A stretch of 64,000 bases of DNA from positions 261,928 through 325,927 of the forward strand of contig KN817555.1 of NCBI GenBank assembly GCA_000827495.1. The letters are read 5' to 3'. The stretch is from Hypholoma sublateritium FD-334 SS-4 (lineage: Eukaryota; Basidiomycota; Agaricomycetes; Agaricales; Strophariaceae). This document shows positions 1 to 64,000 of the stretch, piece by piece (within the stretch, counting starts at the first letter, position 1; each line of letters begins with the position of its first letter). The notes beneath the pieces were generated by a model that did not search any database, was not told the DNA's origin, and was given only the letters and a program-made list of their open reading frames with translations. The translations under genes were made by a program, and so were the position numbers.

Positions 1-687
1 ATACAACGGGAAGTTGGAACCCTCTGATAAAATCACCAGTAGATCCCAGACATTCTCCAAGTAAGCGCGTTTGGTTCGGTTTGATGGACACTCATTCAAC
101 CTCTACCAGAACGATATCATTCAACTATCCTGATTTTCAGTGCGATCTAAGAGTCATAGTCTATCGAATAAGACGGAAAACGTCCGCAACAAACTGAAAA
201 GGAACTGTAAGCAGTCGTCAAATACCGGACAGCGAGTCGGTCGTAAGTTCATATCGTTTCCGGTATGTTCTAATACTTCTCGGCAGTTGGCACCAACAGC
301 TGAATTATCGTAAACAGGCTAATTGCACTGTGATACAGTCTCATAAGGACTAATGTCACACCTGAGGGCGTCCGGTCCAGGCGAGGTTTCCCTCGCTTTT
401 CGAACGGAATAAGTATGGATAGAGTTTGTCGAGATTGCAACAGCTCCCCAGGCTTTGATTTGAATGGCAATTGCAGTAAGTATCTGTGTAGTTAGGTATG
501 CATCCCCGAAAGGCATTCTAAAAATATGTGAGTAGAGCTGTCCCCGGATTACTTGCCCTTGGCTGATACGGCGTGCGAGGAATCAGAAAAATCGCGCGAT
601 CTCGGTTCTTCTTTGCATGGCAGACGCACATAAAGGTAGAGAGTCAATTTCGGATGCCTACATTCAACATCAAATCACAAATCGGTC
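1..687. other. No gene recognised (upstream flank)
   Basis: Only short, mutually inconsistent open frames occur here. I see no domain, no splice-consistent coding chain and no RNA gene. The distal part presumably holds the 5' flank and promoter of the vWA gene that follows; no clear TATA box stands out. Confidence 0.5.
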
Positions 688-2288
688 ATGTTTGCGTTGA
701 AGTGGGTTCGCCGTTTGTTCAGGCGGAAGAAGGAGAAGGCACCGAAATACGGCAATGCCGACGACGACGACGACGAGTATGATGATGACTCGGATCAAGA
801 GCGAGTGTAAGCTCCCGTCTATTTCAATTTTCTCTATATTTTTGTAGACGCATTAACGTCGTCTCGAATAAACAGTGATCTAGTCTTCGTGCAAGACACC
901 ACCGGGAGCCAGAAGAAATACATCGAGGCCGCAACAAAGGCAATCCGTACGGTTTGCGGGAAGATATCTCATACAGCTAATATACCAGAGGGAAACATAC
1001 GCTTTGGATTGATCGCCTTTCGCGACCACCCACCGCAGGAGCTCAGCTATGTGACCAAAGAATTCGGGTTCACCTCCAACATAATGTATATGGAGGGCAA
1101 CCTCAGGTCACTCAAAGCTTCGGGCGGCGGTGATGGCCCGGAAGCACAGACCGCGGCTCTCGCGAAAGCGCTGGATATGCCATGGGACGAAAGGTCAGCA
1201 AAGATTGTCGTTTTGATTACAGATTCTCCTCCCCACGGCGTGGCAAACACCCATGATGGGTTCCCAGACGGCTCTCCTGATCGTGAGTAAAGCACGTATT
1301 TTTCATAAATATTACTCGCTGAGCATGATCAGAGAATGACCCCTTGTCTATCGCGCGTTCTATGTCTGAAAATGGGATAACTTTGGTAATTTTGGGGCCT
1401 GATCAGTCTTAAATTCCGTTGACCTGACCCAATGGATGCATAGTTTGTTGTCGGCTGCGAGCCAGCATTGAGCACGTATAATGTAAGTCTCGATTTTGTA
1501 TCAATCAATGGATACCAATCTTTACTATCCTAATAGACGGCAGTTGCTTTTTATAAGGGTCTAGCCGAGATCGCTAGGCAAGCGCTTAGGCGTTGTTCAA
1601 TTAAGCGCCCAGTCTGACTTGTGTACAGCGGGAAAATGTTCCCACTCACCGAAGCCGAGGAGCTAGGTGACTATGTTGTTGGGACAGCATTGGAGGCAAT
1701 TTCCATGGAGAAATTGATACGGAAATATCAGAGGAACATCCTGAAAAGTGTCCACAGCAAATCAAAGCCCTTCACAGAAGTGGTGAAGGAGATCGATGAA
1801 AAATTGCAGAGAAGGGGCGCCAAAGTTCAAACCGCATATGTCCACGATATCTACACCACTAACGCGGGCGAAAGACAAAAGGAGGTGTGGACAAAAGCAG
1901 ACAATATAGCTGAGGCCAGGAAGGCGATTGGCAAGGTGGGTGTTTACTGTTGTGGCATCGACTGTCAATGTACGTTAATTGACGTTCAATCGGTCTGAGA
2001 AGAACCCGGAGAACGAATATGATATCTACTACTATGACCCCACCATCGAGTGTCAAGAAGAATATGGCTCCGGGCCCCGGCGCAAACCTGCTGCGTCCCA
2101 TGCTGGCCCGAGCATGACCGTCCAGGAGACGGCGATTAGTTATTCGCAGGTATGTAGAACAGCGAGAAATAAAATTCGTGAAGGATCCTAATTTTATCAA
2201 GGCGGAACGCATTGTCATGCAAAGTCTGATAAGGAATTCTCAAACTCGGGAAAAGGTGAAGGCGCAAGGCATTAGTTCCAGCTCGTAG
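688..2288 (+). CDS. von Willebrand factor A (vWA) domain protein
   Basis: Spliced model of 400 residues. Exons: 688-806, 876-1282, 1333-1385, 1444-1482, 1537-1577, 1629-1935, 2000-2149, 2202-2288; all joins keep frame and end at TAG. The N-terminus is basic ([10 protein letters not shown]), followed by an acidic Asp/Glu run. A vWA fold then begins with [11 protein letters not shown], a MIDAS-type metal-binding loop in the D-x-T/S-x-S form, and continues with the hydrophobic strand [12 protein letters not shown]. This resembles the vWA domain of alpha-kinase/vWA fungal proteins, but no kinase domain is present. The C-terminal part is charged and probably helical. Such domains usually bind a protein ligand through a divalent metal; the partner is unknown. 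The intron at 1578-1628 starts with GC instead of GT. The start is the first ATG in frame with the acidic segment. Confidence 0.85.
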
Positions 2289-2434
2289 TCATGGCTCTCA
2301 GGTTCAACCAGGATGTGAATTAACAAGGTCGCCATATTATTTTGTACATCGTTATATCCTTCAGACTATAATATATACCCATACCCTCATGGAGAGATAG
2401 AAAACACCATCGAGGTGTATCCAAAACCAATAAC

Positions 2435-3838
2435 CTATACAAATACAAAACTGGTGCGATTTGCAATGTCAGTATTCGTGGCCACCAACGTCATATTGCG
2501 CCCTTCATTAGTGCGCTGGAACATCGCGACCCCCCCGTCCAGATTAGCGCCGGCGATGAGGAACGCGTCTCCACCATCAGCTTTATTCCCGAGCGCCATG
2601 CTACGAATCTGCCTCAGACCGGTGAACACCTGCGACTGCAGAGTGAGAGTCCCATTGATGGTGTTAATGACCTGGATCTCCCCATCTCGCGCATTTAAAC
2701 CGTGACTTCGCAGATCCCGAGCATGGGATCGGCGAGATGTAGTGGGTGCAGATAAATTCAAAGCCGTTTGCGTGAATTCAAAGATGGCGATGGAATCCCC
2801 GCGCGGGTCGAACTCAGGGCCCAGATTGCGGTTACTGACGTAGATGAGCGGGTTGGGGAACGCGGAGGTAGCTTCGGAGATGAGGATTTCCGCAGCGGCG
2901 AAGTTTCCCGTGAAATTTAAGTCTGTGGGCACGATGCTCACGTTTGCGAGAAGCGGGAAGGTCGTGCCGTTCGGAGCCCCGGGAATTACTTGAGCGGTGA
3001 GCGTAGAGGTAGTCTCGTGAACAGTGAAGAGGATTCCATCTACATGGGTCGTGATGAACCGAGCACTGAAGAGAGAGATGGTATAGAGCTACGAACCTCG
3101 GATGGCGATGTGCCGAGGCCCACTTCCAGCGTCAATGTCTATCTGCCCTTGTACGCTGAATTGTCCAGGGGCGCCGTCATTGATAAGGCGCCAAATTTTA
3201 TCTGCCCCCTATAGCACGAGTGAGCGACATAATCATACAAGATTAACTGCCAGTTCCAACTCACCAGATCGGCAACAAACACCTCCCCATTATACTCGAG
3301 AGACATATGTGGGTTCGATTTGTTCTCAGATACTGGAAAAGTAACCACTGTGCTATTCGTCACGAAATGCAGTGGGTCATCCGGCAGAGTAGCCACAAAA
3401 TCAGAGTTTGGAGACCCGAACTATGTAAACAGTCAGCGCGTCACTCACGGTCGGTATACTGGTAAGGGCGCTCACATTTATCGCCGAAACTTCTCCAGTT
3501 GACAACGGGTTAGTGAACGTGGGACCACTTCCACCTGTTGAAACTGTATCGACTAGACTCAGGCTACCATCTGCATGAACAGAAAAGGACTGGAGGGCCC
3601 CAATAGGTTCGACTTCGTTTGTGGCACTGTAACTCGTTTTAGCCTCATTCGAACAACTGAAATAAATCGATTCGACTCACTAGAGCACATTTGAGTTGTT
3701 GGGATGCAGTGCAATCCATGACGGGTTCTCTCCCGTAGTGGTCTCATTAATGAGTGTTAGAGTTGATGTGTCATTGTTGAAAACGTATGTTGCAATGAAT
3801 GTCGAGAAGCCGCCCGCGAGGATCGTGAAATTGACCAT
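2435..3838 (-). CDS. Lactonase-type seven-bladed beta-propeller protein
   Basis: Minus-strand gene starting MVNFTILAGGF. Clear exons are 3681-3838, one ending in the GEVSAIN segment, one with FGSPNSDFVATLPDDPLHF, one ending HIAIR, and a long last exon reaching 2435. Introns of about 54 nt give the most family-like joins. The repeated blade-type segments, the GSGPRHIA motif, the NPLIYVSNRN segment and the C-terminal FLIAGANLDGGV segment fit the 6-phosphogluconolactonase/3-carboxymuconate cyclase-like propeller family (Pfam Lactonase). In this family many fungal members have no proven substrate, so lactonase activity is inference. No signal peptide is evident. The segment before the last blade (SRRSHARDLRSHGLNARDG) is less conserved-looking and may hide another small intron. 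Confidence 0.85.
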
Positions 3839-4208
3839 TGTAGTTGCAAGTCAGTCACTGTCGTAGGAATTGAAAGAGAGGATATGAAATCGGTGGCACT
3901 AGGCCTATGAAAGAACAGGAGAGGGAAGGAGAGGGAAGGAAGAAGCTGAATGTGGAACAAAGCTGAAAGCACGACGTTTTATAAGTTGACATCGCTTGGC
4001 CACGGGGTGGCACAGGCCTGAGGCCGGGCTTGGAAGAAAGCCACAAATTGATCAAACTTCGGGCCGAGCAGTGCTGGCCAAATGACATCATCGTTGCTGA
4101 GAATGACAAGAGAATGACTGGCCGATGTGACTTAGGGTCTAAACAGACAAAAACCGGAAAGATTGGGTGATAAGCAGTAGATTTTCCAGTCGGCATAGGT
4201 ATTGACGC
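3839..4208. other. Intergenic region, promoter side of the propeller gene
   Basis: About 370 nt between the start of the propeller gene and the ABC-transporter relic. It contains purine-rich repeats (GGAGAGGGAAGGA around 3920) but no gene that I recognise. Confidence 0.4.
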
Positions 4209-5200
4209 TCAACACATCGCTCCCTTCTTTGAGTAGCGTGTCATTCTCCTATAGTAAATCGTGCGTGTAGGATATTCGTCGATCGAGGTTCTCTCGTCCA
4301 CCTTTGCGTCCGGTTCTGCCTGTCGATCATCTCCCGCCTTGTTCCCAGTGATGGTATTCACAGGATCCCCAAGAGGCTTGGCGGGATCGTACAGCGTACC
4401 CGCCGTCTCCCACTCGAAGTCTCCCTCGGGATGGAGTGCAAGCACCTTCGCCGAGTCGATGTGGTACGGCTCCGCGAGCCCCTCGGCGGTCCGGAACGCG
4501 CCCAGGCGCCCAAATGCGACAAGCACGTCCGCTAAGACGACAGGACGAGCGGAAAGAGGAGAAGAGGCGCGCGCATGACCTGCGTGACGTGTTAGTGTAC
4601 ATGAGCGAGTGTGTGGCGAGGGGAGGGTAATTACATTGAATCACTGTAGCGCCGTGAAGACAGTCGCGACGTTCAGCTCATGGTTGGTCAGTGAGTAGGT
4701 TATCTGCGATGAAGTGGTCGGTCAAATGCCATTATAAAACAAAGGATGTAACATACGTATTACGGATCAGCAATGCTGGCGAGTACCGGCAGGAAGTAGA
4801 AGGTGGGGAGCAGGAGCGCCGTGGCAGCCCTGGTCAGCAATGCGAGTGAGTGACACAATGTTACTTCGAGTCCACGAAATACGCACGACGACGATTTGTT
4901 GATCTCCTGTTCGCGCAGACCCGTAATCCGCTCCGCGTAGAAGGCCTCCCAGGCGAATGTAGTGATTCATCGTCTGGAGAACGTGCGATCAGTCAGATGG
5001 GCACGAATCGCAATTGGTGAGAAACTTACTGTGCTCGAAATTTCTGCAGCCCAAAAATCCACTCAGATCGCGATACATTCGCCATGGAGCGACGAGCGCA
5101 CCTTGTACAAAAGAAATCACGAACGCCATACCGATCCCATATCCAACGCCGCCTGGGTCTGAGCTCATTGCACGCTCGGCACCCGGAGGTGAGGTGTGCA
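4209..5200 (-). pseudogene. Decayed ABCC (MRP-type) transporter relic
   Basis: Minus-strand fragments match, in order, parts of the intact ABCC transporter at 12.0-18.2 kb. Around 5090-5180: GGVGYGIGMAFVISFVQGA (intact GIGYGIGLAFAIYIMQG). Around 4960: MNHY. Around 4870-4955: WEAFYAERITGLREQEI (intact WESFYAHKVTGLREQEI). Around 4780-4830: LLPTFYFLPVLAS. At 4400-4526: AFGRLGAFRTAEGLAEPYHI (intact SFGRLGKFLTAEELKESYLI). Both nucleotide-binding domains and the second membrane domain are missing. The MNHY segment runs almost straight into the WEAFY segment, which indicates a large internal deletion. Frames also shift between fragments. It cannot make a working transporter. Confidence 0.85.
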
Positions 5201-5859
5201 TACGTGTAGGCGGTGGTAAGCCGCGTAACAAAGCTCGGTGAGGTGCGGCGCCGTCGTTCTCAGCGTATCTGCGTGAAATCCTATCAGTGTCGCTTTCGAC
5301 CCGTTAATTCTGCTTCGCGCTCCGGGGGATTTTTATGCACTGGCTATCAGAAGCAACGCTCCCAATCCCAGAATTCGCGGCTTGAAAGTCTGATACAAGG
5401 CTTTGAAGACAGATTCGTCGTAGTGTGGAGCCTTCGAAAGACCGTTCTTGTCCGGCACAGGCCTTCTTTCTCGCTCACAGACACAGGCATCATAGGGATC
5501 AGCACCTGGTCATTCACAAGACCTGAGAAATATGGCAGCTTCTCCAGTGAGCATCAAGGCACACCCCTAGCCAATGTAATGTTAGACACAAGAGCCATCT
5601 TCAATGAATGTCATCCCACTAACTAAAATTTAGCAAGGAGGAAGCATCACAAAAGTCAGCAGAACAAAGTCACATCAATGTAAGGAGACAAAACCTTCAC
5701 TGAATTGTAGCAATGCTTTCCATAGTCAGAATTCAGAATTAAAGACAAATAATGCAAGGAGGTCAAATCAAGTCCCATCCATTTGCTGAATTCGAAAACC
5801 ACATCAACTGATGGGAAGTCAAGTATTCAGCAAAGAGAAAGACCTCGAAAAGAGGATCC
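5201..5859. other. Intergenic, no gene recognised
   Basis: Between the ABCC relic and the U2 snRNA. Only short open frames; nothing family-like. The proximal part may hold further unrecognisable ABCC relic sequence. Confidence 0.35.
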
Positions 5860-6047
5860 CCCGACGACGCAAGCCAGTAGTGCAGCAGCAAGGTCATCGC
5901 GTCCAAGGGGTGCAAGCAGAGCCCGAGGAGCTGGGGCGGCAAAAATAAGATAACCAGAAATGGAGGCGGTGCCTCCATAATAGTGGTTAAACTATTAAGA
6001 ACAGATACTACACTTGATCTAAGCCAAAAGGCCAGAGTGGTAAAGAT
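5860..6047 (-). ncRNA. U2 spliceosomal snRNA
   Basis: The reverse complement begins ATCTTTACCACTCTGGCC and continues with the nearly invariant U2 5' domain: GGCCTTTTGGCT, then AGATCAAGTGTAGTATCTGT. The branch-site pairing sequence GTAGTA lies at 6007-6012. Stem-loop IIb (GGAGGC...GCCTCC) follows, then the Sm-protein site ATTTTTG at 5940-5946, and 3' stem-loops, the last closing with GACGC...GCGTC at about 5866. The resulting length, about 187-188 nt, matches the usual U2 size. U2 pairs with the intron branch site in the spliceosome. The exact 3' end is estimated from the last stem. Confidence 0.95.
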
Positions 6048-6068
6048 TCAAAAATGTCCGGCCGAACG

Positions 6069-6075
6069 TTATATA
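6069..6075 (-). promoter_or_regulatory. TATA box of the U2 snRNA gene
   Basis: On the minus strand the sequence reads ACTATATAACG, with TATATAA 22-28 nt upstream of the U2 5' end. This spacing fits a core promoter TATA element. No A/B-box inference is needed; polymerase type is not shown by sequence alone. Confidence 0.6.
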
Positions 6076-6549
6076 GTCCCGGCGGAGAGCGCACGGGCCA
6101 TCTATTCACGTGATGTGGTGGTGGTGTTGCGATCGGCGCAACGCCGCACAATGCGCCGAGTCCGGACTCGGACGCTGATCATCATCAAGCTCAAGTCCTG
6201 TCCATGATGACGCCCAAATCACATCATGATCAAGATGCACAAGAGCAGGCAAGAAATGTGTCAACTTTCGATCCTGGAAACAGCTATACTTCTATGAATT
6301 ACACATTGTCACTGCGTGAGTTCCAGTTTACGAATCACTGCAAGTTCATTGCAATGCAACGAGGCGGACAGATCTACTTATTTGCATACCCAGGCTAGAG
6401 GATGTCATACGCGACCTTCTAATATTCTTGACGTATCCTCGAACACTGCACATATTGACATATACGTCGGCTTTCGCCTCAAACCTACCTGCTCAGCCTC
6501 AGATTACTGGACACGCCATTTCCGTGGAATCCTACGATAAAATAGTAAG

Positions 6550-7020
6550 GCAGGTAAATTCAGTCTGCGTTGAAGTCCGAGCGCAGATTTACAGCTGAAT
6601 TCAGAACGATAGGCCACAGAAAATCGTTCATGTCAAATGCGGATCATTTTGATTTGAAGCTCCGACGATGCCGGTTGTGCCTTCAACATCTTCCGCGTTT
6701 CGCCCATCGAATATCTTCAACCTGATCATCTGATACTGCGCGGCTCCCTCTTCGAAGAGAAGCCGGAACCTGGTGTTGTCTCCTGTGTTTACACCAAGTT
6801 CTTTGTTAACCACGATGAGCCTCTCCAGGCTTTGGCCAGCTTCATTTCGAACGCTGGTGCCCCGGAGATCTTCCCGATGGTCATGAGTTCTTGGTCATCT
6901 GCAGGGTTTGATTGATGTGTACTTTTTTCGGAGCTCGAATATTTAGACCCCGAATTTGATGTAACATTTTTTCTCTGGCCTATCGTTCTGAATTCAGCTG
7001 TAAATAAGTAATTGACCTGC
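6550..7020. repeat. Segment bounded by an imperfect inverted repeat
   Basis: About 30 nt around 6587-6614 (core TTTACAGCTGAATTCAGAAC) recur in inverted orientation at 6978-7005. Outside these, GCAGGTAAATT at 6550 and its near inverted copy at 7010-7020 extend the arms, with an extra ~26 nt in the left arm. The interior, about 370 nt, has only short frames and no transposase. I see no convincing target-site duplication. It may be a non-autonomous terminal-inverted-repeat element or a local inverted duplication. Confidence 0.6.
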
Positions 7021-7559
7021 ACTGCTTGACTGACGAATGTTCTCTGAAGTTGCCCACGAAAGGGGAAAGAAGCCCACTATGATTGTTACGGTCATTGTTT
7101 CCTACTGCCATCCATCCATCCATCCGTCGGAGAGCAAATTCTTCCTCAGCCTTTGGGGCTCTTCTCGACATTTTCTGTATGTTAGGTTGTTAAAGCAAGC
7201 GTCGACGGACTGAGCCAGCTACCATTTACATTTTACCACATAGGTATCTAGCACATGGCCCGAGAACCCTCAGAACAGCCACCACCGAGCGTGTGCTTCC
7301 CACTCGGTTTGCGAATATCCCAGCTGCCCTACCTGGGTGCGTCATCCTCTTTTAGTTCGTTGACTACGTTTGACTCATCCTCGTTTGTAAAGCTGTGCAT
7401 TTTCAAGCATGCACAGTGGACGTCTACCCGCCCCCTTTCTTTACCCTCCAGGCTCTTCGAGTCATTTTACGCCCTCTACATCCCCAAACGCCCCAACTTG
7501 TCCCCCCTATCGCTTCCCCTTTGCGGAAAATCGGACGAGCGCACGAAACACCAGAAATT
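7021..7559. other. 5' flank of RING paralogue 1
   Basis: No separate gene is supported. The reading frame of the RING gene stays open upstream from about 7395, but the paralogues all begin 8-12 residues before the first RING cysteine pair, so this stretch is treated as promoter and 5' leader. The last 120 nt are pyrimidine-rich. Confidence 0.45.
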
Positions 7560-9415
7560 ATGCAGGCACATTTAGGCGCCGGATCGGCTTCTTGCCAGAA
7601 GTGCGTCGAACCCTTTGGCCGACTTGAGGATTTCAGAGCACCGTTTATGGTAGCCTGTGGCCATGTCTTCTGCCTTCTGTACGAGCGATCGCTATCATCT
7701 ACCGCCGGTCTGGGTACTGATCCAACATCACACTTGGCACGCAGCTGCTTGCACGACGAGCGCGCCAACGCCGCTGCGTGCTGCCCGCTCTGCCGGACGC
7801 CGTACGACCGTACTGGGTATCTCCGTCTCGCAGGGCTCGCGGGTACGGTACCGCACCGGCTCCGGTCCTTCGACATGGGCGCGAAGCTGCGCGGCGAAAT
7901 CGCGCGTGTGGACGGCCTGACAAATGATATGCAGCTTCGGACTTTGCACGACGACGCGCGGCGCTTCCTGGACTCACAGCCGCGAAATCGTGTGAGTCCC
8001 TCCCACAATGCGGCGATCGACGCTGATAATATATGGCGATACGGCAGTTCACTGATCTAGAAATCAATGTTCGCTTGCTGGGATGCTTTCTCGAGGCGAA
8101 GGAGACCGCGCAGGCGCAGGCCACCGTCGTGAATGCTCTCGTGGAGCAAGTGCACCAGCTGGGTGCAGACAAGGCGCAAATGCACAGGCAGCTACGCGAC
8201 GCCGAGCGTCAATACGCCCGCGAGCGGGAGTACGTCCGGAGTCGCGTGTACGACCTCATACGACAGGACCCGTAAGTTCCCGCCTCTGTTAGTTTTATTT
8301 TATCTTCACGATTTAATTTTAGTGATGTAAATATCTCTGTCCCCCCCGTGGCGCATGCTGACTTTCCGCCGTAGTTCAACCTCCTCTCCGAAGAGGTTTT
8401 GCAATTCCAGGTTGACATCAACGACCTCCGCCAGGCCGTGCACGCGCTGCGTAGCGAGATGGACGCCTCGACCGCCTCACTGGGGACACCCACGGGGGGG
8501 CCAACTCCCAGCATCCGTGTATTTCCCGCGTCCCCCTCGCCCAGGCCCTCGACCCTGGGCGGTGCGTCAGGCTCTCTCAGCCCGTTGTCCATGAGCGCTA
8601 TTGGAGATGACTTCGGCGCCCTGGCGCCGCTCATGTATGGCCCGCGCCTCACGGTGCCGCACAACGAAGACATCACCCGCACCCGTGAGGCGGTGTTCGC
8701 GCAGATCCGGCGGCGGCGCTCAGGCGGGCTCCGTACGGGCGCACTACCCACACCGCCTCTACCACCGCGCCCGCCGGCGCGCTCGCTGTCAGACGAGTCG
8801 ATCACAACAGTAGGTGAGCTCTACGACAATGAGTTACCAGCGCCTCGCGCGCCGTCGCCCGCGTCATCATCCGCGCCATCGTCCGCGCCGTCCGACGACG
8901 ACGACGAGGGGGGCACAACGACGCCGTACTATTCTCCACTCTCCAACAGCGCCGGCCTGCCGGCATCGCCCCCCGACGTCCCGAGGACTGACCCGCGGCC
9001 CCCGTCTGCGGCGGCTTCGCTAGAGGACCCCTCCGGCACCGAGGCCGCGACGCCCGCGCTGCAGATACTACGCACCCCGGCCGCGCTGCGCCATGCGCGC
9101 TCGGTGTCGCGCCTCGTTGAGCGGCTCCCGATACACCTCGTGCAGTTGCTTGGACGCACACTTGGAGACCCACCCGTGCTGGACGGGGGCGCGGGCACAG
9201 GCGTGCTCGAGTTCTTTGAGCGCGTTTTTCCATATCGCGGAGAGCGCACTGCGAGTGCGCCGCCGGGATCCAGTGCGGTGCAGAGCAGCGGAACGGCGGC
9301 CACGGGTGATTTGGGGCCTGGGGTGGAAATGATGCCACCTGTCCTGGGGCCCGGAACACTTGATGATACGAGCGCAGGATACCAGGAGAGTGTGAGTGCC
9401 GGGCACGCACAATGA
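7560..9415 (+). CDS. RING-finger/coiled-coil protein, paralogue 1
   Basis: 544-residue spliced model: exons 7560-7678, 7745-7991, 8048-8271, 8323-8326 (4-nt microexon TGAT), 8375-9415. A complete C3HC4 RING forms only after splicing: CQKC, CGHVFC, LLC, then CPLC, residues about 12-57. A linker ends RRFLDSQPRNRF, followed by a long alpha-helical coiled coil (about residues 122-230). The remainder is Pro/Ser/Ala-rich and apparently disordered, with a four-Asp run, and ends in a short helical segment near LVERLPIHLVQLLG. RING proteins are commonly E3 ubiquitin ligases; that activity, and any target, is inferred. Without the microexon the coiled-coil exon and the tail exon are out of frame. The start was chosen by comparison with the three paralogues in this window. 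Confidence 0.85.
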
Positions 9416-9980
9416 CTGGTAACGGCTGCTGAGCTGCTGCTCCCTGCTATTGGAGAAGTTCTAATGACACTCCGAAGAACTGTGGGTCAGTGTTGTCCAT
9501 GTTTATCCGTCTGAGGTACATTTTTTGTCCCATGACTTGCTGTGTTTTTCTCTGCTCTGCTGTGTACACTTATACGCTACCGTAACGTCTACAATAGTTG
9601 TAATTTCAATGTATCATATACCAAGCTATATCTACTGTAAACCAAGTATCAATCGAGTGCAAATCGAGTGTAACTTTAAGTACTGGACTAATTTCAAACT
9701 AATTTTAGATATTGTTGATCATCACGAACCTTGGAGAGCTTTATTCGCATTTCAGTCTCCCGACCACTCCCTCCCGTACGCCGTGGCCACGTTCCTAGTC
9801 TCACCTGCTCTCGCTGCTGAGACGCTGTCAGGTGGACTTCGGCATCACATGATCGGCCCGCCCGGGATCTGGCCCTGATATTTTTTTGCTCCGGCAGGAA
9901 ATTTGTTGAATCCGCAAAGCAACGATGAAAGGCGTCTGCAACGATGTCCATAACCTATCCATCACAATCCGCATAATCCC
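9416..9980. other. Intergenic, no gene recognised
   Basis: About 560 nt between RING paralogue 1 and the SET gene, both on the plus strand. It should hold the 3' end of the first and the promoter of the second; no clear TATA box or other element was identified. Confidence 0.4.
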
Positions 9981-11223
9981 ATGGCCACCCCGTCGCTCTA
10001 TGACATCTTATCGACGCCTTACGGTGGACGAGGCGCATTTGCCCGAGAGGCGATACCCCAAGGAACAATGATCCTCGCCTGTGCCGCGCCGTATGCGCAC
10101 GTCGTGTACTGGGAATTCCGCCGCGAGGTCTGCGCATGGTGCTTTGCCTACTCCTTCGAGAGCGGTAAAAGCAAGTGGGCGGTGAAGCTGGCCGGCAGCG
10201 AACACGTAGGTGGCAACGGTGGTGTGTGGTTCTGCACCGACGTGTGCCGCGCGGACTACATACGCGAGCATGAGGTCTTCGAGGGCTATGGCGCCGAGTG
10301 GCGAACGGATATCAACATCATGGTTGAGAAGATGCTGGCCGGGAACAGCAAACGCACCACCGCCGGGCTCGCAGTGCCGCCAGCAGGTTTGGTGTACCTG
10401 GAGACCATTGTACCGACCGATATCACCCCAGAATATCTGGACGTTGCGTGGGCCGCTGCGCGGGACGTGTCAGACCAACGGCGGGGCTGGACGGAAGAAA
10501 TGACGGAGTTCGAGGTGGACACCGCGCGCTTTGTACTCGACGGCCTCCTGCGCAAGATCATCGAGGAGGCCAACCCGGGAGCGGAAATGCTAGACCGCCT
10601 CGTCGACGACACACCCGGGTATTGCGTCGGCGCCGGGCGCTGGGCAGACTACATGGAGCTGCAGGACAACGAGTACGCGCTGATGTATACCAACCCGCAC
10701 ATGCTCGCGTCGCACATCCGCGTGTATCGTTTCCTGCGTCACATCACTACGATGCTGCCGCAGGTCCGCAGCAAGCTCAACGAGAAGTCCGTCCATGTCA
10801 TTGAGCAACTGCGGAAAAATCTCGCAACCCCCACAGACACTCGGGCGCTCTTGGGGCGCGATTCAGGGAACGTATTTGGACTTTGGGACACGGCAACCGA
10901 TGAGGGGAGCGAGATGCTGGGATGGGGAGCGTTTGTGTTCGGCTCGTACTTCAACCACCGTATGTTTCACCCTCTTTGACTGATTCGCCCGCTAATCCAT
11001 CGCAGATTGCGAACCCAACCTCAAGAAGAAGCGGAACAAGCGCGGCGTCGAATTTTATGCGTCGAAGGACATTGCACCAGGAGAAGAACTATGCATCAGT
11101 TACGCAGACGGTGTTTCGGTGGAGGAGAGAATGCAGCAGCTGGAAAGCGGCTGGTTTTTTGTTTGTCGCTGTACCAGGTGTGCACGGGACTTGGAGCGAG
11201 CGTCTGGGACGCCATCTATCTGA
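9981..11223 (+). CDS. SET domain protein with MYND-like zinc finger
   Basis: 398 residues from exons 9981-10959 and 11006-11223. Near the N-terminus GRGAFAREAIPQG is the first SET motif. An inserted cysteine cluster (CAWC ... WFCTDVC ... H) resembles the MYND insert of SMYD/Set6-type proteins but has fewer obvious cysteines. The join at the intron restores the SET core FNHHCEPN, and further on GEELCISYADG gives the catalytic-fold tyrosine region. CRCTRC forms a post-SET-type cysteine cluster near the end. The family methylates lysines in histones or other proteins using S-adenosylmethionine; the substrate here is unknown. The start ATG precedes the GRG motif by a typical short distance. Confidence 0.88.
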
Positions 11224-12004
11224 TTTGGCGAACTCGCCTTCAGAGTGAAAATAACGTAGCTCCATGTTCCATCATCCAGTCTCCAAAGGATGCTGCATAT
11301 GTAGCTGCCAAGACCCCCGACTTGCTTCGGATCACTTTTCGCTCTTCAAACCTCGAGACCCGTACAAGACCCATAGCCTCAAAAGCGAATCGGATTCTAC
11401 TTCCACTGCCTACGTGGCTGCTGATCCGTACCAGGTCCAGTTTTCAGTGTCCCAAACCAACCGGCCAGTTTTTCAGCTTTAGTGCGAGCAAAATGGATGT
11501 ACGTGTCTTTGGGCGGTTACATATGACCACTTGAGCTGGTTAGCAGGTTGTGACCAGACACGTACGTGGAGAAGCCGCGCAAATAATTTCAGTGGAAAAT
11601 TAGCTGATCTCCATCATGTTCAGTTAAATTCGTTGTGACAAAAATCAGACCTATATTCTGAAATGTGGGTTAGGGTACCAAGAATACACATGAATGACAA
11701 GCATCCAATTATGTGCAGCCAGATCGAGTCATACCTTATGGCACCGTTCGGGGAGAGCGGCATGAATTGTTTATTTAAAGGCCCGGACACGCATTGTCAC
11801 GCACCCACTTTTCTCTTACTTTTTCTCTTGACGTTCAAGTTTTATAACCGACCCCAATTATTAGGCTTAGGGCCTTGAAATTTATCCTGTGAGTCTTACT
11901 TCCGTTTGGCTTCTGAGCTTGAAAGCTGATCTCAACTGTATGCAGTCATTTGTACAGTCTCTGTTTCCGCTTGTGCCAGCTTCTGGAAGACGCTCGACGT
12001 ATCG
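11224..12004. other. Intergenic, no gene recognised
   Basis: About 780 nt. It lies upstream of the ABCC transporter. I see only short open frames and no RNA gene. Confidence 0.4.
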
Positions 12005-18189
<6,185 letters not shown>

Positions 18190-21100
18190 AATCTTTTGGT
18201 GAGCTACAGGAATAGAATCAGCGAACATCGCAATCCTTTCTCACCGACACTCATTCATTCATAGATACATCTTCTAATTCTGATATCACAACGAGGCTAG
18301 CAATGATCACGCGGAGGCAGAACACCACCACCCCACCTCATAATTGTTAACGCAACTCCTTACATACAGGTGCATTACATCCCCTCTCATAATGAATGCC
18401 TGCTATTTTTGCCGTTGAAAACGGCAATTATAATTTATCAACTTCTGGCGATATGCAAGTCGTGTATGATCAAGAGCACCACGACATGCACCATTAACAA
18501 TATAATGCACGTATAACAAAGTGACAAGGATAGAGTTGTAGAACACGACTGCGAGTCTGCGACTGCAGTAAGTAATACCCGATGGATTTAAGCCACTGAT
18601 ATGCGCCAACCTATCAATGAAGGGTGCACATGAGTCGACAACGTTCTACATAGTCTTACTAAGTGCTACTTCAAAGGGGAAGCACCATTTACAACGCAGA
18701 GTATATTTGACTATAGTATACTCAGGTATGACGGTGACAAACACTACCGTCCGAATTCGACGGTGGGCCGTTTTCCCAAGACTGCAACTACCCCCACAGA
18801 GTTATCGCATGTACACCTTCCAGTTATATATACTACCTCGACAGCTCATGTCAGATAACATTGCTGAGAGGATGAGACCAAACGCTAATCGCGCATCCAG
18901 CGAACCGCAAGTTTAGCACACAGCTCTCAAATGGATAGTCGGCCATTGGTACTCTCTTCTGACGAGCTGCCGAAGCGCGTTCAAGTCCACTGTGCTTCAG
19001 TGCGCTGCACTGCTATCACCGGTGCGCCTCACGTAATGCGCAGAGTGGGAGAAGAAGCGCCCGCCAAGCGAGTGTATGATGGAAAACGTGTAGGCCGCAT
19101 TGTACTCCGCGCGGCGTTCATTTTCTGCCCATTCGGGCGCGCAACGGCTGGGTGGCTGGAGGAAGTTCGCTCCAGCGCAAATGAATGCAGTCATGTCTGC
19201 GATCGCCCAGACGGCACTCCTGAAATAGCGCGGGGCATTCGCCGTGTGCGCCTGTTCTGCTGGCGATTGGATGAGCCATCAACACAAGCTGCCAGTCCCG
19301 CAGTGATAGACGGGGGCGTCCGGGGACTGGGGAAACAAAGTCGGAGCTAAAAATGGGCGGCGACTGGGATGCTTTGCATTCAACGCTGTCCATTCGGCGG
19401 ATGTCCTGATTTCGCTTTATACACGCCAGGAGCGTGCCAGTCGTACGTTGACATGTGTTTCACTGTGGCGTTCACGGTGCTGGAGGGCGTGGAGGTCCAG
19501 AGGTAACCGGTCCCGGTAAACTCCAATTTGAAAAGGTGGTGGTGTACGCAAGGATGCCCCCGTTGGCGTACGCGTAGTATTGGTGTCCGTTAGTGTGTCG
19601 AAGTAGTGTGTCCTGAAGCGGGATAGAAAAGGAATACATGATTACAAGCCACGGACCGACTACGATGCCTATCTACCGGATGGGACGGGACTTGATACAT
19701 CCACGGCCGAAACATCAGTCTAGGCGAGCTATGTGAGTGGCGCAGCTTCAGAAATCGGACTTACTGGAAATGAAGTCCCTCGGCGAGCGCGTAAACGGAT
19801 GTCGAGGGACTTTGAGTGCTATATTCGATATATAGGTTGCTGTTCTAATTTGGGTGCTATGCGCTCAGAAAAGAAGACCAGTACCTGGATCAGTGATGAG
19901 AACACTTTGCATATGACATGGCGAGCTTGAGAGAGCTGGTAAAGAGAACCGCGTCGCGTGTTTTACGTGCGGCCTTGAATTATTTTGCGCGCCCGGCTTA
20001 CCCATGCCACATTCCATAATAGTGAAGCACACAGTTAATGAATGACCCACGAGCTGATTCGGCCTCGTTAATATTCGAGTGAGACGGCGCAGTGGTTTGG
20101 TTCGTTGATGCTTTGAGGATTAGCAATGGCTTGCCCTTGCTGGTCTACGTGAGCCAAAAGAGAGCCTGTGGACCAGCTTTACGGGATTAGAAGAAGAGTA
20201 CGGTGCCAAGGAGATAATGAGTGGTGCCAAGTCGTATCGAGGTAAATGGGAGGTGGGGGTTGTTGAGGTATAGGCCTCTGAGGAATTGTATCTGATATGG
20301 TTCGCAAGTTGCCTTCACTGTCATATGTTATCGAACCTTTCACTGCATTCCGGGAAGATAAGAATGGTATAGTATAATGAGTACACCAATGTGAGGTGCT
20401 GCTTTTGATACAAACACAAAGAGAACGGTAAATCCAAATACCAGATGCAGCCATTGAACCATGTTCTCCTTCATAATTTAAGTGTCTCCGTACAATCCCG
20501 GCAGAGAATCTGCACGCCCCGCCACCACTTTCATACTCAATGTCACCGACAGGAGTTGACGTGGCAAAATCATTTCGTGAAGGCGCGTATGACCTTTGCC
20601 GAGATGTGCAGGAAGAAGATGGATCCAATGAAGGAGAGCGAAAGGACGAGGACGATAAAGGGGTCTCTGTAGACACGGAAAGGCATGTAAGCACTCGTCG
20701 CCAGAACTTTGGATCGTTACGCACACTCGGAGGCCTGGCGAGTCGTCGGTATAAAGTTTCAGCATGGTGTTCGACGAGCCGCCTGCACCGGCAGCGCGTG
20801 ATGAATTTGGTCTCGAGACCTGTGAGGCGCCCGCAGCACGTCGGCTATGACCCAGTACATTAGTCCACTGTCCAGATGATATGCCAGGTCGAACGCACCG
20901 AATTTGAGCCCCTGGGGGTTTGGCTACGGAAGACGGGCCATTGCGTGCCGTTGCTGGGCGAGAAGAGTCAGAGTCGGACTAGATCCACAAGTTGAGTATA
21001 AAGACGGAATTCATTGTTCAAATACTGACCATGGTGAAGGTGAGAGGTAAGATGTGCTTTCCAAGTGCGCTGGCAAATGTCGCATAGCTTCCTGCATCGT

Positions 21101-23958
21101 ATTCAGGGTAATGATCGTGGGAATAATTTGGTTTCCACGTGACGGACACGTTAGGTGGTGGCGGTGCTCGACGTGGGCCCAGGGGACGCGTAACAAGTGA
21201 TCTCAGCACTGCAACGTTCAACTCAATCAATTGGTCTTTCTATTTCACGAGATTCAGAGTGTTACTCACTGAGATTACTTTCATGGAGGAGATCTTATCT
21301 GTATGTTATCGCCTCATTGGTGGCAGGTCCATGGCACACGACGCAGAGGTGGCCGAGGGTAAGCGCGAGAATTCCCTCATATTGTGTTAATCTCCAACTA
21401 AAATCCGCCTACATGAGGACAAATTTCATTTCCTATTATTACTTCCATAAAGCTACAATATCCAACCTTCTTTTCCCTACCGTGATCTCCCTTCGTCCAA
21501 TTACAATGTTGATCGTTTCAATTTCTGGGGGGACACTATTCCCAACAATACTAGTCGTACCTATTTATGATTGTAGGTATAACCTGCTGGAGCAACAGCT
21601 TTGATCGGTTACACAGACGATCACCACCAGAGGCATTCGACGCGATAGATGGCAGCGTTTCCCGACCTCTAAGTCGGGCAACGTAAAAACAGTTTACCGA
21701 TGAGTAATAGTAATGTTGGTTATTTCCCCCTGGTTTGAATTCCATGTTGTCATTGACCCATAACAGTAAGTGGTCCCAGCTATAGAGTACAATAAGTAGG
21801 ACATGTCGGTTCATCACTAGTATTTAATCTGCTAAATATCGAACCGCGAGCGAGTGCGAGGAACGAAATCATCTTGAGAATGACACTAAATTAATGACCC
21901 TTAAAAGATGCACATATCTATTGATCTTTTCCAGCTCCACACCGCGGTATAGAGTATATAGCATAACTCTGAGATATATCCGCGTTCCACAGAAAGCCCT
22001 GATTACATACTTTACAGTAAGCCACGGGGAAAAGTTGGTAAGCTAGAGAAGGCAGCCCTCACTTGAGCGACTTTTGGGTCCATGCCAGATTCTGGATCAG
22101 ACATTTAATTTATCTACGCTCCCTTCACGAGCGAACTGAACATCGAGCAGCGCGACTAGCGTACAATGTGCAGTCACGAGACGCGGGGTAGTCGGAATTT
22201 GTTATCAGATCGCGGGCGGGACATGGTCTCCTGGTCCCGGTCTCGGTCCCAGGTCTCTAAAACGAGCACTTTCACGGATGCCGGTTTATTTTGATCCAAT
22301 AAAGCAGATGCACGGATTGCGCTGCCCCAAATTGGATGTAGGCGTCTTTGAAGCGTCGGTGGCAAAGCAAGACGGTCGCCAGAGTGATAGATGCTTGACT
22401 ATGTATTGCCGCACAGCAGACTGAGCAAGCGCGTTACATAGACAGGTCTGGAATCTGATACCTGAGCAACCCATTCAAGCTCCTCCCTGCTATGCCTCTG
22501 TTGGTGCAACTGTGGCCTGGGTGATTAATATGATCGGAGAGAGAGCCTCTTCGCATAGAACAGAAACATCTTCTGATTCAAAATTTGCTTCTACGGCGCC
22601 CGGGATGTTCCCCAAGGCTACCAAACTACTGTTAGTCTGGCGGAGCTCAGAGCACTATCCAAGAATGGTTTCCATCTAGCTGCAACGAATCTCAAGTGAG
22701 TCGAGGAGAATTATCATGTACTCCAATTTTGCCCTGAAGATTACAAAATACATATAATCATCTGTACGCAATCATGGATTTATAATAGAAAGGTGATTAA
22801 CCACGTTGTATTACTATTCACATTCGAGCGAGTTGTATGTGCGGTGTGGCTCTCGCGTCTTTCCGATTCGCGCGACGCGCGATCATCGATACGCGTTCAG
22901 TTCACGTGATTTGTCCATGTCACGAGCGTCCGGAGACATAGTATTACGTAACAAATCGAGTCTGGCCACTGTCACTGTGCCTCCTACGCACGCCTTCGCA
23001 TCTGCCAGTTGTCTGCCAGTGATTTCGGTTGTTTCTTCGCGAATGCGACTGCCAGATTGAAGGCTAATCGAGTTAATCCTCAACAACGTTCTCGGCCTGA
23101 TGTATCGGAGTCTTCTCTACTACTGGCGCTGGCTGCTTTTACCAGAAGTTGCTTCAATTGAAACTTTGCAGACTACAGTCAAACTACAGTGCCACAGTGG
23201 CTGCTCGTCAGCAAATCGTGAGTGAATATTCATTTGTACTTTTACTTACAGCATAGGTTTATCTGTCGCAGCCTAAAAGTTGGCTTCCTACGCTGGTCGC
23301 AAAAATTCGTCGCCTATTCCAACCCAACGGGACCTGTTCAGCCCAAAGCAAGAGCAAACCGTTCCGCGTTTCCGAACTTGTTCTGATCACGAGAGCGCAT
23401 GTTCTTCATTTATCATTTTGCAGACTGCAAATAGAAACTTGAAGCGATTTGGTTTGATTTCGCTTGGTTCTGTTTCTTTGGACATGTACAGCCAATGGCG
23501 TGCCGAAGCTCTGTCGTGATCTCGGGCGAGACCACCTTGTTACGGGGTGTGCAACCTTATCTCGCGGAACTGTTATGCGTCAAGTCCGATCCAGCACATC
23601 CACGCGCCAAACGGGTGGGATGAACTGATTTTCGGCGACTCAATGTGGGCGAATTAACAGGACACTTTGTGACCAGGAAGCTAGGGACTACCGGCCGGCG
23701 ATGTTCGATTCGGAATACTGGATTCTCTCCCTCTTCTCTAAGCAAGTCCTCGTTCGCTTAAAGGCCTCGTGCCTACCCGTACTTATAATCCTCGCTAGTC
23801 TTTGATGTCCATAATGCCAGGACAAATTTCCTCCCTCCTCTGATAACGCACGCGCCAATCCATCCGTCTCGTCCATATCATTTACATCCCGTCTCCCCAG
23901 CGATATCTCTCATTCCACCTCGTAACTTACCTCCCTTTCACCTCGTTGATCGACCGCC
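18190..23958. other. Gene-poor region; one possible decayed membrane-protein locus
   Basis: About 5.8 kb without a gene I can support. On the minus strand between about 20.3 and 20.7 kb, two hydrophobic stretches that look like membrane helices occur in different frames: FIVLVLSLSFIGSIFFL near 20.63 kb and LHLVFGFTVLFVFVSK near 20.42 kb. They are separated by frame changes, and no complete protein can be built. The 19.0-19.4 kb part has moderately long open frames on both strands but no motif. The rest, 21.4-23.9 kb, shows nothing. Confidence 0.3.
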
Positions 23959-26084
23959 ATGCTCAGTCTGGGTCCTGCTTCCAGCTGTGACATCTGCTAC
24001 GAGCGCTTCGGGCAAGATGAGAAAGCACCCTGGTCGATAGAGTGCGGTCACGTATTCTGCGGCGAGTGCGTGCAGACTTTTCATTTTTATCGCTGTCAAA
24101 TATTTAGCCTCGGTATGCAGATGCCTCCAGAATGTGAACGACCCCCGCGTCTGTCCTATGTGTCGATCTCCCTTCGAGGAGGAGTCGTGCATCAAGCTTC
24201 ATGTGGACATTGATGTTGTCCCTTCGGAGCCTACGGCGGCGGAGGCGGCGGATGCGAAGGAGGCGCGGCGCATCCAACACGCCATCGCTAGCATACCGGA
24301 GACAGGGGCGACTGAGCCCAGTCTACGGCAACTCATCCAAGAAGGAAGCAAGTTCCTCTCAGCTCAGCCTCGGAACTCGGTTAGCAACTCGCCCTCATTT
24401 TTTCATTCCCTTTGTTGATCGCCGCGTCGGTTATTAGTTTAAAGATTTGAGAAACGCACATAGAATCATTAAATACCTTTATGATGTCAAGATGCAACAC
24501 CGGCAACAGGCTCAAGCTATCGAGGCGGCCAAAGAACAGGCCAGCCAGCTAAGCAAAGAGAAGGCCGATCTGTTGAAGCAGCTGGAGAAGCTGGAAGAGA
24601 CTCGACAATACGAGAACGAGACGGCGACGGCCGTCGAGAATACTCTTCGTGAGCACTGTGCGCAGGCGAAGCAGGCTCAGAACCTTGCATCAGAGTGAGT
24701 CTCCCTTCTATAAATCGCCCATGCTTAACTCACTTTATCGGATAGGCAGGTTCGTTGTCACATATTTCCCTCACACCTATTAAATACTTACAATATATTC
24801 TAGCTGAAGAAACTCAAGCAAGAAAACGAAGATCTGAACGCAAAGTTGCAAGCGTCGTCCTCCAAGCGCTGGAATATCAAAACGGCCTATACCCCTCCGG
24901 AACCAGTGGAGCCAGTGGCAGTAGAGAAATACTTCGAAATGCCGCCCGCCTTCAGCAAGCTCGACATGCACAGTGTAGCCCTCCAGGATCCATCATCGTT
25001 TTTGATTTCGCCTCTCCCACAATTCACCAGCACTCTTCCGGCTATATTTGACAACTTTGCGCCTTTGCCTGAGCTAGCGGAAGACGAGGATGAGTCCCAA
25101 GGAGCAAGCACAGATGACGAGGACGAGGAGGCAGTTACGCCAGACGGCTCGCAGCGCCAGCAACAACTTCGGCCTGCAGAATCGCTCGACCTTAGGCCAC
25201 AGTCCGTCCCTGACAAGATAGAGCGTTCGTTGCCAACGGCCAGGGCACCCCAGGAGCCCTCAGGGCTGTCGCGCACCGCCCCTTTCCGGGAGCATCGGCG
25301 CAGAGAGCGATCCTCCTCGAGCCCCACGCGGCCAACGAGCCGCAGCCAGAGCCCCTTCGACAGCATAATTACGTCCACGTCCATCACTCCCCCGGCTGGT
25401 GCATTCCATCACGGCACCTCATCGCGGGACGCCCATCTCGCCCCGCCCACGCAGCTCCGCTCACGGCTGCAGGACCTTCTAAGCGACGCGCCCATTTCCT
25501 CGTCTCTGCCGTCCGCATCGTCATTCCCGTCGTCCCTGTCTCGGGACATATTCAAGGATGACCGCAACTATTCCGGATCCTCGCGATCCAGCGAGGCGAT
25601 CATGAACACCGCACCCCACGCATCGACCTCCCAGACCGTATCCACCAAGGCACCATCGTCGAGCTCGTTCGTTGGACCGCGGATGTCGTCGGCCAGCGCC
25701 GAGGCGAAGAAGCTGGAGGAGGAGCGACGGCGGAAGCACCGGGAGGAGAAGTACGGCGCGGACTACGACAAGGTGCCCGCCGACCCTGATCGTGAGCACC
25801 GCCGGTACCTTGCGTCTTCGGGCAGCGCCTCGCTGGGGACGTCCAGCGCGAGTCAGGCCGCATGGCGCGAGCAGCAACCATACGGCAATCCGTTATTTTC
25901 CAACTCCGCGTCCTCTCTCAAGCGAAGCTCTACCAGCAGTGGGAGTTATGGGCGCCCATCCAACCCTGCTTTGCAAGATCAAGGTGCAGCGCCCTCAAGT
26001 CGGCATCTATATGGCATGAACAATAAAATCCACTCCAATGGCTCCGCGCTCCCAGCGAGCCATGGGTCGTCGATACTCGCATGA
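23959..26084 (+). CDS. RING-finger/coiled-coil protein, paralogue 2
   Basis: 635-residue spliced model: exons 23959-24065, 24121-24379, 24438-24694, 24746-24749 (4-nt microexon GCAG), 24804-26084. The RING is CDIC ... CGHVFCGEC ... CPMC within the first ~50 residues, completed by splicing of the first intron in phase 2. A linker ends KFLSAQPRNSF, as in paralogue 1. A strong coiled coil with many Gln/Glu/Lys/Leu residues follows (about residues 123-215). The tail is Ser/Pro-rich with a DDEDEE acidic run and an alpha-helical, charged patch containing KKLEEERRRKHREEKYG. Without the microexon, translation stops at the next junction (GA+CTGA); retaining the second short intron also gives a stop. 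E3 ubiquitin ligase activity is inferred from the RING only. Confidence 0.88.
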
Positions 26085-27564
26085 TACACCAGGCTGACGT
26101 TCCAACATGGCAAATTTCTCTCTTTTTTGCATTCATTTTATTACTGTCATTTTATTGAATGTGCAGTGGTCGAGTGCGCTACTGATGTTCGCAATGGCCA
26201 TCGGGCTGGTAATGAGCAACTTTCTTTCATCGTTCTTCGCGATACGATGCACACTATATTTTTTTCTTACTCAAAGAGCTGTTCAAGTTATCTCCCGCGC
26301 TGCCGTTGTGCACCAACCGGCTGCGCACCACATCCTACTCTCTCTCGTGTTATATCACTGCCGTGTCATTTATCTGTACCTATTCAATTCATCTATTTCT
26401 GATATACTTGCTCATGGTGACCTCTTTCATCCGGCCCTGCAACGGAATGTGGGGTTACGCGTCGATAGTACTTGCGCGCTATACATTGACCCAACAACAG
26501 AGACTCCTTATCCCAGGAAACTTTTCGCCACTTTCAGACTTGTGTGCGCAGATGTAACTTGCAGGTAATGCTCCCCCCGCGTTTGCACACTTACAAGGAC
26601 ATGTTATAGAGAGCCGGGCGGCATAGAGATCGCGCCTTTCTCCCCGATCATGTGTTCTGGGGAGTACCTTGGGAGGAGGCGCAGCTGCACCCTAGGCTTG
26701 AAGTTTTGGGGTCTACGCTATTAGATAGCAATGGAGGGAATATGACGTTGCCTCCCGGACAGCTTCAGGCTTCCGCCAGCACACCGGGTTCGTGTGCGAT
26801 GGCGTCAAACCTGACCGTGCATAATCCACGCACGACAAGACCATATGGCTCCGGGATTGCTCCACCATCAGCCAGCCGCTGCGACTGTGACGATGAGGGC
26901 CCTTTCACTCACCGGACGCTCTGGGAATTTAAGGAGTCAATGTAGCTTCGAGGCCTTGTGATGTCGCCTTCGCGCACGCACCCGCCAGTCCAGGTACTTC
27001 CTAACAGTAGGTTATATTTCCATCCCGTTGAGGCAAAAATAGGACAGGAACCTATCTTACGTTGTGCGTTTTACAATGCAGCGGCGCACGATAAGAAAGT
27101 GTATCTTACCGCGGGCCTGGAAACGGATGGACTGTGCACCGCTGACCGATAAGTAATCATCGACATCTGCCCGGAGAGACTGGATATAAGAATGGCCTGC
27201 CTAGCGTCTTTCTTCCGGCGACAGTAGCTGGAGAGATAGGCCGGATCTTCATACAGGCTGTATGCAAATCGAAGATGGGGTTGACGTAGACAGTTCACAT
27301 GTAGTTATCTCAGAATAGGATAGGTATTGGCATATACATACAGTAGAGCGAGGCTGGAGCGGGAAACAGTTTGAACCTGGACAGCTGGTAGGCAGTTGAG
27401 TGCACCTGACATATTGAATATATGCCGGTGCACTTCACCGTGTGCTGCGGATGGAAGGTGACCATCACAATTCGAAAGGAAGTCAAATTAAGCCAAGAAC
27501 AAAGGGAGGGATAAACACTAGATAAGAAGTGATAATAAAAACCAAAATACCATGAAAAAGCTTT
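26085..27564. other. Intergenic, no gene recognised
   Basis: About 1.5 kb between two convergent genes. It should contain both 3' ends. Open frames near 26.1-26.6 kb and 26.65-26.95 kb lack recognisable motifs and splice context. Confidence 0.4.
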
Positions 27565-28560
27565 CTATGGGTCGGCGGGCTTCGAGGGAGCACTGCATTG
27601 GTTTAATCCTGGGCCGCAGACTTGCGCAACGAGGATGTAGAAAAGAAGCTGGAAGCGAAGTCAAGAATCAGTGCCCCCGACGACATATACTTCACTCACC
27701 AGTCCAACAAGAATAGACAATCCCATAATCTTCTTGTTCTTCCACCACATTTGCCTCCGCACACTTCTGGCACCCCGGCGGAAGGCGGTGGCCTGGCCCG
27801 CCATGACGTCGGTCTTGTCGACCAGCAGCTCGATCCGCTCTCCTCTACTCAGAATTTGCTCCACATTCTGCACCATAATGTCTTTGACCTGGTTGAGCTC
27901 TGTCTGTGCGCGGGAGAGCTCGTCAGCCGGCGGAGCGGTGTTGTAAGTGTGCATCAGGTTTGCAATTGTGGGGCCGAAGCTGCCCTGGAGTCCATGGGCG
28001 GGTATATCATCCGACGATGATGATGAGGGTGCAGCCGTAAACTACTCGATCATATGTGAGAGCCTGTGATGAATAGTGAATCGACCAGATGCATACCTTT
28101 CGTTGTAGGTCACCGAGGAACGCAAACGGCATCCTCCTGTATGGACATCAGAGGCAAGGTGTAGAGCAACAGAAATATGGACAAACCGTCCCGCAGAGTC
28201 ATCTGCCATAACTAGATAGGTAAATCCTCCTTCCGAGATATAGTGGAATAGATATTGCTCCCAGACATAGGTCAATTTACTGCAAAGCTTTGATTAGATA
28301 TGCAGCATGTCCGACTAATCAACCACTGTACCTGTTGTTCGGAGGGATTTTCGAAAGGATTGTTTGAGTCGCTGTCCAGTAAGTCAGATGCAAACGCTAC
28401 ATTCACTCTTGGCCCTCAACGCAAACCTTGCGAAAAGTCCCTTTTCCCAGCCTGATGCTCAGCAAGGATGACTGAGCCCTTGGCAACCAAAGCGTGAATC
28501 TGCAGCAAAGTAAGGAGAGGTTTCAGAAAATCCGAGAGTAAGTTCACTTTCCAGAGACAT
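27565..28560 (-). CDS. VAMP7-like longin R-SNARE (synaptobrevin)
   Basis: Minus-strand gene. The first coding exon is only 13 nt (28548-28560), and further short exons build a longin domain: MSLEIHALVAKGSVILAEH, then KLTYVWEQYLFHYISEGGF, LVMADDSAGRRMPFAFLGDL. The R-SNARE motif follows (ELNQVKDIMVQNVEQILSRG, ERIELLVDKTD), with the zero-layer Arg. Next are RRQMWWKNKK and a C-terminal membrane anchor (IMGLSILVGLLLFYILVA), and a short luminal tail. The layout longin-SNARE-anchor is that of VAMP7/Nyv1-type proteins, which drive fusion with vacuole or endosome membranes. The insert PSSSSSDD after the longin domain is a low-complexity linker. Last exon starts after the intron near 27640. Confidence 0.92.
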
Positions 28561-30749
28561 CTTCAAGCCGTGCTATAATCGAGCAGAGTTGGTTCCAAGG
28601 TGGTGCTGAACAACGTTGTACGTACGCTGCTACAGCGTCATGGCGCGTGATCCGCTATTGGCTGAGTTTGAAATCGGCAAGCCTTCGCAACAGACCGGCC
28701 CAACTAGAGGTCGTCTCAAGGTCATCTGCAAGTCGTCTGTAAAGCTCTGTTCACCATCGCCGTGCATTCTCTGGTTCGTGAAACTCTTACTCAGGCCGCC
28801 ATAATTGACTATATCATTATGCCCGAACACCTGAGTAGTTTTTCTCCCATGACTGTGGCTAAACTTGCATCGCAAGCAAACCGTCCGGCGTGAAGAATCA
28901 AGTTTGGGTCAAGTTGGCAACACTTCAGAGTTCCAAGACTTCAAGTTTCATTTACACCATAATACATATGCAACTTCGAGACCTCCGAGTTGCATCACCA
29001 ATTTCGAATGTCGACGTGCTCGCTGGGAAAATGCATTTCGCACAAGTCGAACATTGACTTGTATTAGCTCAATGTATTGCCTCGTGTGCGGTCCATCAAA
29101 TAGAAGAACGAGAAACATATCGGTAGGTTTCGGTAGGTTCATTTACGCCTCGTGAAATTATCATCCCAGCCATTCTGATTCCATGATTAGATGTACCATG
29201 GGAAATGTGCATAGATCGATCGACTTTGGCATCCCGGCTTGTTGGGTTCTCCCTCTCGGAAGATAGCATTCATACGGGGTGTCTTTGTCAAGATCTTCAC
29301 CGATAAAGCTGCGCTATTTGGCGCGTTTCTCAAGCGTCTCGCCTTCTAGTTGTCCTTGCTAAATTATACCCGAGCTTGTCCTTCTGCAAACAGAGCACCA
29401 ATTGCTCACCGACAGGGAGTGCTGCCCCTGTAGGCAATATATTGCGACATGGATGACCACAAGGGCAAATCCAGGTCCTTGTGGGCAGGCATGGGCGCTT
29501 CACAGTCTTATCATGGATCACATGCGATCAAGAGGGAACAACTATAGCCGCTCTATAACAATCCCATCCCCGCGCTAAATGGGGCCAATACATGCTCCTT
29601 CTCTTGGACTGGTCACCTGTAAAAAAAGGAAGGTCCACCGCGGTCGTGCGCGTCCTGCAGTCTTGATCGCCCATTCTGAACCCTCGGAAATTTTCAAGGC
29701 GACATATATTCTTTGCGCTATGAAAAAGCGATACCCCAATGAACGCAGCTGAGGTGTTGCTTTCGTGCCGGAGACCAAACTGAAGTCAAATTAAAGCTTG
29801 CAACTGTATTCGCGAGACAAGCCTGTGGTAATACGTGGCTAACTCGTACCGTTTTCGCCGGGAGGCTGCTACACACCCTCGTGTTTCTGCTCGTTTTTCC
29901 ATGTGTACTATCTCTCATGACTATTGTGCCGCCCCACCGCACGCGCTAACCCCCAGCGTCTGCGACACACCCCGGTTCCATATCTCCGTTGTCCGCGTCT
30001 ACCAACTGCCCACACACCTCTGTGCGCCTTGCCAACGGGCAACAAAGGTGTCACTAATCTGCATCCCTCATCGATAGTGAACATAGCGGGCCATACAGCG
30101 CATCTGAGATGCACGAGGGATAATCTGTCCGGCCACTGTGTGGATTCCGGCCTGCCTGATCCTACGTGCGCGCCAGCCAGGCGGAAACTTCGCAGAAAGA
30201 ACCCCCACTTCCTACGCGCTTTGCCTGCATTTGACAGAACAATATCAGTGTGCGATCGGAGGTGATCGAAGCTACTTGCCGATGACCATACGCAGAAAAC
30301 ACAGCTGGGGCGTGGAGTGTTTTTTCCATCGTAATGCAACGCAGAGCTCTGCGAGTACAATCCGTCGGACTTCCAGCCGTGATCGCCAGGACGATGCCTC
30401 CCAGCTGTCAATGATGCTTGAGCCTGGCTGCTTTCATGCGCATGGGTCGATTTGGTTCAACCGCAACGGACTGTACATGGAGCAGATGTGTATTACCTTG
30501 ATACGATTACATACATAACATGAATGAAAGATAGCAATATACAACAACATAAATAAAAAGCATGCAATATATCCAACAAGCAGCGAAATGGTAGATAAAG
30601 TGGAAAAAGGGGTAAAAATACAGGCTGGGTATTGCGAGTGGAGAGATAAATGAAATATACCGAAGCATTTGGGTGACACCCCGATGCACTGTGCGTGTAT
30701 GGGCCGCGCAGTGTTATGACGCCGTGCGTCACATCTCGACAAATGTCAT
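28561..30749. other. Intergenic, no gene recognised
   Basis: About 2.2 kb, flanked by the R-SNARE promoter and the 3' end of RING paralogue 3. Frames at 29.9-30.4 kb are open on both strands but show no motif or splice pattern. Confidence 0.4.
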
Positions 30750-33404
30750 CTAATGGTCTTGGCTCCACGACCGCAAAAACGTCTGTGGGACCATTGGCGT
30801 TGGCGCATTGATCGCGGTCGACCCCGCCGACAGCTCAAGCCCCAGTGCGTTCCCCGCGAACGCGGCCGCTCCCGGCGCATCCGCATGCCCCACCACTCCT
30901 ACTGGGCGGTACCCCGTCAGGTACGCCGCAGTGAGCACATCGGGGGAATCGCCGGGAGAGAGCACGCGCGTGTCGCGAAGTGCGCGTGCGGCGCGGCGCG
31001 GCGGCCCTTGGCCCGCATGTTCGTCCGCGCCCACTTGCGCTCCGCTGCTGGAGCCTGCCGGGTCAGCGCCTGCCCACGTGCCACCCCACGAAGGGATCGC
31101 GTCGGAAGTCTGCGACCGACGCACCTGCTCGCGCGAGGGCGGCGCGTAGTGGTCGTTGAGACCCCCGGACGCCGCCCCGCGGTGCCCATGGCGCGATGGG
31201 GCGCGCTCGGCGTCCTGCTCGAAGCTGTACGCGCGGCTGCTGCGAGTCGAGTGCCCGCCGGCGCCCCAGGCGCCCGAAGCGGGCGGCGAGCGGTACGTGG
31301 CTAGTCCGTGGAGGTCGTCGCGACTCGAGCGTGCGGACGAGCGTGCTGAGCGGTCGTCGGGGAGGACGCCGACCATCGAGTGCACAGGGCGCACGGGCGA
31401 GCGCGATACTTGTGATGTGGCCTCCTCGGAAGCGAGGTCGCTTATAGATGCCTGGCGTGTGCGGATGCTCTCGCCGTCCGAGTTGAGTGCGCGGAAGCCG
31501 CTGAATTCCTCCCCGCCCTCGAAGACCGCTTGCACGCCGAGTCGGAAGGAGGCGAGGCCTGGAATAAGACTGCCCGTCGTCAGGTGCGATGGCGCGGGTG
31601 TTCCCCATGAACCGCTGTCGAGCGTCATGAGCGATTGCGCCGACGGTGAGGGCGGCGCCGCAGGCACACTGCTGGCTTCTCGATGGGAGGGCGGGGGCGG
31701 TGGCTCAGCGTAAGGCGTGGCGGCATGCGTTCGAGGCACGCGAGGAGAGGACGATGAGGTTCCATTAGAGCGGCGCGAGGACGCGGCTTCGGGGCCGTCG
31801 TCCGACAAAATAGATGCTAGAAGCGGGTTCGAGTGATACGTCCGCCCATGCGCAGACGCTGCTGAGCCGCGCACGCCGTGCGACCGCGACCGCGACCTTG
31901 GAGAGGGGCTGTCCTGTGCGCGGGACGATGCGGACGAAACGATGGACGACTCTGCCGCAGTGCTCTGCCTGTGGTGCGTGTAGTGCAGCGGACTCTCCCG
32001 GCGGACGGGCGCCGAGTACGGCTGGCTCTGGTATACATTTGCGCTGGTGGGTCTATAGCCATCCGTGGGTTCGAACGCGCTCGCTGACTGCACCACGTTG
32101 ATGCGGCTTGTGTGCGTCGTGCGGGGCTCTGGGAAGGGTTGGAAGTGCGACACGGGCTCCCGCTGGCGCGAGCCCATGCCCAGCGCGGCCTCGGCCCCGC
32201 TCACAAACCCGGTGGAGTACTCCCTAACCGCGTCCTCCACAAGCATATATGGATCCACCGCTGATGCCGCCGCCGTATTCTCGAAGTGGTACGCGAGGCG
32301 GCTGGCATGGCTTGGGGGTGATGGCTCTCGATGTGCGGAGATATGCGGATGCACGTAATGCGAGCTGGACGCGACTTGGGGCGAGGCTCGGTATCTCGTA
32401 TCGTCGTACGTATGTCGGAGCTCCGATGACTGCGTCCGCCGTTTCCGGCTCTTGCGGCTCTCGACCTCAAATTGGTATGGTGCTGCTGGCGATGAGGGTA
32501 GTTCCATCATTCGAACACCTGACGCCGACTCCGATAGTGCTTGCTCGAAGCTGGGTAAGTTAGGCGTCGAAACAGGCTGTGGCGGCGATGGGAGCGGGTT
32601 TTTTATGTAGGGATACTTGTAAGTAGTGTTGCCCTGCAAGCGGTCAATTTGGGACTTTTGGTCGCGAATCTGCAGGATGTTAGATCTGAAAATCATGGAT
32701 TTATAGACTGCTTACTTCTCTGTAACAATATTCTCAGTAGGAGACACCATTCATACACATAAAAACTCACTTTGTCATGTGGTCGATCTGGACCAAGTAT
32801 TGCGAGGTCACTACCACCGTATTGGTGCGCTCCTGAGTCATGGAAGCCTGCATGCGCTGCAGTTCGTCCTGCATCTTTCTCACCTTGCGCGCGAGGTCTA
32901 CCTCATCTTCCTTCATCTGCTGTGTGCGCTGCAACGCCCCGCGCGCCTTACGCAATGCCACGCACTGCCCAGGTCGTGAGCACAAAACTATGGCGGACGT
33001 CTCAGGAGACTCACCGACTCCTCCGACCGGTGCGCGAGCCACGCATCGACCTCGCCCACGACCTCCGCGAGCTGCTCCGGCGGCGTGTCCCATGAGATGA
33101 CGAGACGCTGTAATAGATCGGTCTCCTTGTGGTCGTCGATGTCCTCCGGCCTGTCGACGTGCAGCCGCTTCATCTTGTTCGGCTGGTATACATGGCGGCA
33201 CAGGGGGCATAACGGTGGCGTGTTGGTGTAGAGGCAGCTATGATCTCTTCCCGGTCAGCTATGCTCATCTTCCGCTGTGGTATGCACCCACTCGCGACAG
33301 AATATGTGTCCGCAGGCAATGGCGTGGGGCCGCTTGCCCGCGGTCTCCCATGAATACTCCGAGAGGCACACATCACAGCGGCTCGACGAATGCAGGACGA
33401 GCAT
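30750..33404 (-). CDS. RING-finger/coiled-coil protein, paralogue 3
   Basis: 817-residue model: exons 33292-33404, 33015-33237, 32771-32964, 32716-32719 (4-nt microexon AGAA), 30750-32669. It begins MLVLHSSSRCDVC, nearly the same N-terminus as paralogues 2 and 4. The RING is CDVC ... CGHIFC RDC ... CPLC, completed by a phase-2 intron. A linker (AWLAHRSEES, then a phase-0 intron) leads to a coiled coil rich in Lys/Glu/Gln with VRKMQDELQRMQ. The 640-codon tail is Ser/Pro/Arg-rich and probably disordered, with SRSRSHGVRGS-like patches. An alternative splice that skips the microexon and uses an acceptor at 32686 is also in frame, so the microexon is less certain here than in the other copies. E3 ligase function is inferred. 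Confidence 0.86.
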
Positions 33405-34178
33405 GGCGCTGCGCACTATGGGTGGGCGCAGGAGGTAATTTCGTGATGCTAGATGATCGTTAAGAGGACTGTACACCGCTCGCCGGCAGGCATCAAATCC
33501 TCGAGGCGTCTAAAATAACCGCCAACCACCTGGCCCGAAATTTCCATTTTTGACAACAATGGCGCAAAACAACCCCCATGTATCAGTTCACCATCGTGAA
33601 GCATGGCCGAACAAGGCAGAGTATCAGACAATATCAAGAAATAAATGAGGTCGCCAGTAATACTTAGTCTGTTACAAGAAAGAAGGAAAGCCTCCCAATG
33701 GCACGTCCCCTTACGTCCCATCCGAAAGTTATCGATGGACGTACGCCAAGAACAATTGTCAAGAACATGACTTGAAGTAGAGAAGCGTTGACTTAAAGAT
33801 CAGCTGGACACCACCTCGATTAGACTTCTTGCAATCAGGTACATAAATAGTTCAGCTTTACACCAAGTTTCCATTCGCCAGCTATTGGCAGGTCCTGTTT
33901 TCGCTTGGTTTCCCCGACGCGAAAGTGGCAAGGTGGTAGTGCGCCGTGACTCGGACGCGGAACGTCAATCTATACTTAATTGAAAGCGATGCGTTTCCAA
34001 TCCTGTAGCGAGTAATCAAAAGTGCCCGCTACTCATGCAGCTGCAGTTACATAGAAAGATCAAGCGTACATACCTTATTGATTTGGCCTGCCAATATTAA
34101 ATAAGAGGAGAAAGTACACAAGAATAGCCGTGATGGCCCACGAGCAATGCACCCCGCGAATAGATAAAACAAGTAACG
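33405..34178. other. Intergenic, no gene recognised
   Basis: About 770 nt, upstream of RING paralogue 3 and downstream of the acyltransferase gene. Nothing coding is supported. Confidence 0.4.
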
Positions 34179-36419
34179 CTACGCCACTCTCGCCCCCTTA
34201 CTCACCAAATACGTCAGCAGCTCCTGGTCCTCCCCCGCCCGCAAATGCGCTGCCAAAGCGGTACATGCGCGCTGCCGCGCCGCCAGCAGGTGCGGGACCA
34301 GTGCACGCACGGGCGCCGCATGGCGCGCGTGCGGTCCGATGGTCTCGCGCTGTGCTTCAGGGATAGGCCCGGAGGCAGACTGTGACAACGGCGCCGGAGT
34401 TCGCTTCTTAATGAAAGCATTCGCGGCAGGGAGCGGGGGCGTGCTATACGCGGCGACGTCTTCTGGGGTGAGCTTATCCGATGCGCGGGGAAACGCCAGC
34501 GCAAAGAAAAGTTTGCAGTACGTCAACAGCCGCTGTAGACTATTCAAAGACACGAGTGAGCGCCGGGCAGAAGGGGTTGAAAGTGTACTCACGTTCGGTA
34601 ATTGGCTATACGTGGCAGGAGAAGGTTTTAACAAGAAGAAAGGTTTCCCATGCGTGGGCGTACCTCTGATTAATAGTCTGTGCCAACGAACGAGGAGAAC
34701 GATACCCAAGTACATGCTCCCCGCGAGCCCCAGCGCCCTTTGAACCACATTGTCATCTTCACTCAGTCCCATCAGCGTCCCAATTCTATTTCGCTTCCAC
34801 AGGATGCCCAGCGCCAGTGCCACATTCGCCCCAATGCCCAAGCCACCCCCAATCGCTTTGAACTGGGCAGCGGCTTCCTCTTCTTCCGGCAGCGCGAAGC
34901 ACCTCTTGGCAAGCGGGCCGGTGATGTAACCCGGGAGGTGGAGCAACAGCGGAGGCGCGAACAAGACAAACTGGAATAGGGAGAGGGGAAGCCTCTTCAG
35001 AAGAGTCAAGGTAGGAAGCACAAGCAGGCTGACTCCTGGGACAGAGTGAGGCGGTGGCACGTCCAAGACGGACGCCGCGGACAGTGGAAGAAGCTCTAGT
35101 AGCACAGAATGCCTGATGTGCGCGTAATGTAGCAGTGCATAATACTTCGTCAGGGTGGATTTGAGATGCTGACTGGGTTCCTCGGGTGCGTCGAAGACGC
35201 GAACAAGTCTGCGGATTGGTCAGATTGGGACAGCGTTTGCGCGTCGTTGCACCTGCCTTTGTGAGATTTCTACCCAATCTTTGAGAGGGATTTTATCCTC
35301 GTCGTCCCAAAGAATGCTCCGAGCCATCGACACTGCGCAGATAGTGTCCCTATTACCACATTAACGACATTATCCAAGCAAATAGAGTAAGGCATACCAG
35401 CCCAGTGCGTTGACAGTCATATCTCGCATTTGTGTTTCGACCTGCGCCATGATCTTCTTGACCACGGCTCTAGAGCTTTCGTTACGGTCTCCGTTGAATA
35501 ATTCTGCTGCATACGAGTCAATGAAAATAGGTGCCCCATATCTTCAGCCGATCAGTACACCCGCAGTCCCCAGACAAAACATAAAACCTACTTGACCGAA
35601 ACCTATAAAGTATCAGCTCCCCATCCAGAAAATCCGCAATCCTCGCTTACCCTGCTCAGATACCGCGACTTATCGGTATACACGACAGCAACAGGAATAA
35701 TCCTTAGCCCGGTCTCTATCTCCGCTTCCACCGCTTTGCCCTTCCCCTTCCCGACGTCTTCCCGCTGCCGGTCCACCTCCTGCTCGTGCACGTACCGCAC
35801 GTATTCGACCGCAGCCCACGCCGCACCGGGGAGCATCTGCATGATGGCCGCCTGCGTGTAGCTCGTACCCTCTGGGAACACGCCGACAACCTGGCGCGCA
35901 GCGAGCGCGCGCGACGTATCGCGGAACAGCATCGCGCGCGTCGCGCCCTCGTCTATCCCCGGCGGCGCACGCGGTACGCACGTTGACGACGACGGATCCT
36001 GCGTAGGTGGTGCGGGTGGAGAGCTGCCATTCGGGTTACGCTTCACGGGGATCGCACCCGACGAGGAAAGGATCGCACCGGCCAGCGGATTCGCGAACAT
36101 CGTAGACTTGGCCCAAAAGGAAAGGTGCCTCCGTTGGGGTATCGTCATGGCTGGTACTCTGGTGAGCGTTTGACTCCAACACGATCGCGAACCTCACCTA
36201 GAGTGGCAATATCTATTATTTCATTGTGGTGTGTCGATGCACTGCATGGAAATGTGTAAGTACCATGCACTGCGCACGCGTAAGCTGAACAACATACATA
36301 ATGAGGGGTCCGTCCTCGGGAACGTTCTCCACGCCTTGAACATCGATCTCCGAGTAGTACCCAGTCACCGTCCAGTCTGATATCTTGCGCAGAGCACGGT
36401 AGACCAACTTGAGTTCCAT
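34179..36419 (-). CDS. Glycerol-3-phosphate/DHAP O-acyltransferase (SCT1/GPT2 type)
   Basis: Minus-strand gene starting MELKLVYRALRKISDW. Spliced exons give the acyltransferase blocks: block I ASTHHNEIIDIA (H-x4-D catalytic motif, on a short exon near 36190-36235), block II GAIPVKRN, block III VGVFPEGTSY, block IV LRIIPVAVVYTDKSRY. After the catalytic half, a hydrophobic region (SLFQFVLFAPPLLLHLPGYI and neighbouring segments) matches the membrane part of fungal Sct1/Gpt2 proteins. These ER enzymes acylate glycerol-3-phosphate or DHAP in the first step of glycerolipid synthesis. Near 34.6 kb the open frame could be read through, but two introns around a 13-nt exon (34593-34605) give a more natural joined sequence (LIRANYRTLQRLL). 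The C-terminus is Ala/Arg-rich. Confidence 0.9.
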
Positions 36420-37093
36420 TGGGGTACGTAGGTGTCAGACTGAAAAGGAGGGGCCGCGCGACGTGTTCACTGCTTCAGGCTGGCCCGGGAAAGTTATCCC
36501 GTGATTTCGATGGTCAACGCTTGGTGGGCACCGACCCAACTGACAACATTGAAGGCGGCGATTGTCACGAAGCAGAATCGTCCGGTTGCTGTATGGCGCC
36601 GAAGCCTGCGAACAGCAGGAGGAGACCGGGCCGGGAAATTAACTCATTGCCCTACGCTCTGCCAACGCATTGCGCACGTATGAAATCCAAATGAAATTAC
36701 TGGAATATTTTACTGCACCATGGCCCATGGGCATAGAGCCAAGTTTAGGGCCAGGGACGGGCGTAGCAAAAAAAAAAGTTGCCAAGCTGATATCATTCGA
36801 CGACTCCGAGTAGAGTATTTCAAGCTTACCGACTGGCATTCGAACTTACTCAAATCGTACATAGCAGTTAGAAACTACTGAATCGCACAGATTTCCTCGA
36901 GTGTGAAACGCCAGCACAGCATATTTGGAGTGGACGACCGCGGGTCAGGTCATTGAAAATGACCTGATGCGCGTCGAGCGGCGACATTTTGCATTGCGCA
37001 TCGAAAACAGCGGTACAGTGGAAGGGTGCAAGAATGGAAATATGACCGATGTATGTAGCCAATGCAAGGAGACAATACAGAGAAGCTGAGCAA
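36420..37093. other. Intergenic, no gene recognised
   Basis: About 670 nt between the acyltransferase start and the RPS14 stop, so it holds the promoter of one and the 3' end of the other. No further gene seen. Confidence 0.4.
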
Positions 37094-37776
37094 TCAGAGA
37101 CGACGACCACGACGACCACCCTAAAACGTAAAGCATGAGTAACAGTAAACAGCTTGATAGCACGGTACGCACCTTGCGCCTGGTGGAATCGGTGGGGACG
37201 GGAGTGACATCTTCAATGCGTCCAATGCGCATGCCAGCACGGGCAAGAGCACGGAGGGCGCTCTGGGCACCGGGGCCGGGGGTCTTGGTTCCAGTTCCGC
37301 CGGTAGCACGGAGCTTGATGTGGAGGGCGGTGATGCCAACCTCGCGGCAGCGGACGGCAACATCCTGGGCAGCCAACATGGCAGCGTAAGGGGAGGACTC
37401 GTCACGATCAGCCTTGACCTTCATGCCACCTTAAGATCGAGAAGAAAATGAGATGAGGTGGATTTGACGATATATTACTGGCAATCGCACCAGTGACGCG
37501 GGAGATAGTCTCCTTGCCGGACAGATCGGTGATGTGAACGAAGGTGTCGTTGAACGAGGCGAAGATATGGGCGACACCAAAGACAAGCTCGCCCTCAGCG
37601 ACCTGGGGGCCGAGAGAGACGGTGTTCTCCTCCTTTTGAACCTTGACTTTTTTAGGGGGCTACGAGAACGACATCCGAAGGTCAGCTTCTCAATCCACCA
37701 ACTCCAAAGGTACGCATAAGCCGAAAGTTGGATTTCCCAGCAGTTCGACGGCGTATCTAGCAGTTGGACGCACCAT
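37094..37776 (-). CDS. RPS14: 40S ribosomal protein uS11 (S14)
   Basis: 151 residues from exons 37774-37776 (only the ATG), 37491-37659, 37173-37429 and 37094-37120. Key stretches: [100 protein letters not shown], and the basic tail GGRRGRRL. Length and motifs match uS11, part of the small-subunit platform that contacts mRNA near the E site. The coding start is split from the rest by an intron of 114 nt directly after the ATG, and the last exon codes for eight residues. Confidence 0.97.
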
Positions 37777-38616
37777 CTTGATGAATTTTGAGGAGGGAGT
37801 TGAGCACGACGAGGACAACGGTGAGTAGACAACGACGACAACACACCAGATCATTCACCACACAAAGACAAATACGGCGGCATTTGCCGTCAATTCCGCG
37901 GCACTCCTCAGCCCCTTGCTTGAATCCCATTTTTCGCTAGCACTCGAAAATAGGGGAATATTATCACATAGAATCTTTATTTAATCCGCTGGAAGTTAGA
38001 TTCGAAGCAGGATTTCGGAATTAGTCAAGTATCTTGTAAATCAGTGCCCCTCGACAAGCCTGAGGACCAAGTACTAATACTAAGTGCTGACCTCCGTCTT
38101 TCAACTCGAAGCAACTCTTTGGTTCACAAGGAGACATGGAAACTGGTGGATTGGAATGAATAGACATGTATTCTTCACGGAATTTCGGTCATGAATCACT
38201 ACCTGAGCAACCCAGTATTACTATCAGTGTATTCAAATTGCGCATCGATCACAATTCCCTATGGAAAACGGTTGAGCAAGAAACAGGAAGTCCGTTAAGT
38301 AACAAAATATTCACTGAATCCTTGCATTCTATTTAGCTTCTACTGCAGAGTTGAACGCGCCATCTCTAGACATGGGAGGATTTAGGAGGTTATGCAGACC
38401 GGAGTCAAAACAGAGTTCTCTTCTCTTCTCTCCCCCTGGCAGCCAATGCTAATGAGTCTATTACTGACCGTGGATTGCCATCAATTCGACAATGCGGACA
38501 TCGGGGTCATCTTTTCCGGCTTACACCCTATAGCTTGTATATCCGGACGGGTATATAAGGTATTGATTATCTGGCAAGCTCTAAGTTCCCCCAGACCGAT
38601 CGTACATATATCTACC
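37777..38616. other. Divergent intergenic region
   Basis: About 840 nt between RPS14 (minus) and the cyanase-like gene (plus), so it carries both promoters. A TATA-like element at 38552-38558 is listed separately. No other gene seen. Confidence 0.4.
38551..38560 (+). promoter_or_regulatory. TATA-like element of the cyanase-domain gene
   Basis: GTATATAAGG lies about 57 nt upstream of the ATG at 38617, a good distance for a core promoter with a short 5' leader. Assigned by sequence only. Confidence 0.5.
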
Positions 38617-39009
38617 ATGTCCGCCCACCCACAATGCGCTGCTCTCATCGCCGCTAAGGAAAAGAAAGGTGAAAAACTCGTTAGCACCTTTTGCCGCCTT
38701 CTAAATCATTGTCTATTAGGGTTGTCCTGGGCTCAAGTGGCATCTGCTCTTGGACAGAGCGAGGCCCATGTTCTGGCCGGTAGGCTATCTGTGTCTCGTT
38801 GAAAATTCCGCCGTGAACTAATGTCCATACTTGTAGTTGTGAACGGTACCAGTAGGCCGACCGAGGCTGAATTCAACGCCATCGCCAAGGTTCTTGGTAT
38901 CACGAGCAGCGTACGTCTTTCACAAGAATGCCCAATTATTTGACGGCGGTCTAATCTATAATCGTCGAATGTGCAGGTTCCCCACACCGGCGTTCACGCT
39001 ACTGTCTGA
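38617..39009 (+). CDS. Stand-alone cyanase N-terminal-domain-like protein
   Basis: 72-residue spliced model with four exons separated by three short introns, all joins in frame: the protein starts MSAHPQCAALIAAKEKKG, continues LSWAQVASALGQSEAHVLA, then VVNGTSRPTEAEFNAIAKVL and ends GITSSVPHTGVHATV. This follows the N-terminal helical (lambda-repressor-like) domain of cyanate hydratase. A true cyanase has a second, catalytic domain with Arg, Glu and Ser residues, about 80 more residues, and none of that is present here or downstream. So cyanate breakdown is unlikely. It may be a small DNA-binding-like or oligomerising protein, or a truncated gene that is still neatly spliced. A TATA-like box precedes it. 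Confidence 0.8.
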
Positions 39010-42000
39010 TTGACTGAGAAATCTCAATCTGGAACAAATACTGCTCATCTCTGTAAATTAGTTGATAACCTTATGCAAATGAATTTGACGAGTTGTGAAT
39101 ACTGAGCTGTGAATATTATCATCCTATTCAAATCCTATTAGTGTTTTCCGATTATTCAGACTTCACTGCAGCAGCTCACAGAAATTGAACTGCTATACCG
39201 TCTTAGCACGCACTCAGCGCAAGTTAATTAGTCGTCTAGGTATTTAGCGTGGTAAGTGCTTATCTTCATCACTGTGCGAATGAAGTTATCGATGATGGAT
39301 TCAATCTAATCTGATTCAGTGATAGTTACATCTGATTCTCGCTTAAATCTTGCTTGAATCTTATGACTGTCACTGTGGTTGGTCACTGCTCGAGCTGGCC
39401 ATTTCACATTTATACCTCTCCGTCTTTTCTCCTCTCCATCACCCTACGAAAACTTATGGAAACAGACCACCCAAACCTGAAATTTGAAACCTCCTTGTAC
39501 TTAACTGTCCCTCCACCTGTGCCTATAATCAAGTGATGTCGGCCCTACTTCCGTCATGAAATTATCCTATGGACTTCCCAGGGGCTAGAGAAAACCGAGC
39601 GAATATGAGGACCTTTGGACATTTGACCCATAGACCTTGTCTCGAACCGTATTTTTACACAAACCAACCGACCCTTCAAGTTCATTCGTTCGCAATGGTT
39701 TGGCCTGCAGGCGGTTACCGCTGACAGTCCGCGGGATTACTGAACGGTTCGTAACAGTTCAGTATTGACGGCACACAGCAACTCTCAGGGTACCCTCTTC
39801 TGTCACCGGCGTGGTCGTAATATCACATCAAAACCTTTCTCTCCGCCTCCCCGAGTCCCGCCCTCCCTGCGCAGCTAGAATCGTCCCTGGTCTCCGAAAT
39901 GTTTCAATCGAGTTCACTGATTTCTTCCTTTGCACTGGGGGCTAGACGTGCCACAATAATTAGCCGACGAGCAGACGATATACACGCTTCACACGAAGTT
40001 CCGACGGATCCTGGGGAGTCGGGTCAAATGGCTGCGCTCGGCTCCGGAGCTTCCAGCGTCACACTTATGGGTCCAAGGCACCGACGGTCAATGCGATAAA
40101 ATAGTAGGATTGCTTCTACTGCCCATCTTTGGGAAGCAAGACGCGTACCAAGCGCCGTGGCTCACAGCGGATCTGCTCCGTAAACGCGTAATGAAACGCC
40201 GAGTCGCGTCCTGTTATTTTTGGACACGGCTTATTCGTTTGCCTAGCTCGCTCACTCTATTGCTTATTTTTCTGACCCCGCAACCACGCTCTACCTTCAT
40301 GCCAGCTACTATTCGTCAGAGAAATACCCCAAAAGGATCATGAATCGCCGCGCCCCTTCTAGCCGTGGCTCCTACGACGCGCCTAAAAAACGTGGGCCGG
40401 AACATTTCAGCTTCCTCGTGAATGACTTGACGCGATTCTGGACGCTGCGATCCATTGCAGTATCTCAGGGCACATCATACTTCTGGCCGCTAAGAGGCCC
40501 CTCGTCATCTACCCCTCTGGAGACGAAGCGAATTGTTTGACGCTGACATCTCAGGAGGTCCACCTCCCTTCCCTCACCCACTCTGTCTAAATTCCGGTGT
40601 GTACGACCCTAAATATGGCAATTCTTCTCCTTCTGGATGGCCAATAATCTGACCGTATTTTGATTGATCTATTCGCGTTTTGTCTACCCGGCGACAAGAA
40701 CGTGTAGGTACCTATGACGAAAGCCTCATCCCCAACTGGTCATTTTAATCCTTTCCATGCCTTCTCCGCCCACGGGCCTGACGTTCGGACGACTTTGAGC
40801 TACACGCTTCTACAGGGCTTTCCGCTGGCAAACGTACTCTGTTCAGTGTTATTGTGCGTCATGTTGTCTGTCATTGTGCTGTCATCATCGATGACGAGTT
40901 TACATTCCAAGATATCTTCGTTTGGGATCTACTAGTGCTTCGTTTTCTTCTATCCAGTACAGCGCAAGCAAGATCGATACTCGCGCGGTTGTCCATGTTA
41001 CAGGCGCCAAACTTCCCAAGCACTCTACGCACGCACCTCTACTTGGTTACTTCCATAATGCGATGGGCGAATTGATACTTTTTCTTTTTTTATCCTATCT
41101 TATTCATCTTTGCTGATACAGGCAGACTGTCTCCCTCTGCTGCCCATGTCCTCGTACATTGACAAATTTTGGATCAGCCACTCAAGAGCTCAACGTCCAA
41201 GCATTCACATATTCTCCACAGAAACAGAAGGATGATTTTCACGCCCGCGATCAATTGTGAATCAATTATCTATCCACTCGTGTAGGTTTGCCTCGTGTTT
41301 GTGCTCAGGTCAACCAAACCTTTTCAGCCTCGCCGTCGATCTTAATCAACTGCCATTATTTACACCCTCTCCCACTTGTGCGTTCTTTTTGCGCGATATT
41401 TGCTTCAGTCGTGGTAGATGCTCACATACTTGCGATTCTGAGAGCTCTGCATCGAGCAAATCTTATCATCCGCAGTTTTTGACCACGCTCGAAGATCAGC
41501 ACCACGCCCTCTTGATAATCTAAGAATATATTTCAGATTACTCTAGATCAATTCCTACGTTCATAAAATATAGTCGACCATGGGTGTCAAGCCTGGCCAA
41601 TTCTCTGGAAACCCCACCCTCCGAGGCCTGTGAACTGACCATGTTACAGGTGAAGCTGTGCCCTATCAAACAATCTTCACTTCGATCGACTTCCCCGTCT
41701 ACTATAACGAAGTTGGGATAGCTGGTGTGTTTACCTAACATCAACCAAACATCAACTACACTCGTTGCTTCAATTTCCGTGGACATGAACAAGGGCCAGG
41801 ATTGCCGCATATCGGCAGTTATCAGCTCTCTCAACACATGTTTATAGCGCTCACCGAACGTTCATGAGAAGCGCCACATTACTGCATCCTGGGCGTCGAT
41901 ACTTGTTCAGATAGGAAGTTTCTCGCTGCAGTCAATCCCCATCTAATCTTTTTAAGGTTGTGACTTTCCCTCGTCTGATTAAATGCCGCTCGCTTTTACC

Positions 42001-43099
42001 AGTGATCATGCATGATTATTTCGACGCATTCCCGTGCTCATATTGGATCTGCGAGGCTCTCAAAGGGCAAATTTTTATCGATGGGGTGATAATGTCAACC
42101 GGATGGTCAACCGGGTGGTCAGGCTCTTGGAGCAAGTGGACGCAATTGACAATCTTGTGAGCTTCAGAAGAGCGAATTAAATAATAACATGATTACTATC
42201 GTTAATCTTAACGCGAGGCATTCTGATTACATTCAATTGAATAGTGGTTATAGAGATAATTTTAGCACCATGTAGCTTCTCCAGCTGGCTGGGATGCCAC
42301 ATTGACTTCATAAAACCACGGTTAAGCAAGACTGAGCCTTCTTTCTATCTTTAGCACTCTTCCCGGGAACACAAGAATAAAATCCAAAGCAATTCCGCAA
42401 TACTCTACCGAAATATCTGAAGGTTATCACCCCATCGCAGTGCCATCTCAACTTGAATCTCTATCAAAGTTAGACTAATTCTGTAAACATCTGGCGTTAA
42501 TAGCTTACTTGCTTCCTTGAACAAAGATTCTGCATATCCGTTTGGTGCGAATATTAAAAGACTATGGGCGATCGAAATTATTCCAGAAAATGCGTTCTAT
42601 GAACTAAGTGGCCCAGCTATCTATAAGTATGACACAGCATCGGGCTGGATAGGATGAAGTGGCGATTAGCTTTATCGCACTGATTTCTGTCTTCTTGTAA
42701 GTCGAACCCAGCCCACCGCCATGGCGGACCTCCCCACATTACGTGCCTCAGTGCTTAAACTAACGAAGCTGAATTAAGCAAGGAGCAGGTACCTCTATAA
42801 ATAACCACCGGGGGCTGCATAGGCTGCCAATTCTGGGATGCGGACGGATGATTGTGCGGCGCTCACGAAAACCATAACACGCTGCCATGAGGCGTCCATT
42901 CGCCTTCCGAGAACTCTGTTAATGTCTGGAGGGCGTACAATGGCACCGTCACCAAAGCGCACAAATATGCATAGTGCTCGCTGTCCTTTTGACTGACAAT
43001 CAGACTAGAAGTCCCCTTCCGGGCCTTTGTGAGGTGCCTAGGCCTCGAAACTCCGACATCGGGCTTTTTTAAGCGCATCTTACAACATAGCGAGGGGGA
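39010..43099. other. Long intergenic region with unassigned coding-like scraps
   Basis: About 4.1 kb with ordinary base composition. Near 40430-40590 (+) one frame reads GHIILLAAKRPLVIYPSGDE followed by a short tail and a stop; it looks coding-like but has an in-frame stop about 15 codons upstream and no start. It could be the remains of a mobile-element or other gene. The rest shows only short frames and no RNA gene. Confidence 0.3.
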
Positions 43100-45529
43100 T
43101 GGCGCATAAAGGCGCTACGCAGAAGTTAATCTTCCAAGATTATGGGTACGTGGTACCCCGCGCCGCCGCGCTTGCGCGGGGGGAATTAATGACCCAGGTC
43201 CCCCGGGCCCGCCTTGGCGGCGCTAGACGTCCTAAAATCTCCAGCGTCCATGCCTGCCTGCCACGCGCGCGGCGCTATCTCTCGCTGTCGGTGTGCGTCA
43301 CGCAACACGTTGCGCGCTGTTAGCGCGTCGAGTCGCGACACGCGTTATCCGCGCGACGTCGACAGCGCGCGTGAAAGGCCGTCGCTCTTGGGCGTGAGAG
43401 GGTGCCAAAAATAGCGCCCGTCGAATAGCGTTTGTGCGTCGTTAGCCGTTAGTATGCTTTGTGCGTTTGAGCGCCGGACAAAGGCGCAGGTACGTGCAAG
43501 GGCGCGGCGCTTTGAGCGGGTGTCAATCGTGCGCGTGACGAGTGACGGTTGGCGCGGACGCGCCGCCCCTTGGACTACATTGGGTGTGTCTATCATTGCG
43601 TGTCTGTCATTGGTATGAGCGTGCGCAACTGTGATATTAAGTACATTGCGCCTCGCAGGCAGCGCCCCGCGCCTGGGAGCCCCGCACCCGCAAATATCTG
43701 CGTGACACGCGCGCCGATAAGCAGAAACAGACGACGATCATGACGCACATTGCTCACTGCCACTCCCTGCCTACCGGCCGTCGACGTGAAACGACACCCA
43801 CGCACCGCCGCACCCAGGCAGGAAATAGGGCTGCTACTGCAGCGATCGCTGCACCGAGGATGTGCACACGCACAGAGATTGTGCGCGGAGAGATTCCGAT
43901 TATCAGGCCGTATCAGGCGCGCCCGTCGCGGAAACCGCGCGCGAGTGCTGAAAGGACCTACATACGGGCGCCGGTGTGATGGGCAGAAAATGTGATTTGA
44001 TCCGGGCCCCTTTGGCCCTTCACACACTTCACACTGCACACCGCACACCGGGCTCGGAGTCGGCGGCGCGTGCTGGGCAGCGGAAGGCAAACCGAGCACG
44101 AAAAGCTTACGCATACTTACTGTGCACGGAAACGGAGAAACAGACGAGGGACCTGCGATCCGGGCCCGCGTGCCCGGCGACCCGCGCATCCGCGCCGAGG
44201 GGGCTGGCAGGTGCTTATACATTTTCCGTCCACCATACTTAGTATACGAAGTAATCGATCGCCAGCGATCGCGCAGGATTCGCATTTCTTATATACGCCT
44301 CGGGCAATGTCCCGCCAATCGGAGCCCTGCCCAGGAGACCGTGCGTCGGCGTCTCCGGGGGTGGCACAGCGGCACGCGGCGCTGTGTTCCGGTCTGTGCA
44401 GTACAAAAAGTATATGGTAATCTAGATATTATCTGCGCCGCTGGTCAATAGCCTCGCGCGCCGCACGCGCATCGCAGCATCGCAGCATCTTCGCGCTCTG
44501 GTGCAGTGCCACCCAGCGCACGCCCGGTGCACCGCCGCTGTTCATCTACACACGATATTACCTCCCCGCATCCCTATATCCCTAATTTACACAGGCCACA
44601 CCTGACGCACGTCCACGTCCGCGGCGCGCTATTCTCGTCGCCGCAATTATAGCGGTGCACGCACGGCGCGTGCCGCTGATAGCCTGATAAGCAGGGAACC
44701 CGGCGCGTATACATAGCCCGCTCGCACGCGCTGGCAGATGACGCGCGCATCTGGCCGGCGCCAGCAACTCGGAGAGGAGCGAGATGACGATGGTCACTGA
44801 ACGTTGAACCCTTGACGCGGCTCGAGAGAATTTTAATTTCGCCGGGGCGGGACATACGTTTAGGCGTGCGTTTGCCGTGGGGAGATCAGGTATCGGGCGT
44901 GCGGCGCGTTGCGTTGCGGATTGCCCAGCGGTCGAGCGACGCGGCCGTGCTATCCGTTTACCGCACAGACCACTGGCCCCGTGTGTCGACGACGCCCGCC
45001 GAGCAATTACCCTAGTAGCACGCCGCGGCATTCAGACAGGTCGGCCAGGCCGCGCGCCAGGCCGTTGCCATCACCGCGTGCCATCACCGCGGCGCCGCCC
45101 CAGCGCCAACACCCAAAGACATAAATGGAAATCCACCCCAAATCCGGCGCGCAGGCCATGGAGTGAAGGCGTCGCGCGAACAAACCGACATCTGCACCAT
45201 AATACGCCGCCAGCACTCCGCGGTCCGCGTCAGGTACTTAGAGCAGCCACGGGCCGCACGCAGACGCCGGCCACGTCGGAGCCCGTCTGTCCATCCTACG
45301 TGCACGGAGGGCCACGGCTGCGCGTATCCGGATCACGCACCGCTCCGTACGTGCGCGTCGCGTGTCGAGCGCGCCCGTCGAGCCGCTGCCTCGCTCGCAC
45401 CCGGACGCAGGGGACCGGTACTGCGCAAGTACTGCCACGAGCCCGCCGACGCGGCGGGGGCCCAAATCGGCCACGCACAGTATACTTGTTCTGCGCGTAC
45501 TTCAGAGAGGGATATGCAGCGTACGCTGC

Positions 45530-46915
45530 CCGCAAAATGCGCATATTGAGGTATCCGTGGCGCTCGCCGCGCGGCTCCCCACCGTCCACACCAATGCACC
45601 CACCGAGTCAGCCAACCACACCGCGCGGCGCATTTACTTAATCCTAAGCGCCAGCGCGCGCAGGGGCGTGTTGTCCTTATTGGGTGTCACTTATCCTGCG
45701 TCGCCCTGCGCTTCGAACAACCCAACCCAACCCGCCAGCCAGCCCCGATCGCAATCGCACACCGTGCACATATTATATACACAACCTAAGTTAAGATGCC
45801 CATATCGGGTGTGGCCCGCGTACGCGCGTCCCGTGTCCCCTTGGGTTCCGCCCCATTCCCCCCGCTCATAGTCAGCGCGCACCGGCATACGCGTCGTGAC
45901 TCGCCCGACGCGCGTCGCCGTCGAGTCAGCGCGGCGTCGGACGGCGATGGCGCGTTCGTTCATCCGTCTGCCCGGCTGACTGGGCAGGCGCGAGGTGCGG
46001 TGCCGTCCTGCGCGCCTCTCTCTCTCACACACACACACACAGAGGCCCGGACAATGCCCATATCGAGGTATGGTCTCGCGAGTCCGCGCGGCAGCGCCGC
46101 ATCTCCCATGTCCATAACAGGGCATCCGTCGAACCAGCCGTGCGGGGCATTTAATTCTACACCGTGCATATTGCCCTTGTTGGGCGGTTGTCCTGCGTCG
46201 CCTCGCGCCCGTGCCCACGTTAAACAACCCGATCCCGATCCTGCAGACGCATATACACCACACACCGGGTGCGGTGAAGTTAAAATGCCCACATCGGGCG
46301 CCCGAGGGTGCGTCTCCGCATTTCCTATCCCCTTGCGTGCCCCCCTATTCCCCCTCGCGCCGGGCGAGTCAGCACCGTCAGCGCCCACCCCATGCGCGTT
46401 GTGACTCGACGCGACGCCGTCTGATTATTAACGAGGCGAACCAGCGGCGGTGGTGGTGGTGTGTGCGTTTCCTTCGGTGTATGCAGTGATAGTAGAACGC
46501 GCGCCCTGGCGGGCGAGCTGCGCTCGCCGCGCTTAGCGTTGTAACAGGCATTCGTCGCGTAGCCCGGTATGAGATGTGTACATACGGCGTCGCGCAGATG
46601 CACCTACCCACCATGTCCATAATGGGCGGTTATCCCTACAGATAAAATACCCATATCGGGCGTTGTGCGCCCCCGTCTCCGCGCGGTATCCCCTTGCGTG
46701 CCACCCCTTTACCCCCGTACCCCTCGCCCTCGCGCCGAGTCACCTCTCCGCGCCCATGCGCGACGCAACGCGCGTCTGATTATTAAACGGGTCGAGTCAG
46801 CGCGGCACGATTTTGATCCCGGGCGCGGCGTTCGACGGCGTCGGCGGTGGTGGTGGTGGGGGTGCGTTTCCTTTTCGGTGTAGTGGTAGAACGTCGGCGA
46901 ACGCGCTGGAACGCG
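45530..46915. repeat. Diverged direct repeats, unit about 360-520 bp
   Basis: Marker sequences recur in the same order and strand: AATGCGCATATTGAGGTAT (45536) and AATGCCCATATCGAGGTAT (46053); GATGCCCATATCGGG (45795), AATGCCCACATCGGG (46283) and AATACCCATATCGGG (46646), each followed by a CCCCTTG(C/G)GT-type stretch; CGTCTGATTATTAA at about 46415 and 46770, each followed by GGT runs and GTGCGTTTCCTT. Spacing varies, so copies have diverged with insertions and deletions. No coding content. Confidence 0.65.
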
Positions 46916-47807
46916 CTGGTGCGACGCGCGTCCCGTCTTGCGCAGTCAGTCGTCCCGTCCCGCGTCCCGGCGGTGGGTAAGCTCGCAGACGCGCGGCACG
47001 CGGCGCCCACCCAACGCATGCTCAGCCAACCGGCGGTGGAGCCCGGCCGCGCGTGCAGCGGCGTAGGGCAGACTCGGAGGATGCACTGCACCGCAGCGCA
47101 GCGCAGGGCGCAGCTAGGGGCTCTGCGATAATTAAGTTTGGGCGATCGGGCTGCTGGGTGTGCAGCAGCAGGAGCAGGAGCCTGAGGGTGGTGTGAGGCG
47201 TGCGTGCTGCAGTCTGCAGAGGGACGGGGCCGGGGCCGGAGGTGGTGGGAGGGCCCGGAGGTGGAGGTGGTGGAGGTGGTGGGGCCGGCGGAGGAGGGAG
47301 GAGTGGGAGGGCGGGAGCAGAATCGCACGCTTCTCATTTAGCGCTGATGGCGCCGCCGCCGGAATCAGGTACGCCGCCCACGCGCCTCCACGCGCGCGCG
47401 ACGCGTAGCGCCCGCCCGTCCGCCCGCGTGGTGTCACCGGCGGCTTCCATTCAATTTTTGTGCGTACCATACCATACATACACAGCAGGCGCCACGCCCG
47501 TCCGGTGCTCTAAGCAACTTTGAGGAAGCGCGCCTTTGACGACGCGCGGCGGACGCCGAGGCCGCTGATTAATTGGTGCTAGTAGGCGTGGGTGCGGGCG
47601 TACATAATAGCGCATATTGGACAGACGCCGACGCCGGGGGCTGCCGGCCCTGCGCGGGCCCACGCTTGGCGCGGCGACGGGGTTCTGCGCTGGGCTTTAG
47701 GCCAGGGCGCGGTGGGAGGGCGGGGCGGGGAGGCGGCGATGGAGGGGCAGGGAGGGCCAGGTGCTGAATCAGCGCTGGGCCTCGTGTTTCAGCGGTCGGG
47801 GGGCTTG

Positions 47808-47821
47808 CCCTAACCCTAGGG
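47808..47821 (+). promoter_or_regulatory. Telomere-repeat-like box upstream of RING paralogue 4
   Basis: CCCTAACCCTAGGG, two telomere-type CCCTAA units, lies about 120 nt before the ATG of paralogue 4. Such telo-boxes can be bound by telomere-repeat factors at internal promoters in some eukaryotes. A role here is inference. Confidence 0.35.
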
Positions 47822-47940
47822 TGACGGATAACGATCGGATCGGGATCTGGCCGGGATCTGTGTTTGTACACATGGGACAATGCGCCGGGGGTATTTATCC
47901 ACGGCTGCCCTTCGCCCTTGCCCATCCCCCCCCGCCAGCC

Positions 47941-49972
47941 ATGCTCACACTCACCGCCGGGTGCGCGTGCGACGTCTGCGCCGAGGAGTACGCCCCGCAC
48001 CGGCTGCCGCACTCCATCCCCTGCGGGCACGTCCTCTGCGCGAGCTGCTGCACGACCATCGCCGAGAAGACGAACCCGCGCCTGTCGCCCGTGTGCCCCT
48101 TCTGCCGCGAGCCCTTCGCCCAAGACGCCGTGCGCGTCATCCGCATGGATTTCGCCACCAGCGGCTGGACGACCCCGCGCCGTGTCCCCGCGCTCGAGGC
48201 CCTCACCGACATCAATTCCGACATCCTCCAGCGCAAGACCGCAAGCCTCTTCGCCGCCCCCCAAGCCGCCCGCACCCACGTCCGCCGGCTCGAGGACAAG
48301 GTCTCGCGCATCGCCGCCAAGAAGTGCTCCGTCGAGGAGGTCAACACACTATACAAGGAGCTGCAGGAGTGGCTCCTCGCCGAGAAGGACGAGCAGGTGC
48401 GTCCCTGCCCCGGGTGCACACGAAAAATTTCTGACGCCGCTTGCAGACCAACTCGCTGTTCCTCAGCGCCGCGCTGCTGCGCGCCATCCTCATGAACCAC
48501 GTCGCCCACTCCGAGGCGAGCAAGGCCGCCAAGACGTCCGACGCGAACCTGCGCAACAAAATCGCCGACCTCGAGCAGAACAACACTCGCCTCGACGCCG
48601 AGCTGCGCCGGTGCGTTTTTCCCCTTTTTTATCGCCCCCGTCGGGGCTTTTTCGAGCGTCTTTTTTGTGCGTTGGCACGCTAAAAAAACGCAACCCCATT
48701 TTCTGCTTGCGTCATCTCGTTTGTGCTGAGCTGACTTTTTTTTATCCCCTTCTTCTGTTGTTGAATGCATCAGACAAGTGAGTTATTTCCGGCCATCTAT
48801 CGCGCACAGCCCACTGATCGTGTCCCCCCCCCCTTGTTCCCTGCTGCCGCGTGTTTCAGCGCGCAAACTGCAAGCAGCTCCAAACAGAGGTCAACCAGCT
48901 GCGCGCGCTCGCGTCGACCGTCTCCGCCGACCTGCCCCCCTCCTCCCATACCCAGTCCTCGCACACGCAGTCCGCCACGCCCTTCCCCTACACCTCCTCT
49001 TATTCCACGCCGCCCGCGCCAGCGCAAGCGCAAGCGCACTACCCCTCCTCGAGCGCAAGCGCCGCCGCCGGCCCCACGCCGCTCGCGCGCTTCAACCTCC
49101 TGCACGCGCGCTCCGCGTCGATGTCCTCGCGCCCCGCGACGCCCGCGGGCATCGCGCTCGCGCACTCCGCGCACCCCATCTCGCCGCCGCGCTCGCATAC
49201 TCCCGCGCCCCCCCGCTCACACACGCCCGGGCCTACTTCCTCCGCCTCTGCTTCTGCTTCTGCCTCCGCATCGGCGTCAGCGTCGTCCCCGATGAGGAGC
49301 CACACCCCCGCGCCGCGCAGCCACACCCCCGCCCCCACCACCTCCTCTGCATCCGCCTCCGCCTCCGCCTCGCCGATGCGCTCACATACCCCCGGCCCGT
49401 CACCCGCGCGGAGTCACACGCCCGCGCCCGGCTTGTCAAGCGCCAGCGCGGCGGCGGCGGCGCATGCGCGGGCGCACACGCCCGCGTCGTTCTCGTACTC
49501 TTCGCGTAATAACTTGAATGGAGGAGCGCCGCCGGTGCCCGGGATGCCCGCGCGGTATACGCCCGGCCCGCCTGTGAGTCCGTCGTCTGGGATGGGGTTG
49601 GGCGCGGGCTTCGGCGTGGGGCTTGGGCTCGGCTCTGGGTCCTTCACCAGCAACCTCGGCGCCGGCGGCCCCAACACCAACACCACCACCAACACCACCC
49701 CTAATAACACCACGAGTCTCTTCCGCTCGCAAACCCCCGCCCCGCCCGCGCTCGTCCCCCCGAAGCCGCGCCGCCTGAGCCTGAGCGGCAGCCCGCCGCG
49801 GGCGCTCGCGCGCGCGGCGTCCGCGGGCGGCGGCGGGGAGGAGAAGGACGCGCTGTTTGCGCGGTGGCTGCCGCCGAGCTTGCTGCATGTTGGTGCGGGG
49901 GGTGGGGGGGAGTATGGTGGGGTAAAAGGTGGGGAGTATGGGAAGAGGAGTGTGAGTCGGGCGGGGCGGTAG
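47941..49972 (+). CDS. RING-finger/coiled-coil protein, paralogue 4
   Basis: 578-residue model: exons 47941-48396, 48447-48610, 48774-48777 (4-nt microexon ACAA), 48860-49972. It begins MLTLTAGCACDVC. The RING is CDVC ... CGHVLC ASC ... CPFC, in one exon, so the RING intron found in the other copies is missing. A linker (EWLLAEKDEQ, then a phase-0 intron) leads to a coiled coil with LRNKIADLEQNNTRLDAELR. The tail has repeated RSHTP(A/G)P units and (Ser-Ala)n runs, then a Gly/Asn/Thr-rich part. Codons are extremely GC-rich, unlike paralogues 2 and 3. Its two introns around the microexon are longer (163 and 82 nt). Without the microexon the frame is lost. E3 ligase activity is inferred from the RING. 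Confidence 0.85.
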
Positions 49973-50848
49973 GGTTGGGTGTGAGGTATCTTTATTCGCC
50001 CGCTGATGCGGGTTTTATGCCGCTACGCCCCATGCTACGACTACGACTATGCTACGCCCCTACGACTATGCCGCCTACGCCCCAGAAAAACCCAACAAAA
50101 GAAAAGAAAAATGCCAGAAGGCTATGACTTGATTTGATTGACTGATGAGCTTTATGTTTGCTACGACTCCTCTTCGCTCTCGCCCTCCGCCGCCCACCAA
50201 TCAACCCAACCAACAACCCAACCACCAACCCAACCGCTAACATCACCCACGCACCACCCAAGACCGAACCCCACACCGATCCGATTCTGCGCCGCATGTA
50301 TCTTATTAGCATGGCCTGTTTCTGTTTCCTCTGCTTGCTTCCTCGTCTCTTGTGCTGTCTTCCTCCATTCTCATTCCATTCTCATCTTCTCATCTGCCCA
50401 TTCCATTCTCATTCCCATCCGATCTCATTCTCATCTTCATTTCTCATTCTGATCTCAATTCCAGTGCTTGACCTGCAATATATACACTAGCATACCCACC
50501 ACTAATCCGCCCCCGCGTCTGATGATTTTTATTGATCGTTTGTTTGAGTGAATGACTGTATCGCGTTCTTGGATATCTCTTTCTTCTCATCTTTTTCTCT
50601 CTTTGTCTACTCGATTTGTCGTGCTCGAATGAGCGTTTAATCTCCTTTCTCCTCTTTTGTGCTGGATTTTCTTCCTCGAGCGCGGCGCGCCGTTTTTTGT
50701 GTTTGTCTTTTTTTTCTTCTTTTGTCTACGGCTTTGTCCAGCTATCACTGCTATCCCCCACCGCTTAATCACCTGCTATCCACCCACCCAAAACAAAAGG
50801 ATGCGCCACGGAGGTGGATAGGTGGTGGTGGTGGGGGTAGGGGCCTAT

Positions 50849-50851
50849 CTA

Positions 50852-50882
<31 letters not shown>

Positions 50883-50884
50883 GC
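50849..50884. repeat. CTGT tetranucleotide microsatellite
   Basis: An almost perfect run of CTGT units, about eight to nine copies, followed directly by TGCCTGGCTTGCC. Simple sequence repeat. Confidence 0.9.
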
Positions 50885-52276
50885 CTGGCTTGCCGTCTGG
50901 ACGCATCCACTGCGTGTGCTTGCACACTGCTTCCCCCGCCCTACCTACCGCCGGGCGTGTTCAACCGCCGCCTGACTGGCGTCTACCTGGCGTCGACGCA
51001 CCACCCACCCTTCACGCACGCACGCACACATCCCACCACGCACCGCACCCATCCCACCACGCACGCACGCACGCACCACCTCCAACCATTCATCTATTCC
51101 ATAAGCGCACGCACGCCCAGCCCAGCCCCTCGAGCCCAGCCGCGCCAGCGCCCCGGACCGCACGCACGCGCACACACATACGCCATCTATCGATATCGAT
51201 ATCGATAATGCGCACCCCGCGCCGGCCGTATCGTGCGTCCCATCGTGTGCATGCGTTCCCATCCGTCCATCCGTGCTCCGATTCCATTCTCATCCGTTCA
51301 TGCATTCCTATCCATCCATCCCATCCATCCCATCCATCTGCTCCGGAACCAAGCCCATCGATCGATGGCCCTGGCCTGCCTGGACTCTGCTCGTTTTTCT
51401 TTTCTTTCTTTTTCTTTCTTTGTCCGAGTCTCGTCGTGCGCAAACACCCTTAGAGCGCGCGCAGGCGTGTATGTTAGTAGTGGTTGATGTAGTGGTTTAA
51501 TTTGTTTATTATCTTCCCCCTTCTCCTGCGCGTTTTTTTTTTACTTTGTCTGCGCTGCGCTTTCGTGCGTGCGTCCGCTTCCCCCTTCCCATCCCATCCT
51601 GTTTTCGCCCCGTGTCGCGCGCGCTTTATTCGCCACACACACCCGCGCCGCCACCGCGCGCCCAAAAATTCGCCTTCGCCTTCGCCCGCCGCCTGCTGCC
51701 CCTTGTGTCTGTCCGCTCCGCCCTTGGCGCGTCGTGTATGCACCGCACCGCACCCACCGTCCTCGTCCTCATCTACACACTGCGCCACCCCACCGCCCAT
51801 CCCTATCCACCCAACCGCCATTCCCATTGAATCTTCATCATCATCACCATCCACACCAACACTCAACAGACACCCAGCGCCGTATGCACGCCCGCAGGCG
51901 CCTTGTTATGACTATGCACGCACGATCTAGGTATTATTTAATAGTATGCGCTGGCGAGGCGCCTGCGCCTAAGTTATTGGTTTTGGAGTTGTTTTTGGTT
52001 GTGTTTGGAGTTGGTGGAGGTGGGGGGCGGCGCACGGGGAGAGGCGCACGGTTGTGCATACACGATGATTTGTAGCTTATAGTTTCTTATTAATAATTTT
52101 TATCGCTCCTTGTTCTGAGTACCGTGGCCTCTGAGCATGGGCAGCGGGGCAGCGCCGCTGTTATTGAGCAGAATGTATGAATGGCAGTGTATATGAAGTT
52201 GCCTGGAAGGCACTGACAACCATTGTGGCGCGAGGCATAATTCCGGGGGCTGGAAGACGGACAGGCAGAACGCCTT

Positions 52277-52338
52277 CTCCCCAGACATTCCATACACTCT
52301 CCCCAGACATTCCATACACTCCCCAGACATTTCATACA
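52277..52338. repeat. Three-copy 21-23-nt tandem repeat
   Basis: CTCCCCAGACATTCCATACA occurs twice, then a third copy with one T change (ATTTCATACA). Copies start near 52277, 52299 and 52319. Confidence 0.85.
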
Positions 52339-53500
52339 TGCGCTGAGTGATACTACTATGAAGGCAGCGATATGAATCTAATATCTATTCATTCATCGCT
52401 GACACGCTGGCTGGCGCCCCGCGCGCGGGCGTAGTGCGCGCGGTGCGTATATATTGTAGCGGCGAAATGAGTAGTAGCCTTATATGTGCCCCATCTGGGT
52501 CAGTTGAACTCAGTTCGATTCGCGTCTGCTAATTAAATAGCTACGAGCCCACGCACGCACGGCTTGCGCAAGAGACGAACTGGCGCCGCGCAGCCAGCCA
52601 GCCAGCCCGCTCGTTTCACGCGGGACGCGTCCACGGTCGCGCCGCCGCCGTGGCAGCCCAAGTACCCCGCAGGCGCACGCGTCGCGCACTAGGCTCGCAC
52701 CAGACCGCGGTCTATCTCGAGCGAGATCTCCACGCTCCTGGACCACACGGACCACCACGCAGCTGTCGCATTCAGCGCCAGAAGGCGCCGCCCGGCCGTC
52801 TGGCCCCGCTAGCAGCTGCTGCTTCAAGTTTCTGCTGCGCGCCCATTCAGGCAGCGCCTAATTCGGCGTAGGCAGGCGCAGGCCCCCACGCAGGCGCGCG
52901 CGGCACGCGTGGGCCCAAGCCGCCGGGCAGCGATAAGCACTGGGTGCAGATAGCGCGCGGGCACGCGGCTGCCTGCAGGCAGCCGCCTCACCTGCACCGC
53001 GCGCGCGTTACAGTGTGGGTGTGGGCTCTCTCGCACCGCCGCCGCTCGGGTGTGCGCCTTTCCTTCCTGCGATGGCGCCGTAATCTGTCTGCGCCGTCGG
53101 CCGAAGCGCCTGGGACTGGGACGCACCGTCGGCGTGGCGCGGGGTAGGCGGCAGACGCACGCAGCGGTGCGGGGGCTGCGTGCAGGTAGCTATCTACCCC
53201 CTTGGAACGCGCTGGTGTGTGATCCTTTTGCTATCTCGGTGTTGCTGGCGTCTGATACAGTGGGAGCAATTCGACGCCGTTTGCGGCCTTCTCGTCTCGC
53301 CTGCCTTCCGCGGCTATATTCCCCCACGATGTGCTCTGCGGCGGGCGTCCACCATCGCTATCAGCTCGAGATTAAACGCCTTGAGGCGCGTTCTTGCTGC
53401 AAAGCGACGACGCACATTTTTCATCGCTACTATTGCCAACGCACATCACTGTTGACAGGGGCACGAAAACGCCGCGAGCGCGCTGCCTGTGGCCGTGCTA

Positions 53501-54529
53501 TCGCCTCTAGGGTATTCTCAGAAATCTAGAATTCCCGAATGACTCTAGCGCAAGACCTTTAGGCACATATGCGGTCTCCAACGCCACCTGCGAGTAAGTG
53601 AGCTTTCGCCATCACTTGATTCTACTATTGACTACGCAATTTGATTATGGCACAATCGAGGGAATGTCTTTGCTCATCTGAGTTAAATTTCTCTAGGATG
53701 AAATGAAATCGGAAACGGTCTGGAGGAGTGTACCCTTGACTGTGGCATCGTTGATATCTTGTTTGGCATCATATCTCTTGCACTCTCCCTAGCCCGCGCA
53801 GGTGTGTTATCTCCAGACCTTTTAATCTATCAAGGAGCAAGCTTTGGAGCAGGAACCACAATTCCCAGGTGCGCTTAGTATGCCATCTACGATGTCGCCA
53901 TAATCAATCCTATCCGCACGAATATACGATGCCACACAGCCTTAAGGCGCGTTTATCAGTTATCAGCCGTAAACTATTACACCACCCACCCTTGTCTGGC
54001 TTCGCGGTGAAGGCAGAGGTAGATAACGACCTCGCTTGACACAGAGATATCGCTCAACTGGCTTCCGATGATACTCATCCTGACTGGCCTCTGCATCGTG
54101 GCCGACTGGGCGCTGGCTGCTTGCTCGTAATTGATGTTCTGTATCTGGAGCCGACGCCGAATTTGGCGCTGAAATGCACCAGACACTTGATAATCCATTC
54201 GCGTGCGGGCATACCAAAAATCTGCAGGGGACCATCGCGGAAGGCCGGCTCCGTGCTGCGCTTTGTTCTACCTCGAGGCGCTTAGAGAGGCTACAGAAAA
54301 TTACCCTGGCGCAGCCCTGGGCAATCATATGGCTTCCTAATACGCAACTCCTTTATCTCGGAGTATACGGCCCAGAAATTTTCATATCTCGACCCCCCAT
54401 AACGTTTTAACGTCTCGCTGCAGCTCGCTACTTCACATCCCCGGCCGTTTTCAATTGTTTTTCCCGGCTATATCAAGGCTCCGCGAAATATTCCATTAGG
54501 TCCCTGTAGGGAGGGAGAGTTACGACACT
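53501..54529. other. Intergenic, possible decayed coding sequence
   Basis: Minus-strand frame at 53.98-54.2 kb reads QRPVRMSIIGSQLSDISVSS and ends in a stop; it is coding-like in composition but has no recognised domain or clear exon partners. Confidence 0.3.
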
Positions 54530-54900
54530 GGTGCGTCGGCCTTTCTGCTCTTAATTGCTTCTCTTCGCTCGTACTCGGCGATACGGGCGGCCTCGAGGCT
54601 GAGGCAGAGGGTTTTGTTTCCGGCTTCCGTCGCCGACGAAGCGCGCCGGGCGGCGGCGCCAAGCCATGTAGGTCCCCCCTGTCTTGCCTTTTTGAGCATG
54701 ATGATCATCGATCGCATGGCTCTGGGCATCAGATTCAACGCATCATCGCATGTAAACTCATGTTCCCGATTGAAATCGCGCCGGTCGATGAGCGCTAAGG
54801 CCTACGCAGACTTTACAAGATTCGGCGCTCGTTTGCGTAAAGCGTTCTTAGCCTCGGCAACACAAGTAAAGTACTCGCGCAATTTCTGATCCAGGGCAGA
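54530..54900 (-). pseudogene. Unidentified coding-like fragment with an in-frame stop
   Basis: The minus strand reads ALDQKLREYFTCVAEAKNAL and onward to a TAG, then continues in the same frame through HEFTCDDALNLMPRAMRSMI, GGPTWLGAAARRASSATEAG and RIAEYERREAIKSRK. The charged, helical-looking character is unlike random sequence. I do not recognise a family. Either an old pseudogene or an exon set with a short intron around 54.79 kb. Confidence 0.35.
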
Positions 54901-55126
54901 GACAGATTTAAAAGGTGAGGCGTTCAAACTTGCTCGCCGCTCCAAGTTCGGGATAACCTCAAGGATACTTTACGAGACTTCACTGGGGTACTCGGGACCT
55001 TTCTGCTGTGTTTTGAAATTATTTCGTCATTTAATAAGCAGCATAAATTGTGGGATCCAGTACAAGGCGGTGCAGCGCGTTTCTATCAACTTAATGACTA
55101 ACACCTCTTACTGTATCAATCATTTA

Positions 55127-57277
55127 CTAAGAGTCGACGGTAATGCTGGCGTGAATGAGAGCTTCGGCGGCGGCGCTGCGTGGCTTAATATTGCATTTAA
55201 ATGGCACAGGGTACCTAGAAAAAAAAGTTTCACCAGCTGCACATTCGGAAGAATGAAATGACATACGATAGAAGTCCAGTGGTCACCTCGGGTTTGAGTT
55301 CGACGGGTTTTCCGCTATCATCTATAGGAGGAGTTATGTCGTAGACAGCAAGAGTTGATGATACGATGGAATATAATGAGTTATCAGCCAGATGCCTGCC
55401 TGGGCACATTCTGTGAAACATATAAGTATACGATGATCATGGTAGGACTGGATCACTAACCGACGACCAAATCCAAATTGCCCAGTCTCCGGGTCCCTGA
55501 CGTTCGGGTCAAGCTCTCCTTCAGGTGTCAGATAACGTTCTGGTTGATATTCCAAAGGGTTTTTGAAGACCGTGGGGTCGTGAAGAATGGCCCTTGACGC
55601 AAGATTAAATAAAGATCCAACAATCTAGTCTGGGGTTCCTGCTCACCATCCATTTCCAAGAACCACTGTTCCTTTTGGTATAAAATACCCGTTGTATTCG
55701 TCGTCTTCAGTGGCCATATGGCCGACCGCTGTCAATTTATAAAGATGAGCATCTAGGTCTTGGTATACCCTCTGATTATGCAATTTGCGTACCAAGAGGA
55801 ATGATAGACTGCCACCGCATTGATTCCTTGACGAGAGCGTTCATGTACGGCAGTGTGTCGCGGTCACTGAACTCGGGAAGTCTTTCGTTCCCAATTACTG
55901 CATCTATTTCTGCCTGAGCCTTCTTCTGCACGTCTGGATACATCGCCATGGCAAGGAAGAAGCATTGCACAGCCGAAACAGTCTGTATAAATAAGTAAAA
56001 TGAGTTCCAATGCAAGTCATACATAATTAAAAGATCACAGTGTCTGCTCCAGCTGAGACAATCAGTTACGCAGGTTAGGACAAGCTTCATCTTCATGACC
56101 GTCGAACGTACCAACATATGATACTGCAGATACATTCTGAGCGATTTGCCTCTCCTCTTCCCATGAGAAGCTCCCTTCACCAGGTAACCGCTCTATTAAT
56201 TCGGACGCTAAACATGGAACTTCTGCCCCTTTTTTCTGACATATCGAGAGGTATCAGAGGTAAAATATAAGTCATTGGGGAAAGCAGGACGCACCATCTG
56301 ATTTTCGACATATTCAAACGGCTTCTGGTAAACTTGTTTGTTTATCTCATTCCAACGTTTCGCCTCTGTTTTGAAAGTAGCGCCAGGAAACCAGCTCGGT
56401 ATATATTTCAGTAAAGGGATGAAATCAACCATATAGGTTCCCGGAATCCCTGCTTCTGCCAATCCTTTCAGGGCTTCTTCGGCGTTTGTAATGTATGGGT
56501 CATCCGAATCCTTTACCCTGATTCCATAGGCGACACTCATGATAGTCGCTGCAAATGCGCTGTAATATTGGATGCTCCCAGTCAATCTCAAGGAAATACA
56601 GGTAGACTGACACTAGACTCACTGTCGGATATGGTGCATGAAGTTATCGGGAGTAGTAAGAAGGCGTTGAAGGAAAGCTCGGACTTCGCGAGCTTGAGTG
56701 GGCTGGTATTTCCACACGGCGGATGCATGGAAGTGTTCGTTGAACGATCGACGGTGACGGCGCCACCATGGCCCATATGGAACCATTGCCATGTTGTAGT
56801 TCCAGTCCATACTAGAGTTGCGTCAATTCAGCGCTAAATATATGCCCGGTGGTGCTTACAGCTCAAGAATCATAGGCATACGCATCCTGTCGGAGTAATT
56901 TGCAGATCGTTTTTCCAACAGGTCTTGGACTCGTTCCAAAGTGTCCAGAACTAAAAAGCGCTGACCCAGGACCTCAAAATATATCATATCCCCTGGACAT
57001 ATATTTTAGTGCATTATAGGGGGCTCAAAATGTTTGGACGCCTACCATAAGTTTTGGCCCATTCGTTGTATGTAATCCATGGCTTTTCCTTCGGGACATC
57101 AAATAGGCTTCCAATAAGCGGATAGCCCTTGGGGCCAGGAGGCAGAGGGAGGCGACGAGGATTCCGTTGTCGATTCCCTATACTTCGCTTGACAAAAACA
57201 TATAAAAGTATAGCGACCAAAGATGCATAGACGGGGTGCGTCTTTATCACCAAGATGGTTGAAGACAGGAGGCTCAT
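55127..57277 (-). CDS. Cytochrome P450 monooxygenase (membrane-anchored)
   Basis: Minus-strand, many short introns, roughly 510 residues. N-terminal anchor YASLVAILLYVFV, then the hinge RRLPLPPGPKGYPLIG. The helix C region WWRRHRRSFNEHF follows. I-helix AGADTT is formed by splicing a 14-nt exon (56039-56052). K-helix ESMR, the PERY form of the PERF motif (YQPERYL), and the heme loop FGFGRRMCPGRHLAD, formed across an intron, with the cysteine that binds heme iron. Last exon: YPVPFKCNIKPRS and a short tail. All hallmark residues are present, so it appears functional. It resembles the large basidiomycete P450 clans often annotated as O-methylsterigmatocystin oxidoreductase-like; substrate unknown. 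The start gives the anchor at the very N-terminus. Confidence 0.92.
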
Positions 57278-59433
57278 GTCCGCGAGAGGGCAAGAATCAA
57301 AGCAAATAATAAGAAGGTCAAGCCTTTCTATTATAGAATCATTCCGCGGCAGAGGCGGGAACTTTTCCTCTTTCTCCCAGAGCTCTAGAATGCCCACGAA
57401 CTGTCGAGCATGGAATTCGTTAGACAACAGTGTTAGTAATGACTAATAAACCACTGAAAGATCGAAGAAGCGCGTTTGAATTCTAATTCAATATGAGCAC
57501 TCAATGACGACGTCAATTAGTATCACAGATCACCAGCGGCAGGTAGGCAGTTGGAAATGCTGGAGGGTGTGTCTGCGCCATACAAGTAAGTATTCATGGC
57601 AGCTGGTTTCTGCATCCGGAAATCTGGTGCATGAACATTCAGTGTGAAGGACGGATTTATACCACAGTTGCCGATTGGATACCGTCAGACGACCAGGCAT
57701 ATATTTGGAACGTGGAACCCAACTTGTTCAGATTCAACACTGGAGCCCACAACTCCATATTAAATGATCAGAAAAGGGGATACTCGTTTCTGTTAAATCC
57801 GGGAGACAGGGCGTCAGCGTTCCGAGCCATTCTGACGAAAATGTCAGAGCACGTCGCAATATAAATACTTACCTATCGTAGACCTTGGAACGTAACACCC
57901 AATGGGAAAACCTCTACTTTAATCTGTGAGTACTTAGCTGTTATCCAGAGAGTAAGATGTACCTACGTGAGAGTATATGTTACGGAAACCACTGATAAGA
58001 AGTTGCGCTGCATGAGGTCGATGAGTGTCGACGAATATGTATTTGTACGCCATCGATCGCACTGGCCTGCGCTCAACATTTGTCCTGTCGGTGAGCCATG
58101 TGTTCATTGATATTTTGAAGGTGGCTCAGGCTGAATAAGGTGGTGAATCGATATTTATATACCTTCATTTAAGTACCAGTACACTGGCCTATAAACTGTG
58201 GGTAAAATTTTTGACTTCTTTGAGGAACTCAATAAGAATTTGTGTCAGAGCTTGACCAGAGTTAGACGTTGGACAGTAAACTGGATTTATCCTCGTTAGT
58301 TGCACAATCACCAAAGGAAAGCAAATCCATGTTCTATAAAAAGAACATCAATGCAGACTCCAGTCAGACTCAACTTTGTAGCGAGTCCGTGAAGTCGTTA
58401 TGGGATGCTTGAACATGAACGTCGCACAGAAACCAAACTGGCGTAATTGGAGGCAAGCAGAGAGAAAATTCAAGCAAGATGCGCACACTGCGAAGCGCAA
58501 CCCAGCACCTGGTATGAGTAGAAGATACTTAGGTGCGTAGATCTCAACTGGAAATACAGAGATTAGTATACTTAGATCCACCAAAGCGAATGTTCTAGTA
58601 TAGTCTAGTACATATACTCACCACATTTATACAGTCGACCATTCAAGGTTCAAAAAAGCGCTGACAGTGATAGTCGTGGGCTCGTGGTATACTGGACCTA
58701 TTGGATTGACCAGCGCTGTACAGCTCCGTCATAATATATCCACAGTAAAGGAACGAGAGCGAATATTCCTAGCGACAAGAATGTTAACAAGGTATACTGG
58801 CAATTACCGACTGTTTTGATATTAAACAGAAGGCTCACAAGTTTGCGTTCTCATGCATTTAATTTCAGAGAAAGAAGCACGTCGAAATTCTCAAATAGGC
58901 GGCTGTCATATCAGGGCGGTCAGAGAAATGTCGCTGCTCTCGCAGTCTCGCGTAAGTATGCGTGCGAGTGAATATTATCGTCCCGATGGAAGCACATAGT
59001 TCTTGGGTCCAACTAGTAGTGGCCCTGCTTCAGTATGAACAACGTCAGCATTTCACTCGGAGAACGAGAAAAGTTGCTGACCCATCACGGTAGTATGAGA
59101 AGGTATCTGTATGTCTGTAATGCACTTCGCGGGGCAACCGATTGCAATTTTCAGGCCAAGCAAGTTGGAGACTAAAGCAAGGTCGCCCTCTCCAGATTTC
59201 CCATATCTGGATCTAAAATTGCAGGAAAAAACAGACAACAAGAGAAACGACTTTCCTCAGAGAGCAGTTTATATAAATTCTGCAAGGCCGGTTGTGCGTG
59301 GCAATTTGCCTTCCTGAAGACCAGAAATTTGAACGAATGCAATGCTAGTGATACATCCAAAGATGAGAGATATCGGATAATATACAGATGCGAAGTGAAA
59401 ATGAACATAAAAGGGCCATACCATGAATCCCGA
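57278..59433. other. Intergenic, no gene recognised
   Basis: About 2.2 kb. A 77-codon open frame at 57631-57864 (+) reads as a plausible protein piece (TTVADWIPSDDQAYIW) but shows no known motif or exon partner. The rest has only short frames. Confidence 0.35.
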
Positions 59434-61531
59434 CTACGACTCCACCCCATTCACAATGTTCTCTAAGGCGACCATGACGCGTGTTCGCGCCGCAGCGCCT
59501 TCCGCTGAATTTCCGCCGATGAGCTTGTCCTTTTCGTAGCCCACAGTAATACCCTCGTGAACGAGGCCGAGCATCTTGACCCATTGCTGCCCCCAGACAT
59601 CGACGGCTTCGAGGCCTAGTACATCAAGACCGGCTATGCAATGATAATTTCGTCACTCGTAAAAACCAAAAACATCTGATGAGTGGAACTTACTATACAA
59701 AAGCTGGGGAGCAACGGGGTCGCGAAGCAATCTGGGGTCGCTTGTCATCCGCGCAAACCACGCCCAACACCTGGGCAGCTGAAACATCTCATGCAACGGC
59801 CCATTCACAGGCCGGATTTTCAGAATGTGGAAATACACGCGCATCACGGAAGAGATGCGGTTTGAGTACTCCTCTGTGGACTCCAATCCCTGGCCGTTGA
59901 TGCTTTTTCTAACGCCGGATGCTTTCACGCGGTCGTCCGCCGTGTTCCACGGCAGCTCGTCGATGTCGAGGGCGGGAACAACGATGGGGATGGGCCATCC
60001 CCCGCAGCGCTGCACGAGCTTAGCGAAGAAGATGGTAGGGAAATGTTCTAGCGTGTCGAGCAGGGCGAATGCAACCTGTGCAAGGGGCCCGGCACTGCGC
60101 TTTTCGGCGGTGACTTCCGTTTCAGCTTGAAGGATGATGGTCTTGGAGACCGATGAGAGTAGCGCAATGTAGATGGTGGGATCATGAGACCCGCCCGGAG
60201 GGCGGCAAATCTCGATGATTTGTTGCGACTGGTCCAAAAGAATTAGAAGCTTCTTGGCAAGTATTTTCGACCACCTACAATACGGGCGATAGCAACAGGG
60301 TCATTGGTGAGTTGCCCGATTTTGGGGACTACTGAGCGTCGCAATTTTCCCCATTCTAGCCTGAGTTCTTTAGCGGCCTTTACCCCCCGCATAGGTCCGG
60401 ATTTGAGGCTCTGCAGGAAAGTTTAAGCATGCTACGAGAACGAGAATTAGGTGTATCTTACATGTAGATTTGTTCGGGCCACTCTCCAATCGTCGCTCCG
60501 GGTAGAGAGGTTCAGCATCTTCCTCAACTCGAGTTCATCATCTTCTCGTTTACTCTGCTCTTCTTCGAGTTTCTTCTGTTTGCTTAATTCTTCTTGCTCC
60601 CGACGTTCCTTCTCTTCCTCCGCCTGTTTTTTTTCCGCTGCAGCTTTTTTCCTTGCTGTCTCTTCTTGCAGCAGCTTTTCCGCTGCGATGCGCTTCTTCA
60701 ACTCAGCCTCCTTCTGCTTTTGTTCCTCCTCAGCTTTGGCTTTTCGTTCGGCTTCGAGACGTGTAGCCACCCTTTCCTCCTCCGCCTTGATAGAGACCTC
60801 AATTTTTTTCCAGAGTTTCTTAGTGCGCTCTTTCAAGTCGTTTGTCAGGGAAGTCTGCTGATCAAGTAGGCTCTGCCGCGCTTGAACTACTGCTCGATCA
60901 AAATCCATGTTGACATCGCCGCGGTGCTGTGCGTATTTCTGCGCCACTAGCGTTTCCTGCCGCTCCTGGGCCTTCTGCAGTTCCAGTTGACGCTCCATAT
61001 ACTCTTGTCGCGCAGTTTTCTGTTTTATGAATTCAGTAATTATAAGCAACTGTCGAGAAATTAACTGACCATGGCTTCCTTTCGCGTCTCTTTCTCCCAC
61101 TCTTCGTAGGGGTCAGTATAGTGTGCCCGAAGGCGAATAGCAGCCACCGTTTCATCTATTTGCCGTTGTTCAAGAGGTGTTCGGGTGATGTTTCGAGGTC
61201 GTCTGCTGAGAGTTAAAGTAGTTGTATAACAAAGATGGAGACCACTTACAACGAAAGTTTGTTAATATCAGCCACCAGCTCGAAAGACGAACTGCTGGAT
61301 GTGCTCGCGACAGAATTTGCGTCGTCGTCGTCAGAGTCGAGGGCAAAACTTGACTCGACCTCGGAGTTGTAATCTTCCGAGTCTGAATCTGATTGAATCC
61401 CGAACGTCGAGGAGCTCCGCGGTTTCCTGTGAAAGCGGCATGAGATTTGCGATGTCGGTATTTGGCATTCAAATGATATATTACCCTCTAACAGGAGAAG
61501 GTGAGACTGATCTTGGAGCTCGGAAACGCAT
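59434..61531 (-). CDS. GLE1: Nuclear pore mRNA export factor GLE1
   Basis: Minus-strand gene starting MRFRAPRSVSPSPVRG. An acidic, Ser-rich N-terminal part (SDSDSEDYNSEVESS, ALDSDDDD) is followed by RPRNITRTPLEQRQIDE, then a long highly charged coiled coil (60.5-61.05 kb; many EEER, AERKAKAEEE and KKAAAEKK runs). The C-terminal globular domain has VARTNLH, SLKSGPMRGVKAAKELRLEW, KIGQLTNDPVAIARI, then IYIALLSSVSKTIILQAETE and FPTIFFAKLVQRCGGWPIPI, ending VMVALENIVNGVES. This is the layout of GLE1, which with inositol hexakisphosphate activates the helicase Dbp5 at the cytoplasmic side of the nuclear pore. Several small introns separate the exons. Confidence 0.9.
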
Positions 61532-61825
61532 TCCACCAAGATTCGGCGCAGAAAGCTTATTGCACGCGTGTAACTAGCTTGTGAAGTTAGCAGCAAGTTC
61601 AAGTTCAAGAGTGGACACTGGACGACGTTGATTTAGGGCGGAGGCCGACCTGTATAGCACATCGGGGGCGCCCGGATATAAATGTCTCCAGTATGTGAAT
61701 ATTTTTGACAATTGAATATTTTAAATATGCTAGAAAATAAAAATGAATTTATTGCTTAAAATACTGTCAAAGGTAGCACACAATGTTATATGTAAAGTAC
61801 CACCGTGTAGATTAGATCAACTTTT

Positions 61826-62392
61826 NNNNNNNNNNNNNNNNNNNNNNNNNNNNNNNNNNNNNNNNNNNNNNNNNNNNNNNNNNNNNNNNNNNNNNNNNNN
61901 NNNNNNNNNNNNNNNNNNNNNNNNNNNNNNNNNNNNNNNNNNNNNNNNNNNNNNNNNNNNNNNNNNNNNNNNNNNNNNNNNNNNNNNNNNNNNNNNNNNN
62001 NNNNNNNNNNNNNNNNNNNNNNNNNNNNNNNNNNNNNNNNNNNNNNNNNNNNNNNNNNNNNNNNNNNNNNNNNNNNNNNNNNNNNNNNNNNNNNNNNNNN
62101 NNNNNNNNNNNNNNNNNNNNNNNNNNNNNNNNNNNNNNNNNNNNNNNNNNNNNNNNNNNNNNNNNNNNNNNNNNNNNNNNNNNNNNNNNNNNNNNNNNNN
62201 NNNNNNNNNNNNNNNNNNNNNNNNNNNNNNNNNNNNNNNNNNNNNNNNNNNNNNNNNNNNNNNNNNNNNNNNNNNNNNNNNNNNNNNNNNNNNNNNNNNN
62301 NNNNNNNNNNNNNNNNNNNNNNNNNNNNNNNNNNNNNNNNNNNNNNNNNNNNNNNNNNNNNNNNNNNNNNNNNNNNNNNNNNNNNNNNNNNN
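61826..62392. other. Assembly gap (567 Ns)
   Basis: Continuous run of N. Additional single Ns at 63528, 63556, 63691 and 63871 show that the sequence near the window end is uncertain. Confidence 1.
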
Positions 62393-62612
62393 TGACTTTT
62401 TCTATCCGAAGTACAGAATCCAATCTTGGTATGTGGGCTATGATAGCCCACTGACTGGGCTCTGATATCCAGGTTCTCAGCAGGCAGCACCCTACCAGAA
62501 TACCGACATGAACTCATTCACACGCACCCTCTCCCGCCCGTGCGGCTTCCCTCGCCCTCGCGCGAGGCCGTCGCTGGAACGTCATTGTGCTGCTTTGTGC
62601 ATTCCCGCCCCG

Positions 62613-63478
62613 CTACATAGCGGAGTGAGTGTCTAGGTGACGGTACAGCGGCGCGCGCAGGCGCTTCTGGTCAAGATGGTGTCCAATGAAACCAATGCTG
62701 CGCCCGGGCACGAACAGCCCGTTCAGCGTGCCGATCTTGATGTACTCGTCCGCCTCCTCTGCCGTGAACGCGCCGGAGTCGCGGAGCAGGTCCACGAAGC
62801 ACACTGCGATGCAGCCGTACACGTTCAGGATGAGCCAGTGATAGGTAGGAGTCACCTTCTCGACCGCGAGTGCATAAACGAGCAGGCTGTGGCTCGGGAA
62901 GTTCTTGACGACGTACTCCTTCACGAGCTCGACGCGCAGATCGGGGTTGTTCACGCTCTTGATCTTGTGACCGATACCGCTGACTATATCACACTATAAG
63001 CTTCCGCCCGCGTCATAAAAAACAACGGTGGCACTTACTCAGCTTGTTCGCCTTCCTTGAGTTGTCGACGAACTCACGGGGGGTGAGCCCGGTGTCCCGC
63101 GCGTTCGAGAACATTGACGCGGCCTCGTCGAGAGCACCACGGAAGCGGCTACCGATGGTCAGGAGACCAGAGGCCAGCGACGAGATCAAGTCCTTGCCGG
63201 CACGCGATGCGACGATCGTGTTCATGGCACCCGACACGGCCGGCCCGTGGTCAGCAGTGAGCATAAGCACCATCTCGACGAGCTTGGTCGCCCATGGCGG
63301 CAGACCTAGCGCACACCGACGTCAGCCTCTGCAAATACCATCAAGAGGGAAGGAGGACACTCACGGCGTTTGAACCACAGCAAACTGATGACACCACCGA
63401 GCCCGATGTCTCGCGCGGGTCCCAGGTCGCGAAAAAGGGCGACTGTTGGGACAGCGCGAGCGCCGCCGGGCGCGATGG
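62613..63478 (-). pseudogene. ATP-citrate lyase C-terminal (citrate synthase-like) fragment
   Basis: Minus-strand exons: about 63365-63420 (DIGLGGVISLLWFKRR), 63039-63305 ([20 protein letters not shown], then [20 protein letters not shown]) and 62613-62983 ([20 protein letters not shown], later [20 protein letters not shown] and [19 protein letters not shown]). This is the citrate-synthase-homology domain of fungal ATP-citrate lyase, which makes cytosolic acetyl-CoA. The active-site His of GIGHK is kept, but the Asp of the family motif NVDG is Tyr here ([10 protein letters not shown]). The C-terminus stops early after [11 protein letters not shown]. Upstream sequence to the window end shows no more of the enzyme. 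It is likely a decayed or misassembled partial copy. Confidence 0.75.
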
Positions 63479-63479
63479 C

Positions 63480-64000
63480 CATGTGGTGCGCCGCCCGAGG
63501 GCGCCGAGAGCCAGGTCGGCGTTCCCANAACCTGCTGGAGGACACGATGGGTACTNGAGAATCACAGGCTCTACAGGGTAGACGGCAGAAAAGGGCGTAG
63601 GGTAATTCAGTGTGGCAAGAGCACTGCCAGGGAGTGTGTATTAGCCTATATCAATAACTTGGTCGATACCCGCTCACGAGGTGCATCCGCNGTACGAGTG
63701 TCCTATGGCTATAAATGTTCGCTGGCTGAACCCATTCTTTATGCGACTTGCTGTCTTGGCTGGTGATACGCGTGGAAGATGGGTTGGTAGAGGAGAAATG
63801 GTGGCGAGAGTCGGCATGTAATGGAGGGGAAGATTGGCGATATCGCGGGCATTGTCGTGCCAGTCGATTGNATTTATGTTACAAATATAAATCAAAGAAT
63901 AGTTGCCCACACATCAAGACCGGAAAGAGAGCCCGCGTTGACGAGTGCCGCATCGCCATGCTGTACGGGCTCCCAGAGCCACACCTCATCAATGATGCTA
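63480..64000. other. Window end, nothing recognised
   Basis: Contains single Ns. The upstream part of an ATP-citrate lyase gene would be expected here if the neighbouring fragment were intact, but I find none of its motifs. A short minus-strand frame from the edge (EVWLWEPVQHGDAALVNAGS) could be the end of another gene beginning outside the window. Confidence 0.3.

Follow-up and report, generated by a model that had tools for sequence, protein, structure and literature searches.

Does each of the four paralogous RING genes in the window (a 64,000-nucleotide stretch of Hypholoma sublateritium contig KN817555.1) carry a 4-nt exon between its coiled-coil exon and its tail exon, and, if so, is this exon constitutive or can it be skipped? 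The four paralogues make up one cluster and appear, by their domain, to encode RING-type, E3 ligase-like proteins. Genes A, B and C exceed the cut-off of the RING domain (PF14634, 27.9 bits), gene D remains below it, and several orthologues of gene D carry the precomputed domain. A search of the PDB returned mostly RING domains (best matches: RNF4, TRIM21 and TRIM32), while no relatives were found in the viral contig and genome contig collections.

Gene models and the predicted 4-nt exons

The models rebuilt from the DNA comprise the following features.

Gene A
7560..9415, + strand: RING-coiled-coil paralogue, 5 exons, 544 aa model (PF14634, 33.2 bits)
8048..8271, + strand: coil exon, phase 2 end (CCC/GTAAGT)
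8272..8322, + strand: upstream intron, 51 nt
8323..8326, + strand: predicted microexon TGAT, completes Pro and encodes Asp
8327..8374, + strand: downstream intron, 48 nt, with a CTGAC branch-like site
8375..9415, + strand: tail exon

Gene B
23959..26084, + strand: RING-coiled-coil paralogue, 5 exons, 635 aa model (PF14634, 47.2 bits)
24438..24694, + strand: coil exon, phase 2 end (AGA/GTGAGT)
24695..24745, + strand: upstream intron, 51 nt
24746..24749, + strand: predicted microexon GCAG, completes Glu and encodes Gln
24750..24803, + strand: downstream intron, 54 nt
24804..26084, + strand: tail exon

Gene C
30750..33404, - strand: RING-coiled-coil paralogue, 5 exons, 817 aa model (PF14634, 31.7 bits)
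32771..32964, - strand: coil exon, phase 2 end (AAA/GTGAGT)
32720..32770, - strand: upstream intron, 51 nt
32716..32719, - strand: predicted microexon AGAA, completes Lys and encodes Glu
32670..32715, - strand: downstream intron, 46 nt, with a CTAAC branch-like site
30750..32669, - strand: tail exon

Gene D
47941..49972, + strand: RING-coiled-coil paralogue, 4 exons, 578 aa model (PF14634, 25.2 bits, below the cut-off)
48447..48610, + strand: coil exon, phase 2 end (CCG/GTGCGT)
48611..48773, + strand: upstream intron, 163 nt
48774..48777, + strand: predicted microexon ACAA, completes Arg and encodes Gln
48778..48859, + strand: downstream intron, 82 nt, donor GTGAGT
48860..49972, + strand: tail exon

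A 4-nt exon is thus predicted in all four genes (TGAT in A, GCAG in B, AGAA in C and ACAA in D), in each case preceded by AG and followed by GT, with usable introns on both sides (upstream/downstream: A 51/48, B 51/54, C 51/46, D 163/82 nt). The preceding coil exon always ends in phase 2 and the microexon restores the frame of the tail, with 594 (A), 627 (B), 534 (C) and 624 (D) coding nucleotides through the microexon, all multiples of 3. The rebuilt models hereby bear out the initial annotation, which had described a frame-restoring 4-nt exon with a phase-2 donor and AG/GT flanks in four paralogues; its coding lengths before the tail hold for 594, 534 and 624, but its "623+1" for gene B is wrong and should read 623+4 = 627. 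In gene B an alternative 4-nt exon, GTTC, can be formed via the next AG, and it scores below GCAG. A more stringent filter, which takes in donor quality and demands that a branch site lie no closer than 12 nt to the exon, is passed by genes B, C and D and failed by gene A; by eye, gene A has a branch-like TTAAT that lies nearer to the exon than 12 nt. The letters ACAA are present too in a broken copy of gene D on another contig (C207).

Path scores and junction residues of the relatives

All in-frame GT-AG paths were enumerated (A 30, B 38, C 37, D 153) and their introns were scored with generic splice-site weights of our own choice. Of these paths, the one with the microexon comes first by mean intron score in all four genes. 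When intron scores were added to the bits of the ortholog HMM, it was also the top path in B, C and D, and in A it was 0.4 bits behind a top path that uses the same microexon. With the HMM alone, the microexon path ranks 1/38 in gene B (ahead of every single-intron path by 18.9 bits), 1/37 in gene C (7.8 bits above single-intron paths, with a profile made from gene models, 5/8 of which have Tyr or Cys at the junction) and 6/153 in gene D (4.1 bits above the best single-intron path, and behind five paths whose internal exons measure 39-46 nt). Homologue searches were started from B, C and D, and no orthologue of gene A was recognised in the lists obtained with them; the HMM rank of its microexon path (26/30) is uninformative because gene A was scored with gene B's HMM only.

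The D-type set consists of 120 listed proteins of 205 matches, 20 of them transcript-like and 100 others; the "lgn" and "jgi" entries were taken as spliced RNA because, on contigs 1.2-9.0 kb long, their ORFs run across the junction. Among the matches listed, exactly two junction residues are found in 20/20 transcript-like D orthologues, whereas another junction length occurs in 18/100 of the non-transcript proteins and in 0/20 of the transcript-like ones. A junction that ends in Gln, as ACAA encodes, is present in 18/20 transcript-like proteins versus 39/100 other D proteins listed (Fisher p 3e-5). The transcript-like protein P0120 and the Suillus occidentalis model P0135 are equal in 410/411 residues, the sole difference being Gln versus Tyr at the junction, and P0116 and P0122 differ at 2 positions in 413 residues, one of which is the junction Gln/Tyr codon. 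These protein letters suggest that an orthologous exon exists in the D-type relatives. The earlier proposal that size, phase and position are kept by selection or by a splicing constraint gains support here, as D orthologues, including those of Suillus, keep the exon at the protein level.

Among the B-type matches, 10/31 contain the N-terminal half. Of the seven orthologues alignable over the junction, six are gap-free (P0018, P0021 and P0026, too diverged there, were left out of the count), and three B orthologues are transcript-like. The genome-derived model P0006 lacks 10 residues including those of the junction, which are present in its close relative P0005. The junction is covered in 16/18 C-type matches; 10/16 are ungapped against the window (P0152-P0159, P0162 and P0163; partly by eye), and 6/16 have extra or different residues (P0160, P0161 and P0166-P0169).

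Competing structures

The microexon could be real but alternatively skipped, serving as a regulatory switch between a full-length and a truncated RING-coil protein, as the initial annotation had suggested. Its statement that skipping frameshifts the tail proved correct in 4/4 genes, and skipping has an ascomycete precedent in the 20-nt microexon of Trichoderma Xlr2 (available part of PMC11121469). However, the skipped form was seen in 0/20 transcript-like D orthologues listed and in 0/3 transcript-like B orthologues, and the D-type models that lack the junction residues (P0102 and P0147, 2/100 listed) are both genome-derived; this absence is weak evidence, because ORF callers could miss truncated forms. 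Moreover, the stop after skipping follows at a different point in each paralogue, 1 to 145 residues on (A 73, B 1, C 22, D 145), and the skip product resembles an error more than an isoform. The proposed regulatory switch is therefore unsupported; we rejected it as the leading reading, on the absence of a skipped form in 20 transcript-like D proteins and on the gene-specific stops, and regard it as improbable.

Slightly less probable still is the possibility that the tail exon of the orthologues begins 4 nt further upstream, at a tandem acceptor (AG/NCAG/), and supplies their Gln, in which case the true microexon would exist only here. Four models that read into the intron (P0048, P0084, P0094 and P0097) display I, S, V or F followed by R-Q, which fits AG followed by NCAR, and in these the NCAR and the tail could be contiguous. 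On the other hand, the intron-reading D-type models P0124 and P0103 exhibit Gln followed by V-R-Y or V-S-Q (CAR then GT), and the C-type P0160, also reading into the intron, has Q-V. Since Val (GTN) directly follows Gln in these three models, with more residues before the tail, the Gln codon adjoins GT and not the tail, and we rejected the tandem acceptor on this basis. By eye, none of the four tail acceptors in the window is preceded by an AG at a distance of 4 nt.

A gene without any microexon, in which the coil exon is spliced directly to the tail exon from a further GT that lies 4 nt beyond the donor (GTNN/GT), is very improbable. This shifted donor leaves an open frame in gene D, where GTGC is kept and RC replaces RQ, and the Tyr or Cys that it predicts is found at the junction of 25/100 non-transcript D proteins, as opposed to 0/20 transcript-like ones (p 0.013, among the matches listed). 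Nonetheless, in A, B and C the extra GTAA, GTGA and GTGA, respectively, produce an in-frame stop, the shifted donor of gene D is a poor GTTTTT, and in Suillus the residue is Gln in the transcript-like proteins but Tyr in gene models that are nearly identical elsewhere.

We give an equally low probability to the reading that every gene has another single intron, its donor or acceptor shifted, linking coil and tail in frame. Such paths are open in all four genes (A 9, B 5, C 17, D 7), and the best of them is in gene C, where the same donor and an acceptor TTTTCAG 16 nt upstream would keep ATCTAACATCCTGCAG, inserting SNILQ. Yet 10/16 C-type relatives lack an insertion and the other 6 are unlike SNILQ (by eye), the best single-intron paths fall short by 18.9 bits in B, 7.8 in C and 4.1 in D when scored against the orthologues, and their intron scores are lower than those of the microexon path in all four genes. 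Both the shifted donor and the single-intron models were rejected as the real structure on splice-site, HMM and in-frame-stop evidence. Finally, a chance origin of the four microexons was rejected on 4000 dinucleotide shuffles per gene (outer splice sites fixed, both introns at least 40 nt), which gave an in-frame AG-N4-GT in 3.0% (A), 1.7% (B), 9.8% (C) and 25.3% (D) of cases, a product of 1.3e-5, or 0.0023 if any in-frame exon length from 1 to 31 nt is allowed.

Proposed splicing route, known systems and implications

We consider it highly probable that the 4-nt stretch in each RING gene is a constitutive coding exon, as predicted, whose flanking introns are likely removed one after the other. 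Through intron definition, the splicing machinery may treat each flanking intron as one unit (in three of the four genes both introns measure about 50 nt), and the two would leave sequentially, because 4 nt are too few for U1 on the following donor and the factors of the 3' splice site to be bound at once. Stepwise removal of the two introns is plausible; a ratchet point, in which AG/GT regenerates a donor, fits only gene B (GCAG/GT), while A, C and D have no AGGT there. The microexon would be older than the duplications behind the paralogues, and it would persist because losing one intron or the 4 nt singly breaks the frame. Gene-prediction programs probably compensate for the overlooked 4 nt by taking the following GT of GTNN/GT as donor, a choice that would replace the real codon by Tyr or Cys.

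Comparable exons have been described in other lineages. In plants, according to the available part of Yu et al. 2022 (PMC8831610), small coding microexons are conserved, including a cluster 5 of size 4 and phase 2 in RECQ3. As in the RING genes, these are tiny, frame-restoring exons that are mostly missed or wrong in annotations; their size, phase and position are kept across distant species (here the likeness is at the protein level), and in the plants one flanking intron is often spliced late. The plant cases concern other genes and have direct RNA proof, while in the mushroom RING family the proof is indirect, four paralogues lie in one cluster and most flanking introns are near 50 nt. The Arabidopsis APC11 gene contains an experimentally shown, constitutive single-nucleotide exon, too small for exon definition, for which the authors favour intron definition with introns removed successively, and the GenBank cDNA was misannotated (available part of PMC4674806). 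The RING exons resemble it in their predicted constitutive character, in a size below exon definition and in their probable misannotation, but APC11 is an experimental case of 1 nt in one gene, whereas the exons reported here are of 4 nt and predicted from sequence. Among fungi, Trichoderma Xlr2 likewise has a coding microexon that the JGI model lacks, but this is an ascomycete exon with glucose-dependent inclusion, and the RING exons show no sign of regulation (PMC11121469, as far as the available text goes). The P450 genes of Phanerochaete, also a basidiomycete, combine introns of 45-55 bp with very short exons; however, the shortest exon reported in the accessible portion of PMC1184071 is 6 bp, and such exons are spread over P450 genes without being a feature of one family. 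PMC3990503 and PMC4014442, in their available parts, refer to microexons only as a read-mapper setting. A conserved 4-nt microexon in fungi was not found in the literature searched, mostly without subscription papers and preprints.

Given the evidence from the gene D orthologues and the Suillus pair, we regard the microexon as probably ancient, constitutively spliced in and frequently misannotated. We also think it fairly likely, with less assurance than for the exon itself, that it predates the RING duplications and has been kept in every paralogue since at least the Agaricales-Boletales split, i.e. that it is mushroom-wide, constitutive and spliced with short introns, and that its codon is wrong in many public models in one predictable way, the GTNNGT donor shift. 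If this is true, four genes of one genome and their relatives would offer a clean natural test of the smallest exon that a short-intron, intron-definition spliceosome handles without skipping. It would also reveal a repeatable error of fungal annotation, in which a missing 4-nt exon is masked by a 4-nt donor shift; such an exon can hide because GTNNGT, a common donor, in every case contains another GT that sets the frame right again. Mismatches of the Tyr/Cys type between fungal gene models and transcripts could expose further exons of this kind.

Structure of the four RING genes

Gene models of the four paralogous RING-coiled-coil genes (A, B, C and D) were rebuilt from the DNA by following the open frame through the RING, middle, coil and tail exons.

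RING genes and microexons of the rebuilt gene models
7560-9415, plus strand: gene A, 5 exons
23959-26084, plus strand: gene B, 5 exons
33404-30750, minus strand: gene C, 5 exons
47941-49972, plus strand: gene D, 4 exons, without an intron inside the RING
8323-8326, plus strand: microexon A, TGAT
24746-24749, plus strand: microexon B, GCAG
32719-32716, minus strand: microexon C, AGAA
48774-48777, plus strand: microexon D, ACAA

In all four genes the coil exon ends in phase 2 and is followed by a 4-nt exon and by a tail exon that starts from phase 0. The microexon sequences and positions and the phase-2 end of the coil exon (4/4) are identical to those of the initial annotation, whose frame arithmetic for gene B likewise gave a multiple of 3, although its "623+1" is wrong and should read 623+4 = 627. 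The intron upstream of the microexon measures 51 (A), 51 (B), 51 (C) and 163 nt (D), the identical length in A, B and C (8272-8322, 24695-24745, 32720-32770) being a side observation, and the downstream one 48, 54, 46 and 82 nt, respectively. If the microexon were skipped, the predicted protein would end 73 (A), 1 (B), 22 (C) or 145 (D) residues later.

As a null model, the sequence between the fixed outer donor and acceptor was shuffled 4000 times for each gene with dinucleotide counts preserved. A 4-nt exon that kept the frame and left neither intron under 40 nt arose in 3.0% of the shuffles for A, 1.7% for B, 9.8% for C and 25.3% for D (product 1.3e-5), and any in-frame exon of 1-31 nt in 11.6%, 7.4%, 30.4% and 90.0% (product 0.0023); thus, some frame repair in all four genes by chance is unlikely, and an equal size four times is more so. 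With a stricter donor and branch-site filter, the 4-nt fractions were 0.25%, 0.15%, 1.65% and 1.5%. The predicted microexons of B, C and D satisfy this filter, while that of A fails; by eye, its branch-like TTAAT is closer to it than the 12-nt limit.

Competing splice paths

We enumerated GT-AG paths that keep the frame and contain no stop, either with a single intron or with a pair of introns flanking an internal exon of 1-60 nt. Donors were allowed from 60 nt before the coil exon ends, and acceptors as far as 60 nt inside the tail (A: 30 paths; B: 38; C: 37; D: 153). Profiles of 6 B relatives, 8 C relatives and 20 transcript-like D relatives were used for scoring, together with splice-site scores based on generic weights of our own choice. 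By the profile alone, the microexon path ranks first in both B and C, in B by 18.9 bits over the best single-intron path. In D it is 4.1 bits over the best single-intron path and ranks sixth, outscored by five paths whose internal exons measure 39-46 nt; the start of the D tail (48860-48880) is without a stretch of seven residues, as long as one coiled-coil heptad, that is present in most listed orthologues, so that filler in the longer internal exons may be rewarded. Gene A, whose microexon is predicted solely from A's own DNA, had no orthologue profile, and its rank of 26/30 with the profile of B says little. By splice-site scoring, the mean intron score is highest for the microexon path in each of the four genes; the combined total places this path at the top in B, C and D, and in A 0.4 bits behind one that shares the microexon but has its acceptor further on.

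Two rivals are worth naming. In gene D, moving the donor 4 nt downstream would dispense with the microexon, but the same shift hits an in-frame stop in A, B and C. In gene C, a single intron from the same donor to an acceptor 16 nt upstream would insert SNILQ, but this path, the best with a single intron, is 7.8 bits under the microexon path by profile. An alternative 4-nt exon in gene B, GTTC, would use the following AG and keeps the frame open, but scores under GCAG.

Junction residues in relatives

Protein searches provided 31 relatives of B, 18 of C and, for D, the best 120 of 205; the named species are mushrooms and kin (Agaricales, Boletales, Polyporales and others), with the best listed D matches in Pholiota, Gymnopilus, Flammula and Psilocybe, which makes an agaric close to these genera the probable source of the window. 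Twenty of the 120 D relatives derive solely from the sources "lgn" (presumably assemblies of public sequencing runs) or "jgi" and are taken to be spliced RNA, because their ORFs cross the junction, i.e. the position of the microexon in the protein, on contigs of 1.2-9.0 kb.

The initial annotation had proposed to look for the same structure in other basidiomycetes; in the alignment of the 120 D relatives, exactly two junction residues were found in 20/20 transcript-like entries (the last being Gln in 18, Ala in 1 and Leu in 1). In the other 100, the junction ends in Gln (39), Tyr (22), Cys (3) or other residues (18), or is of different length (18, including P0102 and P0147, in which both residues are absent). 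Transcript-like and other relatives differ in Gln versus not Gln (Fisher p = 3e-5) and in Tyr/Cys (p = 0.013). The Tyr/Cys pairs (QY, RY, KY, RC) are all codable as NNG-TAY or NNG-TGY, which fits the outcome expected when the first 4 nt of a GTAYGT or GTGCGT donor are counted as exon. In Suillus, the transcript-like P0120 and the S. occidentalis model P0135 are identical in 410/411 residues, the sole difference being Gln/Tyr at the junction, and P0116 differs from the S. fuscotomentosus model P0122 in 2/413, one of them again the junction Gln/Tyr. Since Gln to Tyr takes at least two base changes, the simple reading is a difference in splicing.

Other models appear to expose the exon edges. The S. 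hirtellus model P0124 reads QQVRY; GTN CGN TAY would come directly after the Gln codon, as expected if that codon borders on a donor. The right edge is likewise exposed in P0103 from Mycena chlorophos (RQVSQ; GTN and then, probably, AGY after the Gln codon) and in the C-type relative P0160 from Pleurotus pulmonarius (TQVTC). At the left edge, P0048, P0084, P0094 and P0097 carry I, S, V or F, then R-Q; these models seem to read through some of the upstream intron, and the residues fit AG followed by NCAR. None of the misread relatives exposes both edges in one model, and all of these edges are deduced from protein letters.

For B, the junction is covered by 10/31 matches. Six of them show no gap against the microexon model, three transcript-like (P0003, P0008, P0014) and three gene models (P0005, P0007, P0015); P0006, close to P0005, lacks ten residues there, and three Mycena/Favolaschia matches are not alignable at the junction. 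For C, 16/18 reach it, 10 ungapped and 6 with extra or different residues; the ten ungapped ones have Glu or Gln (4), Lys (1) and Tyr or Cys (5) at the junction (both counts partly by eye).

Genomic context and proposed mechanism

Searching the 46 Mb assembly with the proteins of A, B, C and D revealed at least the four members A-D and one broken D copy, all counts being lower bounds; the remaining matches are weak (C14, E 0.018; C38:82103, E 0.02; C1 and C24, E >1).

Contig C207, 6917-8968: broken D copy, interrupted by a stop within the RING and by frame breaks

This copy is without 92 nt of the upstream intron, retains TTAG/ACAA/GTGAAT, and is 81% identical to D in the downstream intron and 88% in the coil exon; because it is broken, it tells little about selection. 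Its likeness to the window stops shortly beyond gene D, and the seven-residue tail gap is common to both. Different paralogue types occur on equally sized contigs within one species in Galerina, Hebeloma, Amanita polypyramis, Phlegmacium and Leucocoprinus, so the RING cluster (7560-49972) looks old. An ORF adjoining gene C (35603-36193, minus strand) is similar, as judged by eye, to the acyltransferase portion of P0158 from Agrocybe chaxingu; this database protein carries a C-type tail as well. The adjacency appears to be conserved, with P0158 probably being two neighbouring genes fused by annotation. A U2 spliceosomal RNA gene (5855-6043, minus strand; Rfam RF00004, 112 bits) lies ~1.5 kb before gene A, and a run of N spans about 61830-62390.

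Conserved small microexons, commonly misannotated, are described in plants, including a cluster in RECQ3 that is, like the four RING-gene microexons, 4 nt long and in phase 2 (PMC8831610). Reports from fungi include a 20-nt switch exon in Trichoderma (PMC11121469) and exons as short as 6 bp in Phanerochaete P450 genes (PMC1184071); our literature search found no conserved 4-nt exon in fungi. The novelty is therefore limited to the fungal setting, the retention in four paralogues and the predictable annotation error.

The anatomy, the frame requirement and the junction residues in relatives are direct observations; beyond them, we propose that the microexon would be included constitutively and that its two flanking introns would be removed sequentially by intron definition, the model judged most plausible for a 1-nt Arabidopsis exon (PMC4674806), with delayed, stepwise splicing around microexons also described in plants (PMC8831610). 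The conserved Gln codon of the RING genes would place CAG or CAA before GT. In this position CAG or CAA pairs with U1, and splicing may thus be no less a reason than the protein for retaining the Gln codon.
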